Of a DNA stretch of 64,000 nucleotides, positions 1 to 64,000 are shown piece after piece. The notes under the pieces are model-generated. The model was not told where the DNA came from. It worked only from the letters and a program-made list of their open reading frames with translations, and searched no databases. The first letter of the stretch is position 1. Each line of letters opens with the position of its first letter. The translations under genes were made by a program, and so were the position numbers. Source of the DNA: Gemmatimonadota bacterium. Lineage in GTDB: Bacteria; JAAXHH01. The stretch spans positions 1-64,000 of the forward strand of contig JAPOZT010000031.1 in assembly GCA_026705925.1 (NCBI GenBank), in the 5' to 3' direction.

Positions 1-515
1 TCCAGGACGTCCCGGGGCGGACTGATGTTGCTGATTTCGTACCGCAGGACCTTGACGCCCCAGGGATCGGACGCCTTGTCCAGTTCGCTGACGACGGCAA
101 AGTTGATGGCGCCCCGCTCTTCGAAGGTCTTGTCCAGATCGATCTTGCCGACCTCGCTTCTCAGGGTCGTCTGGGCGAGTTGCGTGATGGCCAGGTCGTA
201 ATCGGCGATACCGTAGGAAGCCCGCTCCGCGTCCAGTACCTGCATGTAGAGCACCCCGTCCACGCCGACCTGGACGTTGTCCCGCGTGATGCAGAGCTGT
301 TCCGGGATATCGATGGACTGTTCTTTCAGCGTGTGCCGGTAGGCCACCCGGTCCACGAAGGGCAGCAGGATGTAGAACCCGGCATTCAGCGTCTTGCTGT
401 ACTTCCCCAGCCTTTCGATGACGCGGGCTTCCTGCTGCGGCACGACGATGATCAGGTTTCTCAGGAATATAATCGCGGCGATCGCGACGACGATAGTTAC
501 GATCAAGGTTTCCAT
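1..515 (-). CDS. SPFH/band 7 (stomatin-like) membrane protein, C-terminus cut by window edge
   Basis: The translated part starts with METLIVTIVV, a single N-terminal membrane segment (about residues 3-22), followed by VVPQQEARVIERLGKY, the typical entry into the SPFH/band 7 domain. Later segments such as AITQLAQTTLRSEVGKIDLD and KVLRYEISNISPP match the core of stomatin/prohibitin-like proteins, which form oligomeric membrane-associated scaffolds. The ATG at 513-515 is the first start after the spacer to the NfeD gene. The C-terminal part lies beyond position 1. The NfeD-family gene lies immediately upstream on the same strand; stomatin-like proteins and NfeD are a classic conserved pair, which supports the call. 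The exact role in this organism cannot be told from sequence. Confidence 0.9.
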   Translation of the reverse strand, partial: METLIVTIVVAIAAIIFLRNLIIVVPQQEARVIERLGKYSKTLNAGFYILLPFVDRVAYRHTLKEQSIDIPEQLCITRDNVQVGVDGVLYMQVLDAERASYGIADYDLAITQLAQTTLRSEVGKIDLDKTFEERGAINFAVVSELDKASDPWGVKVLRYEISNISPPRDVL

Positions 516-587
516 TACAGGTTCCTTCCAGCGTAATTAGTGACGGACGAGGCCTTTACGAATCTTTCGCCGCCATCCGGGTTGAGT

Positions 588-1022
588 TTACGCGCTCCTT
601 ACCCAGAGCGAGACGCCTTCAACACGTTCGACCAGGCAGGCCTGTCCCTTTTCAATAAGCGAATCTCCCATGTTCACGGCGTTCCAGCTCGATCCCCGCA
701 CTTCCACCTTGCCAGTGCCACTGGAAGGGATATCCTCAAGGGCCGTTCCTGACTCGCCCTCCAGGGTGTTGATCTTCGTGGCGGGTTCATCGGGATTCAG
801 TCTTTCGGTCAACATCCTGCGGAACAGGACGAGCGAGGCAATGGAGACGATCGAAAACAGGAGAAACTGAACCCAGGTCGTTTCCACCAGGCCCACCCAG
901 GCCAGCACGCCGACCACGAGCGCGGCGACGCCGAAGAAAAGCAGGTAGAAGGCGCCGGGTGTGGCCATCTCGGCCAGGCAGAGCAACACGCCGCAAACAA
1001 TCCAGACCCACCAGGCCATCAT
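588..1022 (-). CDS. NfeD-family membrane protein
   Basis: This 144-residue protein has three to four hydrophobic segments in its first 75 residues (beginning MMAWWVWIVCGVLLCLAEM) and a C-terminal soluble part of about 70 residues. That tail contains GESGTALEDIPSSGTGKVEV, the start of the OB-fold typical of short NfeD proteins. NfeD proteins partner with stomatin-like SPFH proteins, and the SPFH gene follows 72 nt downstream on the same strand, so the two are probably one operon. The length fits the short NfeD class that lacks the ClpP-like protease domain. The function is generally described as membrane quality control or microdomain organisation; nothing here narrows it. Confidence 0.88.
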   Translation of the reverse strand: MMAWWVWIVCGVLLCLAEMATPGAFYLLFFGVAALVVGVLAWVGLVETTWVQFLLFSIVSIASLVLFRRMLTERLNPDEPATKINTLEGESGTALEDIPSSGTGKVEVRGSSWNAVNMGDSLIEKGQACLVERVEGVSLWVRSA

Positions 1023-1069
1023 TTCCTCCCGGAATCAGGTAAATCGCCGACAGAACGTCAAACCGTACG

Positions 1070-2404
1070 TCACACTTCGAGCAGCAAAGCCGCAGGCACC
1101 TCGATCAGGGACTTGACCCTGGCCAGGAACTGCACGGCTTCCCGGCCGTCGATGATCCGGTGGTCGTAGCTGAGCGCCACGTACATTATGGGACGGATCA
1201 CGACCTCTCCGTCTACGGCCACGGGACGGTCGTCGATTCGGTGCAGCCCCAGTATGCCGACCTGCGGCGGGTTCAGGATGGGCGTGCTCAGCATCGATCC
1301 GAATACCCCGCCGTTCGTGATCGTGAAGGTGCCGCCGCGCAGGTCCTCCAGCGACAGTTTGCCCTCGCCCGCCTTTGCCGCGTACTGTCTGATGTTGCTT
1401 TCGATCTCGGCGAATGACATGCGGTCCGCGTCCCGCAGGACCGGCACCACGAGTCCGTCCTCGGCGCCCACCGCGATCCCGATGTCGTAGTAGTGCTTCC
1501 TGACGATCGCGTCCCCGCGGATCTCGCCATTGAGTTCGGGGAAATCCCTGAGCGCCCCGATCACGGCCTTGACGAAGAAGGACATGAATCCCAGCCGCAC
1601 GCCGTGCCGTTCCTCGAAGGCCTCCCGGTTCCTGCGGCGTATCGTCATCACCGTGCTCATGTCGATCTCGTTGAAGGTCGTCAGCATCGCCGCGGTCTGC
1701 TGCGCCTCCACGAGCCGGCTGGCGATGGTGCGCCGGCGCCGGGACATGGGCACGATTTCTTCCCGGTCGTCACCGGCCGGATCGGCCTCGGGCGCCGTGG
1801 GTTCGGCATCGGGCGCTGTGAGTTCGGCCGCACGCGCTGCTGGTTCGGCGTCGGGCGCTGTGGGTTCGGCCGCACGCGCCGCCACCGCCCGTTCCACGTC
1901 CTCCCTACGGATCCGGCCGCCCATCCCGGTCCCTTCCACCTCCGACAGGGAAATCCCCGCTTCATCCGCCATGCGCCGCGCCACGGGCGTTACCCGGTCG
2001 TCGGAAACCGCGTCGGATCGTCCTGACGCTTCCTCGGCGGGATCGGGGGGTTCATCGGCGGAACCGGATTCATCGGCGGAACCAGATTCATCCTCTGGCG
2101 CGGCCTTGCTGTCCGTACTTCCCGCGCTGTCCGCGCCTGCCGCGCCTGCCGCGCCTGCCGCTTCGCCGCTCTCGTCCAGAACACCGAGGAGGTCGCCGAT
2201 GCGGACGTCCTCGCCCGCGGCGCGTTCGATGCGGGAAAGCACGCCGCTGTCGTTGGCGTTCACCTCGAGGGTGACTTTCTCCGTCTCGAGCTCCAGGAGG
2301 GCTTCGCCGGTCGTGACCTGGTCGCCTTCCTGCTTGAACCACTGGACGACGGTTGCCTCTACGATGGATTCACCCAGTTGCGGAACGGTGATATCGATGG
2401 CCAT
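1070..2404 (-). CDS. sucB: Dihydrolipoyllysine succinyltransferase, E2 of 2-oxoglutarate dehydrogenase
   Basis: This 444-residue E2 transfers the succinyl group from lipoyl-lysine to CoA in the TCA cycle. Visible domains in order: an N-terminal lipoyl domain (residues 1-75) with the lipoylated lysine in ETEKVTLEV; a long Ala/Pro/Glu/Ser-rich linker; an E3/E1-binding domain around [20 protein letters not shown]; a second repetitive linker; and the acyltransferase core ending in [13 protein letters not shown], with the catalytic HxxxDG motif. It lies 172 nt downstream of the E1 gene on the same strand, the usual sucA-sucB order. No E3 (lipoamide dehydrogenase) gene is in the window. The linkers contain exact DNA repeats, described separately. 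Confidence 0.95.
1781..1883. repeat. 21-nt in-frame repeats in the sucB linker
   Basis: Five adjacent 21-nt units start at 1781, 1802, 1823, 1844 and 1865 and alternate between two variants, giving a 42-nt higher-order period. They encode an Ala/Pro/Asp/Glu linker between the E3-binding domain and the catalytic core. In the linker on the other side of the E3-binding domain there are two 18-nt copies (2051-2086) and a run of 9-nt Ala/Gly repeats (about 2131-2162). Flexible Ala/Pro linkers are normal in E2 proteins. The near-identity at DNA level, third positions included, points to recent tandem duplication. Confidence 0.85.
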
Positions 2405-2576
2405 TCAAACTCCCGGAGTTTTCACTTTGTCTTCGGCATTTCAATTCAAACGAGGTTCAGGACAACCGTGATTCAGCCTCACTTCGACCTGACTGAGGAG
2501 GCTGTCTCGAGCCAGCAAGTTCCGGTTTCCGGACGCAGGCCCGAATCGTACAAAATGCGCCGGGCGCAGCGATCTG

Positions 2577-5570
2577 TCAATGCATCTCGATGTTTCCCGA
2601 AGCGCCCATGGCATAGGCCATTTCAACGAGGTTTTTCTGGTTGTGGTTGTGAATAGCCGTCGAACCTTCCGAGGGCACCGCACTCGGCGGGCGGGATACG
2701 CGGTAAATCGGGCACCGTCCATCCAGGACCGTCTCCAGGACCTTGCGGATGTAGTCCCAGGCGCCCATGTTCTCCGGTTCTTCCTGGAGCCAGACGACTT
2801 CCTCCAGCCCGGGGAACTGCCCGATGATCCTGGCCACCTGGTCCTCTGCCACCGGGTAGAGTTGTTCAATGCGAACGACCGCGGCATGGGTTGCGCTTTC
2901 CCACAGTTCGTCGTTCATCAGGTCGACGTACACCTTGCCGCTGCAGAACACCAGTCTCCGGATCTTCTCCGGATGTTCCTCCGCACGCTCGTCTTCGATA
3001 ATCGGCATCCATTTCCCTTCGGCCAGCTCGCGGGCGGAAGAAGCCACGTCGGGATGACGCAACAGGCTCTTGGGCGTCATGATGATGAGGGGCAGCGGAT
3101 CGGATTCGAGGAGCCTCGACTGTCGCCTCAGCAGATGGAAGTACTGGGCTGCCGTGGTGCAGTTGGCGATGCGGATGTTGAAATCGGCGCCGAAGGACAG
3201 GAATCGCTCCATCAGCCCGCTGGAGTGATCCGGCCCCTGCCCTTCAAATCCGTGCGGAAGCAGGATGGTCAGGGACGAGGTCTGCCCCCACTTGGCGCGG
3301 CCGGAAACGAGGAATTCGTCGATGATGATCTGGGCGCCGTCCACAAAGTCGCCGTACTGGGCCTCCCAGAGTACGAATCGCTCCGGCGCCTGGATGCTGT
3401 ACCCGTATTCGAACCCCAGCGCGGCGTATTCGGTCAACGGCGTGTTCCGCGTCTCGAAGGAGGCATTCGCCTGGGGCAGCCGTCGCAACGGCGTCCAGGC
3501 CCGGTCGGTCTCGTAGTCGTGCAGCACGTTGTGCCGCTGGCTGAAGGTACCCCGCTCCACGTCCTGGCCCGTAAGGCGGACCGGCACGCCGTCCTCGATG
3601 ATGGTGGCGAAGGCCAGGGTCTCGGCATGGGCCCAGTCGATTTTCCGGGCGTCCACGTCGTACAGTGCCCGCCGTCGGCGTTCGATCACCCGCTTGAGCC
3701 TGGGATGCAGGTTGAAACCATCCGGGAACGTCCACAGCGCCTTGTTCAGGTTCTTCAGACGCCGCATGGAGACGGAAGAGCGCGTGCGCTTCGCGGTGCC
3801 GGATCTGGGCGGTTTGTAATAGGGCTCCTCGAGCACTTCTTCCGGTTTCAATTCATCCAGCATCGTCTGCATGGCCCCCATGCGGCCGGCGACCCATTCC
3901 TCCGGCTTCCCCGCTTCGAGCCGGCCCTCCGCCACGAGCCGATCGGCCCAAAGCTTCCTTACCGTCGGATGGGCGTCGATCCGCCGGTAGAGACTGGGAT
4001 GGGTGAGCGAAGGGTCGTCTCCCTCGTTGTGGCCGTGCCGGCGATACCCGATCAGGTCGATCAGGAAGTCCTTGCGGAACTTGACGCGGTAGGCGTAGGC
4101 GATGCGGGCGGCCTCCAGACAGGCTGCCGGGTCGTCGGCGTTCACATGGATGATAGGGATTTCGAATCCCCGCGCAATGTCGCTGGCGTACAGCGTGCTG
4201 CGGGACTGTTCCGACGGCGTGGTGTATCCGAGCTGGTTGTTGGTGATGAGGTGGATCGTGCCGCCCGTCCTGAAACCCGGGACGCGGTAGAGCGTGAAGG
4301 TCTCCGCGACGACCCCCTGTCCTGAAAAGGCCGCGTCGCCATGGATCAGGATAGGCAGGTTTCGCTCGGGCAGGGGCCGGACGTCCCCGGGCAGGTTGAC
4401 GATCGTCCCCGCGGCGCGGGCCATGCCCTCGAGCACCGGATTGACCGCTTCCAGGTGGCTGGGATTCGGCGCGAGGTGGATATGCAGGTCCACTTCCGTG
4501 CCCTGCTGGTCCTGGTATCTGCGCTGGGCGCCGCTGTGGTACTTCACGTCGCCGGTCCAGCCCGTGTCGTTGCCGGTCTTGTTGACCCGCTGCACCGGGT
4601 CCCGGAATTCGGCCAGAATGTGTTCGTAGGATTTGTGAAGGATGTGGGCCAGCACGTTGAGCCGGCCCCGGTGGGCCATGCCGATGAGGATGTTGCAGGT
4701 GTTGTTCTCCGCGGCCTCGCCGATCACCCCGTCCAGGACGAGGATCATGGTGTCCAGGCCTTCGATGGAGAACCGGGTCTTGCCGGGGAAAGTCCGGTGC
4801 AGGAACTGCTCGAAAACCTCCACCTCGGTGAGACGGTCGAGGATGGCCAGTGCGCTCTCGTCATCTTCCGAGGGTCTGAACCGCCCCGTTTCCGCGGCCT
4901 CCTGCAGCCATTCCCGCTCTCCGGGCACCTCGATGTGCATGTAGTCGTAACCGGTGGTGGAGGAATAGACGCGCTTGAGTTTCTTGAGGGCCTCGGACGC
5001 GTTGCCGCACTGCTGGCCCACCGGACCGCCAATCAGGGAGGAGGGCAGCCTGCGCATGGTCTCTTCCGTCACGCCCTGCGCCTCCAGTTCCAGTTCGGTC
5101 AGGGGGTCGCCCAGTGCGGCGTCGTCCTCGGTCGCGAAAACGGAATAGGGGAAGTACCTGGGATCGGCCAGGGGGTCCAGATGGGCGCCGAGATGTCCAT
5201 ACTCGCGGACGTTCTGGGCGAGATTGGCGATGAAAACGATCTGATCGATGTTGGCCGGGCTGGCGGTTCCGTCGGTGCTGGCGGTGCTGGCAGTGCTGGC
5301 GGTGCTGGCAGTGCTGGCGGTGCTGGCGCTACCGTCGGCGCCGGCGGTGCCGGCGGCGCCAGACGGGCCGGGTGCGGAACCGTCGGCCGCCCTGGTCGGG
5401 CCGGGCGGGCTGGCGATGCTGGCCGTGGGATCTCCGTCGAGGTCCGCGGCATGGCGGGAGAACAGCGCACGGGTTTCCTCGTCGACAGAGTCGGGATCTT
5501 CGAGGTATTGCTCGTACAACGCGATCACGTAACCGGCGTTTGGGCCATGGAACTCGCGCAATAGATCCAA
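2577..5570 (-). CDS. sucA: 2-oxoglutarate dehydrogenase E1 component
   Basis: This 997-residue ThDP-dependent E1 decarboxylates 2-oxoglutarate and succinylates the lipoyl domain of E2. Diagnostic segments are the N-terminal FHGPNAGYVIALYEQYLEDP, then GMAHRGRLNVLAHIL, HGDAAFSGQGVVAETF and GYRRHGHNEGDDPSLTHP, with a C-terminal transketolase-like half. The start is TTG at 5570, with GGGAGG about 8 nt upstream and a family-typical N-terminus directly after it. The protein is longer than typical E1 (about 930 residues), partly because residues of about 50-110 form a Gly/Ala/Ser/Thr-rich insert including AST repeats. The E2 gene follows downstream on the same strand. I see no strong promoter in front, only a possible TACAAT at 5734-5739. 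Confidence 0.96.
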   Translation of the reverse strand: MDLLREFHGPNAGYVIALYEQYLEDPDSVDEETRALFSRHAADLDGDPTASIASPPGPTRAADGSAPGPSGAAGTAGADGSASTASTASTASTASTASTDGTASPANIDQIVFIANLAQNVREYGHLGAHLDPLADPRYFPYSVFATEDDAALGDPLTELELEAQGVTEETMRRLPSSLIGGPVGQQCGNASEALKKLKRVYSSTTGYDYMHIEVPGEREWLQEAAETGRFRPSEDDESALAILDRLTEVEVFEQFLHRTFPGKTRFSIEGLDTMILVLDGVIGEAAENNTCNILIGMAHRGRLNVLAHILHKSYEHILAEFRDPVQRVNKTGNDTGWTGDVKYHSGAQRRYQDQQGTEVDLHIHLAPNPSHLEAVNPVLEGMARAAGTIVNLPGDVRPLPERNLPILIHGDAAFSGQGVVAETFTLYRVPGFRTGGTIHLITNNQLGYTTPSEQSRSTLYASDIARGFEIPIIHVNADDPAACLEAARIAYAYRVKFRKDFLIDLIGYRRHGHNEGDDPSLTHPSLYRRIDAHPTVRKLWADRLVAEGRLEAGKPEEWVAGRMGAMQTMLDELKPEEVLEEPYYKPPRSGTAKRTRSSVSMRRLKNLNKALWTFPDGFNLHPRLKRVIERRRRALYDVDARKIDWAHAETLAFATIIEDGVPVRLTGQDVERGTFSQRHNVLHDYETDRAWTPLRRLPQANASFETRNTPLTEYAALGFEYGYSIQAPERFVLWEAQYGDFVDGAQIIIDEFLVSGRAKWGQTSSLTILLPHGFEGQGPDHSSGLMERFLSFGADFNIRIANCTTAAQYFHLLRRQSRLLESDPLPLIIMTPKSLLRHPDVASSARELAEGKWMPIIEDERAEEHPEKIRRLVFCSGKVYVDLMNDELWESATHAAVVRIEQLYPVAEDQVARIIGQFPGLEEVVWLQEEPENMGAWDYIRKVLETVLDGRCPIYRVSRPPSAVPSEGSTAIHNHNQKNLVEMAYAMGASGNIEMH
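5275..5328. repeat. 9-nt in-frame tandem repeat in sucA
   Basis: Six consecutive 9-nt units of the form gtgctggcg or gtgctggca run from 5275 to 5328. They encode an Ala-Ser-Thr repeat in the flexible region after the N-terminal helix of the E1 protein. The third and sixth bases of the units hardly vary, so the array looks recently expanded. Related but degenerate Gly/Ala codons flank it on both sides (about 5254-5410). Confidence 0.9.
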
Positions 5571-5879
5571 CTCGAATCCTCCCGCGGACGACTGAATTCG
5601 ATGTGGCTGGCAGGCGGGAAACCGACGCCGGGTGGCTCATCCATAACGCCGGGTGGCGGCATCTGCGACTCCGGTTCATCGCCGTTACAGCCCGCATATG
5701 AAGATAGAGATGCCACCGGGGAAAGGCAAATGAATTGTAGGGGTTCCGGGTGGCCGCTGAAGCGCTTAATCAAGGTCCATTTCCCCGATTACTGCCTTGA
5801 CTTTTGACTTGCCTATGCATTTCTTCCAGATTTCGTTCTTTTTCCGTGTCAACCGGTTGTTTCGGGGAGTTTCGACTTC
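5571..5879. other. Divergent spacer between sucA and argG
   Basis: This 309-nt region must carry the start signals of sucA (minus) and argG (plus). A 12-nt direct repeat, acgccgggtggc, occurs at 5625-5636 and 5646-5657. For argG, two overlapping TTGACT hexamers lie at 5797-5802 and 5804-5809, but no good -10 follows at 17 nt; GGGGAG lies about 10 nt before the ATG at 5880. For sucA a TACAAT (minus strand) lies at 5734-5739 without a clear -35. No arginine-repressor box or riboswitch fold could be recognised by eye. Confidence 0.4.
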
Positions 5880-7115
5880 ATGGACCTGAATGGTTTGAAG
5901 GGCAGGACCGTCGGCGCCGCGGTATCGGGCGGCCTTGACAGTTGTACCGTCACCCGGTGGCTGGCGGATCACGACGTGGACGTGGTCTGCGTGACCGCCG
6001 ACCTGGGCCAGCCGGATGAAGAACGCATCGACTATGTGGCCGAACGCATGATGCGTTGCGGCGCGAAGGAAGCCGTAATCGTGGATGCGAGGGATGAACT
6101 GGCGCAGGCCGGCATCGAGGTCATCCAGTGTCAGGCTGCCTACGAGGGGAGCTACTGGAACACGACCGGCATCGCCCGTCACATCACCGTGCGGTCCCTG
6201 CTGCCCGAGCTCAAGAAGCGCGGCATCGATATCCTCTCCCACGGCGCGACCGGCCGCGGGAACGATCAGGTCAGATTCCAGCTCGTGGCCAACATGATCG
6301 ACCCTTCGGTCGAGGTCTACGCCCCCTGGAGGGACCAGGCTTTTCTGGACGATTTTCCCGGACGAAAAGAAATGATCGACTTCTGTGAAGACCGGGCGTT
6401 GCCGATACAGGCTTCCCACGAGAAACCCTATTCCACGGACGCGAACATCCTCGGGCTGACCCACGAGGCCGGCCGCCTCGAGTCGCTCGAAACCCCGGCT
6501 GGATTCATCACGCCCGGCATGGGCGTCCATCCCCGGGAAGCGCCCGATGCGCCCGAACGGTTTGTCGTCCGCTTCGAACAGGGCGTACCGGTCCGGATAA
6601 ACGGAGATCCGGTGACACCGCTTTCGGCCATCGAGACGGCCAACCGGATCGGCGGCAGAAACGGCGTCGGGGTCGGGATCCACACGGTGGAAAACCGCTT
6701 CGTGGGCATCAAGAGCCGAGGCGTGTACGAGTCGCCGGCCATGACGCTCTTCGGTCAGTGCTACGAGTTCCTGCTGCAGCTCATTCTGGACCGCCGCGCC
6801 CGGCGTTCCTTCGACCAGGCCTCGGTCGTGATCGCGGAGCAGATCTACCAGGGCTACTGGTACGATCCCGCCACCCAGGCGCTGCGGGCATCGGTCGACG
6901 TGTTCAACCGGCTCGCGACGGGGACCATCCAGGTCGATTTATACAAGGGCGGCGTGTCCTTCGTGTCGGCCGAGGACGTCCCCAACTCACTCTATTCCGA
7001 GACGACGGCGTCCATGGAGGGCGTGGGCGACTTCGATCACAAGGATTCCGAGGGATTCCTGGGCGTGCTGGGCGTCAGCGCACGGGCGCTCAAATCAAGC
7101 CGCCAGACGCGGTAG
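5880..7115 (+). CDS. argG: Argininosuccinate synthase
   Basis: This 411-residue enzyme condenses citrulline and aspartate with ATP in arginine biosynthesis. The N-terminal AVSGGLDSCTVTRWL is the PP-loop (SGGxDS) of the ATP-pyrophosphatase fold. Further family signatures are GATGRGNDQVRFQL and EKPYSTDANILGLTHEAGRL, and the C-terminal half is of normal size. The ATG at 5880 follows GGGGAG at a 10-nt distance. The gene stands alone: no argH, argF or other arginine genes are nearby. A long tandem repeat array begins 11 nt after its stop codon. Confidence 0.96.
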   Translation: MDLNGLKGRTVGAAVSGGLDSCTVTRWLADHDVDVVCVTADLGQPDEERIDYVAERMMRCGAKEAVIVDARDELAQAGIEVIQCQAAYEGSYWNTTGIARHITVRSLLPELKKRGIDILSHGATGRGNDQVRFQLVANMIDPSVEVYAPWRDQAFLDDFPGRKEMIDFCEDRALPIQASHEKPYSTDANILGLTHEAGRLESLETPAGFITPGMGVHPREAPDAPERFVVRFEQGVPVRINGDPVTPLSAIETANRIGGRNGVGVGIHTVENRFVGIKSRGVYESPAMTLFGQCYEFLLQLILDRRARRSFDQASVVIAEQIYQGYWYDPATQALRASVDVFNRLATGTIQVDLYKGGVSFVSAEDVPNSLYSETTASMEGVGDFDHKDSEGFLGVLGVSARALKSSRQTR

Positions 7116-7126
7116 ACTCATGCCAC

Positions 7127-7259
7127 GCGACAGGCGAAACCGCGCGACAGGCGGAACCGAACAGCAGGCGGAACCGCACGGCAGGCGGAACCACACGGCA
7201 GGACGAACTGCGCACGTTGAAAACCGCGCACCTTGAAGACCGCGCACGTTGAAAACCTG
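7127..7259. repeat. Compound tandem repeat: five 17-nt units then three 16-nt units
   Basis: The spacer between argG and the VOC gene is almost entirely repeat. Units of 17 nt (type gcgacaggcggaaccga) start at 7127, 7144, 7161, 7178 and 7195. Units of 16 nt (type gcacgttgaaaaccgc) start at 7212, 7228 and 7244. The first type changes gradually from unit to unit. The array reaches to within 12 nt of the ATG at 7272, and its last unit overlaps the probable ribosome binding site GGAG. There are no unique spacers between units, so it is not a CRISPR array. Confidence 0.9.
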
Positions 7260-7271
7260 GAGACTACATTT

Positions 7272-7694
7272 ATGCCGGTAGGCAACAAAAACCCGTTGGT
7301 CCCTGGATGCGGCACCCATCACGTGGCCGTCCAGACGCGGGACTGGAACGCATCGCTGCGGCTGTACCAGGAGGTCCTGGGCATGCAGCCCGTGGCGGAG
7401 TTCGGCCCCGCCGAGCGGAGGATCATGCTCCTGGACGCCGGGGACGGCAGTCACATCGAACTGTTCCAGCCCACGAAGGATACCCCGTCGCCGGGCGGCC
7501 CCTCGCTCAATGACCCGGTCACCCATATCGCGCTGGCTACGACGGATGCGCGGACCGCGATCGAACACGTCCGGTCCCATGGATACGAGGTGACCATCGA
7601 ACCGAAAGACGTCAATCTTGGGGGACTTGAAGTTACCGTCGCCTTCTTCAAAGGCCCTAGCGGCGAGGTGATCGAGTTCTTCCAGGAACATTGA
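7272..7694 (+). CDS. VOC (glyoxalase/bleomycin-resistance fold) family protein
   Basis: This protein of about 140 residues has the paired beta-alpha-beta-beta-beta pattern of the vicinal oxygen chelate family. It starts at HHVAVQTRDWNASLRLYQEV, has a metal-ligand glutamate in GSHIELFQ, a second module at VTHIALATTDARTAIEHVRS, and ends in GPSGEVIEFFQEH, with the usual C-terminal Glu ligand. Such proteins are metal-dependent lyases, isomerases or dioxygenases, and the substrate cannot be predicted. I chose the ATG at 7272 because GGAG lies 9 nt upstream; an in-frame TTG at 7233 lies inside the repeat array and is less likely. The M14 peptidase gene follows after 20 nt. Confidence 0.88.
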   Translation: MPVGNKNPLVPGCGTHHVAVQTRDWNASLRLYQEVLGMQPVAEFGPAERRIMLLDAGDGSHIELFQPTKDTPSPGGPSLNDPVTHIALATTDARTAIEHVRSHGYEVTIEPKDVNLGGLEVTVAFFKGPSGEVIEFFQEH

Positions 7695-7714
7695 TCGATT
7701 AACGTTGGGACGCG

Positions 7715-9301
7715 ATGTACCGAATCTTCGCCATCCTCGCCCTGGTCATGGCGGCTGCCTGCCCCGCCGCCGCCCAGGAATATGACGTATCCGAACTCCA
7801 GACGCGCGCCGAATACTCCAATTTCGACGAAACGACCCGGTACGCGGAGGTCATGTCCTATCTCCGGGCCGCCGTGCTCGCTTCCGACCGGCTCCACCTG
7901 ACCGAATTCGGTTACACAACTGAAGGGCGAGCCCTGCCCCTGCTCGTCTTCGGCGACGTCTGGGACGCATCCGCGGCGGAAATATCCCGGTCCGGGAAAA
8001 CGAGAGTGTTCGTCCAGGCGAACATCCACGCCGGGGAGGTGTGCGGCAAGGAAGCCCTGCTCATGCTGATCCGGGAGCTGGCCTCCGGGGCGTACGCGGA
8101 CTGGGCCGATTCCCTGGTGCTGATGATGGCGCCGATCTACAATGCCGACGGCAACGAGCGGATCAGCCTGTACAACCGTCCGCGCCAGCATGGACCCGTG
8201 GGGGGCATGGGGCAGCGGCCGAACGTCCAGGGTTTCGATCTGAACCGCGATCACATGAAGCTGGATTCCCCCGAGGCGCGGTCCCTGGTCTGGCTCATGA
8301 ACGAGTACGATCCCCACGTGCTGATCGATCTCCACACCACGAACGGCACCGTCCACGGCTACCACCTTACCTACTCGCCGCCGCTCAACCCCAATACCGA
8401 CCGCCGGATCATCGAACTGATGCGGGATCGGTGGCTGCCCGAAGTGCGAGCCACCGTCCGGGAGGCTTACGGGTGGGAGTTCTACTACTACGGCAACGTG
8501 CCCAGGGCCGGGTCGGCCCGTGAACCGGGGTGGTACACCTTCGATCACCGGCCCCGGTTCAACAACAACTACGTGGGACTCCGGAACCGTATCGCCATAC
8601 TGAGTGAAGCCTATGCCTACGCGTCCTTCGAAGACCGCATCATGGCCACCCTGGCCTTCGTGAAGGAAAACGCCCATTTCGCCCACCGGAACGCGTCTTC
8701 GATACGCGAGACCCTGGAGACCGTGGACCTGGAATCGGTCGTGGGGCGGGAACTGGCCGTCCGTTCCGCATTCGCCCGGTCCGGTGAACCGGTGGAAATC
8801 CTGCTGGGTGAAGTCGACGAGATGCGCAACCCCTACACGGGCGAGGTCATGTATCTCCGGAAAGAAGTCCTGAAGCCGACTTCGATGTACGAGTACGGGA
8901 CATTCTCCGCGATGGAGACGGAGCGTGCGCCTCGGACGTATTTCGTACCCCCTTCCCTGTCCACCGTGATCGAGCGGCTAGGCGCCCACGGCATCTGGTA
9001 CGAGGAACTCTCCGGTCCGCGCGAACTGGCGCTGGAGCGGTTCAGGATAGACGCGTCGCAGGCCGCCGAGCGGCCCTTCCAGGGTAGACACGAACGGACG
9101 CTGACGGGTGTCTACGAACCCGTAGTCCACACGCTGGAACCCGGTACGCTGGTCGTACCGGTGGATCAGAAACTGGGCAGGCTGGTATACTACCTGCTGG
9201 AACCCCGGTCCGACGACGGCCTGGTCGCGTGGGCGCTGATGGACGATGTGCTCGAAGGCGCGGAGCACTACCCCATACTGCGCGAACCGGCCGATCCGTA
9301 G
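7715..9301 (+). CDS. Secreted M14-family zinc carboxypeptidase
   Basis: This 528-residue protein starts with the signal peptide MYRIFAILALVMAAACPAAA, with cleavage expected after AAA-Q. The M14 zinc site is visible as NIHAGEVCGKEALL (HxxE) and a downstream His in LIDLHTTNG. Substrate-site segments are NADGNERIS and GFDLNRDHMK, and the catalytic Glu is probably in ILSEAYAY. The last 200 residues form an extra C-terminal domain not needed for catalysis. It probably acts in the periplasm or outside the cell on peptides or modified amino acids. It lies between the VOC gene and a nucleoside hydrolase in the same direction. The DNA of its 3' end is copied in the following spacer. Confidence 0.9.
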   Translation: MYRIFAILALVMAAACPAAAQEYDVSELQTRAEYSNFDETTRYAEVMSYLRAAVLASDRLHLTEFGYTTEGRALPLLVFGDVWDASAAEISRSGKTRVFVQANIHAGEVCGKEALLMLIRELASGAYADWADSLVLMMAPIYNADGNERISLYNRPRQHGPVGGMGQRPNVQGFDLNRDHMKLDSPEARSLVWLMNEYDPHVLIDLHTTNGTVHGYHLTYSPPLNPNTDRRIIELMRDRWLPEVRATVREAYGWEFYYYGNVPRAGSAREPGWYTFDHRPRFNNNYVGLRNRIAILSEAYAYASFEDRIMATLAFVKENAHFAHRNASSIRETLETVDLESVVGRELAVRSAFARSGEPVEILLGEVDEMRNPYTGEVMYLRKEVLKPTSMYEYGTFSAMETERAPRTYFVPPSLSTVIERLGAHGIWYEELSGPRELALERFRIDASQAAERPFQGRHERTLTGVYEPVVHTLEPGTLVVPVDQKLGRLVYYLLEPRSDDGLVAWALMDDVLEGAEHYPILREPADP

Positions 9302-9400
9302 GCTCGCTTTACGAAGTTGACCGGCAGCCGGTTTATCGCAGGCCGACGCATGGCCGCCGATCCACAGGCTGCCGATCCACAGGCCGCCGATCCACATACG
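9290..9400. repeat. Stop-codon context of the M14 gene echoed as 15-nt repeats
   Basis: The end of the peptidase gene, gccgatccgtaggct at 9290-9304 (stop TAG inside), recurs about 50 nt downstream as three contiguous 15-nt copies at 9356-9370, 9371-9385 and 9386-9400. The first copy differs from the gene end only at two positions, which remove the stop (gtag becomes acag). The copies lie in the spacer before the nucleoside hydrolase ATG at 9449. Confidence 0.85.
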
Positions 9401-9448
9401 GCCGGAAAGTCCCGCGACGGCCCTGAATCCACCCCCGACGGAGCCCGA

Positions 9449-10426
9449 ATGCCCGTACGCATCATCCTGGACACCGATACGGGGGTCGACGATGCCCTGG
9501 CCATCCTGCTGGCCATGCGGTCGCCCGAGCTTCGCGTCGAGGCCATCACGGGAGTCTGCGGAAACACGCCGCTCGAAAACTGCATACGGAACATTCACCT
9601 CACCTTGAGCGTACTCGATGCCCGTGTAACGCCGGTCGTGGCCGCGGGCGAGGAGCGGCCGCTGGTCCGCGACCTGGCCTTCGCCGGGGACATACACGGC
9701 GAGGACGGACTGGGCGGCGTGACCGATCAGGTGGACGCGGACGGGCGCCGCGTATACCCGGACCCCGATCACCAGACGAGTACCGTACACGCCGTCGATC
9801 TGATCCCGGATCTCGCCGGCCGGTACCCGGGTGAGCTCATCCTGGTCGCCGTGGGACCGCTCACCAACGTCGCGCGAGCCGTCATGAAGGACCCGGACCG
9901 CATGCGCGGACTCCGGGAGATCATCATCATGGGCGGCGCTTTCGAGACCGTCGGGAATGTTTCTCCGGTGGCGGAATTCAACATCCACGCCGATCCCCAT
10001 GCCGCGCAGATCGTCTGCGATGCCGGGATTCCCCTGGTCTTCGTTCCACTGGACGTGACCCGGCAGGCCTTCCTGGATACGGGAACGATTGACCGCTACG
10101 CCGCCGAGGGTGGCGCCAGGGCGGGGAGTGCCAGAGCGGCCTTCGTGCGCGACTGCACGTCCCGTTACGTGGCCTTTCACCGGCGGAACAGGGGCGTCAA
10201 CGGCTGCTTTCTCCACGACCCCCTCGCCGTGGCCGTCGCCGTCCGGGAAGACCTCGTCACGACGGTGCCGGCCAGGGTGGATGTGGAAACCGCCGGCGAT
10301 CTCGCCACGGGCATGACCGTGTCCGACCTCCGTTCCGACCGGTGGGGCGCACCGAACGCGAGGGTCTGCACCGCGGTGGACGTCCAGGCATTCACCAGGC
10401 TATTCGAGGAAAGGGTGCTCGCATGA
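9449..10426 (+). CDS. Inosine/uridine-preferring nucleoside hydrolase family protein
   Basis: This protein of about 325 residues begins MPVRIILDTDTGVDDALAIL, which contains the DxDxxxDD calcium-binding motif of nucleoside hydrolases. Other family segments are GDIHGEDGLGG, VAVGPLTNVA, IIIMGGAF and EFNIHADPHAAQIV, and the last Asp ligand is in FLHDPLAVA. The enzyme should cleave the N-glycosidic bond of ribonucleosides to give base and ribose. The ATG at 9449 has GGAG five nt upstream and matches the family N-terminus; an in-frame start further up would translate the repeat array. Its TGA overlaps the start of the SDR gene (ATGA), which shows translational coupling. Confidence 0.93.
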   Translation: MPVRIILDTDTGVDDALAILLAMRSPELRVEAITGVCGNTPLENCIRNIHLTLSVLDARVTPVVAAGEERPLVRDLAFAGDIHGEDGLGGVTDQVDADGRRVYPDPDHQTSTVHAVDLIPDLAGRYPGELILVAVGPLTNVARAVMKDPDRMRGLREIIIMGGAFETVGNVSPVAEFNIHADPHAAQIVCDAGIPLVFVPLDVTRQAFLDTGTIDRYAAEGGARAGSARAAFVRDCTSRYVAFHRRNRGVNGCFLHDPLAVAVAVREDLVTTVPARVDVETAGDLATGMTVSDLRSDRWGAPNARVCTAVDVQAFTRLFEERVLA

Positions 10427-11169
10427 TCCTGAAAGACCGTACGGCCATCGTAACCGGCGGCGGACAGGGTATCGGCCGGGCGATATGCGGTATCTTCGCC
10501 GAAGAAGGCGCTTCCGTCGTGGTCGTGGATATCAACGAATCCGGCGCCGAGGAGACCGCCCGGCAGCTGAACCGGGCAGGCCATGCCGGACGGTCCGCAC
10601 GGGCTGTCCGGGCGGACATCTCGGTCGCGGCGGAGATCAGCGCCCTGGCCGACGGGGTCGTCGAGGAATACGGCCGCGTGGACATTCTCGTGAACAACGC
10701 GGGACTGGCCCTGTTCAGGTCGGTTGCAGCCTGCACGGAGGAAGAATGGGACCGGGTGATGGCGGTCAATCTCAAGGGACCGTTCCTGTTGTCGAAGGCC
10801 CTGTTGCCCACCATGATCGCCCAGCAGTCCGGCGCGGTGATCAACCTGGCCTCGGTCGCGGGGAAGACTGGCGGCGTGGTGTCCGGCGCGCCCTATTCGG
10901 TATCCAAGGCCGGAATCGAGTGCCTGACCAAATCTCTGGCCCGTGAGCTGGCGCCGAACGGGGTCCGGGTCAACGCCATCGCGCCCGGGATCATAGACAC
11001 CGCCCTGACCGCCCACCACGACCCGGCGTTCGTCGACGCGATCCCCCTGGGCGGCAGCAAGGGGGAACCACAGGACGTGGCCGAGGCCGCGCTGTTCCTG
11101 GCATCGGACCGGTCGCGGCACATCACCGGCGAGATCCTGGACGTCAACGGCGGACTGTTGATGGACTGA
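10423..11169 (+). CDS. Short-chain dehydrogenase/reductase (SDR), FabG-like
   Basis: This 248-residue classical SDR has the nucleotide-binding motif GGGQGIGRAI, the structural NNAG in LVNNAGLALF, and the catalytic Ser-Tyr-Lys in NLASVAGKTGG and PYSVSKAGIE. VVVVDINES after the second strand suggests NAD rather than NADP as cofactor. The substrate is unknown. It starts inside the stop codon of the nucleoside hydrolase gene (ATGA overlap), so the two are made together. It may belong to the same route as the downstream CoA-transferase. A FabG role is unlikely, because no fatty-acid genes are near. Confidence 0.92.
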   Translation: MILKDRTAIVTGGGQGIGRAICGIFAEEGASVVVVDINESGAEETARQLNRAGHAGRSARAVRADISVAAEISALADGVVEEYGRVDILVNNAGLALFRSVAACTEEEWDRVMAVNLKGPFLLSKALLPTMIAQQSGAVINLASVAGKTGGVVSGAPYSVSKAGIECLTKSLARELAPNGVRVNAIAPGIIDTALTAHHDPAFVDAIPLGGSKGEPQDVAEAALFLASDRSRHITGEILDVNGGLLMD

Positions 11170-11202
11170 CCGCCCGCTTAGCGCGCCTGGACTGACCGCC
11201 CG
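11162..11202. repeat. Stop-codon context of the SDR gene duplicated
   Basis: The 15-mer tggactgaccgcccg, which includes the SDR stop codon TGA (11167-11169), occurs at 11162-11176 and again, without any mismatch, at 11188-11202. The copies are 26 nt apart. The second copy lies wholly in the spacer before the acyl-CoA synthetase fragment. Confidence 0.85.
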
Positions 11203-11229
11203 GCGGGGCATACACGGAAACCGCATATC

Positions 11230-11877
11230 ATGACCACATCCGTTTCCAATTTCGCTCTGGACGTCGTGGACCGGCATGCGCGGGAGCCGGGCCGGGTCGC
11301 CCTCCGATGGCAATACGCAGGCGGCGTCACGACGGACGTGACTTTCCTGGACATGAAGATACGCTCCGAGAAGGTCGCCAACGTGCTGCACCAACACGGC
11401 GTGCGTCCGGGACACCGGGTGTTCATCCTGCTGCCGCCATGCACGGCCTGGTGGGAGTCCGTCCTCGGCTGCATGCGCACGGGCGCCGTGGCCGTACTGG
11501 GCCAGGACGCGTCCACGGCACAGGTCCTGAAGGACCAGATCAACCGGTCCCGGTCGTCGCTGGTGATCGCGTCCGACGCCGTTGCGGACATGATCGGCGG
11601 GATCATGGACGACTGCAGCCGGATCACCCACTGGCTTTCCGTAGGGTGGGAGCGTGAGGGGTGGGTGGATTTCGACCGCCGCGTCTCTCTCGCCCCGGCC
11701 GGCTTCAAGGCGGTGGAAACGGGCGGATCCGATCCGTGCATCGTCGTCTACGACCAGGGATCGCCGGCCTCTGAAACCACGCACCGTCACGGCGACGAAG
11801 GATACGACCTGGAGCAGCTCGACGCGTGGCGCGACGGGCTGGCCATCGCGTTGTACGAAGCATCCGAGCATCCATGA
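11230..11877 (+). CDS. Half-length acyl-CoA synthetase (ACSM-like N-terminal part only)
   Basis: These 215 residues align with the N-terminal part of medium-chain acyl-CoA synthetases: SNFALDVVDRHA, KVANVLHQHGVRPGHRVFIL and CTAWWESVLGCMRTGAVAV are characteristic. The protein ends shortly after the place where the AMP-binding P-loop should be. The expected TSGTxGxPK is replaced by DQGSPASETTHRH, and everything after it (adenylation core, C-terminal lid) is missing. It should therefore not activate acids. The reading frame is open, starts with ATG, and its stop overlaps the CoA-transferase start (ATGA), so it looks maintained rather than decaying. It could be a binding or regulatory partner, or a recent remnant. 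Confidence 0.75.
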   Translation: MTTSVSNFALDVVDRHAREPGRVALRWQYAGGVTTDVTFLDMKIRSEKVANVLHQHGVRPGHRVFILLPPCTAWWESVLGCMRTGAVAVLGQDASTAQVLKDQINRSRSSLVIASDAVADMIGGIMDDCSRITHWLSVGWEREGWVDFDRRVSLAPAGFKAVETGGSDPCIVVYDQGSPASETTHRHGDEGYDLEQLDAWRDGLAIALYEASEHP

Positions 11878-13031
11878 TTCCCGCACTGACCGACTGCCTG
11901 GTGGTGGAGTTGACCACGCAACTGCCGGGTCCCTACTGTGCCATGCTGCTGGCCGATCTCGGAGCCCAGGTGATCAAGGTGGAACCGCCCGGCGGGGATC
12001 CCCTGCGCGGTTTCCCCCCGGCGTACGCCAGCGTCAACCGCGGCAAGCGGAACATCGTGATCGACCTCAAAAAGGACGCGGGCAGGGCGGTCATGAGTCG
12101 CCTGATCGACCGGGCGGACGTCGTGCTGGAAGGGTTCCGACCGGGTGTGGCCGAACGGCTCGGCGTGGACTATCCCGCGGCAAAAAGCCTGAACCCCGCC
12201 ATCGTGTACTGCGCCATATCGGGATTCGGACAGGAAGGCCCCTACAGGAACCGTGCCGGTCATGACATCAACTACCTCGCGATCGGGGGTCTGCTCGGAC
12301 GCGGCGATCAGCTTGCGGTCCCTCCCGTATTGATTTCAGACCTTTCCTCCGGCCTGTACGCCGCGCTGGGCGTTTCCGCCGCGCTCCTGCGGCGCGCGTC
12401 CACGGGGGAGGGAAGCTTCATCGATCTGTCCATGACCGACTGCGTCCTGTCCTGGATGGCGCCCGACATCGCCGCGGCGGCGCAGGATCCGGAGGCGGCC
12501 CGGGGCCAGTTCCTCGGGAACATCCCCCATTACGGGATCTTCGAGACCTCGGACGGCCGGCATATCAGCCTCGGGATCGTCCATGAGGACCATTTCTGGA
12601 CCCGTTTCTGCGACGCCACGGGACTGGACGGCTGGCGGAACTGGCCTTCGGAGAAACGGCTGGACCGGGCGGCCGAAATCAGGGAAAAACTTTGCGCTGT
12701 TTTTGCCACGACAACCTGCCGGGAATGGGACCGTAGACTGCGCGAAGCAGACGTACCCTGCGCACCCATTTACCAACTTGACGAGTTACCGGACGACCCT
12801 TATATACAGTATCGAAACCCGTTTTACCATCTCGTCGCTTCCGACCGGTCGGAAAGCCGTCAGGTCAGAGCGCCGTACCGTACGGATACGCCGGAGTCCG
12901 AAGCCCCGCTCCCGCCTCCCGTCATGGGCGAACATACGCGTCCGGTGCTTTCGGAGACCGGCTATGGTGATGACGAGATTGACCGATTGATTCGACTTGG
13001 CGCAGTACACGCATCCCGAACCGGGGAGTAA
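11874..13031 (+). CDS. Class III CoA-transferase (CaiB/BaiF family)
   Basis: This protein of about 385 residues begins MIPALTDCLVVELTTQLPGP and continues LADLGAQVIKVEPPGGDPLR and VNRGKRNIVIDLKKDAGRAV, the standard start of family III CoA-transferases. The catalytic Asp is expected in PVLISDLSSGLYAALG. These enzymes move CoA between carboxylic acids. Typical length is about 400. The ATG at 11874 overlaps the stop of the synthetase fragment. Since that fragment cannot activate an acid, this transferase is the likely source of the CoA thioester in the local pathway. The acid is unknown. Confidence 0.92.
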   Translation: MIPALTDCLVVELTTQLPGPYCAMLLADLGAQVIKVEPPGGDPLRGFPPAYASVNRGKRNIVIDLKKDAGRAVMSRLIDRADVVLEGFRPGVAERLGVDYPAAKSLNPAIVYCAISGFGQEGPYRNRAGHDINYLAIGGLLGRGDQLAVPPVLISDLSSGLYAALGVSAALLRRASTGEGSFIDLSMTDCVLSWMAPDIAAAAQDPEAARGQFLGNIPHYGIFETSDGRHISLGIVHEDHFWTRFCDATGLDGWRNWPSEKRLDRAAEIREKLCAVFATTTCREWDRRLREADVPCAPIYQLDELPDDPYIQYRNPFYHLVASDRSESRQVRAPYRTDTPESEAPLPPPVMGEHTRPVLSETGYGDDEIDRLIRLGAVHASRTGE

Positions 13032-13055
13032 CAGCCGAATCCCAAAGGAGTTATG

Positions 13056-14603
13056 ATGAGCATCCGCGTGCGCAACTGGCGTGACCAGGCGCCCTATGTC
13101 GGGCATATCAGCGCGCTGGTCTGGACACTGTACCAGTCCCATGACAAAGACGAGACCTCTCCGCCGGAAATCAACCGGCTGCACGGCATCAACAGCTTCG
13201 TCAAGCACGGCCTCCAGGGCCACCAGCACTCGGACCACCACCGGCACGACAACATCGAGCAGTTGTATTTCATCCTCCGCGGACGCGGCCAGTTGCTGAT
13301 CGGGGACGACAAGGTGGACGTCCGGGACGGCACGGCCGTCTACATGCCCGTGAACGTGCCTCACCAGGCGTTCAACGACGGTGAAGGCTGGATGGAGCAC
13401 CTGATCGTCAGTTGCCCGCTCGACATAATCCGGGAGGGCACGCCTGCGGTGCGGGACTGGCGCGACGTTCATCCGGTCGTGCTGGACGGCGGTACCGTTT
13501 CCTGGCCGCTGCTGCGTAGAGAGGAGGATGCACCGGCCGGCGAAGGCGGCGTGCTCCAGTGCGTGCAAAGCGTGACCCGCTACGCGGTCCAGGGGCGCCA
13601 GGGAACCGCCTGGCAGCAGTTGGATGGCATCGAACTGGTCCACTACGTACTTAGCGGATTCGGCATCGTCGAGGATCTGGACGGGGACCGCCAACTGGTC
13701 ACGGAAGGTTCCGCGGCCCACGTGCTGCCCGGGGTTGCCCATCGATTCTCCAACGAGGGCGAGGGCTGGCTCGAGTATGTCACGTTCGCCGTCGAGGTCG
13801 GCGAGGTCGAAGCGCCGGACAGATCCGAAGATTTCGAGGAGTCCGAAGAACCGGCGGTTGAATACGGCGTGGAAGAAGTCGCCGCGGCTGCCGTGGTGGC
13901 GGAGGTCGATTGGGATGACGCCGATGCGGTGGAGACCGAAGAGGAAATCGAGGAGGACGGAACCGACGATGGGGCCGACGACGACGTGGAGTCGGCGGAG
14001 GCCGAGGATGAGGCCGCGGACAGAGAGGACGACTCAGACGAGGCTGACGACGTGGAGTCGACAGAGGCCGAGGATGAGGACGGCAACGACGAAATAGACG
14101 ATGAACCCGGCGAAGCGGCGGAGGCCGAAGCAGAAGACGTAGAAGCGACCGAAGATGAAGTTGATGACGAAACAGAGACCGAAGCGGAAGAAACCGAGGC
14201 GGCCTATGAGGACGATGATGACGTGCCTGAAGTTGAAGACGTAGATGACGTAGATGACGTAGATGACGTAGATGACGTAGATGACGCAGATGACGCAGTG
14301 GTCGCGGATGCCGACGATGCGGACGACGAGGTAGTGGAAGTGGAAGACGAGGTTGAAGCGGACCAGGTCGCCGAGGACGTGGACGACGTGGACGACGCGG
14401 ACGACGCGGTCGTCGCGGACCAGGCTGCATCGACCGAAGCGACAGCACAAGCCGAAATGACAGCACAAGCCGAAGCGGACGACGACGATTTCGACATTGG
14501 TGACGACGACACGGACTTCGATATCGAAGACGAAGATGAAACCGTCGTGGAGGATGAAACAGGGGAGGATGACGACAATTCCCCTGATGCGGACAGGCGT
14601 TAA
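13056..14603 (+). CDS. Two-cupin protein with a 260-residue acidic tail
   Basis: Residues 1-250 form two cupin domains. The first has metal ligands in HSDHHRHDNIEQLYF and a late His in MPVNVPHQAF. The second (GRQGTAWQQLDGIELVHYVL to LPGVAHRFSN) lacks the first His pair and is probably metal-free. From about residue 254 to the end the chain is almost only Asp, Glu, Ala and Val, including runs of DVD repeats, with very few basic residues. Such a tail is not part of the family. AAAGGAG lies before two adjacent ATGs (13053 and 13056); the second has the better spacing. It may be an isomerase, dioxygenase or binding protein whose tail keeps it soluble, binds cations or binds basic partners. Confidence 0.85.
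   Translation: MSIRVRNWRDQAPYVGHISALVWTLYQSHDKDETSPPEINRLHGINSFVKHGLQGHQHSDHHRHDNIEQLYFILRGRGQLLIGDDKVDVRDGTAVYMPVNVPHQAFNDGEGWMEHLIVSCPLDIIREGTPAVRDWRDVHPVVLDGGTVSWPLLRREEDAPAGEGGVLQCVQSVTRYAVQGRQGTAWQQLDGIELVHYVLSGFGIVEDLDGDRQLVTEGSAAHVLPGVAHRFSNEGEGWLEYVTFAVEVGEVEAPDRSEDFEESEEPAVEYGVEEVAAAAVVAEVDWDDADAVETEEEIEEDGTDDGADDDVESAEAEDEAADREDDSDEADDVESTEAEDEDGNDEIDDEPGEAAEAEAEDVEATEDEVDDETETEAEETEAAYEDDDDVPEVEDVDDVDDVDDVDDVDDADDAVVADADDADDEVVEVEDEVEADQVAEDVDDVDDADDAVVADQAASTEATAQAEMTAQAEADDDDFDIGDDDTDFDIEDEDETVVEDETGEDDDNSPDADRR
14238..14300. repeat. 9-nt tandem repeat coding for Asp-Val-Asp
   Basis: Seven consecutive 9-nt units of the type gacgtagat lie in frame within the acidic tail of the bicupin; the first five (14238-14282) are identical and the last two have drifted. 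The surrounding 700 nt are also dominated by GAC, GAT, GAA and GAG codons with weaker repeats, so the tail probably grew by repeat expansion. Confidence 0.9.
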
Positions 14604-14615
14604 TCGAAAGCGTAC

Positions 14616-15518
14616 GTGAACAACCTACCCGCCCGCTCGTTCGGGCGAACCGGCATGCGTCCGGCGGCGCTGGCCATGGGAGCCGCCTTTCTGCACGAAA
14701 GCTCCGAGGCGGTCGAGGCCATCCAGACCGCCCTGGGACTGGGCGTCAACTATTTCGATACCTATCCGGGCCACCACGAGGAGAAATGGGGCGAAGCACT
14801 CTCCGGCGTCCCCCGGTCCTCCTATTACCTCCAGGCCAAGATCGGCACCCATCCCGAGCGCCGGAAGGACTTCTCCGGGGAAGGCGCCAGGTGGAGCCTG
14901 GACCAGAGCCTGCGATCCCTGAAGACAGACTACCTCGACTGCGTGCTCGTGCACGATCCGGCCGATGTGGAAGAATTGCTGCGCGAAGGCGCGGTTTTCG
15001 ACGTGCTGCGCGACATGAAATCGCAGGGCGTGGTCAGGAATATTGGACTCGGCGCCCGTTCCCACGAATGGCACGTACGGCTGATCGACAAAGGCATCAA
15101 CGACGTTTCTCTGACTTTCCTGGACTACACCCTCGTCAACCAGTCGGCCGCAGCCACAATCTTTCCTGCGGCCAGAAGAAGGGCAACGGGCGTCATCCTG
15201 GCCAGCGTGCAGGGCATGGGCCTGCTGACCGGACAGGAACCCGATCCGGAACGCGAACAGGGCATGCATCCCGGGTCCGAACCGCGCGCCCATCGAATCT
15301 GGACCTGGTGCCGTGAGCACGGCGTAAACATCCGCCACCTGGCCATACAATTCTGCCTGGCGGCGCCGGTGGACAGCATCGTCATGTTCGGCCCGGCGAG
15401 CATCCGGCACGTCCACGACGCCTACGAGGCCGCCACCGAGACCATTCCGGCCGAACTATGGGAAGCGTTCGACCGGGCTTTCGGCATCCGTCCGGGCATG
15501 GATGCCGGGCCGTCATAA
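14616..15518 (+). CDS. Aldo/keto reductase family protein
   Basis: This 300-residue TIM-barrel protein starts with GTG and reads NNLPARSFGRTGMRPAALAM, the usual beginning of AKR family proteins. LGVNYFDTYPGHHEEKWGEA carries the catalytic Asp region; the expected Tyr of the tetrad is in the DTYPG segment. The Lys in YYLQAKIGTH and the LKTDYLDCVLVHDP segment also fit. The C-terminal region has FGPASIRHVHDAYEAA in place of the stricter cofactor motif, so NADP binding is likely but not proven. It lies 12 nt after the bicupin gene, in the same direction, and probably reduces or oxidises a sugar- or keto-type intermediate. Confidence 0.88.
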   Translation: MNNLPARSFGRTGMRPAALAMGAAFLHESSEAVEAIQTALGLGVNYFDTYPGHHEEKWGEALSGVPRSSYYLQAKIGTHPERRKDFSGEGARWSLDQSLRSLKTDYLDCVLVHDPADVEELLREGAVFDVLRDMKSQGVVRNIGLGARSHEWHVRLIDKGINDVSLTFLDYTLVNQSAAATIFPAARRRATGVILASVQGMGLLTGQEPDPEREQGMHPGSEPRAHRIWTWCREHGVNIRHLAIQFCLAAPVDSIVMFGPASIRHVHDAYEAATETIPAELWEAFDRAFGIRPGMDAGPS

Positions 15519-15561
15519 CACGTCATGACCGAAGCCATCCACCCGTAAGGAAACCGTCCAC

Positions 15562-16323
15562 TTGACCTCGCTGACCTTCTCGCCCCGCGTGCCCGTCATC
15601 GACGCGAATGTGTGCGTGGGCAATCACCATACCGGACCATCGCCCTGCCAGAGCCCGGTGCAATTGCTCGAAGAAATGGATTTCCACGGGGTCGAGCGCG
15701 CCGTGATCTACCATGCCCAGGGCGAACAGATCAGTCCGACCGACGGCAACGAGTACCTTGAGGACTGGCTCGACAAGGACGGAAGGCTCATCCCCCAGTG
15801 GTCGGTCGCGCCGGTGGAAACCTCCATGGAGCAGATCGCGGAACTCCACGGCCGGGGCCGGGTGCGTTCCGTCCGGATGCACGACTGCCAGTCCGCCGGA
15901 CTTCCCTTTCTCCCATGGGGTTACGACGATCTCCTGACCTTTCTTTCTGATGCCGGGATCCCGCTTTGGATCCCGCTGATGGACGTGGAAACGGACCACT
16001 TGGTCACGACGTTCAAGGCCTATCCGGACCTGCACGCCGTGCTCGTCGGCGCGCACTATACGCACGCGCTGGTCGTTCGCGGGCTGCTGGAAGCGAGTTC
16101 CCGTGCCTTGCTGGAACTCAGCCGCTACGAACCCATCGGCGCGGTTGAGGCCCTCGTGGAACGGTTCGGCGCGGAACGGTTCGTCTACGGCTCATGGTAT
16201 CCCCGGTACGCCATGGGGCCGATCCTGTTCTACCTGCACCACACGCGCATGGACGAAGATGAACTCGCACGGGTCTGCGCCGGAAACGTCGAGCGGCTGC
16301 TCGGACTCGGGGAGGGGTCATGA
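15562..16323 (+). CDS. Amidohydrolase_2-fold protein lacking the metal ligands
   Basis: This 253-residue protein has the overall order of an amidohydrolase-2 (ACMSD-like) TIM barrel, but the key residues are changed. The N-terminal DxHxHxG motif is DANVCVG, and the late GSD is GSW in FVYGSWYPRY. A His in VGAHYTHALVV is kept. It is therefore probably not a metal-dependent hydrolase by itself. It starts with TTG at 15562, and its stop codon overlaps the ATG of the next gene, a related protein with all ligands present. A catalytic/non-catalytic pair forming a heteromer is the simplest reading; a different chemistry is possible. Confidence 0.75.
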   Translation: MTSLTFSPRVPVIDANVCVGNHHTGPSPCQSPVQLLEEMDFHGVERAVIYHAQGEQISPTDGNEYLEDWLDKDGRLIPQWSVAPVETSMEQIAELHGRGRVRSVRMHDCQSAGLPFLPWGYDDLLTFLSDAGIPLWIPLMDVETDHLVTTFKAYPDLHAVLVGAHYTHALVVRGLLEASSRALLELSRYEPIGAVEALVERFGAERFVYGSWYPRYAMGPILFYLHHTRMDEDELARVCAGNVERLLGLGEGS

Positions 16324-17069
16324 TAGACGGCACGAGGGTGATCGACTACCACGGTCACGTGGGCCGGTGGGAACGGTACGGCATGGTGGACGACCCGGAA
16401 CTCCTCCTGGGGGCCATGGACGCCGTCGGCATCGATATGGCGTGCCTGTTTCATATATTCCATCCGGATGGCACGACCGGCAACGATCTGACGGCGCAAT
16501 TCGTCGCCCGGAACCCGGACCGCTTCGTCGGTTTCGCCTATGTCTCGCCGACGATGCCCGATCGCATGGTACCCGAACTGGAGAGGGCGATCGACAAGCT
16601 GGGATTTCCGGCCATCAAGCTCTACCCGCCCTATACGCCCTGGCCTTTCAACGAGGAACCCTGGCATCCGATCTATGAATTCGCCCAGGACCGGGGGCTG
16701 GCCATCATCTTCCACACGGACCACTTCATCAACAGCCGGCCCCGTTACTTCGAAGACCTCGCGCCGGCCTACCCCCGGGTGAACTTCGTCTCCGCCCACT
16801 GCGGCAACGTGCCCGAGGCCCGCGCGGAGGCCATCGCCGCCGCGCAGAAGTACCCGAACGTCTACCTGGAGACCTGCTCGACGTATCGTACGCCCGGCGT
16901 GATCGAGGAACTGGTGGAAAAGGGCGGGGCCGACCGCGTGCTCTACGGATCGGACATGCCCTTGATGGACCCGAGGCCGCAGATCGGCAAGATCATCACG
17001 GCCCGGATCTCCGACAAGGCGAAACGCATGGCACTGGGCGAGAACGCGGCCCGGCTGCTGAATATCTAG
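16320..17069 (+). CDS. Amidohydrolase family protein (ACMSD-like)
   Basis: This 249-residue protein has a complete set of amidohydrolase-2 signatures: VIDYHGHVG at the N-terminus (HxH), FPAIKLYPPYTPW, IIFHTDHF and VSAHCGNVPEARAE for the middle His ligands, and VLYGSDMPLMDPR with the catalytic Asp. Members decarboxylate or hydrolyse small acids or lactones with one divalent metal. The substrate is unknown. The ATG overlaps the stop of the preceding, metal-less paralogue (ATGA), so the two should be made in equal amounts. The SGNH hydrolase gene follows after 14 nt. Confidence 0.9.
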   Translation: MIDGTRVIDYHGHVGRWERYGMVDDPELLLGAMDAVGIDMACLFHIFHPDGTTGNDLTAQFVARNPDRFVGFAYVSPTMPDRMVPELERAIDKLGFPAIKLYPPYTPWPFNEEPWHPIYEFAQDRGLAIIFHTDHFINSRPRYFEDLAPAYPRVNFVSAHCGNVPEARAEAIAAAQKYPNVYLETCSTYRTPGVIEELVEKGGADRVLYGSDMPLMDPRPQIGKIITARISDKAKRMALGENAARLLNI

Positions 17070-17083
17070 GACAGGAGGATAAA

Positions 17084-18076
17084 GTGATTCTCGGCCAAGC
17101 TGAGCTGCACAACGTACACGAACTGCTGGAAGACCCCGGCGGCGCAGGCAGTATCTGCTGCCGCGTGCCGAACGACCTTCGCGTGACGCTGAACGAATCG
17201 GCGAAGAACAACGCCCTGCAGGCCACCGGGTGCGAGATCCGGTTCAACCTGGAGGGACCGGAGGCGGCCATCACGCTCCAGAGCCCCGACGGCCCGACGC
17301 TCGCGGAAGTATACCAGGGCGATTTCTTCAGCGCCCTGCATATCGTCGATGCGACCCCGACGCGGATCGCCGTGGCGCGTCCCGAGTCTGAAGCGGACAT
17401 GCGCCGGGTCACGCCGTCCGATGCGCGGTTCGATACCGGCCTCACCCGGGTGGTCCTGCCGTGGCGGCCCGCGGTCCGACTGGTTTCGACTGAGGGTGAG
17501 ACGTCGCTTCCCAGATCAGACCAGGCGCCGCAAACCCGGTACCTGGCCTACGGTTCTTCGATTACCCACGGCAGTACGGCCGTCCGGCCCACGGGCACGT
17601 ATCCCGCCCGAACCGCCGAGCTGCTGGGCACCGACCACTTCAACCTGGGATTCGGCGGAGGCGCCCACCTGGAAGGGGGCATGGCGGATTACATCGCCGG
17701 ACGCACGGACTGGCACTTCGCCACGCTGGAGATGGGTATCAACGTCGTGCAGTCCTTCACCGTGGACGAGTTTTACAATCGCGTCGCGTACTTCGTGACC
17801 ACGATCGCCGACGCCCATCCCGACGACTGGATCTTCTGCATTGACATCTTCCCGTGCCGGTATGATTTTACGGGCGTCGAAAAATGCGAGACCTTCCGGT
17901 CCATCGTGGCGGAACGGGTGCTTGAGTTGAACCGCCCGAAACTCGTGCATATTCCGGGAGACGCCATGCTCCGGTCCAACACCGGCCTTACGGTGGACCT
18001 CGTGCATCCGGCCCCCGCCGGTTTCGAGGAGATGGCACGGAACCTGGCGGACATTATCCGTGCGCGCAGAACGTAG
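17084..18076 (+). CDS. SGNH/GDSL-type esterase with N-terminal beta domain
   Basis: This 330-residue protein starts with GTG at 17084 after AGGAGG. The first 140 residues look like a beta-rich carbohydrate-binding or jelly-roll part. The catalytic domain begins with RYLAYGSSITHG (nucleophile Ser). Block II is FNLGFGGGAHLE, block III lies around LEMGINVV, and the C-terminal DLVHPAPAGFEEMA holds the Asp and His. No signal peptide is seen, so it acts in the cytoplasm. Related two-domain proteins are acyl esterases of sugars. It sits between the amidohydrolase pair and a Gfo/Idh/MocA oxidoreductase, so a sugar ester or similar substrate is plausible. Confidence 0.87.
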   Translation: MILGQAELHNVHELLEDPGGAGSICCRVPNDLRVTLNESAKNNALQATGCEIRFNLEGPEAAITLQSPDGPTLAEVYQGDFFSALHIVDATPTRIAVARPESEADMRRVTPSDARFDTGLTRVVLPWRPAVRLVSTEGETSLPRSDQAPQTRYLAYGSSITHGSTAVRPTGTYPARTAELLGTDHFNLGFGGGAHLEGGMADYIAGRTDWHFATLEMGINVVQSFTVDEFYNRVAYFVTTIADAHPDDWIFCIDIFPCRYDFTGVEKCETFRSIVAERVLELNRPKLVHIPGDAMLRSNTGLTVDLVHPAPAGFEEMARNLADIIRARRT

Positions 18077-18114
18077 TCTTTAAACTTCATCCAGCAGGCC
18101 AAAAGGGGAAACAA

Positions 18115-19146
18115 ATGGAAACCATCCGGGTAGGCGTGGTCGGCGCCGGCACCAATACCGTGACCATGCATATACCGAAGCTGCAGGCCATTAAAGGCGT
18201 GAAGATCGTCAGCGTGTGCAACCGCAGCCGCGCGTCGTCAGAGCGGGTGGCGAAGCAGTTCGGCATCCCGACGGTCTACGAAACGTGGACCGAACTGATC
18301 GAGGCCGAGGATACGGACGCCATCGTCGTCGGGACCTGGCCCTATCTGCACTGCGCCACGAGCATGGCGGCCCTGGCGAACGGCAAGCACATCCTGTGCG
18401 AGGCGCGCATGGCCATGAACTACGAAGAGGCCCAGCTCATGCACGACGCCGCGCAGAATAACCCGGACCTCGTCGCCCAGATCGTGCCTTCCCCCATGAC
18501 GCTGTGGGCGGACAAGACCATTCAGCGCCTGATCGCGGAAGGCTACGTGGGCGAGATCCTCAGCGTGGAACTCCGCTCCTCCGGCAGCGACTTCATCGAC
18601 CGCGACGGTCCCATGCACTGGCGGCAGAACGTCGACTACAGCGGGATGAACGTCATGACCATGGGCATCTGGTACGAGGCCATGCGGCGCTGGGTCGGGG
18701 ACCCGCTATCGGTTTTCGCCCAGGGAAAGACCTTTACGAAGATGCGCCGCGACGCCGAAACGGGCGTGATGCGCGCCGTAAGAGTGCCGGAGCACATCGA
18801 CATCGTGATGGACATGATCTGCGGCGCGTCGGCCTATGTCAAGATCTCGACCGTACAGGGCCTGGCCAACGAGAGCGAAGCCACGATCTACGGCAGCGAG
18901 GGCACGATCCGCATGGGCGACAGCAAGCTCTACGGAGCCCGCCGGGGAGACGACACCCTGTCCGAAATCGAAATCCGGCCCGAAGACCACGGGGAATGGC
19001 GGGTCGAAGAGGAATTCATCAACGCCATTCTCGGCGTGGAAAAGGTGTCCCACACGCCCTTCGACGTCGGGGTCAAATACATGGAATTCACCGAAGCCGT
19101 GACCCGGAGCATGTCGGAAGGCAAGGCCATCGCCCTGCCATTGTAA
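18115..19146 (+). CDS. Gfo/Idh/MocA family oxidoreductase
   Basis: This 343-residue NAD(P)-dependent sugar-type oxidoreductase has the N-terminal Rossmann motif IRVGVVGAGTNTVTMHIPKL. The usual EKP active-site motif is replaced by EAR in ILCEARMAMNYEEA, so the conserved lysine is missing and catalysis may be altered. The C-terminal domain ends in the typical FTEAVTRSMSEGKAIALPL. AGGGG lies just before the ATG. It closes the plus-strand catabolic series that starts at argG. Typical substrates of the family are cyclitols, sugars and sugar acids. Confidence 0.9.
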   Translation: METIRVGVVGAGTNTVTMHIPKLQAIKGVKIVSVCNRSRASSERVAKQFGIPTVYETWTELIEAEDTDAIVVGTWPYLHCATSMAALANGKHILCEARMAMNYEEAQLMHDAAQNNPDLVAQIVPSPMTLWADKTIQRLIAEGYVGEILSVELRSSGSDFIDRDGPMHWRQNVDYSGMNVMTMGIWYEAMRRWVGDPLSVFAQGKTFTKMRRDAETGVMRAVRVPEHIDIVMDMICGASAYVKISTVQGLANESEATIYGSEGTIRMGDSKLYGARRGDDTLSEIEIRPEDHGEWRVEEEFINAILGVEKVSHTPFDVGVKYMEFTEAVTRSMSEGKAIALPL

Positions 19147-19154
19147 GTAAGCGT

Positions 19155-19178
19155 TGGCCGGCCCGGACCAACCGGCCA
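19155..19178. terminator. Hairpin between convergent genes
   Basis: A 7-bp GC-only inverted repeat (tggccgg at 19155-19161 with ccggcca at 19172-19178) has a 10-nt loop. It lies between the Gfo/Idh/MocA gene (plus) and the kinase gene (minus). There is no T-tract, so it is at most a weak or factor-assisted bidirectional terminator. Confidence 0.4.
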
Positions 19179-19196
19179 CGAGGTTGGACGGCCCTG

Positions 19197-19778
19197 TTAC
19201 GTTGAAGTGACGCGGTCCACGTAGGCCAGGACGGCGCCGACCAGGTCCTGCGGGGCCGATTCGTTGACGATGGTGAAATCCGCCATGGCGATGGGCCCGC
19301 CCTTCTCGATGTTCTCGATCTCCGCGTGGTCCCGCTTTCGCGCTTCGTCCGCCGTGAGGGGGCGCATCCGGAAGTGTGGGTCCGTCCGCGCGTCGTGGGT
19401 TCGGTGCTCCAGCCGGCGGTAGCGGGTCTTCGGCGAAGAGACCACGGCCACCACGTGGATGCGGTCTCCAAAGGTCTCTTTAAGGATCTTGTGCTCCGAC
19501 CAAGAATACAGCCCGTCGATCACCACGTGGCCGTGTTTCAGCCCTTCCTCGATGGCGGGCAGCGAGAGTATCGCGAAGGCGCCCATTCCATGGTCGCGCC
19601 GCAGCCCTTCCCGCATCTCCTTCTCGTTCTCCGGATTCACTTCCCGGCCTTCCGCCCTGAGCCGGTCGATGGTCACCTGGCCGAATCGGATGTGGCGCCA
19701 GCCCCGGGCGACCAGGCATTCGGCGGCCGTCGATTTCCCCGACCCGGTCATGCCTACGATGGCGACGATTTGGTGCAT
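19197..19778 (-). CDS. UPF0200-type P-loop kinase (adenylate/dephospho-CoA kinase-like)
   Basis: This 193-residue P-loop protein has the Walker A motif IVAIVGMTGSGKSTAAE. The segments RFGQVTIDRLRAEG, PENEKEMREGLRRDHGMGAF, VVIDGLYSWSE, VVSSPKTRYRRLEHR and MADFTIVNES match, in order, the pattern I know from archaeal UPF0200 proteins. A nucleotide or coenzyme kinase activity is likely but not established for that family. The gene is single, transcribed away from the APC permease gene, with a good promoter of its own. A UPF0200-like protein in a bacterial background suggests old transfer from archaea. Confidence 0.8.
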   Translation of the reverse strand: MHQIVAIVGMTGSGKSTAAECLVARGWRHIRFGQVTIDRLRAEGREVNPENEKEMREGLRRDHGMGAFAILSLPAIEEGLKHGHVVIDGLYSWSEHKILKETFGDRIHVVAVVSSPKTRYRRLEHRTHDARTDPHFRMRPLTADEARKRDHAEIENIEKGGPIAMADFTIVNESAPQDLVGAVLAYVDRVTST

Positions 19779-19823
19779 TTCAGGTCCGCCTGGTTACAGA
19801 GATGGAAGACGAAAACCGGGCTG

Positions 19824-19852
19824 AATATACCATTTTCGAGGGGCCCTGTCAA
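19824..19852 (-). promoter_or_regulatory. Sigma70-type promoter of the UPF0200 kinase gene
   Basis: Minus strand: -35 TTGACA (19847-19852), a 17-nt spacer, -10 TATATT (19824-19829). Transcription would start about 40 nt before the ATG at 19778. On the other strand a TTGACG (19892-19897) could serve the permease gene, but its -10 (TTGTTT) is poor. Confidence 0.7.
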
Positions 19853-19994
19853 AGCGGATGTACGCGGGGTAATACACAGGGTATATTGTCCTTGACGATC
19901 ATCCCGCGCCCATTTTGTTTTTAGTTTCTTCGACGATTCAAAGACGATTCAAAAACGACCCCATTCCCGTGCGTGACGGCAACGGAGGCAGGCC

Positions 19995-21395
19995 ATGGCT
20001 GAATCATCACCCGAACGCGTAGGAAGTCGATTTCAACTCGAGACCGAGCTGGCCCGGGATCTCGGCCTGGTCGCGGCCACGACGATCATCGTCGGCGGCA
20101 TCATCGGATCCGGGATATTCGGGGCGCCCGCGGGCATCGCGGCCGTACTGGGCTCCCCCGAACTGTTCCTGCTGGTCTGGGTCATCGGCGGCCTGCTCTG
20201 CTTCTCGGGTGCGCTGTGCTTCGCCGAACTGGGCGCCATGATGCCCCGCACGGGCGGCATCATCGTGTACCTCCGGGAATCCTATCCCCCCCACGTATCC
20301 TTTCTCTACGGGTGGACGGAAACTGCCGTGATCTGTCCCGGCGCACTGGCCGCCGTCGCCATGATCTGCACCTCGTATCTCGGTTACTTCGTACCGGAAA
20401 TCTCCCTGGAACACGTGCTGCTGCAGGCCGGGCCAGTGATGGTCTCGACCCAGCACCTGGCGATCTTCGCCGTCCTGGCCCTGCTCGGAGCCGTCAATTA
20501 CGCGGGCGTGCGATTCGGGGGGATCATATCCAATGTGTCCACCTTCGCCAAGGTCGCGGCCCTGCTGGGCCTGGTGTTCATCGCCCTGATCGTCGGCGGG
20601 TCCGCGGAGCATTTCTCCACGCCGTCGGCCACGGGCAGGGAGATGAGCCTCTTCGGCGCGTTGGGAACGGCCATGGTCGGCATCCTGTTCTCGTACAACG
20701 GCTGGTATAACACGAACAACGTGGCGGGCGAGGTGAAGGACCCGCGCCGCGTGCTGCCCCTGGCCATCATCATCGGGCTGAGCCTTTGCATGCTGGTCTA
20801 CCTGGCCGTCAACTGGGCATACCTTTACGTCATGGACATCGACGAAATCGCCGGGTCGAACCAGATCGCCGCCGAGGTGGCGGAAAGGCTGATCGGTCCG
20901 ATCGGCGGATCACTCACCTCCTTGGCGGTGATCATCGCCACCTTCGGAACCCTCAACGCCAACATCATCTACATGCCGCGCATCGCCTACGGCATGGCCC
21001 GCGAGCGCCTCTTCTTCAGCTGGTTCACCCGGGTGCATCCCAGGTTCCGGACCCCGTCGCGAACGATCACCACCCTGACCATCCTGGGCATGGCGTGGAG
21101 CCTCGTCGGCAACTTCATGGAAATCATCCTGGCCGTGATGTACGTGCTCTTCGTGTTCTACGTGTTGACCGTGATCGCCGTGTTCATCCTCCGCCGGAAG
21201 TACCCTGACGAACCCCGGCCATTCAAGGTGTGGGGCTACCCCGTCACACCGCTCTTCTTTATCGTGGTGTCCCTCGGATACATTGTATCGACGGTCGTTT
21301 TCAGTTTCGGCGACGCCTTGCCGGGTATTATCGTCCTGCTCCTCGGCGTGCCGGTGTACCTGCTGTGGTTCCGCAGGCAGGCGGCCAGTGCATAA
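19995..21395 (+). CDS. APC-superfamily amino acid permease
   Basis: This 466-residue integral membrane protein has about 12 hydrophobic segments. GGIIGSGIFGAPAGIAA in the first segment is the APC/LAT substrate-binding loop, and LCFAELGAMMPRTGGIIVYL follows in helix 2. GWYNTNNVAGEVKDP lies after helix 6. It most resembles the LAT/basic-amino-acid-polyamine branch, but the substrate cannot be assigned. There is no signal sequence, as expected. The gene starts with ATG after GGAGG and is followed by a ThDP enzyme gene 63 nt downstream, possibly in one transcript. Confidence 0.92.
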   Translation: MAESSPERVGSRFQLETELARDLGLVAATTIIVGGIIGSGIFGAPAGIAAVLGSPELFLLVWVIGGLLCFSGALCFAELGAMMPRTGGIIVYLRESYPPHVSFLYGWTETAVICPGALAAVAMICTSYLGYFVPEISLEHVLLQAGPVMVSTQHLAIFAVLALLGAVNYAGVRFGGIISNVSTFAKVAALLGLVFIALIVGGSAEHFSTPSATGREMSLFGALGTAMVGILFSYNGWYNTNNVAGEVKDPRRVLPLAIIIGLSLCMLVYLAVNWAYLYVMDIDEIAGSNQIAAEVAERLIGPIGGSLTSLAVIIATFGTLNANIIYMPRIAYGMARERLFFSWFTRVHPRFRTPSRTITTLTILGMAWSLVGNFMEIILAVMYVLFVFYVLTVIAVFILRRKYPDEPRPFKVWGYPVTPLFFIVVSLGYIVSTVVFSFGDALPGIIVLLLGVPVYLLWFRRQAASA

Positions 21396-21458
21396 ACTTC
21401 AGATTGCAGACGTCAGGTTAGTGACTTAATCACCGATCCAGGAAAAGAGGAGTTGACG

Positions 21459-23036
21459 ATGCCCGTCATGAACGGCGGCGAGGCCCTTATCCGGTCCCTG
21501 CGCGCCAACGGCGTCGAGGTCGTCTTCGGACTGCCCGGCGCCGGCCAATACGAAGCCATCGACGCGATCTACCGACAGGAGGGCATGCGGTACATCACCA
21601 CACGGAACGAACAGGCGATCAGCTACATGGCCGACGGCTACGCCCGCGTGAGCGGCAAGCCGGGCGTGGGCATCGCGGTCGAAGGCCCCGGGTTCTTCAA
21701 CACCACGGCCGGACTGGCCACGGCCTTTGCCCAGTCCTCGCCCGTGCTGCTGGTCACCGGAGACCACCACGGCGTGTCCATCCCCGGCCGGCCCCCGCAC
21801 GACAGTCGGGGCGACTACGGCGCCTATTCGAAGTGGTCGGGCCGCGCGGAATCACCCGGGGACATTCCCGGCCTGGTCCGGGAGGCTTTACTCCAGCTCA
21901 ATACCCCGCGCAAGAGGCCCATCGTCCTGGAGATCGGACCCCACGTATTCAGGGCCGAGGAGGAGGTCCGGCTGCTGGAAACGGCGTCGTACGCGCCCGC
22001 GGCGGGCGACGCCGGCCAATTAGCGCACGCGGCCCGGCTGCTGGCAGAATCGAAACGGCCCCTGATCTGGGTCGGCGCCGGGGCGTCGGATGGCGCGCCG
22101 CTGGTCCGGAAGATCGCCGAGCACCTGGGCAGCCCGGTCGTCAGCAGCCGCAGCGGGAAGGGCATCCTGCCGGCACGGCATCCGCTTTCGCTGGGGATGT
22201 TCGAGGCGCGGTTCAAGCCGTTGAAGGACCGAGTGGACGAATGTGACGTGATCCTGTCCGTGGGCACGGCGACCGACCTGAGCGCGCGCCTGGGTGGTCA
22301 GACGGTAATCCGGATCGACGACGACCCCGACGAGATCAACCAGGACGGCAGCCAAACCCACGGCATCCAGGGCGACGCCGCACTGAGCCTGGAAGTCCTT
22401 TACGGCAACCTGGCCGGCCTGTCCGCGCCGAGGCCCAACGTCACCGAGGACATCCAGGCGATCAACGCCCACCGGTTCGGTCCCGCGGAACAACTCCAGC
22501 CCCAGGGCGCGTTCATGGACGCCATGCGCGCGGCCATACCCGATGACGGCATCTTCGTGGGCGGGATGAACCAGATGGGATACTACGGCCGGAACTACTA
22601 CCACTCCCAGTCCCCGAGGGGATACCAGACTTCCTCGCACCACGGCACGCTGGGCAGCGTATTCCCCGTGGGCATCGGCCTTAAGATCGGACGCCCCGAC
22701 CGCGCGGTCGTCGTGGTCTCCGGCGACGGCGGCATCCTCTACAACCTACAGGAACTCGCCACGGCCGTGCAGTACGGTATCAACGTCGTGACCGTCGTGT
22801 TCAACGACAACGCCTACGGCAACGTGTGGCGGGCGCAGATGGAGGAATTCGACGGGCGCGTCATCGGCACCGAACTCCACAATCCGGATTTCGTCAGACT
22901 GGCCGAAGCCTATGGCTCAAGGGGGGTGCTGGCCGAGGATGCGTCACAGCTGGAAGCGGCCGTGGGCGAGGCCGTTACTGCGGACGCCCCGACACTGATC
23001 GAGGTGCCGGTCGGGCCCTGGGAGCGAAGGTACTAG
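21459..23036 (+). CDS. ThDP-dependent enzyme, acetolactate synthase-like
   Basis: This protein of about 525 residues has three ThDP-enzyme domains. The N-terminal Pyr domain has the catalytic Glu in YITTRNEQAISYMADGYARV. The central domain starts near PLIWVGAGASDG. The C-terminal PP domain has VVVVSGDGGILYN (GDG) and VVFNDNAYGNVW. Family members decarboxylate 2-oxo acids (acetolactate synthase, benzoylformate decarboxylase, oxalyl-CoA decarboxylase). Without an IlvN-type regulatory subunit nearby, a catabolic decarboxylase is more likely than branched-chain synthesis. I chose the ATG at 21459 because GAGGAG lies six nt upstream. Confidence 0.9.
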   Translation: MPVMNGGEALIRSLRANGVEVVFGLPGAGQYEAIDAIYRQEGMRYITTRNEQAISYMADGYARVSGKPGVGIAVEGPGFFNTTAGLATAFAQSSPVLLVTGDHHGVSIPGRPPHDSRGDYGAYSKWSGRAESPGDIPGLVREALLQLNTPRKRPIVLEIGPHVFRAEEEVRLLETASYAPAAGDAGQLAHAARLLAESKRPLIWVGAGASDGAPLVRKIAEHLGSPVVSSRSGKGILPARHPLSLGMFEARFKPLKDRVDECDVILSVGTATDLSARLGGQTVIRIDDDPDEINQDGSQTHGIQGDAALSLEVLYGNLAGLSAPRPNVTEDIQAINAHRFGPAEQLQPQGAFMDAMRAAIPDDGIFVGGMNQMGYYGRNYYHSQSPRGYQTSSHHGTLGSVFPVGIGLKIGRPDRAVVVVSGDGGILYNLQELATAVQYGINVVTVVFNDNAYGNVWRAQMEEFDGRVIGTELHNPDFVRLAEAYGSRGVLAEDASQLEAAVGEAVTADAPTLIEVPVGPWERRY

Positions 23037-23065
23037 ATACTGTACCTGCAGGTCTTCGTTCTCGT

Positions 23066-23308
23066 TCAGTTTATGGGCAGCAGATCCCAGATTTTCAACA
23101 AAGCAAGGGCAGTAACCGGAACCAGGGCGATTGCCCACCTGAGTATCCTGTTTTCCCTATCCGCCGCCTCAGTCCTGGATTTGTCGTTTTCTGCCCGTAT
23201 TTTGCCTATTTCCTTCCGAATGTCAATGAGCTGAACCATCAGCCATTCATTCTGAAAGACGATTGGTGTACCCGGCGAAGACGGAGACAGGTTTTCAGAT
23301 TCGCTCAT
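23066..23308 (-). CDS. Small single-pass membrane protein of unknown function
   Basis: This 80-residue protein has a charged amphipathic helix of about 35 residues (MVQLIDIRKEIGKIRAENDK and after), which could be a coiled coil, then one C-terminal membrane segment (WAIALVPVTALALLKIW). AGAGGT lies seven nt before the ATG, which supports translation. The local DNA is clearly richer in A and T than its neighbours, and codon use differs accordingly, so the gene may be of foreign origin. I do not recognise a family. It is convergent with the ThDP enzyme gene. Confidence 0.55.
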   Translation of the reverse strand: MSESENLSPSSPGTPIVFQNEWLMVQLIDIRKEIGKIRAENDKSRTEAADRENRILRWAIALVPVTALALLKIWDLLPIN

Positions 23309-23452
23309 TTCGGCACCTCTCTCATCCAGTCTCAGACATCCATTTCAATTTATCCATCAACCTTAGCCTGTTCTTCTGGTACTGGTCTAAATGGATTAGT
23401 CGGTGCCGTTTTGAAGTTTTTCGATTAAAATGTAGGTTTTTCTGAGAACCAC

Positions 23453-23499
23453 CACCTGGCAAGATAACTGGCCAGGTGCGCACTTGGGTCGTAGACCCA
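23453..23499 (-). terminator. Two adjacent hairpins after the PHP phosphatase gene
   Basis: Just past the stop of the minus-strand PHP gene lie two inverted repeats: tgggtc/gaccca (23485-23490 and 23494-23499, 3-nt loop) and cacctggc/gccaggtg (23453-23460 and 23471-23478, 10-nt loop). Farther on, the minus strand reads AGAAAAACC, with no clear T-run. They could end transcription of the PHP gene. The rest of the spacer up to 23308 is AT-rich and shows nothing else recognisable. Confidence 0.5.
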
Positions 23500-23501
23500 C
23501 C

Positions 23502-24344
23502 TCAAGCAGGACATTTCCAGTTCAAATCACACCCCGCTTCCCGCAGGAAACGGATACCCTCGTCCCAGTGCCGGTCGACATTTCCAACACTGTGGGAGTC
23601 GTCCCCGGGTACCACGGCGATTCCCATATTCAGGGCTTGATCGAGTACCGACCTGGAGACGTAGGGCTCGGATTGGCCCTTTTTGAGCGCGGCCAGGTTG
23701 AAGTCCAGGATCGAACCGAGATCCCGGATCGCCTCCAGGTTGCGAACGACCCGGTCCCACACGAAGGGTTTGACGAGGCGTGCCCTGTAATCGGGGTCGA
23801 AGATCCGGACCAGGTCGAAGTGGCCGATCACCTCGGGACGCAGCTTCGTGATCATCTCGTACTGCCGGTCGAAGTACGCGCAGTACAACTCGTCCACGCC
23901 TCCGACCGTATCCGCCGCGGCCCGGTACCAATCCGCTGATCCATCGAACAACTCATCATTGATCTGGTGCACGGAACCCACGATATAGTCGGGTTCGTGC
24001 GCCTCCCTCACCACGGGTACCCAGCTTTCATACCCGCTGTACGCCTCCGTTTCGAAGGCTACCAGTATGCGGATTTCGGATGCGTACTTTTCCCGAAGCC
24101 GCCTACAGGTCGCCATGTACTCGGCAAATCTCGCCTGTTGATCGACGGCGTTCAACCCGGCCGCCAGTTCATCGGGGTAGCTCAATGCATCCCGCTCGGG
24201 CGGCATGTGCTCGGTGATACCCACCCAGGTGTATCCATGGGCGATGTAGGCCCGGATAATGTCTTCCAGCGAGTCCTCCGCGTGCCCGCAGAACTCACCG
24301 CTGTGGCCGCCGTGGACGGATACGCGTGCAGGAGATGAGGCCAT
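23502..24344 (-). CDS. PHP-domain phosphatase, HisJ-type histidinol-phosphatase-like
   Basis: This 280-residue PHP-superfamily protein has metal-binding His residues in VSVHGGHSGEFCGHAED and VGITEHMPPE, a Glu in VAFETEAY, and later ligands in VGSVHQIND, VIGHFDLVRIFD and GDDSHSVGNV. This is the arrangement of the monofunctional histidinol-phosphate phosphatase of the Bacillus HisJ type. No other his genes are nearby, so a different phosphoester is possible. The gene runs in the same direction as the TIM-barrel gene upstream (80-nt spacer) and is followed by two hairpins. Confidence 0.85.
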   Translation of the reverse strand: MASSPARVSVHGGHSGEFCGHAEDSLEDIIRAYIAHGYTWVGITEHMPPERDALSYPDELAAGLNAVDQQARFAEYMATCRRLREKYASEIRILVAFETEAYSGYESWVPVVREAHEPDYIVGSVHQINDELFDGSADWYRAAADTVGGVDELYCAYFDRQYEMITKLRPEVIGHFDLVRIFDPDYRARLVKPFVWDRVVRNLEAIRDLGSILDFNLAALKKGQSEPYVSRSVLDQALNMGIAVVPGDDSHSVGNVDRHWDEGIRFLREAGCDLNWKCPA

Positions 24345-24424
24345 TTTCGAACCTGTTATATGGTAATTGTAATGGGAAGGTGGCGACCAGAAGGGCTGCC
24401 GGACCTTGCCGCCGAACTACGCAA

Positions 24425-25279
24425 CTACGCGATTCCGGCCGATGCCCATGCCCGATGCATGGCTTCGGACGTCTCCCGCAGGGCGTCCTGCGGAGCCAGG
24501 GCGTTCACCCGCGCGCTGAATGGTTCGGCCGTGACCGGTCCGTCGTAGCCCATGGCGTCCAGCGCCTTGAGGAACCGGGCTATGTCGAGGACGCCGGTCT
24601 CGCCGGGCAGGCAACGCTCGTTGTCGATCTGCTCGTCCACCGGGACCCCGGCCGGCGCGTCGTTGACGTGCACGTTGACCACGTCGTCGTTTACCAGCCG
24701 CGCGAGATTATCCCAGGTGCCGTGGGACGTGTACCAGTGCCAAAGGTCCAGCAGCAGGCCCACGTTGGGACCCAGGTCGCGGCATAGCGCCAGCATACCG
24801 TCCATGGTATAGATGAACGCGTGCTTTTTGCCCTGGCGAAGCGTTTCCGGTCCGATGAACTCCAGGCCGAACCGGCAGTCGTGCTCCGCGAGGATCTCCG
24901 CCACGGGCTTCAGCCGCTCCACGTGGAAGGCGTAGTTCTCGTCGAAGGTCCGTTCATCCGACCAGGGCATGACCACGGCGGTCGTCCGCTGTGCACCGAT
25001 TTCACGTGCCAGGGCGGCATACCGGCGCAGCCGGGCCAGTTCTGCCGCTTGATCCCGTTCTGAATCGTGCCATTTGATAGGCAGGCCCCAGTTGCCGGGA
25101 CGGCAGCCGGCCCTAGCAAAAAGGGCGCGGACCTCCCCGACGGAAGTCTCCCGGACCAATTCGGCCACGTCCGGCAGGTTGACATCGACGCCGCCGAACC
25201 CGTACTGCGCGGCCATATCCAGCGCTTCGGCGAGGGTTGCGTGTATGCCGATCATGCCAGGATTGAGGTTTTTCAACAT
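24425..25279 (-). CDS. Sugar phosphate isomerase/epimerase-like TIM barrel (AP_endonuc_2 family)
   Basis: This 284-residue protein of the xylose-isomerase-like TIM-barrel family shows HATLAEALDMAAQYGFGGVDVNLPD at the N-terminus (split here only by description), FGLEFIGPET with a metal-ligand Glu, LLLDLWHWYTS with Asp and His, VNVHVNDAP, and the terminal TAEPFS with the last Glu. Family members are isomerases, epimerases or dehydratases of sugars and cyclitols. The 3' end reads GCGTAGTT twice in a row, so the stop-codon context is duplicated by 8 nt (24417-24432). It is 9 nt downstream of tyrS and may share its transcript. Confidence 0.86.
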   Translation of the reverse strand: MLKNLNPGMIGIHATLAEALDMAAQYGFGGVDVNLPDVAELVRETSVGEVRALFARAGCRPGNWGLPIKWHDSERDQAAELARLRRYAALAREIGAQRTTAVVMPWSDERTFDENYAFHVERLKPVAEILAEHDCRFGLEFIGPETLRQGKKHAFIYTMDGMLALCRDLGPNVGLLLDLWHWYTSHGTWDNLARLVNDDVVNVHVNDAPAGVPVDEQIDNERCLPGETGVLDIARFLKALDAMGYDGPVTAEPFSARVNALAPQDALRETSEAMHRAWASAGIA

Positions 25280-25288
25280 GGCCCGGCC

Positions 25289-26557
25289 TTACCCAGTCTT
25301 GACGCGCTGGAACCGCTTCTTGCCGGCTCTCAGGAGCAGGACGCCTTCGTCGTCGAGATCCACCGTACCGAGCATTCGATCGATGGCGGCCACGCGCTCG
25401 CCGTTGACGGACGCGCCGCCCTGCTCGATCAGCCTGCGTACCTCGCTCTTGCTCTTGCCCAGTTCGGCTTCCACGAACAGGTCGACCACGTTGATGCCGG
25501 CCTCCAGGCGTTCCCGGTCGATCTCCACGGTGGGCACATCCTCCGCCCCCGCCTGCGCGCCGCCAAATACGCTCCGGGCGCCGCGCTCCGCCTGGGACGC
25601 CGCTTCCTCGCCGTGGGTGATCTTCGTCGTCTCGAAGGCCAGAACCGACTTGGCGTGGCGGATCTTCTCGCCCTCGAGGGCGCCGAGTTCCCGCACCTGC
25701 TCCATGGGCAGGAAGGTAAAATGGCCCAGGAGTCCTTCCACGTCCCGGTCGTCCACGTTGATCCAGAACTGGTAGAAATCGTAGGGCGAGGTCATTTCCG
25801 GATCGAGCCAGACGGCGCCTTCGGCCGTCTTGCCCATCTTCTTGCCGTCCGACAGGGTCAACAGGGGCGTGGTAATCGCCTGCGCGGCCGCCCGTTCCTT
25901 GCGCCGGATCAGGTCCACGCCGGCCACGATGTTCCCCCACTGGTCGTCGCCCCCGAACTGCATCGTGCAGCCGTACTCCCGGAAGAGCATGAGGAAGTCG
26001 TAGGCCTGGAGGATCTGGTAGTTGAATTCCAGGAAGGTGAGGCCCGTCTCCATGCGCAGCCTGTAGGCCTCGGCCGTCAGCATCCGGTTTACGCTGAAAT
26101 GTTCTCCGATCTCCCGCAGGAAGGTGATGTAGTTCAGCGTGCGCAGCCAGTCCGCGTTGTTCACCATCGACGCCCGGCCCTCGTTACCCGCCCGGCCCGC
26201 CTGGCCCTCGTGGCCGCCGTCGAAATCGAGGTAGCTGCTCAGTTGCTTTTTGATCCGGAGGATGTTCTGATCGATGTCCTCCGTCGATAGCTGGGGACGC
26301 AGGGCGTCCTTGCCGCTCGGATCGGGGATCATCGCCGTGCCGCCACCCACCAGGGCGATGGGCCGGTGGCCGCCGCGCTGCACGTGGGCCAGCATCATGA
26401 TCTGGACGAGATTGCCGACGTGCAGGCTCTGCCCCGTCGGATCGAACCCAATGTAGCAGGTGACGATCTCGTCTTCGAAGGCCTGGGCTACGGCCTCTTC
26501 GTTCGTGACCTGGGAGACGAAACCCCGTTCCTTCAGTACTTCGAATGCGCTGGACAT
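25289..26557 (-). CDS. tyrS: Tyrosyl-tRNA synthetase
   Basis: This class I synthetase of about 420 residues charges tRNA-Tyr. CYIGFDPTGQSLHVGNLV holds the HIGH-type motif (HVGN), DGKKMGKT is the KMSKS-type loop, and FGGDDQWGNIVAGVDL and GAVWLDPEMTSPYDFYQFWI are classical TyrRS segments. The last 60 residues form an S4-like RNA-binding domain (EVRRLIEQGGASVNGERV). I prefer the ATG at 26557; a GTG at 26593 would translate part of the repeat array in front. Between YLDFD and MVNNADWL sits an extra Gly/Ala/Glu-rich stretch of about 15 residues that typical TyrRS lacks, encoded by repetitive DNA. The Gfo/Idh/MocA gene lies upstream. Confidence 0.95.
   Translation of the reverse strand: MSSAFEVLKERGFVSQVTNEEAVAQAFEDEIVTCYIGFDPTGQSLHVGNLVQIMMLAHVQRGGHRPIALVGGGTAMIPDPSGKDALRPQLSTEDIDQNILRIKKQLSSYLDFDGGHEGQAGRAGNEGRASMVNNADWLRTLNYITFLREIGEHFSVNRMLTAEAYRLRMETGLTFLEFNYQILQAYDFLMLFREYGCTMQFGGDDQWGNIVAGVDLIRRKERAAAQAITTPLLTLSDGKKMGKTAEGAVWLDPEMTSPYDFYQFWINVDDRDVEGLLGHFTFLPMEQVRELGALEGEKIRHAKSVLAFETTKITHGEEAASQAERGARSVFGGAQAGAEDVPTVEIDRERLEAGINVVDLFVEAELGKSKSEVRRLIEQGGASVNGERVAAIDRMLGTVDLDDEGVLLLRAGKKRFQRVKTG
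26168..26222. repeat. Repeat-derived insertion in tyrS
   Basis: This GC-rich low-complexity stretch, built from cccggccctcg/cccgcctggccctcg-like units, codes for an added Gly-Ala-Glu-Arg loop in TyrRS. E. coli TyrRS has a short loop here between its LDFD and NNYDW segments. Reading frame and flanking conserved residues are intact. Confidence 0.6.
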
Positions 26558-26569
26558 GCTGGGAGATTC

Positions 26570-26633
26570 CGAGTTAAGGGGATACCGATTCACAGGGACA
26601 CCGATTTACTGGGACACCGGTTTACAGGGACAC
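26570..26633. repeat. Four 16-nt repeats copying the 3' end of the Gfo/Idh/MocA gene
   Basis: On the minus strand the Gfo/Idh/MocA gene ends GTGTCCCTGTAAACCG; this 16-nt unit is repeated with few changes at 26602-26617, 26586-26601 and 26570-26585. Because 16 is not a multiple of three, the copied stop trinucleotides (TAA, TAA, TGA, TAA) fall in frames 0, 1, 2 and 0 relative to the gene. The array fills the spacer up to tyrS. Confidence 0.9.
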
Positions 26634-27596
26634 GGCCTGTCCCGACCGGGAGGATTCGTAGATGGCGAGGATAAGCGCGAGGGACTTCTTGGCCTCCTCG
26701 CCCGTGATGCGGGGCGTGCCGCCGTGCCGGACCAGGCTGACCATGTCCTCGATCACGTTGCGCGGGCCCTCGTAGGGAAAAGGATCGTCGGCCGATTCAT
26801 CCGGGACATGCCACGTATCGACCTTGTTTCCGGCCGTGATGACCAGCCCCTGCGTGCCGTGCAGCTCCACCCCCGCGGGGATGGTGACCGGACAGGTCGT
26901 CGTCCCCAGGATGGTTCCGACGGCGCCGCTCCTGAACCGGAGCATGGCCATGCCGAGGTCCTCGGATTCGATGTCGTGGTTGAACACCCCAATCTGGCCC
27001 TGGACGCTTTCGACCTCCCCCATGTACCAGCCCAGCAGATCGATCTGGTGCACGGACTGGTTGATCAGCGACCCGCCGCCGTCCAGCGCCCACGTACCGT
27101 GCCAGCCTTCGTAATAGGCGTCGTTCCTGAACCATTTGAGCCGCACTTCGCCCAGGATCATCCGCCCGAGGCGCCCTTCGTCCACGGCCTGCTTGACGCG
27201 CACGTTGTCGGCCATGTACCGCGCCTCGAAATCGACGGCCAGGATCACGCCCGCCTCGCTGCAGGCCGCGATCATCCGGTCCGCCCGTTCCAGGCTGACC
27301 TCCACGGGCTTGGTGGTGATGACGTGCTTGCCCGCCTCCGCGGCCGCGATGGCGAAGTCCACATGCGTGCCGCTGGGCGTCATCACGGTGATGACGTCGA
27401 TATCGTCGCGGTCAAGCAGTTGGCGGTAGTCCCGGTACCAGTCGATCCCGTACTCCGCCGCAGCCTTCCGGCCCCGCTCCTCGTCGAGTTCCGCTACCGC
27501 CACGAGCCGTGCGCCATCCGTCTCGCTGATGAAACGGGCGCGTACCGCCCCCATGCCAAGCCCTATCACGCCGAAACCGACGGGATCGGTGCTCAA
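26622..27596 (-). CDS. Gfo/Idh/MocA family oxidoreductase
   Basis: This 324-residue protein has the Rossmann start VGFGVIGLGMGAVRARFI and the active-site segment HVITTKPVEVSLERAD, a TKP variant of EKP that keeps the lysine. SLINQSVHQIDLLGWYMGEV holds the usual His and Asp. It is a probable NAD(P)-dependent dehydrogenase of a sugar or cyclitol. Its 3' end is the first unit of the 16-nt array, and tyrS follows on the same strand. It is separated by 88 nt from the small unknown gene upstream. Confidence 0.92.
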   Translation of the reverse strand: MSTDPVGFGVIGLGMGAVRARFISETDGARLVAVAELDEERGRKAAAEYGIDWYRDYRQLLDRDDIDVITVMTPSGTHVDFAIAAAEAGKHVITTKPVEVSLERADRMIAACSEAGVILAVDFEARYMADNVRVKQAVDEGRLGRMILGEVRLKWFRNDAYYEGWHGTWALDGGGSLINQSVHQIDLLGWYMGEVESVQGQIGVFNHDIESEDLGMAMLRFRSGAVGTILGTTTCPVTIPAGVELHGTQGLVITAGNKVDTWHVPDESADDPFPYEGPRNVIEDMVSLVRHGGTPRITGEEAKKSLALILAIYESSRSGQAVSL

Positions 27597-27684
27597 GTCG
27601 AACTCCTTTTCATGTGAATGGATAGGTCATCGCCGGTCCGGGCGGGACATCCTCCTGCCGGACCGGCATGCGATGCAACATCGT

Positions 27685-28032
27685 TCATTCTTCGAACCGG
27701 CCCGAACCCACGGTCAGGAATTCGCCCGCCAGCAATTCTCGAAGGATCTCCACCTTGTTCCCCGTGCGCCGGTGCAGATCCGACAGGACCTCTTCTCCGG
27801 CGAGTTCGTCGACGCAGCCGACGTGCTCCACGTATTCTGCCACGAGTTCCTCGTTCCATTCTCCATCGATACTGGCGGTTACGTAGACCGAAAAGGTTTT
27901 GATGGGCATGGGATACTCATCCGGAATCATCACCTGTACATCACGAATCACTTCATTCACCCTGATCGACTGGACGCTTTTTTCCTTCAACTCGCGTATC
28001 ATATCGTTGAGATCGGTGAATGTAAGCTTCAT
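27685..28032 (-). CDS. Small acidic protein of unknown function
   Basis: This 115-residue protein starts MKLTFTDLNDMIRELKEKSV. I chose this start because AGGAG lies seven nt upstream; an earlier in-frame start has none. Predicted features are mixed helix and strand, many Glu and Asp, no membrane segment and no recognisable motif. A strong promoter-like pair lies about 135 nt upstream at 28178-28206. It is transcribed in the same direction as the following Gfo/Idh/MocA gene. I do not recognise a family. Confidence 0.65.
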   Translation of the reverse strand: MKLTFTDLNDMIRELKEKSVQSIRVNEVIRDVQVMIPDEYPMPIKTFSVYVTASIDGEWNEELVAEYVEHVGCVDELAGEEVLSDLHRRTGNKVEILRELLAGEFLTVGSGRFEE

Positions 28033-28177
28033 GGAAAGGCTCCTCTCCGGCCACGGGCCGTATACCTGCAAATCGGTATGACAGCACAAGAATGAGGGAC
28101 GCAGCGCAGGCAGGCCTGCTGAACGTGTTGCGACCTGAAACTAAAGCTGGATCTTAACGTGGCGTTGGTCTGCAATT

Positions 28178-28206
28178 AGGCTAAGCGGAAGGAGCGTTCC
28201 TGTCAA
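28178..28206 (-). promoter_or_regulatory. Sigma70-type promoter of the small unknown gene
   Basis: Minus strand: CGC followed by -35 TTGACA (28201-28206), a 17-nt spacer and -10 TAGCCT (28178-28183). The -10 is only moderately good, but the CGCTTGACA start is shared with other promoters of this window. Confidence 0.5.
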
Positions 28207-28545
28207 GCGGTTTTTGGCCGGTTTGCACGCGGGTTTGCGCACCGGTTTGCGCACCGGTTTGCGCACGGTTGCACCGGCGGTCGTTCGGGTCGTCGAGACG
28301 GCGACTGAACGCACTGCATGAACAAATTGCAAGTAGTACTTTCAATTTTACACAGTGGCGACTATTTCGGGCTCAACCGCTGCGATGTTTCGCACCTGTT
28401 GAGGCCCAGCCCGCACAGCCAGCGTAAGTCCCGCCCACCCGGCTCGCACAAATCCCGACCGCACAGCCCGGTCAGGTCCCGCTCGCACCTGTGCAGGTCC
28501 CGCGGCGCACTGCGCATGCCGCACGCCCACATGGCCAGACCCCGC
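28207..28545. other. Gene-free repeat-rich region between divergent genes
   Basis: This is part of the 648-nt spacer (28033-28680) without a credible gene. At 28218-28275 a 12-nt unit, ggtttgcgcacc, is repeated about three to four times, with degenerate flanking copies. At about 28400-28540 a looser family of cccgcacagcc/cccgctcgcac-like units recurs. Short open frames here use the codons of the repeats and have no ribosome binding site. Confidence 0.6.
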
Positions 28546-28574
28546 TTGACATCCGGTGCCGTTCAATCTAACTT
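28546..28574 (+). promoter_or_regulatory. Probable promoter of the GNAT gene
   Basis: -35 TTGACA (28546-28551) preceded by CGC, a 17-nt spacer, then TAACTT (28569-28574). The -35 is perfect and the -10 weak. The leader to the ATG at 28681 would be about 100 nt. Confidence 0.45.
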
Positions 28575-28680
28575 TCAGTGAAAAGTACAGGTGTTCTGGC
28601 ACCTTGTCGAGCACAGTCGATCACCCGCCGGCCGGCTGATTTCGGCAAAGCGAGGGCACGAGAGCCAAAGGGAGTCTGCC

Positions 28681-29268
28681 ATGCTGGATGAAATCCTGGC
28701 CCAGGAGTATCCGAAACAGGAGACGTTGAAGGACGGTACCAAGGTTACGATCCGCCCGCTCGAAGCGGACGACGTGGAAGCGCTGTACGCCTTCTTCCAG
28801 TCGATCCCGCGCAAGGACCGGATCTTCCTGAAGGACGATATCCGCGACAAGAGCATCATCCAGGGATGGTGCAGCAATATCGACTGGGACGTCGTCATAC
28901 CCATCGTGGCGATCGTGGACGGCGATATCGTCGCCGAGGTCTCGCTGCACCGCGAGCGCCGCGGCTGGAAAAGCCATATCGGCAAGCTCCGCCTCGTCGT
29001 ACACCCCGATTTCCGCCGCCAGGGGCTGGCCGTCGATATGATCAACGAACTGATCGCCGTCGCCCTGCACACCGGGTCCATCGAGCAGCTCAACGCCGAG
29101 TGCATGGTGGACGTCCAGCGCGGCGCGATCCTCCTGCTGCAGCTCGTGGGGTTCGTGCAGCGCGCCATCCTGCCCGGCCAGGTCCGCGACATCGAGGGAA
29201 CCGTGCACGACCTCGCCCTGCTTTCCTACACCCTGCGCGACCAGGAAGACTTCCCGGCACTGGACTAG
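28681..29268 (+). CDS. GNAT-family N-acetyltransferase
   Basis: This 195-residue acyltransferase shows TIRPLEADDVEALYAFFQSI at the start, VAEVSLHRERRGWKSHIGKL in the central strands, and VVHPDFRRQGLAVDMINEL, which is the acetyl-CoA pyrophosphate-binding motif (R-x-x-G-x-A). The acceptor substrate is unknown. GGGAG lies before the ATG at 28681; the frame stays open further up, but over repeat-rich DNA. It stands alone between a divergent small gene and a convergent ABC-transporter operon. Confidence 0.9.
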   Translation: MLDEILAQEYPKQETLKDGTKVTIRPLEADDVEALYAFFQSIPRKDRIFLKDDIRDKSIIQGWCSNIDWDVVIPIVAIVDGDIVAEVSLHRERRGWKSHIGKLRLVVHPDFRRQGLAVDMINELIAVALHTGSIEQLNAECMVDVQRGAILLLQLVGFVQRAILPGQVRDIEGTVHDLALLSYTLRDQEDFPALD

Positions 29269-29289
29269 TTTCGGAACTGAATCTCCACT

Positions 29290-29305
29290 CGCCGGGAAAA
29301 CGGCG
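29290..29305. terminator. Short hairpin between convergent genes
   Basis: cgccg (29290-29294) pairs with cggcg (29301-29305) around a ggaaaa loop, in the 39-nt gap between the GNAT gene (plus) and the ABC permease gene (minus). It has a 5-bp stem and no T-run, so it is a weak candidate. Confidence 0.3.
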
Positions 29306-29307
29306 TC

Positions 29308-30117
29308 CTATCCTTTCACCGCGCCGATCGTGATGCTCCGCACGAAATAGGGCTGGAATACGAGAAAGAAGGCGACCATGGGCAGGGCCGACACCGCGGC
29401 CCCGGCCATGAGCAGGCCGTAATCAGTGTAGTACTGGTTCTGCAGGGAGTTGAGCCCTACCTGCAGGGTCAGCATCGAGCTTTGGTTGATCACGATCAAG
29501 GGCCACAGAAAGTCGTTCCACACCCCCATGAATGTGAAGATGGCCAGCACGCCCATCCCGGGCTTCGCCAGCGGCAGGATCACCCGCTGAAACACCCCCC
29601 ACTCCCCGCATCCGTCCATGCGCGCGGCCTCGATGAGTTCCGTGGGCAGCGTCTGCAAGAACTGTTTCATCAGGAAAATGGAAAAGGGCATGATCAGCGC
29701 CGGGACGATGAGCGCCTGGTAGGTATTGATCCAGTCCAGTTGGACGATCAGCGCATAGAGCGGGATGATGGTCAGCTGGCCCGGGATGAACATGAGGCTG
29801 ATTACCGTCCAGAAGATCGTCTGGCGTCCCGGAAAGACCTTCTTGGCCAGCGTGTAGCCGGCAAGGGTCCCAAGGATCACGTTGGATACCGTCACCGTGC
29901 CGGTCACGATGAGGGAATTGGCCATCCAGGTCCCGATCTCGGAACCATTGAACAGACGGGCGAAGTTTATCCACGCAGCCGGCGACGGCACCAGGCTCGG
30001 CGGAAAGGCGAGGACCACCGACGGGGTCTGGAACGCGGTAACGACGATCCAGTACAGCGGCATCAGCGTCAGTATGGCGAAGAGCGCGAGCAGTGTTTTG
30101 AAAACGTGTTGTAACAT
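29308..30117 (-). CDS. Carbohydrate ABC transporter permease, MalG/UgpE type
   Basis: This 269-residue inner-membrane protein has six membrane helices. The cytoplasmic EAA loop is ELIEAARMDGCGEWGVFQRV followed by ILPLAKPG, typical of binding-protein-dependent sugar permeases. The C-terminus VRSITIGAVKG is also typical of the MalG/UgpE type. It pairs with the MalF/UgpA-type permease upstream and the lipoprotein binding protein before that. No ATPase gene is nearby, so a shared ATPase encoded elsewhere is likely. The region directly before its ATG is a 13-nt repeat. Confidence 0.93.
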   Translation of the reverse strand: MLQHVFKTLLALFAILTLMPLYWIVVTAFQTPSVVLAFPPSLVPSPAAWINFARLFNGSEIGTWMANSLIVTGTVTVSNVILGTLAGYTLAKKVFPGRQTIFWTVISLMFIPGQLTIIPLYALIVQLDWINTYQALIVPALIMPFSIFLMKQFLQTLPTELIEAARMDGCGEWGVFQRVILPLAKPGMGVLAIFTFMGVWNDFLWPLIVINQSSMLTLQVGLNSLQNQYYTDYGLLMAGAAVSALPMVAFFLVFQPYFVRSITIGAVKG

Positions 30118-30118
30118 T

Positions 30119-30157
30119 TCCTGGAAACCTATCCTGGAAATTGATCCTGGAAGCCTA
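30119..30157. repeat. Three 13-nt repeats in front of a permease start
   Basis: Units tcctggaaaccta, tcctggaaattga and tcctggaagccta lie at 30119-30131, 30132-30144 and 30145-30157. On the coding (minus) strand each contains CCAGGA, which resembles a ribosome binding site, directly before the permease ATG at 30117. Confidence 0.85.
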
Positions 30158-30196
30158 TCCGTCCCGGACCGGCGACGTGCGGGATCGGGATTCGAA

Positions 30197-31081
30197 TCAA
30201 TACTCCACGTCGCTGGCCAGCCACTTGTACTGCAGCACGGCGATACCGGCCAGGCTGAGGGAAAGCAGCGTTGCTTCGGAGGCGGCTTTCCCGAAGTCGA
30301 AGTATTCGAAGGCGTCGGTATAGATCAGATAGACCAGCGTGGTCGTCGCGTAGTCCGGACCGCCTCCCGTCATCATGAGTACCTGGGTAAACACCTGGAA
30401 GGAGGCGATCGTGCTGGTGACGAGCAGGTAGAGCACCGTCGGGCGGAGCAGGGGCAGGGTGATCTTCCAGTACTGCCGCCACGGACCGGCGCCGTCCAGC
30501 CGCGCCGCCTCGTAGTAGCTGGCCGGGATGCCGCCCATGGCGGCGGTCAGCAGCACGATAGCGGCGCCGTGCCCGCCCATGATCGCCATGAACATCAGGG
30601 AAGGCAGGGCCATCTGGGGATCGCTGGTCCACAGGTAGGGTCCCAGCCCGGCGAAGGACAATATGTAATTGAGCAGGCCCCGGGCCGGATTGAACAGCCA
30701 GAGCCAGACGAGGGATAGGATCGCCCCTGACGTCACCACCGGCAGGTAGAACGCCGATTTGAAGACGACCTGGGCCCAGGCGTATTTCAGTCCGAAGATG
30801 ACGTAGGCCAGGAACAGCGAGATCAGCAGGCTGGCGGGCACCACCCCGCAGGTGTACAGGACCGTGATGCCCAGCGCCTTCCAGAAGAGGTCGTCCGACA
30901 GCGCGTAAGCGTAGTTCTCCAGGCCGGTCCAGACCGGTTGTCCTCCGGGAAAGTAGTCGGCGAAACCGAGGAGGATCGTCGCGGCCATGGGCAGCATGTT
31001 GAAAACGGCGAAAAGCAGGAGGGGCAGGAGGAGGAACAGGTAGGCCCAGCGTTCCCTGTAGATCGTTCGAGTGAGGCTCAA
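30197..31081 (-). CDS. Carbohydrate ABC transporter permease, MalF/UgpA type
   Basis: This 294-residue inner-membrane protein has six membrane helices, starting with a long hydrophobic segment (YLFLLLPLLLFAVFNMLPM). The EAA loop is YYEAARLDGAGPWRQYWKIT followed by LPLLRPT. It forms the channel together with the MalG-type protein encoded next. The gene starts 21 nt after the binding-protein gene ends. The substrate is probably an oligosaccharide or sugar derivative; family alone does not allow more. Confidence 0.93.
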   Translation of the reverse strand: MSLTRTIYRERWAYLFLLLPLLLFAVFNMLPMAATILLGFADYFPGGQPVWTGLENYAYALSDDLFWKALGITVLYTCGVVPASLLISLFLAYVIFGLKYAWAQVVFKSAFYLPVVTSGAILSLVWLWLFNPARGLLNYILSFAGLGPYLWTSDPQMALPSLMFMAIMGGHGAAIVLLTAAMGGIPASYYEAARLDGAGPWRQYWKITLPLLRPTVLYLLVTSTIASFQVFTQVLMMTGGGPDYATTTLVYLIYTDAFEYFDFGKAASEATLLSLSLAGIAVLQYKWLASDVEY

Positions 31082-31102
31082 GTCGATGGGACCCTCCGGC
31101 GC

Positions 31103-32515
31103 TTACTCCGCCCCGGCGCGCAGGCGGCGTTCGATGTCTCTGCGAATGAACCGGTTACCCCGCCTGGCCAGGTCGTCGAGCGCCTTCCTGGGCGTGGCCT
31201 GAAGAGACATGGCGGCCTGGAAGGCGCTCAGGGTCATGTTCACCAGTGGGATGCCGTATCCCTGTATGGCGTCTTTGGTACCGTATCGCGCCACGCGCAG
31301 GACGTACCGCTGGAAGGGATCGTCGGCCCAGACGTCCAGTGCGGAATACCTTGTGGGCAAGGTGGACAGGGCGTAGGCCGCTTCCCGTTCGTGGCGGGTA
31401 TTGGTCAGGAACTTCGCCAGGGCAATGGCGAGTTCCCGTATTTCCTCGTCCTCCTGCCTGAATACACACGGAGAGTCGGCCACGACGAAGGCGCCGGGGT
31501 CGATACCTGGCAGGGACGGGTACATCATCGGATAGAGTTCGATGACCCCTTCCTCGATCACGCCGGTCTCCAGCGCGCGCTCGTGGGAACGCCGGGTACC
31601 GTGATGGGCCTGGCGCATGGCGAGCCGGCCCGCGTTCCACAGGTCGGTCACGTCGTTGTTGCGCAGCCCGGCGGAGCCCGTCGGTACTACGGCGTGCACG
31701 TGTTCCAGGTCCACCATGAACTGCAGGGCCTTCACCCCCATCTCGCTGTTGATCACCAGGCTGTCGCCGCTGTCGTTGAACTGCCGCGCGCCGTGCCCCC
31801 AGAAAAAAGGCATCTGGTCCTGCTGCGGCGAATTCCGCTGGAAGGGCATGGCGAAGCCGTATACGTCGACCTCCCCGTCGCCGTCGCGGTCGAAGGTCGT
31901 CGCGCGGGCGGCGGCGAGGAATTGCTCGTAGGTCCAGAGGCGGTCGTCCTCGCTCGGGAGCAGATGCACCGCGTCCCGTTCCCGGAAGATCTCCAGATTC
32001 GCCACCATGTACCGGTTGCCGCCGATGAAGGGCAGGAAGTAGTGCCTGCCCTCATATTCGCTGAGACCGTAGTACGGACCGAAATCTCTTACATCTTCCT
32101 CGGAGAGATCGTCGTCGAAGGCTTCCAGGAGCCCGAACCGGGCGTATTTGAGTGCGATGCCCGACGTGCTGATCAGGATGTCCGGCGGACGTCCGGAAGC
32201 CACGGCGATGTCGATCTTCTGAAACCCGCTGGTCCAGTCGAGGGTTTCGATATCGATGCGGATCTTGCGGTCAGGATACAGCGCCTTGAAGTCGCGGACG
32301 ACTTTGTTGTACCAGTCCTTGACCGTGTACTGTGCTCGCCGCGGGTCATCCAGCGGGACGCCGTCCAGTTCGTGACCTGTGACGCCGACCCAGTAGTCCT
32401 GGGTCCAGAGCGTGAGCCTGATCTCGTCTTCGTCCGGCGGAGCGTCCGCCGCGCAGGCGCACAGTGCCAGCAGGATCGATCCGATCACGAGAGATTTGCC
32501 CATGGCGCAACCCAT
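31103..32515 (-). CDS. Lipoprotein sugar-binding protein of an ABC transporter
   Basis: This 470-residue extracellular solute-binding protein (family 1 type) starts with a lipoprotein signal, GKSLVIGSILLALCACAAD; the lipobox Cys is near residue 20. IRLTLWTQDYWVGVTGHELD opens the mature part, and SGRPPDILISTSGIALKYA is the usual early binding-protein segment. It captures a sugar and delivers it to the two permeases encoded downstream. Two in-frame ATGs (32515, 32503) are possible; the second gives a shorter n-region. The spacer upstream is a stop-containing repeat array from the DUF72 gene. Confidence 0.9.
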   Translation of the reverse strand: MGCAMGKSLVIGSILLALCACAADAPPDEDEIRLTLWTQDYWVGVTGHELDGVPLDDPRRAQYTVKDWYNKVVRDFKALYPDRKIRIDIETLDWTSGFQKIDIAVASGRPPDILISTSGIALKYARFGLLEAFDDDLSEEDVRDFGPYYGLSEYEGRHYFLPFIGGNRYMVANLEIFRERDAVHLLPSEDDRLWTYEQFLAAARATTFDRDGDGEVDVYGFAMPFQRNSPQQDQMPFFWGHGARQFNDSGDSLVINSEMGVKALQFMVDLEHVHAVVPTGSAGLRNNDVTDLWNAGRLAMRQAHHGTRRSHERALETGVIEEGVIELYPMMYPSLPGIDPGAFVVADSPCVFRQEDEEIRELAIALAKFLTNTRHEREAAYALSTLPTRYSALDVWADDPFQRYVLRVARYGTKDAIQGYGIPLVNMTLSAFQAAMSLQATPRKALDDLARRGNRFIRRDIERRLRAGAE

Positions 32516-32533
32516 TTCGGAACAAGCTCTACA

Positions 32534-32597
32534 GGTTTCAGAACAGGCTCAACTGGTTTCAGAACAACGCTTCAGGTTTCAGAATAGGCTCAGTTGG
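32534..32597. repeat. 20-21-nt repeats copying the 3' end of the DUF72 gene
   Basis: The DUF72 gene ends (minus strand) CTATTCTGAAACC, with TGA as stop. The unit ggtttcagaacaggctcaact (plus strand), split as a 21-nt copy at 32534-32554, a 20-nt copy at 32555-32574 and the gene's own end at 32575-32597, repeats it. A fourth, more degenerate copy lies at about 32515-32533. The TTCTGAAACC core with the stop codon is intact in three of them. Confidence 0.88.
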
Positions 32598-33397
32598 CGG
32601 TCAAAATCCGGGGCGGCCGTATCCAGTCCGAGCAGCCGTTTCATCCGGTTGCAGTCGGCGGGTGAATGGCCGGAATAGTAATTGTTGAAGAACCCGTACA
32701 GCGTGTCGATCCGGGGGAGGATGTCGCGCTTCAGCCGTTCCGCCCACTTGATGAGATCCTGGGTGCGGTCCACGACGGATTCCCTGAAGCTTCCGATGCG
32801 CGGGTCCTCCGTATTGCCCATCCACCGGATATAGGTGAAATCAGCGGTGATCTCGGGCACGATCGGCATGATTTTGGGATGGTCCTGCATGGTCCAGGCC
32901 ACGTCGTGCGTTCGGAGCAGGTCGAACACTTCCGGCTTGATCCATGACCCGTGCCTGAACTCGAAGGCGAAGCGGAAGTCTCTGGCGGGCAACAGTTTCA
33001 GGAATGTCTCCACCCGGCTGAACGTCTCCGAGTTATACCTGAATCCGGGCGGCAGCTGAACGAGCAGGCAGCCGAGGCGTTCGCCCAGGAGGGCCATGCT
33101 GGCCAGGAACGGGGTCAACAGGTCCTCCGTATCCACCAGTCCCCGTTCATGGGTGATCTCGCCGGGGAGCTTGGCCGTGAAGCGGAACGTCCCCGGGGTG
33201 CGGTCGTACCAGGACGTCACCACTTCCGGCCTGGGGATGAAGTGGAAGGTACTGTCTATTTCGAGGGCGTCGAAGACCCGGGCGTAGTGCTGCAGAAGGA
33301 CTTTGCGGTCGGCGTCGCGGGGGTAGAAAGATCCGAACCAGTCCCTGTAGGTCCATCCCATCGTGCCGATATGCAGGGAGCCGGGCACCGGTGTCAT
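32579..33397 (-). CDS. DUF72 family protein
   Basis: This 272-residue protein has the DUF72 signature LHIGTMGWTYRDWFGSFYP at the N-terminus, then FRFTAKLPGEITHER and FAFEFRHGSW, and FTYIRWMGNTED in the C-terminal half. These are TIM-barrel proteins found in most bacteria whose biochemical role is not known; a nucleic-acid-related hydrolase has been suggested from structure. It lies between the 2-oxo acid dehydrogenase E2 gene and the ABC transporter, all on the same strand. Its 3' end is echoed downstream. Confidence 0.92.
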   Translation of the reverse strand: MTPVPGSLHIGTMGWTYRDWFGSFYPRDADRKVLLQHYARVFDALEIDSTFHFIPRPEVVTSWYDRTPGTFRFTAKLPGEITHERGLVDTEDLLTPFLASMALLGERLGCLLVQLPPGFRYNSETFSRVETFLKLLPARDFRFAFEFRHGSWIKPEVFDLLRTHDVAWTMQDHPKIMPIVPEITADFTYIRWMGNTEDPRIGSFRESVVDRTQDLIKWAERLKRDILPRIDTLYGFFNNYYSGHSPADCNRMKRLLGLDTAAPDFDRQLSLF

Positions 33398-33430
33398 TTC
33401 CGCTCCATGCGGTCAGTCCGGGACGCCGGA

Positions 33431-34741
33431 TCAGACTCCGACCCGGTCGGTATCGAAGGACTCCAGGTTCTGCGTGATGTCCCGGATGAACCGGGCCGCG
33501 TTGAGGCCGTCGATGAACCGGTGGTCGAAGGACAGGCTCAGGAACATCATGGACCGAATGGCCAGCGAATCGTCCGCCTGCACGACGACCTGCTTCTTGA
33601 CGCTTCCGGTGGCGATGATGCCCGCCTCGGGTTGATTGATGATCGGCGTGCCGAAAAGGGTGGCCCACATGCCCGGGTTCGTCAGGGTGAACGTGCTGCC
33701 CTGCAGGTCGTCCGGAGTCAGCTTGCGGTCATGGGCCCGCTTGGCCAGGTCGTGGGCCGCCGCGGCGATCTCCGCGAAGTCCATCTCGTCCGCGTGGCGG
33801 ATCACCGGTACGACGACGCCCTTTTCCAGTCCGACCGCCAGGCCCATGTTCACGTGCTTCCACTGCAGCACCCGGTCGCCGTCCATCGTGGCGTTCAGCA
33901 TGGGGTTCGCCCGCAGGGCGTCGACGATGGCGGTGATGAAGAAGGGGGTCAGCGTCAGCCGGATGCCGGTTTTCTGCTGGAACCGCTCCCTGGCCTCGTC
34001 CCGGAAGCGGACGACGTGGGTCATGTCGACTTCCGACACGGAGGTCACGTGGGGGGACACTTGCTTGCTGAGTACCATGTGCTTGGCGATGGTCTTGCGC
34101 AATGTGTCCAGGTTCACGACGCGGGCATCTTCGGTGCCGGCCGGCCGGGAAACCGATACGTATTCCGATTCGTCTTCCTGTTCCGCGGCCACCTCGGGAA
34201 TGCGCGACGCGCGCCGTTCCAGATAAGACAGCAGGTCGTCCCGGGTCAATCTGCCGCCCTTGCCGGTGCCTTCCAGGGATTCGAGCGTGGCCATGTCTAT
34301 ACGCTCTTCCCGGGCGATGCGCAGCACGAGAGGGGAGTAGAACCGCTCGGAACGCCGGCGCCTCAATGGCCCCCCGTCGCCCGCCTCCGCGGCCTGCGTC
34401 AGTTCATCGGCTTCGATCGTCTCCGCTTCTCCGCCGGCATCACCGGCCCGCTCAGCCGCCTCGGCGTCACCTGGACCGCCTGGTCCGCCTGGTCCGCCGT
34501 CCTCGTCCTCTCCCGTATCGATGACGCCGATGACCTCTCCGATGCCCACCGTCGTCCCCTCGGCCACCCTGATCTCGCTCAACACGCCGCCCGCGATGGC
34601 GGGAATGTCCGTGTCGATCTTGTCGGTGGTAATTTCCACCACGGACTCGTCGCGCTCGATCGGATCTCCGACTTTCTTCAGCCAGCGGATGACGGTTCCT
34701 TCTTCCACGCTCTCGCCGAGTCTGGGCATCACGATGTTCAC
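33431..34741 (-). CDS. 2-oxo acid dehydrogenase acyltransferase (E2), branched-chain type
   Basis: This 436-residue E2 has an N-terminal lipoyl domain with the lipoylated Lys in EITTDKIDTDIPA, an acidic Gly/Pro/Glu linker, an E1/E3-binding domain (LRIAREERIDMATLESLEG, then GGRLTRDDLLSYLE) and the catalytic core ending SFDHRFIDGLNAARF (HxxxDG). Together with E1alpha and E1beta upstream on the same strand it forms a second 2-oxo acid dehydrogenase complex; the two-chain E1 and the core sequence suggest branched-chain 2-oxo acids rather than pyruvate, but acetoin or pyruvate is not excluded. E3 is missing. The linker includes three 9-nt Gly-Gly-Pro repeats (34471-34497). Confidence 0.93.
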   Translation of the reverse strand: MNIVMPRLGESVEEGTVIRWLKKVGDPIERDESVVEITTDKIDTDIPAIAGGVLSEIRVAEGTTVGIGEVIGVIDTGEDEDGGPGGPGGPGDAEAAERAGDAGGEAETIEADELTQAAEAGDGGPLRRRRSERFYSPLVLRIAREERIDMATLESLEGTGKGGRLTRDDLLSYLERRASRIPEVAAEQEDESEYVSVSRPAGTEDARVVNLDTLRKTIAKHMVLSKQVSPHVTSVSEVDMTHVVRFRDEARERFQQKTGIRLTLTPFFITAIVDALRANPMLNATMDGDRVLQWKHVNMGLAVGLEKGVVVPVIRHADEMDFAEIAAAAHDLAKRAHDRKLTPDDLQGSTFTLTNPGMWATLFGTPIINQPEAGIIATGSVKKQVVVQADDSLAIRSMMFLSLSFDHRFIDGLNAARFIRDITQNLESFDTDRVGV

Positions 34742-34789
34742 GTGCGTTTTCCTCTCAGTGCCGGTCGATGTTTGCCTGCGGTCATTCTG

Positions 34790-34860
34790 GACGATCAGTG
34801 CCGGACGTTCAGTGCCGGACGTTCAGTGCCGGACGTTCAGTGCCTTCCGGTCAGTAGGCC
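34790..34860. repeat. 14-nt repeats copying the 3' end of the E1beta gene
   Basis: On the minus strand the E1beta gene ends TACTGACCGGA; units of the type CACTGAACGTCCGG follow at 34832-34845, 34818-34831, 34804-34817 and 34790-34803. Each keeps the ACTGA that holds the stop codon. As 14 leaves remainder two on division by three, successive TGA copies lie in all three frames. Another partial copy lies at about 34755-34770, shortly before the E2 ATG. Confidence 0.9.
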
Positions 34861-35831
34861 AGGAGCTCTCTCAGGGCCGTGGTCACTTTCTCCGTGTTCG
34901 GCAGAAAGTACTGCTCCAGCGGTGGACTGAAGGGTACGGGCGTGTCGATGGCCGCCAGCCTGCGGACCGGCGCGTCGAGATGTTCGAAGGCTTCCTCGGC
35001 CACCACCGCGGCGATTTCACCGCCGAAGCCGCCGGTCAGCGTATCCTCATGGACCACCAGGAGCCGGTTCGTCTTCCGGACGGACTCGAGGATGGCCTGC
35101 TTGTCGTAGGGCAGCAGCGACCTCAGGTCGAGCACTTCCGTCTCGACCCCCTCGCCGGCCAGCGTTTCCGCGGCGTCCAGACTGTGAAAGACCATTTTGC
35201 CGTAGGTCACGATCGTCGCGTCGCCGCCCTCCCGCCGGACCGCCGCCTCACCGATGGGTACAGTATAGTCCTCTTCGGGGATTTCTTCCCGGATCCGGGG
35301 AAAACGGTAAAGGCCCTTGTGTTCGAAGTACAGGACAGGGTTGTTGTCGCGGATCGAAGACTTGAGCAGGCCTTTCGCATCGTAGGTCGTGGCCGGCGCC
35401 ACGACCTTGAGGCCGGGCACCTTGCAGAACCAGGCCTCTGGGTTCTGGGAGTGGAAGGGACCGGCGTTGCCGATGGCCCCCGAGGGGCACCGCACCACGA
35501 GGGGCACCGCCGCGCCCCAGCGGTAGTGGGTCTTGGCCACGTTGTTGACCAGCTGGTTGAACCCGCAGGTGATGAAATCGGCGAACTGCATTTCGGCCAC
35601 GGGCCGCATGCCCATGAGCGCCGCGCCCATGGCCGCGCCGATGATCACGGATTCGGCGACGGGGGCGTCGATCACGCGGTCCTCTCCGAAATCGTCCAGG
35701 AATCCCTTCGTGATCTTGAATGCTCCGCCATAGACGCCGATATCCTCGCCGAGGCAGAAGACGCTTTCATCCCGTTCCATTTCTTCGCGAAGTCCGGACG
35801 AAATGGCTTCAAGGTAGGTTACGGGCGGCAT
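34851..35831 (-). CDS. 2-oxo acid dehydrogenase E1 component, beta subunit
   Basis: This protein of about 326 residues begins MPPVTYLEAISSGLREEMER and shows VFCLGEDIGVYGGAFKITKG and DRVIDAPVAESVIIGAAMGA, all typical of E1-beta subunits, which complete the ThDP site and bind E2. I took the ATG at 35831; the longer frame upstream overlaps the E1alpha gene in another phase. It lies 22 nt after the E1alpha gene and is followed by the E2 gene after the 14-nt repeat spacer. Confidence 0.95.
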   Translation of the reverse strand: MPPVTYLEAISSGLREEMERDESVFCLGEDIGVYGGAFKITKGFLDDFGEDRVIDAPVAESVIIGAAMGAALMGMRPVAEMQFADFITCGFNQLVNNVAKTHYRWGAAVPLVVRCPSGAIGNAGPFHSQNPEAWFCKVPGLKVVAPATTYDAKGLLKSSIRDNNPVLYFEHKGLYRFPRIREEIPEEDYTVPIGEAAVRREGGDATIVTYGKMVFHSLDAAETLAGEGVETEVLDLRSLLPYDKQAILESVRKTNRLLVVHEDTLTGGFGGEIAAVVAEEAFEHLDAPVRRLAAIDTPVPFSPPLEQYFLPNTEKVTTALRELLAY

Positions 35832-35853
35832 GGGCAGGTTCCGGTTGGGGACA

Positions 35854-36879
35854 TCAGTCGGCGTAAACGCCCTGGAGCGCTTCTTCGGGTTCGGGAAGGG
35901 GGCTTTGTTCCGCGTAGTCCACCGCGTCGTCGACGATGCCCTTGACTTCCTCCTGGATCCCGTCGATTTCCTCGCGGTTGAAGTACTTCCGTTCCAGCAG
36001 GAGGCTCTCGGCCTTCGTGACCGGATCGTTGTTCCACCCGTCCTCCATGATGTCCTTGGGGACGTAGAACGCGTCGTCGTGCTGGGCATGGCCGAGCAGC
36101 CGCGTGCAACGGGCTTCGATCAGGGTCGGGCCGCCGCCCTCCCGGGCAAGATCCACGGCGTCCCGCGTGGCCTTGTACACGGCGCGGACGTCCGTGCCGT
36201 CCACCAGCGCGCCTCCGACGCCGTAACCCCTGGCCCGGTCGACGATGTTTTCGCAGGCGTACTCGTACCGGGTCGGCGTGGAGTAGGCGAATTTGTTGTT
36301 CTCCACGATCAGCACCATGGGCAGCCGGTGCACGGCCGCGAAGTTGAGCCCTTCGTGGAAATCGCCGATACTCGAGCCGCCTTCGCCGATGTAGGTCAGG
36401 GAGACGGCACCGTCGCCGCGGACCTTGCTGGCCAGGGCCACGCCCGCGGCCACGGGAATGTTCGCGCCGAGGTGGCTGATCATCCCGACGATATGGTGGT
36501 CCCAGTTTCCGCAGTGCATGTTGCCGTCTTTGCCGGCGGTCGGTCCGTTGGCCCGGCCCAGGTACTGGCACATCATGTCCCGCGCGGTATGCCCGCGGAG
36601 GAAATGGGCGCCGATCACCCGGTGCATGGGGACCAGGATGTCCGCGTCGCCCAGGGCGTAGGCGCTTCCCGCGGCGATGGCCTCGTGGCCCGCGCCGGCG
36701 TAGGCCGCGCCCACGAGCCGGCCCTGCCGGAAGAGACGATAGATGCGCTCTTCGAATTCCCGCTGAAGGCGCATGGTATGGTAGAGGGTTCGGTAGTCTT
36801 CCCGGCCGAGGCCGAGATCGTCCAGGTCGGACGCGGCAAGGTCGGGGTCGGACAGGGCGGGGGCGGTCTCAACGTTCAT
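35854..36879 (-). CDS. 2-oxo acid dehydrogenase E1 component, alpha subunit
   Basis: This 341-residue subunit binds ThDP. YRTLYHTMRLQREFEERIYR and GAAYAGAGHEAIAAGSAYAL are at the N-terminus. YIGEGGSSIGDFHEGLNFAA followed by VLIVENNKFAYST is the ThDP/Mg motif, with the usual GDG as GEG. The phosphorylation-loop region around RYEYACENIVDRARGYG is normal. The closest functional types are branched-chain 2-oxo acid and acetoin dehydrogenases. It lies in the order lipB, E1alpha, E1beta, E2, suggesting coordinated lipoylation and synthesis of the complex. Confidence 0.95.
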   Translation of the reverse strand: MNVETAPALSDPDLAASDLDDLGLGREDYRTLYHTMRLQREFEERIYRLFRQGRLVGAAYAGAGHEAIAAGSAYALGDADILVPMHRVIGAHFLRGHTARDMMCQYLGRANGPTAGKDGNMHCGNWDHHIVGMISHLGANIPVAAGVALASKVRGDGAVSLTYIGEGGSSIGDFHEGLNFAAVHRLPMVLIVENNKFAYSTPTRYEYACENIVDRARGYGVGGALVDGTDVRAVYKATRDAVDLAREGGGPTLIEARCTRLLGHAQHDDAFYVPKDIMEDGWNNDPVTKAESLLLERKYFNREEIDGIQEEVKGIVDDAVDYAEQSPLPEPEEALQGVYAD

Positions 36880-36912
36880 AACGCCTCCTGGGTGCGGTGT
36901 GGCATGCGCTGC

Positions 36913-37602
36913 TCATAGTCTCTGCTGCAATTCGGTCAGGGTCGTCTCCTCGAAAGCCATGCCGAAGACGTCGCCCAGGTTTCGGAGCAGGCTTCGCTCA
37001 ACCTCCTCCATCGGTACCGTCCGGCCGAGCAGCCGCTCCATCGAGGTGACCTCGCGGTCGGCGATGCCGCAAGGGACGATCCCCTCGTACAGGGAGAGGT
37101 CGGGATGCACGTTCACGGAGAACCCGTGCATGGCGATCCACCAGCTGACCCGGATGCCCAGGGCCGCGACCTTCCGGTCATCCACCCAGACCCCGGTAAT
37201 TCCCTCCAGGCGGCGTCCCTCGATGCCGAAATCCGCCAGGCATCCGATGATCGCGGCCTCGAGGTCGCGAAGGTATCGGTACACGTCCTGGTACCATGCC
37301 GCGATATCGAAGATCGTGTACCCCACCAGCTGGCCGGGGCCGTGGCAGGTGATGTCTCCGCCCCGGTCCGTTTCGTAAACCCGAATGCCGCGGGACCGGA
37401 GCGTTTCTTCCCCGTAGAGCAGGTGTTCGCCGGCTCTTAAGCGACGACCGATCGTGTACGTGGGAGGGTGTTCGAGCAACAGGAGCACGTTGTCGATCAG
37501 GCCCAAGCGACGCGCCGCGAGCAGACTCCGCTGAAGAGACAGCGCCACGCCGTATTCCATCGTGCCGGTCCGCTTGGCCCGAACAACCCAGCAAGGCAGC
37601 AC
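36913..37602 (-). CDS. lipB: Octanoyltransferase (lipoate biosynthesis)
   Basis: This 229-residue enzyme transfers octanoyl from ACP to lipoyl domains. YTIGRRLRAGEHLL, TDRGGDITCHGPGQLVGYTI and KVAALGIRVSWWIAMHGFSVNV (described here as consecutive segments) are the family blocks; the catalytic Lys is in KVAALG and the Cys in IVPCGIADREVTSM. The start is GTG at 37602 with AGGAGGG six nt upstream. LipA is not in the window. It stands directly before the E1alpha/E1beta/E2 genes whose E2 needs lipoylation, an informative neighbourhood. Confidence 0.95.
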   Translation of the reverse strand: MLPCWVVRAKRTGTMEYGVALSLQRSLLAARRLGLIDNVLLLLEHPPTYTIGRRLRAGEHLLYGEETLRSRGIRVYETDRGGDITCHGPGQLVGYTIFDIAAWYQDVYRYLRDLEAAIIGCLADFGIEGRRLEGITGVWVDDRKVAALGIRVSWWIAMHGFSVNVHPDLSLYEGIVPCGIADREVTSMERLLGRTVPMEEVERSLLRNLGDVFGMAFEETTLTELQQRL

Positions 37603-37655
37603 CTGCCCTCCTCATGCACGGCGACCTCGTAAATACCAGGCCCTGTACCCCGGAC

Positions 37656-37685
37656 AACCTAAGTTTCGGGGGTCCGTTCTGTCAA
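37656..37685 (-). promoter_or_regulatory. Probable promoter of lipB and the 2-oxo acid dehydrogenase genes
   Basis: Minus strand: -35 TTGACA (37680-37685), an 18-nt spacer and -10 TAGGTT (37656-37661). The -35 overlaps the end of the nitrilase gene. The leader to the lipB GTG is about 50 nt. Confidence 0.5.
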
Positions 37686-38524
37686 GGTTTTTCTCCCTCG
37701 ACGATGGGTCCGTAGAACTCCACCCGGCGGTCTTCCAGGCGGTCGAGTTCGTAGGCCTTGGCCACGTTCACGATGTGCTTCTCCCGGGCGCCGGCAAGGT
37801 CCAGGTCGGCGAAGATGACCTCCTCGCGGGACCGGTCTCCTTCCGCCAGCGTGCGGCCGGTGAAATCGACGATCTTGCTCTGCCCGATGAAATTGGTCCC
37901 GCGCTCCCGCCCCACCCGGTTCACGGCGATGTAATTGACACGGTTCTCGAAGGCGCGCGTATTGATCACGAACTCGGTGTTGCAGTCCGCGCCGACCGGC
38001 CAGTTGGTGGGCAGGGCAATCAGTTCCGCGTCATGGAGCATCATCACCCGGGCGCTCTCCGGAAACGCCGCGTCGTAACAGATATTCAGGCCGATGCGGC
38101 CCACATCGGAATCGTACACGCGAAAAGGGCGGTCGCCGGGGGACAGAAAGCGGTCGATCCCGAGATAGGGCAGATGGATCTTGCGGTAGTGCCCGATCAG
38201 CCCGTTGGGGGCGATGAAGGCCGCCGTGTTGTAAAGAATCGAGCCGTCGGCCTCCAGCAGGCCGATGATCACGTGGATGTCGAGCTCGCGGCACCGGCGC
38301 TCTAGACGCTCCGTAAAAGGGCCGGGTACGGGCTGGGCGTACGCCCGGGCTTCGTCCAGGTCGTAAAAACAATACCCGGTCAATGCGCACTCGGGAAACA
38401 CGGCCAGGTCCGCCCCTTCCCGGGAGGCCGTCTGCATGGCGTCGAACACTCTGGTTAGATTCTGCTCGGTCTCGGCGAGTTTCAGGTCCATCTGCACGCC
38501 GGCGACCCGTATGGTGTCTCGCAT
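37682..38524 (-). CDS. Carbon-nitrogen hydrolase (nitrilase superfamily)
   Basis: This 280-residue protein has the catalytic Glu-Lys-Cys triad of the nitrilase superfamily: Glu in LAVFPECALTGYCF, Lys in GHYRKIHLPYLG and Cys in IGLNICYDAAFPESARV. Such enzymes hydrolyse amides, N-carbamoyl compounds or nitriles. The substrate is unknown. It lies between a TIM-barrel isomerase gene and lipB on the same strand. A TATAAT hexamer (38575-38580, minus strand) lies about 50 nt before its ATG but without a good -35. Confidence 0.92.
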   Translation of the reverse strand: MRDTIRVAGVQMDLKLAETEQNLTRVFDAMQTASREGADLAVFPECALTGYCFYDLDEARAYAQPVPGPFTERLERRCRELDIHVIIGLLEADGSILYNTAAFIAPNGLIGHYRKIHLPYLGIDRFLSPGDRPFRVYDSDVGRIGLNICYDAAFPESARVMMLHDAELIALPTNWPVGADCNTEFVINTRAFENRVNYIAVNRVGRERGTNFIGQSKIVDFTGRTLAEGDRSREEVIFADLDLAGAREKHIVNVAKAYELDRLEDRRVEFYGPIVEGEKP

Positions 38525-38621
38525 TTCTCCCCCCGTCCATGTAAAAGGCTGATCCGGCGATAGACCGGTACGGGATTATACGCCTTCGAGGGCCGGAAGT
38601 TGCCGGAAGGGAAGGGTTACT

Positions 38622-39776
38622 CTATCCCTGGCCCTTCCGGTACGCCGGCATGGCGCTCAATCCGGTCGAAGAAGGATGGAAGAGCCGGGTGAGGTGGGCT
38701 TCGATGACGCCCCGGTTGAGATCGGGGCGCTCCATGCAGGCCACGACCAGTTCGTGGTCCACCCCTTCGGTCATTTCGGCAATGGCCTTCATGCGGTCGA
38801 TGGAATTGATGAGGGCCTGCCGGATGGGGATGCGCTCCGGAAAGATGTCAATGCCCATGTAGCCCCGGTAGCCGTACATCTTGAGCGCGTACATGCCGGC
38901 GAAGATCTGCTCCGGCGATACGATGCCGACCTGCAGGTCCTGGTCGTAGTTGCCCAGGGGCTGGCTGTTCCAGTGCGTGTGGGCCAGCCGGCCCTGCCGG
39001 AGTATGCGGCTCAGGGCATAGGGGAAATCCTCGAAGCCCATCAGGACGTGACCGAGTTCGGGATTCAGGCCGACGATGGCGTGGCCCTCGTCAATCAGCG
39101 CCCGGTTCTCGGGGGCCCTGAGCCGCTCGTCCACGTTCTGGGCCATCAGGATGCCGTCCGTGGTGTTCCGGTAGATGTTGTTTCCCCGGGGCTCGTAGGG
39201 TTTGGGTTCGATGGCCGTCCGGATCCCGGGCACCACGTCCAGCGCTTCGGCCAGGCCCGACTCGAAGAGGTCCCACATGGCGTAGAAATCGGTCCCGAAA
39301 TTGAGTTCGTAGCCGTCGCCGCCGGGCCACACGACCATGAAGTCCGTGTCCAGTTCCCGGTTCATCCGCAGCGTCTCGATCACCCGGTCGATGGCGGCGC
39401 GGCGCGCCTCGGGGACGGGGGACGACAGTGAACCGAATTCGAACTGGGCGTCCCAGAAGAGGTTGGGGATCACCGTCAGCAGCCGCACGCCCGTGTCCTT
39501 TTCCAGTTGCTGGTAGAGATGGGCGTTGTCTTCGTTGATTTCGTTGGGATAGTGGGCTTCGATGCCGCACAGGCCGTATTCCGCCATTTCGCCGGCGATT
39601 TCCAGGCGCTCCTCGATGGAATAGGGCGCCATGTAGGCTTCGTGAAACCGGATCTGGGACGGCGAAAAGAACCAGACGCCGGCCGATATCTTCAGTTCGA
39701 GCGGAAACTCCTTAAGGTGGCGCACGAGTTCATCGCCACTGCGTATCGTTGTCTGGTCCCGAAGGTCTGCAAACAT
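38622..39776 (-). CDS. Xylose isomerase-like TIM-barrel protein
   Basis: This 384-residue protein starts MFADLRDQTTIRSGDEL and is built like xylose/rhamnose isomerase-type barrels. The metal ligands are probably in GIEAHYPNE, RTAIEPKPYEP (Glu), GLNPELGHVLM (Glu, His), HTHWNSQP and GIDIFPER (Asp). It probably isomerises or epimerises a sugar. It lies 21 nt downstream of the phytanoyl-CoA dioxygenase-like gene and should be co-transcribed with it. After its stop TTCCGGC is repeated at 10-nt distance. Confidence 0.88.
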   Translation of the reverse strand: MFADLRDQTTIRSGDELVRHLKEFPLELKISAGVWFFSPSQIRFHEAYMAPYSIEERLEIAGEMAEYGLCGIEAHYPNEINEDNAHLYQQLEKDTGVRLLTVIPNLFWDAQFEFGSLSSPVPEARRAAIDRVIETLRMNRELDTDFMVVWPGGDGYELNFGTDFYAMWDLFESGLAEALDVVPGIRTAIEPKPYEPRGNNIYRNTTDGILMAQNVDERLRAPENRALIDEGHAIVGLNPELGHVLMGFEDFPYALSRILRQGRLAHTHWNSQPLGNYDQDLQVGIVSPEQIFAGMYALKMYGYRGYMGIDIFPERIPIRQALINSIDRMKAIAEMTEGVDHELVVACMERPDLNRGVIEAHLTRLFHPSSTGLSAMPAYRKGQG

Positions 39777-39797
39777 AGCCGTCTCCTGAAGAAAGCG

Positions 39798-40688
39798 TTA
39801 GCCCATGGCGAGTCGTTTTTTCTGCGCTGCAAGCATCTCTTGTTGACGTCTGACACGTTCGGGCACCAATCGTTCCCGCGGCGCGGCCGGCTTGTAGTCC
39901 AGGCGGTCGCGGCCCAGTCCCGCGAGAACGGCCCGTTCCACCGGAGAGAAGTCCTCGGAATCTTCGCGATTGAAATCCATCGGTTCCTTGAGCGCGACCG
40001 GGGGATTGGTGATGAAGCGGGCACGGCCTGACGGGTTCCGGGACGCGGAGTGCAGCATGAAGGGATGCAACAGCACGACGTCTCCCGCGTTGCCCGTTAT
40101 TTCCGCGAAGTCCCTGCAATCTGAAACCAAATGGCCGAAACTGCCGCTGGGCAGCAGGCCCTGTGGGTTTTCGTAGAGATGCCGCGCGACGTGCTTTACC
40201 GAATCGCAGGCTACGAACGTGCCGCCGCTACCGGGTAGTATGTCGGACCAGACGACGATTGTCAACAGTCCCTGCTCCGGACTGTCCAGGAAGTGCCGGA
40301 AGAAATCACCGTCCTTGTGCCAGCCCTGGCGCTGGGTCTCCGGTGGTTCCCAGACCTCGTCCGCACCATAGGAGAAGTTGATGATGAAGCCGTCTCCCCA
40401 GGTAGGTTGGGTATCGGCCAGCCGGTCTTCACCGCCCAGCAGGTCGCAGATGGCGTCCCATGCCCTCGGCGCGATTTCGCGAATCGGAACCCGGTTCATG
40501 GCTGGCAGATGCACACGCGGTTCCAACCACGTCGCGGCATCCTCAGGATCGTAGCCGAGACGCCTGAACGCGAACGCGCGCCATTCGGCGGCCAGTTCTC
40601 GCGAGAAACAGTCCCGCAGGACGACATGCCCGCGTCGAATGAAATGGTCTACGTCCGATTCGGTCAGCGCCTTGTGGTTTTTCGACAT
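39798..40688 (-). CDS. Phytanoyl-CoA dioxygenase (PhyH) family oxygenase
   Basis: This Fe(II)/2-oxoglutarate-dependent oxygenase of about 296 residues has its iron ligands in QGWHKDGDFFRHF (HxD) and LLHPFMLHSASRN (distal His); the Arg that binds 2-oxoglutarate is in SGRARFITN. The substrate is not predictable. I prefer the ATG at 40688: the longer open frame would begin inside the -35 hexamer of the promoter. The promoter in front is a perfect consensus, so the gene and its downstream neighbours are probably well expressed. Confidence 0.9.
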   Translation of the reverse strand: MSKNHKALTESDVDHFIRRGHVVLRDCFSRELAAEWRAFAFRRLGYDPEDAATWLEPRVHLPAMNRVPIREIAPRAWDAICDLLGGEDRLADTQPTWGDGFIINFSYGADEVWEPPETQRQGWHKDGDFFRHFLDSPEQGLLTIVVWSDILPGSGGTFVACDSVKHVARHLYENPQGLLPSGSFGHLVSDCRDFAEITGNAGDVVLLHPFMLHSASRNPSGRARFITNPPVALKEPMDFNREDSEDFSPVERAVLAGLGRDRLDYKPAAPRERLVPERVRRQQEMLAAQKKRLAMG

Positions 40689-40803
40689 GGCTCTACCAGG
40701 AGTCCAGCCGGCATCTCGTGCCCGTTTTTCCCGGGCAGCCTTGAATCGGCTATGCGGATCGAGGTTTGTCTGCGTGACAACAAAACCGCGGTGTGCCATC
40801 AAG

Positions 40804-40832
40804 ATTATAGGAGTGAAAAAAGCGCCTGTCAA
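40804..40832 (-). promoter_or_regulatory. Consensus sigma70 promoter of the PhyH-family gene
   Basis: Minus strand: -35 TTGACA (40827-40832), a 17-nt spacer and -10 TATAAT (40804-40809), all positions matching the Escherichia coli consensus. The leader to the ATG at 40688 is about 110 nt. Confidence 0.85.
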
Positions 40833-40859
40833 CAGGGAGATCCGGCGTCAAAAGAGCGC

Positions 40860-40889
40860 TTGACATGCGAAGTGAAATCTCCGTATTTT
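40860..40889 (+). promoter_or_regulatory. Promoter of the UDP-sugar epimerase/decarboxylase gene
   Basis: -35 TTGACA (40860-40865) preceded by CGC, an 18-nt spacer and -10 TATTTT (40884-40889). It is back to back with the PhyH promoter, about 30 nt away, so one bound regulator could act on both. The leader to the TTG start at 40945 is about 50 nt. Confidence 0.65.
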
Positions 40890-40944
40890 CCACCTTTATC
40901 CTGCTGGTTTCCGTGACCTTCCATACCACGCAAAGGAAACGTCC

Positions 40945-41883
40945 TTGCGCGTTGTCGTAACCGGTGGTGCGGGTTTTCTGGGATCCCATCTGTGCGACCG
41001 TCTGCTGGCGGACGGTCACCGGGTCGTCGCCGTGGACAACCTGATCACGGGCCGGACCGTGAACATCTCCCATAACCTGGAAAAAGAAGGATTCACCTAT
41101 CTCCAGCGGGACGTTTCAAAATACCTGGACATCGAAGGCGAGGTGGACTTCGTCATGCACTTCGCCAGTCCGGCGAGTCCGATCGACTTCGAGCGCGTCC
41201 CGATCCAGATACTGAAGGTCGGCGCCCTGGGTACCCACAACGCCCTCGGCCTGGCCAAATCCAAGGGCGCGGGCTTCTTCCTCGCGTCCACCTCGGAGGT
41301 CTACGGCGACCCGCAGGTCAACCCCCAGCCGGAGAGTTACTGGGGCAACGTCAATCCCATCGGCGTCAGGGGGGTCTACGACGAGGCCAAGCGCTTCGCG
41401 GAGGCCCTGACCATGGCCTACCACCGGAAACACGGAATCGACACGCGTATCGTCCGGATCTTCAACACCTACGGTCCCCGGATGAGACCCGCGGACGGCC
41501 GCGTCGCGCCGTCCTTCATCACCAAGGCGCTCCGCGGAGAACCGCTGACGATCTTCGGGGAAGGGCGGCAGACCCGTAGTTTCTGCTACTACGAAGACCT
41601 CATGGAAGGCATCGTGCGGCTCATGCGGTCCGGCGAGCACGATCCGGTGAACATCGGGAACGAGAACGAGATCACCATCCTCGAACTCGCCAACACGATC
41701 ATCCGCCTTTGCGGATCCCGCAGCGAGATCGTCTTCCGGCCCCTGCCCCAGGACGATCCCCAGCTGCGGCGCCCCGACACGACACGGGCGCGGGAGATCC
41801 TGGGCTGGGAAGCCGCGGTCTCCCTTGAAGAAGGCATGAAGAAAACCATCGCGTATTTCAGATCCCTGGACGGGAACGCCTGA
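40945..41883 (+). CDS. UDP-glucuronate decarboxylase-like NAD-dependent epimerase
   Basis: This 312-residue extended SDR has [20 protein letters not shown] (GxxGxxG) at the N-terminus, [40 protein letters not shown], the catalytic [16 protein letters not shown] (YxxxK) and [14 protein letters not shown]. This set is typical of UXS, which makes UDP-xylose from UDP-glucuronate for surface polysaccharides. The start is TTG at 40945, chosen because the Rossmann motif begins right after it and the promoter lies before. The MoxR gene follows after 30 nt. Confidence 0.9.
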
Positions 41884-41913
41884 CCAGGCACCCGTCGGAA
41901 AGGACTCCGGCCG

Positions 41914-42951
41914 ATGACGACGAGCGGCACCGCGCAGCGCGCAACCGAAGAAGGACCCGGGCAGGTACGCATTGAAGCATTCCAGGAGGGGCGTGAGAAG
42001 ATCCTCGCGGAAGTGCGCAAGGTGATCACCGGCCAGGAGGAGGTCCTGGAACAGGTGCTGATTGCCCTGTTCGCGGGAGGGCACTGCCTCGTGACCGGTG
42101 TGCCCGGCCTGGCGAAGACCCTGCTCATCAAGACCTTCGCCGAGGTGCTGGACCTTGAGTTCCGGCGCATCCAGTTCACCCCGGACCTCATGCCGGCCGA
42201 CATCACCGGGACGGAGATCCTGGAAGAGGACAAGGCTACGGGTCAGCGATCGCTGACCTTCATCAAGGGCCCGATCTTCGGCAACATCGTACTGGCGGAC
42301 GAGATCAACCGGACGCCGCCCAAGACCCAGGCCGCCCTGCTCGAAGCCATGCAGGAGCACCGCGTGACCGCCGGCCGAACGACGTTTCAACTGGACGAAC
42401 CCTTCTTCGTCCTCGCCACCCAGAATCCCATCGAACTGGAGGGAACCTATCCTCTGCCCGAGGCGCAGCTCGACCGGTTCATGTTCAACATCCACATAGA
42501 ATATCTCGAGGAAGACGACGAAGTGGCCGTGGCCCGTGCGACCACCTCCGCCGAGACGGTCTCGGTCGACACCGTCCTGTCGGGCGAGGTGGTCCGGGAT
42601 TACCAGCGGCTCGTCCGCGAAGTCCTGGTCTCCGAACAGGTCGCCCGGTACGCCGTTCGCCTGGCATGCGCGAGCAGGCCATCCGGCGAGGACGCGCCCG
42701 AATTCGTGAAGAACTGGGTTTCCTGGGGGGCCGGCCTGCGCGCCTCCCAGTACCTGATCCTGGGCGCCAAGGCCAGGGCCCTGCTCGACGGCCGGGGACA
42801 TGTTTCCTGCGACGACATACGCGTGCTCGCCCACCCGGTCCTGCGGCACCGGATCCTGACCAATTTCTACGCCGAAGCGGAGAAGATCACCTCCGAGGGT
42901 ATCGTCGACCGCCTGCTCGAGACCGTACCGGCCCCGCAGTCCGGCATGTAA
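41914..42951 (+). CDS. MoxR-family AAA+ ATPase
   Basis: This 345-residue ATPase shows ITGQEEVLEQVLIALFAGGH, Walker A CLVTGVPGLAKTLLIKTF, Walker B GNIVLADEINRTPPKTQAAL, sensor 1 PFFVLATQNPIELEGTYPLP and the C-terminal lid. MoxR ATPases act as chaperones for von Willebrand A proteins, here probably the DUF58 and BatA-like proteins encoded next. The MoxR-DUF58-VWA order is widespread, and loss in some bacteria affects stress tolerance or the envelope. The 3' end of this gene is copied twice in the spacer. Confidence 0.95.
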   Translation: MTTSGTAQRATEEGPGQVRIEAFQEGREKILAEVRKVITGQEEVLEQVLIALFAGGHCLVTGVPGLAKTLLIKTFAEVLDLEFRRIQFTPDLMPADITGTEILEEDKATGQRSLTFIKGPIFGNIVLADEINRTPPKTQAALLEAMQEHRVTAGRTTFQLDEPFFVLATQNPIELEGTYPLPEAQLDRFMFNIHIEYLEEDDEVAVARATTSAETVSVDTVLSGEVVRDYQRLVREVLVSEQVARYAVRLACASRPSGEDAPEFVKNWVSWGAGLRASQYLILGAKARALLDGRGHVSCDDIRVLAHPVLRHRILTNFYAEAEKITSEGIVDRLLETVPAPQSGM

Positions 42952-42996
42952 ACCGGCGCCGCAGTCCGGCATGCAAGTAGTCCACAGTCCGGCATG
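42936..42996. repeat. Stop-codon context of the MoxR gene echoed twice
   Basis: gcagtccggcatg (42936-42948, directly before the stop TAA) recurs at 42961-42973 and, with one change, at 42984-42996. The copies are 25 and 23 nt apart. TAA follows the third copy and TAG lies just after the second; another catgtaa follows at 43005-43011. Confidence 0.88.
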
Positions 42997-43038
42997 TAAC
43001 ACCGCATGTAACCTCTTATCAGTACCGACGGAATCGAC

Positions 43039-44031
43039 ATGACCGAAGTACCCCGCTTCCTGGACCCGAGGACCCTCTCAAGTCTATCCTCCATGGAAAT
43101 GCGCGCCCGCATCGTGGTCGAAGGGTTCGTATCCGGCCTGCACAAGAGCCCGTACCGGGGCTTCGGCGTGGAGTTCGTGGAATACCGGCAGTATACACCG
43201 GGCGACGACATACGGCACGTGGACTGGAAAGCCGTGGCGCGATCGGACCGGTACTACGTCAAGGAATACGAGGACGAGACGAACCTGCAGTGCGTGATAC
43301 TCCTCGACCGCAGCGCGTCCATGGGTTACGGCGGCCGGAAGACCGGGCGTTTCCGCAGGTCCGGGCGGTCCGGGCGGTCCGGTCAGACGCGAATGGCCGG
43401 GCAGGACGGACCGGCCACGCAAGCCACGCCGACTCCAGATCTGGATAAGCTCGAGTACGGCTCCTATCTGGCGGCTTCCCTGGCGTATCTCATACTGCGG
43501 CAGGGAGACGGGGTGGGACTCGTCACCTTCGACCAGGCCGTACACAACTACCTGCCGCCCAGTTCGAAAAAAACCCAGTGGCTTGCCATCCACTCGACCC
43601 TGGATGAACTGCGCGCGGACGAAGGGACCGATATGGGCAGGCCCCTGCACGAACTCGCCGAATCGATGCCGAGAAGGGGACTGGTCATCCTCATTTCCGA
43701 TCTGATCGACGACGTCGAGCAGATGATGAACGCCCTGATGCACTTTCGCTTCAAGGGCCACGAGGTGCTGGTCTTCCACATCGTCGACCGGGAAGAACTC
43801 ACCTTCCCATTCAGCGAGACCACGCGGTTCGACGACCCGGAGACCGGCGAGCGGATCACGGTGGCGCCGTCGGCCATCCGGGAGGACTACCAGGCGGCGG
43901 TGGAGGCGTTCATGGAATCGATCAGGACCGGATGCGCGAAGATCCAGGTCGACTATGAGCGCATGGAGACCGACCGGCCGCTGGATTTCGCGCTTTTTTC
44001 CTATCTGAGCAGACGCATGGTGAAACGTTAG
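43039..44031 (+). CDS. DUF58 domain protein (VWA-like)
   Basis: This 330-residue protein has the DUF58 signature VEFVEYRQYTPGDDIRHVDW followed by KAVARSDRYYVKEYEDETN, then the VWA start CVILLDRSASMGYGG, a MIDAS-type DRSAS motif. After residue 100 sits a repeat-coded, Arg/Ser/Gly-rich insert of about 35 residues (43358-43435) before the normal KLEYGSYLAASLAYLIL. It is a probable partner of the MoxR ATPase. The gene starts with ATG after a repeat-containing spacer and lies 35 nt before the BatA-like gene. Confidence 0.92.
   Translation: MTEVPRFLDPRTLSSLSSMEMRARIVVEGFVSGLHKSPYRGFGVEFVEYRQYTPGDDIRHVDWKAVARSDRYYVKEYEDETNLQCVILLDRSASMGYGGRKTGRFRRSGRSGRSGQTRMAGQDGPATQATPTPDLDKLEYGSYLAASLAYLILRQGDGVGLVTFDQAVHNYLPPSSKKTQWLAIHSTLDELRADEGTDMGRPLHELAESMPRRGLVILISDLIDDVEQMMNALMHFRFKGHEVLVFHIVDREELTFPFSETTRFDDPETGERITVAPSAIREDYQAAVEAFMESIRTGCAKIQVDYERMETDRPLDFALFSYLSRRMVKR
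43358..43400. repeat. 9-nt in-frame repeats in the DUF58 gene
   Basis: ggtccgggc-type 9-nt units (three copies within 43358-43385) encode Arg-Ser-Gly repeats. They are followed by cgggcaggacgg (43397-43408), a unit also found in the DUF815 insert 14 kb away. They interrupt the VWA domain right after the MIDAS region. Confidence 0.6.
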
Positions 44032-44066
44032 GGCTTCACCCGCGCATCACCCCGCAAATACGCGTC

Positions 44067-46184
44067 ATGGACCTGTCCTTCCTGAACCTCACGTTCCTCT
44101 TCGGCGCGCTTGGCGCGGCGGTCCCGCTGATCCTGCACCTGGTGCGAAGGCAGCGGGCCGGGATCCACGTGTTCAGCATGGTCCGTTTCCTGATCTCGTC
44201 CCAACGGGCCATCGTCCGGCAGCAGCGATTCCGCCGTATACTTCTGTTGCTACTGCGCATGGCGGCCTGCGCGATCCTGGCCGTGATTTTCGCGCGGCCC
44301 TTCCTCCGGGATCAGGACGAGACCGTTTTCGCGGGCACCCAGCCTGAAGCGGTGGCCATCCTGATCGATACCTCCTACAGCATGGGATACGGGAACCGCA
44401 TCGCCCTGGCGAAACGGCGGGCGGCCGAGATCCTCAACGAATTACAAACCGGCGACCGGGTCGCGCTGCTGACCTTCGCCGTACAGGCACGGGTCGTACG
44501 GGAACTCGGGTCGAACCAGACCGAACTGCCCGTCCTGCTGGACACCCAGGTCAACGCGACATTCCAGGCGACGGACTACGTGGAAGCGCTGCGCGCCGCC
44601 GACGACCAGCTGAGCGGATCGGACTTCGACCGTCGGACGGTCTACCTTGTTTCCGATCTCCAGCAGTCCGGCTGGAATCCCAGGTCCGGCGGATGGAGGC
44701 TCAGTCCGGGCGTCCAGCTCCGGATGATCGACGTCGGGGACGCGCAGGACGACAATTCCGCCGTCACCGGCGTGGAGATCCCAAGCATTGCCAGTGGGGA
44801 ATCGTCGGCCGCGGCGGTAGGGGAGGATCGCACGCTTTCAGGGGATGGCCGGACACTGGACGTGGCCGTCCGGATCTGGAACTTTGGGCAGGCGCCTTTC
44901 CGGGACGAGGTCACGCTCCGGGTCAACGGGATCGAGACCGGGAAGCGGCGCGTCGATATTCCCCCGCAATCCGGCCGGGTGGAGATCTTCCGGCAGGCTT
45001 TTGGATCGGCCACGAATTCAGGCGAGGTGATGCTGGGGGAAGACGGGCTCCAGGTGGACAACCGGTTCTACTTCACTGTAAACGCGCCAACGCCCGTGCG
45101 GGTCCTCTGCCTGGAGGAAAGATCGCGGCCGGACCGCCCGTCGGAAGCCGCGTACTACCTGTCCCAGGCGCTGTCGCTGCGCCGGGATCCGCCGGTCGTC
45201 GTGGACGTACGGTCCCCGGACGCGCTGACCGCCATCGATCCTTCGGAATACGACGTGGTCATCTCGGCCAACCTGTCCGTCCTGCCCAGGGCCGCGAAGG
45301 ACGGGCTGACCGCGTACGTGCACTCGGGCGGCAGTCTGATAATCGCCTTGAATCCCGCCGTATCTTCCGGTATATTCAATTCATCCTTCGGCGAACTGCT
45401 GCCTGGACGCATAGCATCGATTTCGTCACCGGACGGTCCGCGAGACCGGTACCGGTTGCTGACGGACGTGAACTACCAGCACCCCGTCTTCCAGCCCTTT
45501 TCCGGTCCCCGGCACGGTGATTTCGGAACGGTACGATTCTACCGCACGGCACGGTTCGAACCCGACTCCTCGGCGTCGGTCCCGGCTCGTTTCGATGACG
45601 GCGCCGTCGCCGTGGCGGAAAAACCCCTGGGAAACGGCCGCACGTTCCTGGTCCTTTCCACCTTCGATCTGGCGTGGACCGATTTTCCCATACGGGAGGT
45701 GTTCGTTCCTTTTCTGTACGAGAGTATAGACTACCTGGCCTCCCGCGGAACGATGCACGAGCGCGGGGCCGGTTTGTACCGCCTGGCGGGGGAGGCCGTC
45801 AGACTGCCGGACGACGCGCAACACGTGGTACTGCCATCCGGCGAGCAGGTCCCGGCGGAAACGTCCCGGTCGGGCAGGAAGCTGTTCACGCAGACTCGGC
45901 AACCGGGATTGTACCGGGTGCAGTCAGCGGGAGGGCTGCTGACCTTCGCGGTCAACCTCGACACCCGTGAATCCGACTTCACCAGGATGGACGCGGAAGC
46001 CTTCGCCGCGGCGATGATCAATCCCGTGGCCGCGAGTCCGGAAGCACGGGAAACAGCGTCGCAGGACCGACTGGCCCGGGACGCCGAAGTGGAACGACGC
46101 CAGGGGCTCTGGTGGATCCTGGGGTTCACGCTCATCGCCCTGGTCCTCGGTGAGACCCTGCTGGCGAACCGAACGCACAGGTAA
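44067..46184 (+). CDS. BatA-like VWA membrane protein
   Basis: This 705-residue protein starts with the BatA N-terminal membrane segment (FLNLTFLFGALGAAVPLILH then LVRRQRAGIHVFS), a second segment near residues 60-75, a VWA domain with MIDAS AVAILIDTSYSMGYGNR, a long beta-rich middle part, a glutamine-amidotransferase-like region around DPSEYDVVISANLSVLPRAA, and a C-terminal membrane segment (WWILGFTLIALVLGETLLAN). It is anchored in the inner membrane and probably acts with MoxR and DUF58. Its end is 3 nt from the start of the DUF4175 gene, so the two are coupled. Confidence 0.9.
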   Translation: MDLSFLNLTFLFGALGAAVPLILHLVRRQRAGIHVFSMVRFLISSQRAIVRQQRFRRILLLLLRMAACAILAVIFARPFLRDQDETVFAGTQPEAVAILIDTSYSMGYGNRIALAKRRAAEILNELQTGDRVALLTFAVQARVVRELGSNQTELPVLLDTQVNATFQATDYVEALRAADDQLSGSDFDRRTVYLVSDLQQSGWNPRSGGWRLSPGVQLRMIDVGDAQDDNSAVTGVEIPSIASGESSAAAVGEDRTLSGDGRTLDVAVRIWNFGQAPFRDEVTLRVNGIETGKRRVDIPPQSGRVEIFRQAFGSATNSGEVMLGEDGLQVDNRFYFTVNAPTPVRVLCLEERSRPDRPSEAAYYLSQALSLRRDPPVVVDVRSPDALTAIDPSEYDVVISANLSVLPRAAKDGLTAYVHSGGSLIIALNPAVSSGIFNSSFGELLPGRIASISSPDGPRDRYRLLTDVNYQHPVFQPFSGPRHGDFGTVRFYRTARFEPDSSASVPARFDDGAVAVAEKPLGNGRTFLVLSTFDLAWTDFPIREVFVPFLYESIDYLASRGTMHERGAGLYRLAGEAVRLPDDAQHVVLPSGEQVPAETSRSGRKLFTQTRQPGLYRVQSAGGLLTFAVNLDTRESDFTRMDAEAFAAAMINPVAASPEARETASQDRLARDAEVERRQGLWWILGFTLIALVLGETLLANRTHR

Positions 46185-46187
46185 CCC

Positions 46188-49100
46188 ATGTCCACGGAAC
46201 GATCCATTCTGCAGGATGCCCTGCGCAGCGTACTTCGCCGCTGGCGCGCCATGCTGGTCGTCCGCGGCGTCTCGGTGATCGCCATCGCCGCGGTCATGCT
46301 CTTCCTCATTGGCGTGACGGCCGTTCATTTCTTCAGCCCCGGAGGACTAGCCAGGATCCTCTTCCTGGCCGCCGCCGCGGGGATCATCGGCTGGCTCGTT
46401 TTCAGGTTCCTGTTCGCGCCGCTCCGTCAGACCCCCACGGACCTGCAGATCGCCCGTTACATTGAGGAACGCCATCCCGCGCTGAACGACGCCCTGGTCA
46501 GCGCCGTGGAATACGGCGGCGCGGAACTCCGGCGACCGCAGAAGGACCTGATGGACCAGGTGCTGGAATACGTCGCCGGTTACGCCGAACAGATCGAATA
46601 CAAGAAAGTCGTGGACCGCAGACGCCACGCCCGCCTCCAGGCTGCCGCGGCCGGCGCCGTCCTGGTCCTCGCTCTCATGATCTTGTTGGAACCCGGATAT
46701 TTCGGCCGGACCGCCCTCCGGCTGGTGTCGTGGACCCAGTTGGAACCGGCCTTGCCCGGCGGCATACGGGTCGAACCCGGCGACACGCGGGTAAGACGGG
46801 GCGACAGCCTGACCGTCACCGCAATCCTGGGCAGCGGTCTTGCCCCGGACCCGAGCCTGTTCGTCCGGTTCGGACAGGACGAAGACTGGTCGACGCAGGA
46901 ACTGTACGCGACGGAAAGCGAGCGGACTTTCGCCGCCGAAATCCACGGGATCGCCGAGAACGCGCGGTACTACGTCGCCGTGGCCGAAACCCGGTCGGGT
47001 GAGTTCCTGATCTCCGCCATCGATCCGCCCTTCATCGAACGGATCGACGCCAGGTATGACTTCCCGGACTACATGGAACTCGTCTCGAAGACCGAGGAAG
47101 ACCGCGGAGACATTACGGCGCCGGTGGGCACGCGGATCGCCCTGCGTGTCACGGCGAACAAACCGGTGGTTTCCGGCGAGTTGCGCTTCAGCGACGGCCG
47201 GTCCGTTGAACTGGAAGTGGCCGGGGAGGACCTCGAGGGATCCTTCGTCGTGCGCGAGGATCTTTCCTACGCGATACGCGTGGTGGACTCGGACGATTTC
47301 GCGAACGACGACCCGGTGGAGTATTACGTCCGGGCGCTGCAGGACCGCGCGCCTCGGGTGGCCATCCTCGAACCGGAGAGAGACACGCAGGTTTCCCCCG
47401 TCGATGAAGTCATGATCCAGGCCGAGGCCGAGGATGACTTCGGCCTGGCGGCCTTTTCCCTCAACTACGCGGTGAACGGCGGCGACGAAGTCGTCGTGGA
47501 CCTGGGCGCACTGCAGCGCGAATCGAGCGGTACGGTCTGGGAGGGCGAACACATCGTTTACCTGGAGAACCTCGGGGTCCAGCCGGGCGATTTCGTCGCC
47601 TACTACGCGGAGGCGGGGGATCGCAGGAGAGAAGGCGGCACGTCCGCGACAGATATCTACTTCATCGAAATCAAGCCATTCGATGCAACCTACCGCCAGG
47701 CTGAAGGCGGAGGCGGAGGCGGCGGGGGAGGAGCAGGGGACGACGTGATGCAGACGCGCCAGCTCTCCCGCAAGCAGAAGGAGATCATCTCTGCGACGTG
47801 GCGGGTCAAGCGGACGCTCGCGGCGGAACCCGGTGCCCGGGTGGAAGAGGACCTCGAAGCCATCGCGGCGGTGCAGGACGGGCTGCGGGGGCAGGTGGAG
47901 GAAGCCCTCGCGTTCATGCGCTTCATGGTCGGTATCTCGCAGGAAGCGATGAAGATGGTCGAATCCCTGGAGCTGGCGCAGACGCCGATGGCGGAGGCTT
48001 CCGAAGCGCTCCGGTCCGGCGCGGTCGACGAGGCCCTGGCACGCGAACGCGAAGCGCTCATGTACCTCACGAGGCTCGATGCGCAGATGCGGGAGTTCAC
48101 GGTGAGCCGGCAACGCGGCATGTCGGGCAGGGCCCCGCTCGACCTGTCGGACACCTCCGAACTCGAACTGGACGACGAGCGGAACCGGTACGAGGTCCCG
48201 GATCAGCCGGCCCTGGAACGGGAGCGGGAGCAGAGCATCGACGAGCAGCAGCAACGGGTGCAGGACCTGGCGCGGCGCCAACAGCGCGTGAATGAACGGA
48301 TGCAGAAGCTGGCGGACGACGAGGACCGCCCGGAAGCCGAGCGCCGGAGAGAACTGGACCGGCTGACCAGGGCCCAGCGGGATATCAGGGCGGAGACGGA
48401 GGAGATCGCCCGGTCGCTTTCCGGGGCAAGGAACCCCTCGGACCCACGCGGCGCGCAATCGGGGGCGCAGCGTCCTATGCTGGATCAGGCGGACCGCGAC
48501 CTGCGCGAGAGCTCCGAGTCCATGGGCGAATCCATCGAACAACTGCGCAGGGACCGCCTCCAGACGGCGGCGGAGGGCGGCGCCCAGGCCGCGCGGCACC
48601 TGGCCGACGCTTCCAGCCAGCTGCAGCGGGCCCAGGGTGCGTCGCTGGAGCGGATGGCGCGGGAAGCCGTGAAACAGGCGGACCAACTGGCCGTCCGGCA
48701 GGAGCAGCTCGAACGGAACGTCAACGCGCTGAAGGAGGAGAAGGAAGGCGGATACGAGGGCATTCTCAATCGCCTGGACGCGATCGATTCACGGCGCGGC
48801 GGGTTGGATGAGTCATCGAAAGAGCGGCGCCTGGACCGGTTCCTGCGCGATCGGTTGAGGGGTCTGGAAGGGGCGAAGGAGGAGATCCGTTCGGACCTCG
48901 AACGCCTCGAGGAGGACCTGGATTTCCTCGCCAGGAGTTCGTCCCGGGTGCAACCCGAGACGGCGGCGGCGGCGGGCCGGGCTGTCGACATGATCGATGA
49001 CGAACGGTTAAGCGAACAGATCGAGCGGTCGAAGCGCCTTTTGAACCGGAATTCCCTGGACCAGTCCGCCCGCACGGAGACGGAGATCTCCGCGGCGCTG

Positions 49101-49613
49101 GACCGGCTCGCGGAAATGGTCCGCACCGCGCGGGACAAGTTGATCACCCGGGACATGGACCATCTCGCCAGGACGCAAGACAGCGCACGGGAGGCCATGT
49201 CCGAATGGCAGGACCTGCAGCGCCGGCTTTACCAGTTAAACCGCGGCATACCCAATTCACAGACCCTCGACCAGATCTCCCGTGATTACCAGCGTCAGCT
49301 GCAACGCCTTCGTGACCTTTCAGGACAGGTCCCGCAGATGTCCCGGGAGTCGCAGCAGTTGCAGGACGACCTGGACCGGGCAAACGCCCTGGGTGACGAA
49401 CCGTGGAAGATCGACCGGGGAGAATGGAACGAACTCCACCTGAACATGGCCCGCAGCCTCGTGGACTTCTACGATGGCCTGCGCGCGGAAGTCCGGGACA
49501 TGCGCCGGAGGGAACGGCTCTACCTCGCACGGGAGGAAGACGTTCCGCCGGGGTACCGGGACATGGTAAACGACTACTTCGAGAATCTCTCCAGGAACGG
49601 GAACCGCAACTGA
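46188..49613 (+). CDS. DUF4175-like large membrane/coiled-coil protein
   Basis: This 1141-residue protein has two N-terminal membrane segments (VIAIAAVMLFLIGVTAVHFF and the following ILFLAAAAGIIGWLVFRFLF), a third near residues 145-165, beta-sandwich-like domains to about residue 500, a run of eight Gly residues (near 47710), and a long helical region rich in Glu, Arg and Gln to the end, probably coiled coil. This plan fits DUF4175 proteins, which often follow MoxR/DUF58/VWA genes. It is likely an inner-membrane-anchored periplasmic protein. The biochemical role is unknown. It overlaps nothing and closes the operon before the deacetylase gene. Confidence 0.82.
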   Translation: MSTERSILQDALRSVLRRWRAMLVVRGVSVIAIAAVMLFLIGVTAVHFFSPGGLARILFLAAAAGIIGWLVFRFLFAPLRQTPTDLQIARYIEERHPALNDALVSAVEYGGAELRRPQKDLMDQVLEYVAGYAEQIEYKKVVDRRRHARLQAAAAGAVLVLALMILLEPGYFGRTALRLVSWTQLEPALPGGIRVEPGDTRVRRGDSLTVTAILGSGLAPDPSLFVRFGQDEDWSTQELYATESERTFAAEIHGIAENARYYVAVAETRSGEFLISAIDPPFIERIDARYDFPDYMELVSKTEEDRGDITAPVGTRIALRVTANKPVVSGELRFSDGRSVELEVAGEDLEGSFVVREDLSYAIRVVDSDDFANDDPVEYYVRALQDRAPRVAILEPERDTQVSPVDEVMIQAEAEDDFGLAAFSLNYAVNGGDEVVVDLGALQRESSGTVWEGEHIVYLENLGVQPGDFVAYYAEAGDRRREGGTSATDIYFIEIKPFDATYRQAEGGGGGGGGGAGDDVMQTRQLSRKQKEIISATWRVKRTLAAEPGARVEEDLEAIAAVQDGLRGQVEEALAFMRFMVGISQEAMKMVESLELAQTPMAEASEALRSGAVDEALAREREALMYLTRLDAQMREFTVSRQRGMSGRAPLDLSDTSELELDDERNRYEVPDQPALEREREQSIDEQQQRVQDLARRQQRVNERMQKLADDEDRPEAERRRELDRLTRAQRDIRAETEEIARSLSGARNPSDPRGAQSGAQRPMLDQADRDLRESSESMGESIEQLRRDRLQTAAEGGAQAARHLADASSQLQRAQGASLERMAREAVKQADQLAVRQEQLERNVNALKEEKEGGYEGILNRLDAIDSRRGGLDESSKERRLDRFLRDRLRGLEGAKEEIRSDLERLEEDLDFLARSSSRVQPETAAAAGRAVDMIDDERLSEQIERSKRLLNRNSLDQSARTETEISAALDRLAEMVRTARDKLITRDMDHLARTQDSAREAMSEWQDLQRRLYQLNRGIPNSQTLDQISRDYQRQLQRLRDLSGQVPQMSRESQQLQDDLDRANALGDEPWKIDRGEWNELHLNMARSLVDFYDGLRAEVRDMRRRERLYLAREEDVPPGYRDMVNDYFENLSRNGNRN

Positions 49614-49666
49614 AGGTCCGGCCGGCGGTCCCCGTTTCCGGAGACCTTCGTCCCTGTCGCGACACC

Positions 49667-50623
49667 ATGCCCACCGCGTTGATCAGCCATCCCGATTTCC
49701 TCCTGCACGATACAGGTTCATTCCATCCCGAACGGCCGGACCGCATGACCTCCGTGCTGGCCCACCTCGGCGTGTCTGCCGAGATTCCCGCCGGCACGCG
49801 GCAGGCCGGTCTGCTGTGTCTCTCGCCCGCGCCGGCCGATGATGCGCGGATCAAGGCCGTCCACGACGCGTCCTATGTCGACGCCGTAGTCGACTGGTGT
49901 GGGAAGGGATACCGGAACCTGCCCACCGGAGACACCACTATTTCGTCCGCAACCGATACCGTGGCACGGCTGGCCGCCGGCGCGGCCATGCGGGCGGTCG
50001 ACGCGGTGCTGACCGGGGAAGCGGACCGCGCATTCTGCGTCGCCCGGCCTCCCGGGCACCATGCCGAATCCGACCGGGGTATGGGCTTCTGTATCTACAA
50101 CAACGTCGCTGTCGCGGCCCGTTACGCCCAGTCGCGGTTCGGGGTGGAACGGGTGGCCGTGCTGGACTGGGACGTCCATCACGGCAACGGGACCCAGGAG
50201 ATTTTCGAGGAAGACCCGTCCGTGTACTATCTCAGCGTTCACCAGTCTCCCCTCTATCCCTTCACCGGCGCGGCCCAGGAAAAGGGGACGGGCGAAGGGA
50301 CGGGCTACACGATGAACGTCCCGATCTCCGCGGGATCCGGCGACGAGGTTTTTGTCGAAGTATTGCGCGGCACGATTCTGCCGGCCATGAAGGCCTACCG
50401 GCCGGACCTATTCATCCTTTCGGCGGGATTCGACGCCCACATGGACGATCCGCTCTCCGGCACCCTGGTCACGGACGCGGGTTTCCGGACCATGTCCCGC
50501 CTGGTGCTGGACTTTGCGGAGGACGCGTGCGGGGGCCGACTGGTTTCCGTCCTGGAGGGCGGTTATGATCTCGAAGCCCTCGGCCGATGCGTCGCGGACC
50601 ACGTAGGCATGATGAACGCCTGA
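49667..50623 (+). CDS. HDAC-like deacetylase (histone deacetylase/acetoin-utilisation AcuC family)
   Basis: This 318-residue zinc hydrolase begins MPTALISHPDFLLHDTGSFH and PERPDRMTSVLAHL. The active-site His pair is in ARPPGHHAESDRGMGFCIYN. The zinc ligands are in LDWDVHHGNGTQEIF (Asp, His) and SAGFDAHMDDPL (Asp). Bacterial relatives remove acetyl groups from polyamines, acetoin-related compounds or proteins. I use the ATG at 49667 because the frame further up has no family match and overlaps the DUF4175 gene. The aldo/keto reductase gene follows. Confidence 0.93.
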   Translation: MPTALISHPDFLLHDTGSFHPERPDRMTSVLAHLGVSAEIPAGTRQAGLLCLSPAPADDARIKAVHDASYVDAVVDWCGKGYRNLPTGDTTISSATDTVARLAAGAAMRAVDAVLTGEADRAFCVARPPGHHAESDRGMGFCIYNNVAVAARYAQSRFGVERVAVLDWDVHHGNGTQEIFEEDPSVYYLSVHQSPLYPFTGAAQEKGTGEGTGYTMNVPISAGSGDEVFVEVLRGTILPAMKAYRPDLFILSAGFDAHMDDPLSGTLVTDAGFRTMSRLVLDFAEDACGGRLVSVLEGGYDLEALGRCVADHVGMMNA

Positions 50624-50703
50624 ATGCCGGCGGGCCAGCGGGGCCGGCAGGCTGGCGGCGTGCATGACGGGGGCGTTTCCCCCCTGACGGCGGGAGTCGA
50701 ACG

Positions 50704-51657
50704 ATGCGGTACAGATGCCTGGGGCGCACCGGTTTGCGCGTTTCCGAAGTCTCTCTCGGAACGGTCGAACTGGGCATGGAGTACGGCCTGAAGTCAGGAA
50801 GCGAACCCGGCGTGCCCGCGGAGTCCGACGCCCGGGTCCTGCTCAACCGGGCGATCGATTCGGGCGTGAACTTCATCGACACCGCGGCGCTGTACGGAAA
50901 CAGCGAGGAGATCATCGGTCGGGCGCTCGGGGGCCGGCGGTCCGAATACGTCCTGGCCACCAAGTGCGTCCATCGGCTGGAAGAAGGTCTGGACTACGCC
51001 GAATCGCGACGAAGCATCGCACAGTCCATTGACCAGAGCCTGTCCCGGCTCCGGACAGACCACATCGACCTGCTGCAGGTACACGGCCGGGACCTACTCG
51101 AGCTGGAAATTCGAATGATCCGGGACGGCGAGGTGATGGAAGAGCTCGACCGGGCACGAGAAGCGGGCAAGGTCCGCTTTGCGGGATATTCGTCCTACAG
51201 CGAGGAGGCGGCGCTTGCGGCCATCGACGAAGGGCGCTGGGACACCCTGCAGATCCCCTGCAACATCCTGGACCGCCGTTACCTGGGACGCGTCATTCCC
51301 GAGGCGCGCCAACGCGGCGTGGGCGTCATCGTGCGGTCCGCGCTGCTGAAAGGCGCCCTCACCGAGAAGAACAGGTTCATGCCCGAAAGGCTGAAGCCTC
51401 TCGTCGCACACATCGACCGGCTGGTCGAAATCCAGTCGGCGACCCCTTACAGCCTGCCCGAACTGGCCCTGCGCTTCGTCCTGTCGAGCCCGGACGTCTC
51501 CACCGTAATCGTCGGCGCCGACAAAATCGTGTACCTGGATGAAGCCGTTTCCGTATCGGACGGCCAGGCCCTGGGTGAGGAAGTCCTACTGGCGTTGGAA
51601 GATATGGCGCTGGACGATCCCTACCTGCTCAATCCGGGGAACTGGGGCATTCCCTGA
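50704..51657 (+). CDS. Aldo/keto reductase
   Basis: This 317-residue protein has the AKR start MRYRCLGRTGLRVSEVSLGT and NFIDTAALYGNSEEIIGRAL, with catalytic Asp and Tyr. Lys lies in VLATKCVHRL, and RLRTDHIDLLQVHGRD holds the His. The C-terminal VIVGADKIVYLDEAV region should bind NADP. It is a general carbonyl/alcohol oxidoreductase with unknown substrate. The gene is 80 nt after the deacetylase gene and ends 87 nt before the convergent lexA, with a strong hairpin in between. Confidence 0.93.
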   Translation: MRYRCLGRTGLRVSEVSLGTVELGMEYGLKSGSEPGVPAESDARVLLNRAIDSGVNFIDTAALYGNSEEIIGRALGGRRSEYVLATKCVHRLEEGLDYAESRRSIAQSIDQSLSRLRTDHIDLLQVHGRDLLELEIRMIRDGEVMEELDRAREAGKVRFAGYSSYSEEAALAAIDEGRWDTLQIPCNILDRRYLGRVIPEARQRGVGVIVRSALLKGALTEKNRFMPERLKPLVAHIDRLVEIQSATPYSLPELALRFVLSSPDVSTVIVGADKIVYLDEAVSVSDGQALGEEVLLALEDMALDDPYLLNPGNWGIP

Positions 51658-51676
51658 ACGCCGCTGCGCAAGCGGC

Positions 51677-51702
51677 CGAACCTGGCGTGACCGCCAGGTT
51701 CG
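51677..51702. terminator. Perfect 11-bp hairpin between convergent AKR and lexA genes
   Basis: cgaacctggcg (51677-51687) pairs fully with cgccaggttcg (51692-51702) around a tgac loop. No T-run follows on either strand. As it lies between two gene ends it may stop transcription from both sides or protect 3' ends. Confidence 0.6.
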
Positions 51703-51744
51703 AGGTGTGACCTGGTTGTCCAGGCTGTCCGCGAAGTCCGCGCC

Positions 51745-52362
51745 TCAGTCCATTCTGCGGTACACCCCGACCACCTTGCCCACGATGGACACCTCATCGG
51801 TGACAATGGGTTCCATGGTCGGATGGGCGGGCACGAGTTCCACACGGTCGTTGCGCCGGTAGAATCGCTTGACCGTGGCTTCGTCTTCCAGCAGCGCGAC
51901 AACCGTTTCGCCGGTTTCGGCCACGGGCTGCTCACGGACCAGAACGTAGTCGCCGTCCTTGATTCCGTCTTCGATCATGCTGTCTCCGTGTACCTCGAGA
52001 GCGAAGACATTCCCGCCCTGCTTCACCATGCCTGACGGAAAATCCATGTACTCCTCGACGTTCTCTTCGGCGAGAATAGGCAACCCGGCGGCAACACGGC
52101 CGAGGAGGGGGACCCGGACGACGTCACCGGCACCTGGCGCCGACCCGTCCCTGGCCCCAACGATTTCTATGGCGCGGGGCTTCATGGGATCACGACGGAT
52201 ATGGCCCTTCTTCTCAATCGCCCGTAGGTGGTCGTAAGCCGCGCGGGTACTGATCCCGAACTGCTGTGCGATCTCCCTGACACTGGGTGGATACCCTATC
52301 TTGCCGACCTTTTTGCGTATGTAATCGTAAACGTTCCGCTGCTTTTCCGTCATCGCTTTCAT
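51745..52362 (-). CDS. lexA: LexA repressor
   Basis: This 205-residue SOS repressor has an N-terminal winged helix (MTEKQRNVYDYIRKKVGKIG, YPPSVREIAQQFGIS, then TRAAYDHLRAIEKKGHI) and a C-terminal autoprotease domain. The cleavage site is Ala-Gly in GRVAAGLPIL. The catalytic Ser is in HGDSMIEDGIKDGDYVLVRE and the Lys in EDEATVKRFY. A regular sigma70 promoter lies upstream, with a dyad between -35 and -10 that could be its own operator. GGGAG lies nine nt before the ATG. The HTH reads STRAAYDHL, which differs from the E. coli type. Confidence 0.95.
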   Translation of the reverse strand: MKAMTEKQRNVYDYIRKKVGKIGYPPSVREIAQQFGISTRAAYDHLRAIEKKGHIRRDPMKPRAIEIVGARDGSAPGAGDVVRVPLLGRVAAGLPILAEENVEEYMDFPSGMVKQGGNVFALEVHGDSMIEDGIKDGDYVLVREQPVAETGETVVALLEDEATVKRFYRRNDRVELVPAHPTMEPIVTDEVSIVGKVVGVYRRMD

Positions 52363-52433
52363 GAGATTGAACTCCCTGAAGCTTCGTGCGCGAGGTATGG
52401 TGATTCTTGAGGATCTAAGTCGGCTGTCAGCAA

Positions 52434-52462
52434 ATTATACACAACATACGGTTAGTCGTCAA
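52434..52462 (-). promoter_or_regulatory. lexA promoter with candidate operator
   Basis: Minus strand: -35 TTGACG (52457-52462), a 17-nt spacer, -10 TATAAT (52434-52439). Within the spacer lies the dyad AACcgtatGTT (plus-strand positions 52443-52453), where LexA could block its own gene. The half-sites resemble GAAC/GTTC-type boxes, but the centre is five rather than four nt, so this is a guess. The leader is about 65 nt. Confidence 0.65.
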
Positions 52463-52606
52463 TAAAAAAAAGAACTCCTATCATGGGCCAGTGGCGATAC
52501 CTCGAACGACGGCATACCCGGGAGGGTGCAAAAATCATGTGCGCAGGCCGCCGGCCGTCGTATATATTGATTCGACCGATCACGACCGCATGAACCGGAG
52601 ACCGCC

Positions 52607-52960
52607 ATGCCTGTAAATGAAATGATCCAGACCATGCTGGAGGAACTGCGCCAGATCGCCGATACCGAGGTGCACGTGGGCAAGCCGATGCAGATCGGCG
52701 ATGCCTGGGTGGTTCCGGTTTCCAGACTGTCCCTGGGGTTCGGCGCCGGGGGATTCGGCGGCGAGGACAATCAGAAGAAGGGGGCCGGGGGCGGCGTATC
52801 GGTCGAGCCGGTCGCCTTCCTGGTCATCCAGGGTGACCGCGCGCAACTGCTGCACATGAATTCGCCCAACAGCCCCATGGGCAAGTTGCTGGACATCATG
52901 CCGGACGTCATCGAGGAATTGAAGAGGTATACCCGAAAGGATAAAGACGGCGATCAGTAG
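52607..52960 (+). CDS. GerW (YtfJ) family protein
   Basis: This 117-residue protein has the GerW/YtfJ pattern: VNEMIQTMLEELRQIADTEV, VGKPMQIGDAWVVPVSRLSL, then GFGAGGFGG, SVEPVAFLVIQGDRAQLLHM and LDIMPDVIEELKRY. In Bacillus the family member is needed for spore germination, but homologues are common in non-sporulating bacteria, where the role is unknown. GGAG lies before the ATG. It diverges from lexA and is convergent with the OPT-like transporter gene, whose 3' end overlaps it by 7 nt (52954-52960). Confidence 0.88.
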   Translation: MPVNEMIQTMLEELRQIADTEVHVGKPMQIGDAWVVPVSRLSLGFGAGGFGGEDNQKKGAGGGVSVEPVAFLVIQGDRAQLLHMNSPNSPMGKLLDIMPDVIEELKRYTRKDKDGDQ

Positions 52961-54960
52961 ACCAGGGGCGCCACGGTCTTGGAAATCAGTGCGATCGCGA
53001 CCGTGGCCATGCCTACCAGCCCCGTGCCGCAGGCGTAGCCGGCCGCCAGGACCGGCGTGTACCGCATCCATTTTTGCCTGCCGAATTTCCGCTCCATGTA
53101 GTACCTGCCCAGCAGCGCACCCAGAAACTGCGGGATGAAGGCGTGAGGCACCGTGCCCACGCTGGCGATCACACCGAAGATCAGCATGACGGGAAGGTTG
53201 AAGGCCGCCAGGACGGCGTAGGCCAATACGCCGAAGGCCGCGCCGCCTACCATGTACGGGACCTTCAGCGCCTCGATCAGGTAGCTCGACTCGAACCCCG
53301 ATCCTGCCGTGCTGGAGTACCACAGCGCCTGCATGGTGGCCTGCTGCTGCCAGAACTTCTGTGCGTAGGGATAGGCCTGCGACGGTATGGGCGCAAGTCC
53401 CCATACGAAGTGCCAGAAAAGCAGGCTGCAGACGAGCAGGACCGGGATCATGACCAGTTCCGCCTTCAACACGCTCGTGAACCGGGTGCCGGTCAGCTCG
53501 ACCTCTCGGAAGGCCTGGGCCTGGCCGCCGTAGTTGAAAATCGGGATCGGCGCGAACCAGATGTCCACCCCCTTGTAGCCGCTGAGGATAAAGGTGGCCT
53601 CCTTGATGAGGGGGAACTGCAGATCGGCGCCCGTGATGGCGCGCAGACGGGCGCTCGCGTACGAACTGAGCGGTGTGTAGAGGAATCCGTAGAACACGAA
53701 GAAGAGGATGGGGAACCCGGGCACCAGGCGCCAGCTCAGGACGACGTAGCCGACCGTCAGGAGCAGGAAGGCGCCGAAAATCAGGGAAATGGGGAAATCA
53801 CCCCGGCCGGGCGGCGTGGTGCTCCTGGCGGCCGGACCGGCGGCCGGACCGGTCTTCGATCCTTCGCGTTTCGCTCCGGCCGATCGTTTCCTGAGTCCGG
53901 ACAGGATGCTCCATCCACCGATCAGGGCGACGGCGAATCCCGTGCCGATACGTACGCTCATCCAGAAATCGATATCGTTGACGAGCGTGGTCTGGATGGC
54001 GTCCATGCCCGGCGACCACGTGCGCAGGATGCCGAAATCGTAGAGCAACGGATTGACGACCACGGTAAGCAGCGCGCCGACGGCGGAACCGACCACGATC
54101 CAGAAGGGCAGCACGAACCCCGTCAGCACCGGCCCCAGACCCAGTTCGACCGCCATGGCCGCAGCGGGCAGGATGTTCTCCGTATTGCGGGTCAGGTCGG
54201 CGAAGGGAATGGGAATCAAGGTGATCGGCTCAGCCAGCAGCGCGCCCGTGACCGCCGGTATGCCGATGTAGAATGCGCCGAAGACGAGTCCCAGCATGGC
54301 CCCTATGCTGAAGGCGCGCCAGCGCCACGATTCCTGTCCCGCGGAACTCTCCGCCAGGGCCGTAGCGCCCTCCGCCTGGATCGGGGCCAGGGGGAAGGGC
54401 AGCCGCTCCACGTCCGCCGTAACCCTGAAGAGTCCGTAACCCAGGGTGAAGGCGCTCGCCCGGTTGAAGATGTGGAGCACGGCGATGAGCAGGATGGGCA
54501 CCAGCCATTCCCCGTGCAGCAGCGTGCGCAATACGATGGCGTCGGAATCCGCGCCGGGAGAGATCCAGGCAGGGATCTGGTCGTCGATGCCGAAGGCCCG
54601 GGCGCCGGGGGACTGGACGAAGTACTGGTACCAGATGAGCTGGGCGAAGGGGCCGCCGGAAAGCGCCAGACCTACGCCGGCGGTGAGGCTGGCCGCCACG
54701 TAGTACAGCATGTAGATTTCCTGGCGGCTGAGCGTGGTGAAGGACCGGCGCGCGACTTCGATGAACAGGATGATCGTGGTCCATTCCGCCGCGGGCCCGA
54801 GGCTCTGCCCGGCGATCAGGTTCAGATAGATCGAACCCGGTATCATGAACAGCCCCAGGAAGACGATCCCGATGACCGTCTTTACATTGAACCCTTCCTC
54901 GTAGACCTGGGGATGGTCGGAAAAGGCGGAGGCTGACAGGTCGTCCTTGACGAGGGTCAT
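52954..54960 (-). CDS. OPT-superfamily-like membrane transporter
   Basis: This 668-residue integral membrane protein has about 14-16 hydrophobic segments. YNLIAGQ-type loops (SIYLNLIAGQSLGPAAEWTT), RLPFPLAPIQAEGATALAES and GFVLPFWIVVGSAVGALLTV resemble oligopeptide-transporter (OPT) family proteins and related DUF6784/6785 proteins. OPT members import peptides or metal-siderophore complexes with protons. A hydrophilic loop of about 40 residues (near residue 360) is rich in Gly, Ala and Pro and may be another expanded linker. The lipoprotein gene lies upstream, 21 nt away, and the two probably share a promoter. Confidence 0.6.
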   Translation of the reverse strand: MTLVKDDLSASAFSDHPQVYEEGFNVKTVIGIVFLGLFMIPGSIYLNLIAGQSLGPAAEWTTIILFIEVARRSFTTLSRQEIYMLYYVAASLTAGVGLALSGGPFAQLIWYQYFVQSPGARAFGIDDQIPAWISPGADSDAIVLRTLLHGEWLVPILLIAVLHIFNRASAFTLGYGLFRVTADVERLPFPLAPIQAEGATALAESSAGQESWRWRAFSIGAMLGLVFGAFYIGIPAVTGALLAEPITLIPIPFADLTRNTENILPAAAMAVELGLGPVLTGFVLPFWIVVGSAVGALLTVVVNPLLYDFGILRTWSPGMDAIQTTLVNDIDFWMSVRIGTGFAVALIGGWSILSGLRKRSAGAKREGSKTGPAAGPAARSTTPPGRGDFPISLIFGAFLLLTVGYVVLSWRLVPGFPILFFVFYGFLYTPLSSYASARLRAITGADLQFPLIKEATFILSGYKGVDIWFAPIPIFNYGGQAQAFREVELTGTRFTSVLKAELVMIPVLLVCSLLFWHFVWGLAPIPSQAYPYAQKFWQQQATMQALWYSSTAGSGFESSYLIEALKVPYMVGGAAFGVLAYAVLAAFNLPVMLIFGVIASVGTVPHAFIPQFLGALLGRYYMERKFGRQKWMRYTPVLAAGYACGTGLVGMATVAIALISKTVAPLVY

Positions 54961-54981
54961 GCCCTGGCGCTTTCGTTTGCG

Positions 54982-55461
54982 TTATGGATCCGCGGGGGGC
55001 TCGGCGACGGGCAGTTTGAGCCAGACGTCCGTAACCTTTAACAACGTTCCGGAGACGTGGCGTATCTCCTCGGAGTTACGGATCAACCGAAGGCCATCGA
55101 AGGTAAATCGGTCCTCGTACTGCTGGTTGTCGGTCACGAAGTAGAACACGTTGTCCAGCACGCTCCAGCGTCCGTTCTGGATATTCACCGTCGTGGAATC
55201 CGAAACGGAAATCGTATCGACCTGGCCGTATCGGCCGTCGGTGCTGAGGCGGAGCCGTCCGCGTACCTGCGGCGGGACCAGCACGATCCGTTCCTCCGTG
55301 CTGCCGGAATCGGTCTGGATGGTGGAGTTGACCGTTCGGCTTTCGAGATCGTAGTCTCCTACAAGGGGCCTGGCGACCTTGCCGGGGCCGACAACATCCT
55401 CGCTGCATCCCGCGATCAACGCGCTGAAGAGCACACCGTAAGTCAGAATCTGCTTGAGCAA
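54982..55461 (-). CDS. Small lipoprotein of unknown function
   Basis: I propose the TTG at 55461 as start: GGAG lies six nt before it, and the protein then begins LLKQILTYGVLFSALIAGCS (written without the initiator), a lipoprotein signal with lipobox LIAG-C. The mature part of about 135 residues looks beta-rich (VGDYDLESRTVN, RGRLRLSTDGRYGQVDTISV, NGRWSVLDNVFYFVTDN), like a lipocalin-type or META-like single-domain envelope protein. No family is certain. The OPT-like gene follows on the same strand. A clear promoter lies about 170 nt upstream. Confidence 0.65.
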   Translation of the reverse strand: MLKQILTYGVLFSALIAGCSEDVVGPGKVARPLVGDYDLESRTVNSTIQTDSGSTEERIVLVPPQVRGRLRLSTDGRYGQVDTISVSDSTTVNIQNGRWSVLDNVFYFVTDNQQYEDRFTFDGLRLIRNSEEIRHVSGTLLKVTDVWLKLPVAEPPADP

Positions 55462-55629
55462 GGATTTCTCCGGCGGGATGACCGTGGTGTGGCGCCACGG
55501 AATGGCGTCAGCATAGCGCCAGCGAATGTCACCACGAATTGGCATACAGAATGGCGCAATGTTCGATGTAGGCCGGCGGCGATTCGGACCGCTTTCACGC
55601 GGCCGGTTCACCGGTCCGGGACGATTGAG

Positions 55630-55658
55630 ATAATAGGCACGCCCCCTGTGTGCGTCAA
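55630..55658 (-). promoter_or_regulatory. Promoter of the lipoprotein and OPT-like genes
   Basis: Minus strand: CGC, -35 TTGACG (55653-55658), a 17-nt spacer, -10 TATTAT (55630-55635). The leader to the TTG start is about 165 nt. Confidence 0.7.
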
Positions 55659-55691
55659 GCGATTACAGGTCCGTCCGCCGGCAAATTTCGC

Positions 55692-55720
55692 TTGACGTTT
55701 ACCGGCTCGCGGATTAGAAG
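55692..55720 (+). promoter_or_regulatory. Promoter of the third Gfo/Idh/MocA gene
   Basis: CGC, -35 TTGACG (55692-55697), a 17-nt spacer and -10 TAGAAG (55715-55720). It is divergent from the lipoprotein promoter, with 33 nt between the two -35 hexamers. The leader to the ATG at 55778 is about 50 nt. Confidence 0.55.
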
Positions 55721-55777
55721 TGATGGGCTTTTTACAGGCGGAACCAGTACGGCAATCGCACTACAGAGGCGAATCTC

Positions 55778-56881
55778 ATGACAGCCCTCAAGGCCGGCAT
55801 CATAGGATGCGGAAACATCAGCAGCGTATATTTCGAAGCGGGACGCAGGTTCGAGGCTTTCGACGTGACCGCCTGCGCCGACATGGTCCCGGAACGGGCG
55901 CGGGCCAAAGCCGCCGAATACGAGGGCGTGGAGGCCCTTTCAGTGGAAGCCTTGCTGGACGATCCCGCCATCGAGATCGTCATCAACCTTACCATTCCCG
56001 CCGCCCATGCCGAGATTGCACGGGCCGCGCTGGAACACGGTAAATCGGTGTATTCGGAAAAACCCATGGCGGTCCGGAAGGAAGACGCCCGCGCCTTGCT
56101 CGACCTCGCGGAGCGCGAGGGGAAACTGGTGGGCGGGGCGCCGGACACCTTCATGGGCGCCGGCATTCAGACCTGCCGCAAGCTCATCGACGACGGCTGG
56201 ATCGGCGAACCGGTGGCGGCCACGGCCTTCATGCTGAGTGCGGGGCACGAAAGATGGCATCCCGATCCCGCCTTCTTCTACAAGCCCGGCGCGGGACCTA
56301 TGCTGGACATGGGGCCGTACTACGTGACGGCCCTGGTCAATCTGCTGGGACCGGTCGCCCGGCTCACGGGCGCCGCACGCATCACCCATCCCGTGCGCAC
56401 CATTACGAGCGAGCCCCTTCGCGGAGGGCAAATCGAGGTCGAGGTGCCGACGCACCTGGCGGGCCTGCTCGAGTTCGAAAGCGGGCCCATCGGGACGATC
56501 GTGACCAGTTTCGACGTATGGCACCATGAACTCCCCTGCATCGAGATATACGGGTCGGAGGGCTCCCTGAGCGTGCCCGATCCAAACTCCTTCGGCGGGC
56601 CCGTGAAACTGCGCCGGGGCGGCGCGGAGCACTGGACCGAAATGCCCCTGAGCCACGGTTACGAGGAGCAAAACCGCGGCCTGGGCGTGGCGGACATGGT
56701 CTACGCCTTGCGATCGGGCCGTCCGCACCGGGCCAGCGGCGAACTCACTCGCCACGTGCTGGACGTCATGCTGTCCATCGAGGAATCGTCGGAATCGGGA
56801 CGGCACATCTCGCTGGAAAGTACCTGTGCCCGGCCGGCCCCGCTGCCGCTCGGACTGGCGCCCTATACCCTGGATACCTAG
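55778..56881 (+). CDS. Gfo/Idh/MocA family oxidoreductase
   Basis: This 367-residue protein has the Rossmann start LKAGIIGCGNISSVYFEAGR and the canonical EKP motif in SVYSEKPMAVRKEDARALLD. GAGPMLDMGPYYVTALVNLL is the C-terminal-domain active-site helix, here with Tyr instead of the more common His. It is a probable NAD(P)-dependent sugar or inositol dehydrogenase. It lies 8 nt before the DUF815 ATPase gene, so the two are probably co-transcribed even though the functions seem unrelated. Confidence 0.92.
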   Translation: MTALKAGIIGCGNISSVYFEAGRRFEAFDVTACADMVPERARAKAAEYEGVEALSVEALLDDPAIEIVINLTIPAAHAEIARAALEHGKSVYSEKPMAVRKEDARALLDLAEREGKLVGGAPDTFMGAGIQTCRKLIDDGWIGEPVAATAFMLSAGHERWHPDPAFFYKPGAGPMLDMGPYYVTALVNLLGPVARLTGAARITHPVRTITSEPLRGGQIEVEVPTHLAGLLEFESGPIGTIVTSFDVWHHELPCIEIYGSEGSLSVPDPNSFGGPVKLRRGGAEHWTEMPLSHGYEEQNRGLGVADMVYALRSGRPHRASGELTRHVLDVMLSIEESSESGRHISLESTCARPAPLPLGLAPYTLDT

Positions 56882-56888
56882 ACCCTTT

Positions 56889-57896
56889 ATGGCCGATCAC
56901 CCCGCAAGGACCCTTTCCGATCTGTTGCCGCGCCTCGAAAGGCTGTTGGGCCGCATCGAATCGCTGGTCTCTGCCTATTCGGAAGGGCGCGACGGACGGA
57001 CCGGGCAGGACGGGCGGACCGGGCAGGACGGGTGGACCGGGCGGACCGGGCAGGACGGGTGGACCGGGCCGACCGGGCGAACCGGGCAGTCCGGCGCGTC
57101 AGACGACGCGTTCGCCGGCTCCATCGCGTTCCGGTGGGGGAAGCGGACAGGGAAGGGCTGCCTGGAACCCATCGTGCACCCCGATCTGGTGGACCTGGTC
57201 GATCTCTTCGGCCTGGACCGCGAGATCGGGATCCTGGACCGGAATACCCGCCAGTTCGTCCGGGGGATGCCCGCGAACAACGTGCTGATCTGGGGGGAAC
57301 GGGGCACGGGCAAGTCTTCGGTGGTTAAAGGCCTCCTGGCCCGGTACGCCGGCGAAGGCCTGCGCATGATCGAAGTCCGCCGGCAGGACCTGATGGATCT
57401 GCCCGAGATCGTCGATCTCCTTTGGGACCGCCCCGAGCGTTTCGTCCTGTTCTGCGATGACCTGTCCTTCATGGAAGACGAATTCGATTATCTCGAGCTC
57501 AAGGCGCTCCTCGAAGGCAGCCTCTCCGCCCGGCCCGACAACGTGCTCGTCTACGCCACGTCGAACCGCAGGCACCTGATGCCTGAGAAGCTTGCAGACA
57601 ACACGTTTCGCTTCAGTCCGGACGACGATGAAATCCATCCCCAGGAAACCGTGGAGGAGAAGGTCTCGCTGAGCGACCGGTTCGGCCTGTCCATCGGTTT
57701 CTACCGGATCACCCAGGACACCTATTTCCGAATCGTCCGCCATCTCGCCGACCAACGCGGCCTCGACATGGACACGGGACTGCTGAGACGGGAATCCCTC
57801 CGGTGGCTCCAGCGCGCCAGCGGCCGTTCGGGCCGGGTGGCGCGGCAGTTCGTGGACGACCTCGAGGGCCGGCTCAAACTGGGCGAATCGCCGTAG
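56889..57896 (+). CDS. DUF815 AAA ATPase with Gly-rich insert
   Basis: This 335-residue protein has the DUF815 core: LDRNTRQFVRGMPANNVLIW followed by Walker A GERGTGKSSVVKGLL, Walker B RFVLFCDDLSF, sensor 1 NVLVYATSNRRHLMPE and FGLSIGFYRITQDTYFRIVR. Biochemical function is not known for the family. I chose the ATG at 56889. Residues 34-68 are a repetitive stretch of Gly-Gln-Asp-Gly, Thr-Gly and Trp units that is not part of the family; it sits between the N-terminal helix and the FRWGKR segment. The 3' end is duplicated just downstream. Confidence 0.9.
   Translation: MADHPARTLSDLLPRLERLLGRIESLVSAYSEGRDGRTGQDGRTGQDGWTGRTGQDGWTGPTGRTGQSGASDDAFAGSIAFRWGKRTGKGCLEPIVHPDLVDLVDLFGLDREIGILDRNTRQFVRGMPANNVLIWGERGTGKSSVVKGLLARYAGEGLRMIEVRRQDLMDLPEIVDLLWDRPERFVLFCDDLSFMEDEFDYLELKALLEGSLSARPDNVLVYATSNRRHLMPEKLADNTFRFSPDDDEIHPQETVEEKVSLSDRFGLSIGFYRITQDTYFRIVRHLADQRGLDMDTGLLRRESLRWLQRASGRSGRVARQFVDDLEGRLKLGESP
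56986..57095. repeat. In-frame 9/18-nt repeats in the DUF815 gene
   Basis: cggaccgggcaggacggg-type 18-nt units and 9-nt half units (cgggcggac, cgggtggac) are repeated through this stretch and keep the reading frame. They encode a Gly-x-x-Gly pattern. Sequence drift between units is low and occurs mostly at single positions. Confidence 0.85.
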
Positions 57897-57937
57897 AGTC
57901 AAGGCTGGCTCAAACCGGGCGAATTGCCGTAGATTCA
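57867..57937. repeat. 35-nt duplication of the DUF815 gene end, stop codon included
   Basis: 57867-57901 and 57903-57937 differ at only four of 35 positions. The first copy holds the last codons and the stop TAG of the ATPase gene; the second lies in the spacer and has its own TAG, exactly 36 nt later and so in the same frame. Confidence 0.9.
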
Positions 57938-57977
57938 GCCCCGCCGCGATAATTTGGGAACCGCGTTTCTTTCCCGC

Positions 57978-58006
57978 TTGACACGTTATTTTTCACCGCC
58001 TAATCT
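57978..58006 (+). promoter_or_regulatory. Promoter of the molybdenum hydroxylase genes
   Basis: CGC, -35 TTGACA (57978-57983), a 17-nt spacer, -10 TAATCT (58001-58006). The leader to the TTG start at 58113 is about 100 nt. Confidence 0.6.
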
Positions 58007-58112
58007 ATGTAGGATATTTGCTGCTTGAGCCCGCGTGTATCCGGGTGTCCGGTTTTACGACGATTTCATTTACGCAGTCCACAATTCAAGGTTTACAGCA
58101 AAGGAGTGTGTC

Positions 58113-58985
58113 TTGCACGCATTCGACTACGCCACGCCCGAAAGCGTGGCCGATGCGGTGGTAATGCTCAGCGATCACGGGAAGAACGCCTGTGTGCTCG
58201 CGGGCGGCACGGACCTGATCGTGCAGCTTCGGGAGAACCGCAGGCGTACCGATCTCGTGGTGGACGTCAAGAAAATCGCGGAGTTGAACGCCTTGTCCTA
58301 CGACGACGCGACCGGCCTCTCGGTCGGGGCGGCCGTGCCCTGCTACCGGATCTACGGGGACGCGGAAATCGCCGCGGCCTATCCCGGACTCATGGACGCG
58401 GCCAGGCTGGTGGGCGGTACGGGGATACAGGGCAGGGCCAGCCTGGGCGGGAACCTGTGCAACGCCTCCCCGGCGGGCGATACGATTCCCCCCATGATCG
58501 TCCTTTCCGGCGAGGCGGAAATCGCTGGTCCGAACGGAACGCGGAGGGTGGCCGTGGAAGACTTCTGCACGGCGCCCGGACGCACCGTGCTGGAGGACGG
58601 GGAGTTCCTGGTGTCGCTCCATTTCCCGGCACCGGCACCGAACTCCGGCGCGTTCTACCGCCGCTTCATTCCCCGCAACGAGATGGACATCGCCGTGGTC
58701 GGCGTCAGCGCGTCCGTCGTACTCAGTGAAGACCGTTCCTCATTCGTGTCGGCGCGTATCGCCGTCGGCGCCGTGGCTCCGACGCCCCTCTTCGTGCGTG
58801 AGGCCGGGGACGCCCTGGCCGGACAGCCCGTGTCCGACGAAACAATTGGGCGGGCGGCCGACCTCGCCCGCGACGCGGCCAGGCCCATCAGCGACATGCG
58901 GGGCACCGCCGAATACCGCAAGCATCTGACCAGCGTATTGACGCGCCGGGTTGTGGAAGGCGCGGTTCAACGAGCCAAGGAGTAG
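58113..58985 (+). CDS. Molybdenum hydroxylase FAD-binding (medium) subunit
   Basis: This subunit of about 290 residues carries FAD between the iron-sulfur and molybdenum subunits of xanthine dehydrogenase/CO dehydrogenase-type enzymes. VLAGGTDLIVQLREN is the first FAD loop and ASLGGNLCNASPAGDTIPPM the second. I use the TTG at 58113: AAGGAG lies six nt upstream and the protein then begins HAFDYATPESVADAV, the usual beginning of the family. It is the first of three genes in the order medium, small, large. Confidence 0.93.
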   Translation: MHAFDYATPESVADAVVMLSDHGKNACVLAGGTDLIVQLRENRRRTDLVVDVKKIAELNALSYDDATGLSVGAAVPCYRIYGDAEIAAAYPGLMDAARLVGGTGIQGRASLGGNLCNASPAGDTIPPMIVLSGEAEIAGPNGTRRVAVEDFCTAPGRTVLEDGEFLVSLHFPAPAPNSGAFYRRFIPRNEMDIAVVGVSASVVLSEDRSSFVSARIAVGAVAPTPLFVREAGDALAGQPVSDETIGRAADLARDAARPISDMRGTAEYRKHLTSVLTRRVVEGAVQRAKE

Positions 58986-58991
58986 CCGTCG

Positions 58992-59462
58992 ATGTCGAAA
59001 AAAGTACACGTACAGACCACCATAAACGGAGAATCCGTCGATTTCCTTTGCGAACCGCGCAACAGCCTGCTCGAGGTGCTCCGCGACGACCTGGATCTCA
59101 CCGGCGCCAAGGAAGGGTGCAACAACGGCAACTGCGGGGCCTGCAACGTGATCATGGACGGCAGGCTGGTAAACTCCTGCTGCGTGCTGGGGGTCGAAGC
59201 CGACGGATGCGAGATCACGACCATCGAAGGCATCGGGTCCGCCGCCAACCTCCATCCGCTGCAGCAGAAGTTCCTCGAACACGCGGCGCTGCAATGCGGA
59301 ATCTGCACGCCTGGATTCATCGTATCCGCCAAGGCGTTGCTGGACGAGAACCCGAACCCCTCGGAAGACGAGGTGCGCTACTGGCTGGCTGGCAACCTGT
59401 GCCGCTGCACGGGGTATGACAAGATCGTCCGCGCGGTCCTGGACGCCAGGAACGGCGCCTGA
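58992..59462 (+). CDS. Molybdenum hydroxylase [2Fe-2S] (small) subunit
   Basis: This 156-residue protein has two [2Fe-2S] domains. The plant-type cluster is bound by GCNNGNCGACNVIMDG and the later Cys-Cys of LVNSCCV; the C-terminal cluster by QCGICTPGFIVSA and LCRCTGYDKIV. It passes electrons from molybdopterin to FAD. It starts 6 nt after the medium-subunit gene, so translation is probably coupled. Length and motifs are normal for the family. Confidence 0.95.
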   Translation: MSKKVHVQTTINGESVDFLCEPRNSLLEVLRDDLDLTGAKEGCNNGNCGACNVIMDGRLVNSCCVLGVEADGCEITTIEGIGSAANLHPLQQKFLEHAALQCGICTPGFIVSAKALLDENPNPSEDEVRYWLAGNLCRCTGYDKIVRAVLDARNGA

Positions 59463-59570
59463 CCCCGGTCGGTTCAAGGACAGGATGACGGAACGCACCA
59501 GGCAATCGATCGGCTGAATGGTCACGATCTAAAATGATCAGAAGGAAATGACTTAACGGAGGGAACAGAC

Positions 59571-61847
59571 GTGTCACAAAACGGACATAAGGTTATCGGC
59601 ACCCGTCCGATTCGTCACGACGGGGTGGACAAGGTCACTGGCCGGGCGATCTACGGTGCCGATATCCAACTGACGGGGTTGTTGCACGGCGCCATCAAGC
59701 GCAGTCCCCATCCCCACGCACGGATCAAGAACATCGACACCAGCCGCGCGGAGGCCCATCCGGGCGTGCGGGCCGTCGTCACCGCCCACGACCTCCCGCA
59801 GATCGCGGACAAGCTCGCCGACCTGGGCGAGGCGATCGTCAACCTGCGCGACGCCAGCAACAACGTGCTGGCCTACGGCAAGGTCCTGTACAAGGGCCAC
59901 GCCGTCGCCGGCGTGGCGGCGATCAACCTGCACGTGGCGCAGGAGGCCGTGGAGCTGATCGACGTGGAATACGAAGTGCTGCCCCACGTCACGGGCGTGC
60001 TGGAGGCCATGGAGGACGGCGCGCCGATCCTGCACGAGGACATGAAGACCACGTCCATGGGCGAGGAGACGGACAAGGTCAGCAACGTCGCCAATCACTT
60101 CCAACACAAGATGGGCGAACCGGACGACGGTTTCGCGGAAGCCGATGTGGTGATCGAGCGGGAGTTCACGACCCAGACCGTCCACCAGGGCTACATCGAG
60201 ACCCACAACGCCACGGCCCACTGGAACGAAGAGGGACAGCTCACGATCTGGACGAGCACGCAGGGCGCTTTCTCGGTACGGGACCAGATGGCCGAAATCC
60301 TCCAGATGCCCGTTTCGAAAGTCAAGATCGTGCCCCTGGAGATCGGAGGCGGCTTCGGCGGCAAGATTTCCGTCTACCTGGACCCGGTCGCGGCGCTGCT
60401 GTCGAGGATGACGGGTCACCCGGTCAAGATGACCATGCCCCGGGACGAGGTCTTCGAGGGAACGGGACCGACGCCGGGCTCCTACCTGAAGGTCAAAATG
60501 GGCGCCACCAGCGACGGCCGGCTCACGGCCGCCACGGCCTACATGGCTTACGAGGCCGGCGCTTATCCTGGTTCGCCGGTCGGTGCGGGCGCGGGCTGCA
60601 TTTTCACGCCCTACGACATACCCAACGTCCAGATCGACGGGTACGACGTGTGCGTGAACAAGCCCAAGACGAACGCCTATCGTGCGCCGGGCGCCACCAA
60701 CGCGGCCTACGCCACCGAGACCGTCGTGGACGAGATCAGCGAGAAGCTCGGTGTGGACCCGCTCGAGTTCCGGGTGAAGAACGGCGCGAAGGAAGGCACC
60801 CGCCGGGCCGACGGTCCCGTGCACCCGCGCATCGGCTGCATCGAGACTACGGAGGCCGCCCTCAACAGCGAACACTACCGCTCTTCCCTCGCGAAGTCGG
60901 GGAACGGCAAGGTCCGCGGCCGGGGCGTCGCCTCGGGTTACTGGTTCAACTTCAATGGCGGCCGGTCGGCCATTTCCGTGAGCATCAATCCCGACGGCAC
61001 CATCAACATGCTGGAGGGTTCCACGGATATCGGCGGCACGCGGGCCTCCATTGCCATGCAGCTGGCCGAGACCATCGGCCTCGAGGCCACCGACATCAAG
61101 CCCTACGTCGTGGATACGGACTCGATCGGCTATACCGACGTGACCGGCGGCAGCCGCACGACCTTCGGAACGGGTTACGCCGCCCATGCCACGGGCCAGG
61201 CCCTTATCCGGGAGATGAAGGAAAGGGCCTCCAAGCTCTGGGACGTGCCTGCCGATGCCATTGACTTCGAGGACGGGGTCTTTTCCTACCGGGATGACGC
61301 GGAGAAGCGGGGCAGCTTTAAGGAATTGGCCAGCCAGGCCGGCGATGCCGGCGGTCCCGTGGTCGCCCAGGTCAGTACGAATCCCGACGGCAGCGGGGGC
61401 GGCGCCTTCGCCACCCACGTCGTGGATGTGGAAGTCGACCGGGAAACGGGAAAGGTGGACATACTCCGATACACCGCGGTCCAGGACGCCGGTACGGCCA
61501 TTCACCCGAGCTACGTGGAAGGCCAGATGCAGGGCGGCGTGGTGCAGGGCATCGGCTGGGGACTGAACGAGGAGTACATATACAACGACGCCGGTTCCAT
61601 GACCAACGCCAGTTTCCTGGATTACCGCATGCCCACGACCCTCGACCTGCCCATGATCGAGACCATCATCGTGGAAGTGCCCAACGAGTCCCATCCCTAC
61701 GGCGTCCGGGGCGTCGGCGAAGTGCCGATCGTACCGCCGCCGGCCGCCCTCGCAAACGCCATTTACGACGCCACGGGCGTGCGGCTGCGCGACCTGCCCA
61801 TGTCGCCGCCCCGGGTCCAGAAGGCCCTGGCGGAGAACGGTGGGTAG
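59571..61847 (+). CDS. Molybdenum hydroxylase molybdopterin-binding (large) subunit
   Basis: This 758-residue subunit holds the molybdenum-cytosine-dinucleotide site. VDKVTGRAIYGADIQLTGLL is the N-terminal signature, EIGGGFGGKISVYLDPVAAL the Moco loop, and GVRGVGEVPIVPPPAALANA the C-terminal segment with the catalytic Glu. The active-site loop is NAYRAPGATNAAYATE and lacks the AYRCSFR of form I CO dehydrogenase, so CO is not the likely substrate; a purine, aldehyde or N-heterocycle is more likely. The start is GTG at 59571 after GGAGG, 108 nt after the small subunit. A terminator hairpin follows. Confidence 0.94.
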   Translation: MSQNGHKVIGTRPIRHDGVDKVTGRAIYGADIQLTGLLHGAIKRSPHPHARIKNIDTSRAEAHPGVRAVVTAHDLPQIADKLADLGEAIVNLRDASNNVLAYGKVLYKGHAVAGVAAINLHVAQEAVELIDVEYEVLPHVTGVLEAMEDGAPILHEDMKTTSMGEETDKVSNVANHFQHKMGEPDDGFAEADVVIEREFTTQTVHQGYIETHNATAHWNEEGQLTIWTSTQGAFSVRDQMAEILQMPVSKVKIVPLEIGGGFGGKISVYLDPVAALLSRMTGHPVKMTMPRDEVFEGTGPTPGSYLKVKMGATSDGRLTAATAYMAYEAGAYPGSPVGAGAGCIFTPYDIPNVQIDGYDVCVNKPKTNAYRAPGATNAAYATETVVDEISEKLGVDPLEFRVKNGAKEGTRRADGPVHPRIGCIETTEAALNSEHYRSSLAKSGNGKVRGRGVASGYWFNFNGGRSAISVSINPDGTINMLEGSTDIGGTRASIAMQLAETIGLEATDIKPYVVDTDSIGYTDVTGGSRTTFGTGYAAHATGQALIREMKERASKLWDVPADAIDFEDGVFSYRDDAEKRGSFKELASQAGDAGGPVVAQVSTNPDGSGGGAFATHVVDVEVDRETGKVDILRYTAVQDAGTAIHPSYVEGQMQGGVVQGIGWGLNEEYIYNDAGSMTNASFLDYRMPTTLDLPMIETIIVEVPNESHPYGVRGVGEVPIVPPPAALANAIYDATGVRLRDLPMSPPRVQKALAENGG

Positions 61848-61870
61848 GCGCGGAGTAGGGAAGCGTTTTT

Positions 61871-61898
61871 GAAGCGAAGGCGCTGAAGCGAAGGCGCA
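61871..61898. repeat. 14-nt repeat after the large-subunit gene
   Basis: gaagcgaaggcgct at 61871-61884 is followed directly by gaagcgaaggcgca at 61885-61898, with a related gaagcgttttt just before. It fits the pattern of repeats next to stop codons in this window, but here the gene's own end is not clearly part of the unit. Confidence 0.7.
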
Positions 61899-61927
61899 AA
61901 GGGCGGGGAAGGATTCTCCCGCCCTTT
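61898..61927 (+). terminator. Rho-independent-like terminator
   Basis: aaagggcggg (61898-61907) pairs with cccgcccttt (61918-61927) over a 10-nt loop, giving a perfect 10-bp stem followed by tgctttacttt. It should end the transcript of the three hydroxylase genes. The MoaD-like gene starts 85 nt later and so may have its own signal, but I see no clear promoter. Confidence 0.75.
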
Positions 61928-62012
61928 TGCTTTACTTTAAGGCCTTGCCAGATCCCGGGCTGGCCGAGTGCGCAGGACAGTGCAAAAAGCGCATAGCAAC
62001 GAAAGCTGATTC

Positions 62013-62285
62013 ATGGCCACCATCTACATTCCGTCCCTCATGCGCGACCTGACCGGCGGCAGGGAGATCATCCAGGTCGAAGGGGCCGACATGCGCCAGG
62101 TTATCGCCAATCTCGAGGCAGCTTACCCGGGATTTAAACAGAGACTGCTCGAAGAAGGCACGCAGCGAATAAAACCCAACATCGCGGTCATGATCGACGG
62201 CCGCAACGCCCGCCGCATCCTGATCGACAAGGTAAACGAGAGCAGCGAGATCCATTTCCTGCCCGCTATAAGTGGGGGAATCTAA
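62013..62285 (+). CDS. MoaD/ThiS-family small ubiquitin-like protein with capped C-terminus
   Basis: This 90-residue beta-grasp protein (MATIYIPSLMRDLTGGREII at the N-terminus) belongs to the MoaD/ThiS sulfur carriers. MoaD needs a free C-terminal Gly-Gly that is activated as thiocarboxylate. Here the chain ends HFLPAISGGI, with one extra Ile after the Gly-Gly. It would need to be trimmed, or acts differently. Its place after the molybdenum hydroxylase genes suggests a role in Moco supply, but the terminator between them leaves this open. It is convergent with tex, 17 nt away. Confidence 0.85.
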   Translation: MATIYIPSLMRDLTGGREIIQVEGADMRQVIANLEAAYPGFKQRLLEEGTQRIKPNIAVMIDGRNARRILIDKVNESSEIHFLPAISGGI

Positions 62286-62302
62286 GAGGAGTTAAAGGGG
62301 AT

Positions 62303-64000
62303 TTACAGCTTCCGATTCAACTTGAGCAGATGATCGACTGTCAGGACCTTGTTGGCCGCGGAGCTCCGTTGGCCAGCTGACTTCCGATTCGAGGGTTTTT
62401 TTCTCCGGTTCTTTCGTGAGACGACTTTCCCGGACGCTTCGGTCTTCCCGGCGTCTTGTGCCTTCGAGGTCGAGTCCGCCTTCACGGACGGATCGCCCTT
62501 TTCGGTTGCTTCCGCCTTCCCTTCCGCACTCGTGCGCTCCGCCGTCTTCACATTCCCGCCGTCGGTCTGCCCATCCTGCCGGCGCTTCGATGGCCGGCGC
62601 CTTCGCCGGCGCTCGGGTTTCCCGTTGGCCCGTTCTTTGCCCTCCCGCATCGACAGCGAGATCCGGTTTCGTTCGTGGTCTACGCCAAGCACCCGCACCT
62701 CGACCAGTTGCCCCACCTTGACGGCTTCGCCGGCATGCTTGACATACCGGTCCACGAGCTGGCTGATATGCACGAGCCCATCGAGGTGGACCCCGACATC
62801 CACGAAGGCGCCAAAGTTCGTGACGTTGGTCACGACGCCGTTGAGCCGCATGCCCTCCTTGACTTCATCGATGGTATTTACCCCTTCGGTATACTGGACG
62901 GGCTTGAACTCCTCGCGGGGGTCGCGCCCGGGCCGCGCCAGTTCCTCCAGGATATCTTCGAGGGTAGGCAACCCCACGGCCTCATTCACGTAAGCATCGA
63001 GCTTGATGCGGTCGCGGACCGCCGAATCGTCCATGAGCTCCTTGACGCTGCAACTTTGATCCGAAGCCATACGGTCCACGATTTCGTAGCTTTCGGGGTG
63101 CACGGCACTGGCGTCCAGGGGGTTTTCGGCGTTCCCGATTCTCAGGAAACCCGCGGCCTGCTCGAAGGCCCGCGGGCCGAGGTTCGGCACCTGCTGCAGA
63201 TCCGTCCTCGAGACGAAGGGACCCGCTTTCTCCCGGTGGGCCACGATGTGTTTCGCCAGCGCGGGCCCGATGCCGGATACGTAGGAGAGGAGTTGAGCGC
63301 TCGCCGTGTTCACTTCGACGCCGACATTGTTCACGCAACTCGTCACCACGTCGTCCAGGCTCTTCTTCAGCGATGACTGGTCGACGTCGTGCTGGTACTG
63401 CCCGACGCCGATGGACTTGGGATCGATCTTGACCAGCTCGGCCAGGGGGTCCATGAGCCGGCGGCCGATGGAAATCGCCCCGCGTACCGTGACGTCGAGC
63501 CGCGGGAATTCCTGCCGGGCCTCGGACGACGCCGAGTAGACCGAAGCGCCGCTTTCGTTCACGAGCACGATGGACGGATTACCGGCAAGCTCGATCGTAC
63601 GGAGGAACTGGGTGGTCTCCCGGCCGGCCGTCCCGTTGCCCACGGCGATGGCATCGAAATCGTACTGCTCGTGCAGGGACCGCACGATCCGTGCCGCCCT
63701 TTCCTTCTTCTTGTCCCCGGAATGGGGAAAGATGCTGGCCCGGTCCATCAGTTTGCCCTGCTCGTCGAGGCACACGACCTTGCAACCCGTGCGGAAACCG
63801 GGGTCGACCGCCATGATGCGGCGGCGGCCCAGGGGAGGCGCCATCAGCAGCTCCCGCAGGTTCCGCGCGAAAACGAGGGTCGCCTCCTGCTCGGCCTTCT
63901 GCCGGACAAGGGACCTCAACTCCGTTTCGAGGGAGAGCGAGAGCAGGCGGCGGTAGCCGTCGGTAACGGCCAGGCGGACCTGATCGGACACGGGACCTTC
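62303..64000 (-). CDS. tex: Tex-family transcription accessory protein, N-terminus cut by window edge
   Basis: The 565 residues seen are the C-terminal two thirds of Tex: a YqgF/RuvC-like nuclease-fold domain (MAVDPGFRTGCKVVCLDEQG, AIAVGNGTAGRETTQFLR), the helix-hairpin-helix pair (SYVSGIGPALAKHIVAHREK, LQQVPNLGPRAFEQAAGFLR), and an S1 RNA-binding domain (GMRLNGVVTNVTNFGAFVDV, then GVHLDGLVHISQLVD). After S1 comes a Lys/Arg-rich tail of about 110 residues, longer than in typical Tex proteins. The frame stays open to the window edge. Tex binds nucleic acids and influences transcription; details are unclear. Confidence 0.95.
   Translation of the reverse strand, partial: EGPVSDQVRLAVTDGYRRLLSLSLETELRSLVRQKAEQEATLVFARNLRELLMAPPLGRRRIMAVDPGFRTGCKVVCLDEQGKLMDRASIFPHSGDKKKERAARIVRSLHEQYDFDAIAVGNGTAGRETTQFLRTIELAGNPSIVLVNESGASVYSASSEARQEFPRLDVTVRGAISIGRRLMDPLAELVKIDPKSIGVGQYQHDVDQSSLKKSLDDVVTSCVNNVGVEVNTASAQLLSYVSGIGPALAKHIVAHREKAGPFVSRTDLQQVPNLGPRAFEQAAGFLRIGNAENPLDASAVHPESYEIVDRMASDQSCSVKELMDDSAVRDRIKLDAYVNEAVGLPTLEDILEELARPGRDPREEFKPVQYTEGVNTIDEVKEGMRLNGVVTNVTNFGAFVDVGVHLDGLVHISQLVDRYVKHAGEAVKVGQLVEVRVLGVDHERNRISLSMREGKERANGKPERRRRRRPSKRRQDGQTDGGNVKTAERTSAEGKAEATEKGDPSVKADSTSKAQDAGKTEASGKVVSRKNRRKKPSNRKSAGQRSSAANKVLTVDHLLKLNRKL

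Follow-up and report, generated by a model that had tools for sequence, protein, structure and literature searches.

In the window, the whole stretch of 64,000 nucleotides analysed here, the spacers behind several genes carry short repeats that look like copies of the last codons and the stop of the preceding gene. An earlier note on this DNA had proposed that something recurrently duplicates DNA around stop codons, or that selection keeps such duplications, and the question is whether the stop codon itself is the target. We put a probability of roughly three in four on a different reading, in which short tandem duplication occurs genome-wide, selection decides where it persists and the stop rides along as a passenger.

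Gene-end copies had been reported at seven places in the window, and in six of these the stop-codon region does recur downstream with at least 13 of 15 bases matching, the criterion for a stop copy used throughout. At E1beta the array starts 6 nt past the stop and matches the gene end at fewer than 13 of 15 positions, hence it is no gene-end copy. The list was also selective, as the window holds further arrays past stops that do not copy a gene end: the pair behind argininosuccinate synthase, which starts 15 nt past the stop, the 13-nt array, 36 nt from the upstream stop, and the 14-nt array of two exact copies, 22 nt past a stop (Table 1). The M14 array begins 50 nt past the stop, its unit agrees with the gene end in 13 of 15 bases, and the TAG of the gene is CAG in its copies; likewise, CAA replaces TAA in one of the MoxR copies, a repeat that is absent from the Tandem Repeats Finder list of the window. 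The copy number of the DUF72 array differs from species to species.

Table 1. Repeat arrays and copied gene ends in the 64-kb window.
Feature	Position	Strand	Description	Source or remark
Argininosuccinate synthase spacer	7131..7257	+	two adjoining arrays (17/34-nt and 16-nt units)	Tandem Repeats Finder
M14 peptidase gene end	9290..9304	+	TAG stop 9299-9301	resembles downstream array unit
M14 downstream array	9352..9396	+	15 nt x 3.0	Tandem Repeats Finder
SDR gene end and copy	11162..11202	+	15-mer with TGA (11167-11169); 11162-11176 repeated exactly at 11188-11202, offset 26 nt	
Gfo/Idh/MocA array	26579..26633	-	16 nt x 3.4, across stop 26622-26624	Tandem Repeats Finder
Spacer array	30119..30160	-	13 nt x 3.2, entirely intergenic	Tandem Repeats Finder
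DUF72 array	32515..32591	-	21 nt x 3.7, across stop 32579-32581	Tandem Repeats Finder
E1beta array	34789..34844	-	14 nt x 4.0, past stop 34851-34853	Tandem Repeats Finder
MoxR gene end and two copies	42934..42999	+	TAA 42949-42951; last 18 nt, stop included, at 42934-42951; copies at 42959-42976 and 42982-42999, one mismatch each	
DUF815 duplication	57867..57937	+	36 nt x 2.0, across stop 57894-57896	Tandem Repeats Finder
Spacer array	61870..61897	+	14 nt, two exact copies	Tandem Repeats Finder

The statistics are based on 1,235,134 of the 3,773,084 bases of the genome to which the window belongs (own genome, Latescibacterota), on 960,000 bases of a sister species (G005) and, as controls from other phyla, on 56 of 78 loci (L004-L081), the rest being shorter than 9000 bases or having too few training codons. 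Genes were called with a simple codon-usage caller of our own, whose starts are approximate, and the genome counts from Tandem Repeats Finder exclude periods below 10. Stop copies were found at 57/598 own stops, where 0.4 were expected, at 36/417 stops of the sister species and at 4/423 in other phyla, which bears out the recurrent duplication of gene ends; where the spacer is at least 40 nt long, roughly a tenth of the stops in this little-known, uncultured genus have a copy of themselves behind them. When stops with a spacer of at least 20 nt are considered, an array lies within 60 nt at 115/731 own stops and 81/514 of the sister species, compared with 8/542 in other phyla. The density of arrays in non-coding DNA is 1.14 per kb in the own genome and 1.18 in the sister species, against 0.18 in the 56 control loci and 0.23 in the 29 of these with a GC content of at least 0.59. 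A single shuffle of the own spacers reduced the non-coding arrays from 169 to 5, and the spacer arrays exceed chance. Arrays are present in nearly all genus genomes sampled. The 298 arrays of the two genomes that are not wholly intragenic have a median period of 18 nt, 2.5 copies and a match of 89%, and their units are GC-rich; past stops, A makes up 17% of the arrays in the own genome and 16% in G005. The units are locus-specific, as had been claimed: among 171 own arrays not wholly intragenic, a 12-mer is held in common by only 10 of 14,535 pairs.

The arrays are not confined to gene ends. Divergent spacers hold 25 in the own genome and 23 in G005, and genes carry 0.158 and 0.165 per kb in the own genome and sister species compared with 0.036 in other phyla (0.049 at GC ≥0.59), with a period divisible by three in 160/172 and 135/141 cases. 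Being about four times commoner in genes than in other phyla and nearly all in frame, the in-gene arrays indicate that duplication is raised genome-wide. Starts are poor in arrays, and the comparison of stops with starts that the earlier note had suggested comes out far in favour of stops, both for copies (own 57/598 vs 4/642; sister species 36/417 vs 13/503) and for spanning arrays (own 47 vs 6; sister species 36 vs 9). We propose that the genus makes short tandem duplications (median unit 18 nt) along the whole chromosome with fast gain and loss, slippage of the DNA polymerase or a misalignment of that kind being the most likely process, that selection would purge those that break the frame in genes or disturb starts and ribosome-binding sites, and that duplications would persist where they are harmless. 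The scarcity at starts would then reflect selection and not mutation. The protein is not altered when a unit lies across a stop, as translation still terminates at the first copy, and since spacers are short (median 68 nt), a unit placed in their free part often includes the end of the preceding gene, so that the stop is copied with it.

A further test set each array against random placement within the spacer that contains it, kept the 20 nt ahead of starts free and excluded divergent spacers as well as collapsed spacers below 20 nt or of at least 400 nt. Overall, 77 of 209 arrays cross a stop and 81.2 were expected (the sum over six spacer classes), hence the supposed enrichment at stops over random positions disappears; in short codirectional spacers the crossings even fall below expectation (29 vs 39.2 and 12 vs 17.3). 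Copied gene ends, striking as they are, can thus arise from short spacers and ordinary constraint. Neither is there a sign of a process acting on stop codons in the units themselves. The phase of the stop within the unit is flat by quarter (17/20/26/18), the periods of stop-copy units show no link to the frame (31/81 divisible by three), and conservation of the stop triplet does not exceed that of the rest: copies mismatch there in 93/388 comparisons, against 453/2365 elsewhere in the unit. By phase and triplet mismatch, the stop-anchored or stop-preserving unit by which a stop-directed system would be recognised was not seen.

In favour of the stop-directed claim are spacers of 100-400 nt, where 18 stop crossings were seen against 10.7 expected (P 0.013); convergent spacers gave 4 against 1.2 (P 0.015). 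Arrays in the same spacers lie nearer to the stop than expected, 33 against 25.5 (P 0.039), and in the convergent class 6/6 do so against 3.0 (P 0.013), all four P values being uncorrected. More stop crossings than predicted likewise came out of an aggregate model of spacers of at most 200 nt, 55/149 in codirectional spacers vs a predicted 0.28 and 19/29 in convergent spacers vs 0.46-0.51, and in spacers of 100-200 nt the first tenth at the stop holds 16/54 arrays. This nearness to stops and the aggregate-model excess speak against passenger copying of the stop, which leaves the mild near-stop excess in long spacers unexplained. They are what one would predict from a mutational hot spot, in which ribosome release, uncoupled RNA polymerase or R-loops past the stop expose DNA and raise duplication. 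The highest rate per available placement is indeed found for arrays starting within 25 nt past a stop (3.4 and 3.8 per kb, vs 0.61 and 0.64 far from gene boundaries), and array coverage is greatest 20-60 nt past stops, convergent spacers included. However, the excess vanishes overall against each array's own spacer and turns into a deficit in short codirectional ones, the arrays start freely on either side of the stop, and they are found in divergent spacers and in plenty within genes, where no clear rise is seen at the 3' end (last tenth 21/170 own, 15/141 in G005). We consider it unlikely, on these grounds, that a mutational bias toward the first tens of bases past stops, linked to the termination of translation or transcription and discernible in long spacers, acts on top of the genome-wide duplication. 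A five- to sixfold hot zone past stops, suggested by a first comparison of rates, shrank once spacer length and forbidden placements were modelled. Among in-gene arrays, 17 own and 17 of G005 lie within 60 nt of a stop, and 10 and 13 within 60 nt of a start; the reach into the upstream gene is at most one unit in 56/61 codirectional stop-crossing arrays.

A function at gene ends could also keep arrays in place, whether as back-up stops, as an RNA hairpin, in the loading of Rho or in setting the distance to the next gene. The surplus of arrays near stops over other phyla would agree with this, as would the retention of some stop at the stop position in 85/137 copies, whereas the lack of both a better-kept triplet and a frame preference would not. 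Rho sites are marked by an excess of C, but C equals G in the arrays. Folding of the 60 nt past own stops is similar with arrays (mean z −0.36, n=69) and without (−0.28, in a sample of n=104), which argues against a hairpin, and the presence of arrays shifts fast between species. Retention by such a function therefore appears very improbable.

The earlier note had suggested comparing arrays between strains for a change in copy number; at the same junctions copy number differs between species, one and the same gene end being followed by zero, one or several copies. At own junctions with at least four genus genomes, a stop copy occurs somewhere in 19/76, of which 7 are seen in a single genome; two pairs among the 19 each share one convergent spacer. 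At 4/76 junctions each of the two clades has a stop copy (P 0.010), a recurrence that favours the hot spot. The genus thus preserves, with unusual clarity, a natural record of how short tandem duplication proceeds and which of its products last. The edges of the arrays bear on their origin. Exact two-copy duplications are continued by at least two extra matching bases in 17/20 stop-spanning, 28/41 spacer and 25/44 in-gene cases, compared with 16% expected from random flanks, in counts that pool orthologous stretches of relatives and are not all independent. That partial third copies are usual fits slippage extending existing short repeats, although they may be decayed arrays instead of seeds.

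Some observations on the spacers sit less easily with passenger copying. Codirectional spacers carry an array in 14-26% of cases in every length class from 20 to 400 nt with no steady rise, which plain per-base duplication would not produce unless long spacers owe their length to constraint. Substitution identity between species stays level at 0.84-0.88 over the first ~180 nt past stops, hence no easing of constraint is visible at the stop, and only 28/236 indels of at least 8 nt in orthologous spacers resemble neighbouring sequence at 80% identity.

The high level of duplication in the genus is likewise left unexplained by passenger copying. Loss of the SbcCD nuclease on the genus stem could have increased duplication throughout the genome, which would account for the level and is compatible with the passenger reading. 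SbcD is unmatched in 11 of 12 genus genomes, with a single weak partial match in the twelfth (G006), and is above the cut-off in all four of the phylum's other genomes that were searched. SbcC is near full-length in these four (262-336 bits, below the model cut-off, which 1/14 control genomes passed), compared with weak matches (≤41 bits) in 7/12 and none in 5/12 genus genomes, all below the cut-off; the four genomes also have a lower array density, 0.21 per kb (110,839 bases). A single loss, however, is a single event, and in 50 genomes of other phyla, 4 with SbcD above the cut-off, 20 with weak or partial matches and 26 with none, the non-coding density was 0.24 per kb in the 26 and 0.11 in each other group, against 1.14-1.18 in the genus. 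The loss fits within the phylum and fails across phyla; it is a correlate only, and as the cause we hold it to be a remote prospect.

Other changes in repair were set aside. NHEJ-type repair was rejected as a source, as the 11 genus genomes searched gave no Ku match. Mismatch repair appears retained, MutS1 being matched in 11/11 genus genomes (9 above the cut-off, only fragments in G004 and G010) and MutL above the cut-off in 11/11, as are both RecJ and ExoVII (XseA). Y-family polymerases are matched twice in 10/11 genus genomes and once in G009; the 8 other genomes have one to three matches, so that no clear gain is seen. Assemblies are prone to errors at repeats, and the named relatives were assembled from metagenomes, but the copies differ by substitutions, in-gene arrays keep the frame and arrays recur at the same junctions in separate genomes, so that an assembly artefact is extremely unlikely.

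Mycobacterial MIRU, which lie at gene junctions and may overlap stop and start codons, form a dispersed family whose units are related. The genus arrays share the junction position, but their units are unrelated between loci, unlike a dispersed repeat family of the MIRU or REP type. Bacterial minisatellites (VNTR) have units of 10-100 nt in few copies, with copy-number change between lineages, and the genus arrays resemble them in being head-to-tail, in unit size, in the low number of copies and in copy number varying between species; their density in non-coding DNA is about five to six times that in the sampled loci of other phyla. The TAACTGA repeats of Beggiatoaceae (PMC4679880) are intergenic direct repeats as well, but of one shared heptamer mostly upstream of starts, whereas the genus units are unrelated and commoner near stops than starts. 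Borg elements (PMC9879509) are archaeal and extrachromosomal with perfect, A-rich units, whereas those of the genus are imperfect (median match 89%), GC-rich and on bacterial genome contigs. Nevertheless, both have pervasive, locus-unique, fast-evolving head-to-tail repeats with flanking partial repeats and in-gene units divisible by three (PMC9879509), an anatomy similar enough that the statement that no described system does this is not supported.

The source genome comprises 3.77 Mb in 38 contigs, the window being bases 1-64000 of contig C38, and the named genomes closest to it are MAGs that carry the label Candidatus Latescibacterota. We compared it with eleven more members of its genus, with 110,839 bases from four Latescibacterota genomes outside the genus and with 56 loci of other phyla; own-genome statistics cover 1.24 Mb. 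A downstream copy of the stop codon and its flanks, matching at 13 of 15 bases or better, was found at 57 of 598 stops with spacers of at least 40 nt in the source genome, against 0.4 expected when spacers were exchanged between genes, and starts were copied at 4 of 642. In the sister species G005, 36 stops out of 417 had such a copy, where 1.4 were expected, as did 13 starts out of 503; the enrichment over starts that the earlier note had named as a test is thus present in both genomes. Stop copies were few in the outside samples, at 4/423 stops and 1/461 starts in other phyla and at 2/61 stops and 0/61 starts in the other Latescibacterota, and the genus therefore shows a strong effect that the outside samples show weakly or not at all. 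Shuffling the spacers reduced the non-coding tandem arrays of the source genome from 169 to 5. Near-stop arrays were present in 10 of 11 genus genomes sampled, with none in the 8,997 bases sampled from G004.

Seven gene ends in the window had been listed as copied, and at least 13 of 15 bases around the stop are repeated for M14, SDR, Gfo/Idh/MocA, DUF72, MoxR and DUF815; E1beta dropped out. The M14 array copies carry CAG at the position of the gene's TAG stop, and one MoxR copy has CAA there. Since the window spacers also contain arrays that do not copy a gene end, this list samples one part of a broader set. For arrays not wholly within one gene the medians are an 18-nt unit, 2.5 copies and 89% match, and their units are locus-specific, as originally described, with a 12-mer common to only 10 of 14,535 own array pairs. 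Relative to other phyla, non-coding arrays are about six times and in-gene arrays about four times as dense; the factors are five and three when only the 29 loci with GC of at least 0.59 serve as reference. This indicates that short tandem duplication is raised over the genome and not only at stops. The period is divisible by three in 160 of 172 own in-gene arrays.

In-gene repeats of the window and SbcCD-like matches in a related genome
Location	Feature	Gene or frame
1782-2161	several tandem repeats, periods divisible by three	within minus-strand gene 1070-2404
14217-14420	9/27-nt repeats, within the reading frame	close to end of cupin-domain gene 13053-14603
56985-57094	collagen-like GC-rich 9/27-nt repeats	within N-terminal part of DUF815 gene
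G006:C39:90805-92198	adjoining weak partial matches to SbcD and SbcC	385-aa frame (SbcD), 928-aa frame (SbcC)

By raw rates stops look special: per kb per available placement (source genome and G005, respectively), arrays that begin in the first 25 nt downstream of a stop come to 3.4 and 3.8, stop-spanning arrays 1.3 and 1.4, far-spacer arrays 0.61 and 0.64 and start-spanning arrays 0.17 and 0.32. The spacers are short, however, and an array unit reaching more than one period into the gene is not free: 56 of 61 codirectional stop-crossing arrays reach one period or less. We then placed each array at random within its own spacer, with extra copies removed and the 20 nt before starts kept clear. 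In codirectional spacers, stop crossings numbered 29 against 39.2 expected at 20-60 nt, 12 against 17.3 at 60-100 nt and 18 against 10.7 at 100-400 nt (P 0.013, uncorrected); the convergent values were 9 against 9.0, 5 against 3.8 and 4 against 1.2 (P 0.015, uncorrected). Crossings are thus in deficit in short codirectional spacers and in excess in 100-400 nt spacers, and a coarser, aggregate model showed slightly more crossings overall than predicted. The earlier note had proposed a process acting recurrently around stop codons, but such targeting finds no support in the total of 77 crossings against 81.2 expected (n=209 arrays), in the stop lying anywhere in the unit (17/20/26/18 by quarter) or in a stop triplet no better kept than neighbouring unit positions (mismatched in 93/388 against 453/2365 comparisons). 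Some stop still occupies the stop position in 85 of 137 copies, and 31 of 81 stop-copy unit periods are divisible by three.

The copied stop is most likely a passenger of the duplication. Slippage would be the probable source of short tandem duplications across the genome, and selection would purge those that break the frame within genes and those at starts; copying a gene end does no harm, since the first copy of the stop still terminates translation, and many of the units possible in a short spacer would extend into the gene end. Exact two-copy duplications usually continue into a partial third copy, and partial copies are likewise described for the tandem repeats of Borgs, which are archaeal extrachromosomal elements (PMC9879509). 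The same account gives Borg repeats much anatomy in common with the genus arrays, including first units inside gene ends, and the statement that no described system does this is not supported. The genus arrays belong to a known kind of repeat, carried here by a bacterial genus at unusual density.

In related species the same gene ends carry none, one or several copies, with the gene end itself largely conserved. Copies at DUF72 number three in G005 and one in G008, with none in G003 or G010, and MoxR lacks them in G003, G007 and G011. Some copies look independent, such as M14 in G011, with its own gene-end copy (14/15), and ArgG in G003, where a copy with CAG at the stop is clear by eye and lies outside the systematic count. 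A stop copy occurs in at least one genome at 19 of the 76 junctions for which at least four genomes could be compared (two pairs among the 19 share one convergent spacer); 7 have it in one genome only and 4 in both clades of the genus (P 0.010), which may reflect shared ancestry or prone gene ends. Across 201 spacers orthologous between the source genome and G005, gaps are frequent, at 18-26% of the positions up to 80 nt downstream of codirectional stops, substitution identity is flat and, of 236 indels, 28 clearly copy adjoining sequence.

Repair genes were searched in the genus. MutL, RecJ and ExoVII were present, and MutS1 matched, in all 11 genomes searched, in which Ku had no match. SbcD, of the nuclease SbcCD, was unmatched in 11 of the 12 genus genomes and over the cut-off in none of the 12, and exceeded it in four other genomes of the phylum; SbcC scored 262-336 bits in those four against 41 or less in the genus, the SbcC cut-off being reached by neither group. 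Among 50 genomes of other phyla, 26 likewise had no SbcD match; the loci of these 26 hold 0.24 arrays per kb of non-coding DNA, and absence of SbcD was therefore rejected as a sufficient cause of the high array level. The sole genus genome with any SbcD match, a weak one, is G006, where the adjoining frames are a possible divergent SbcCD-like pair.
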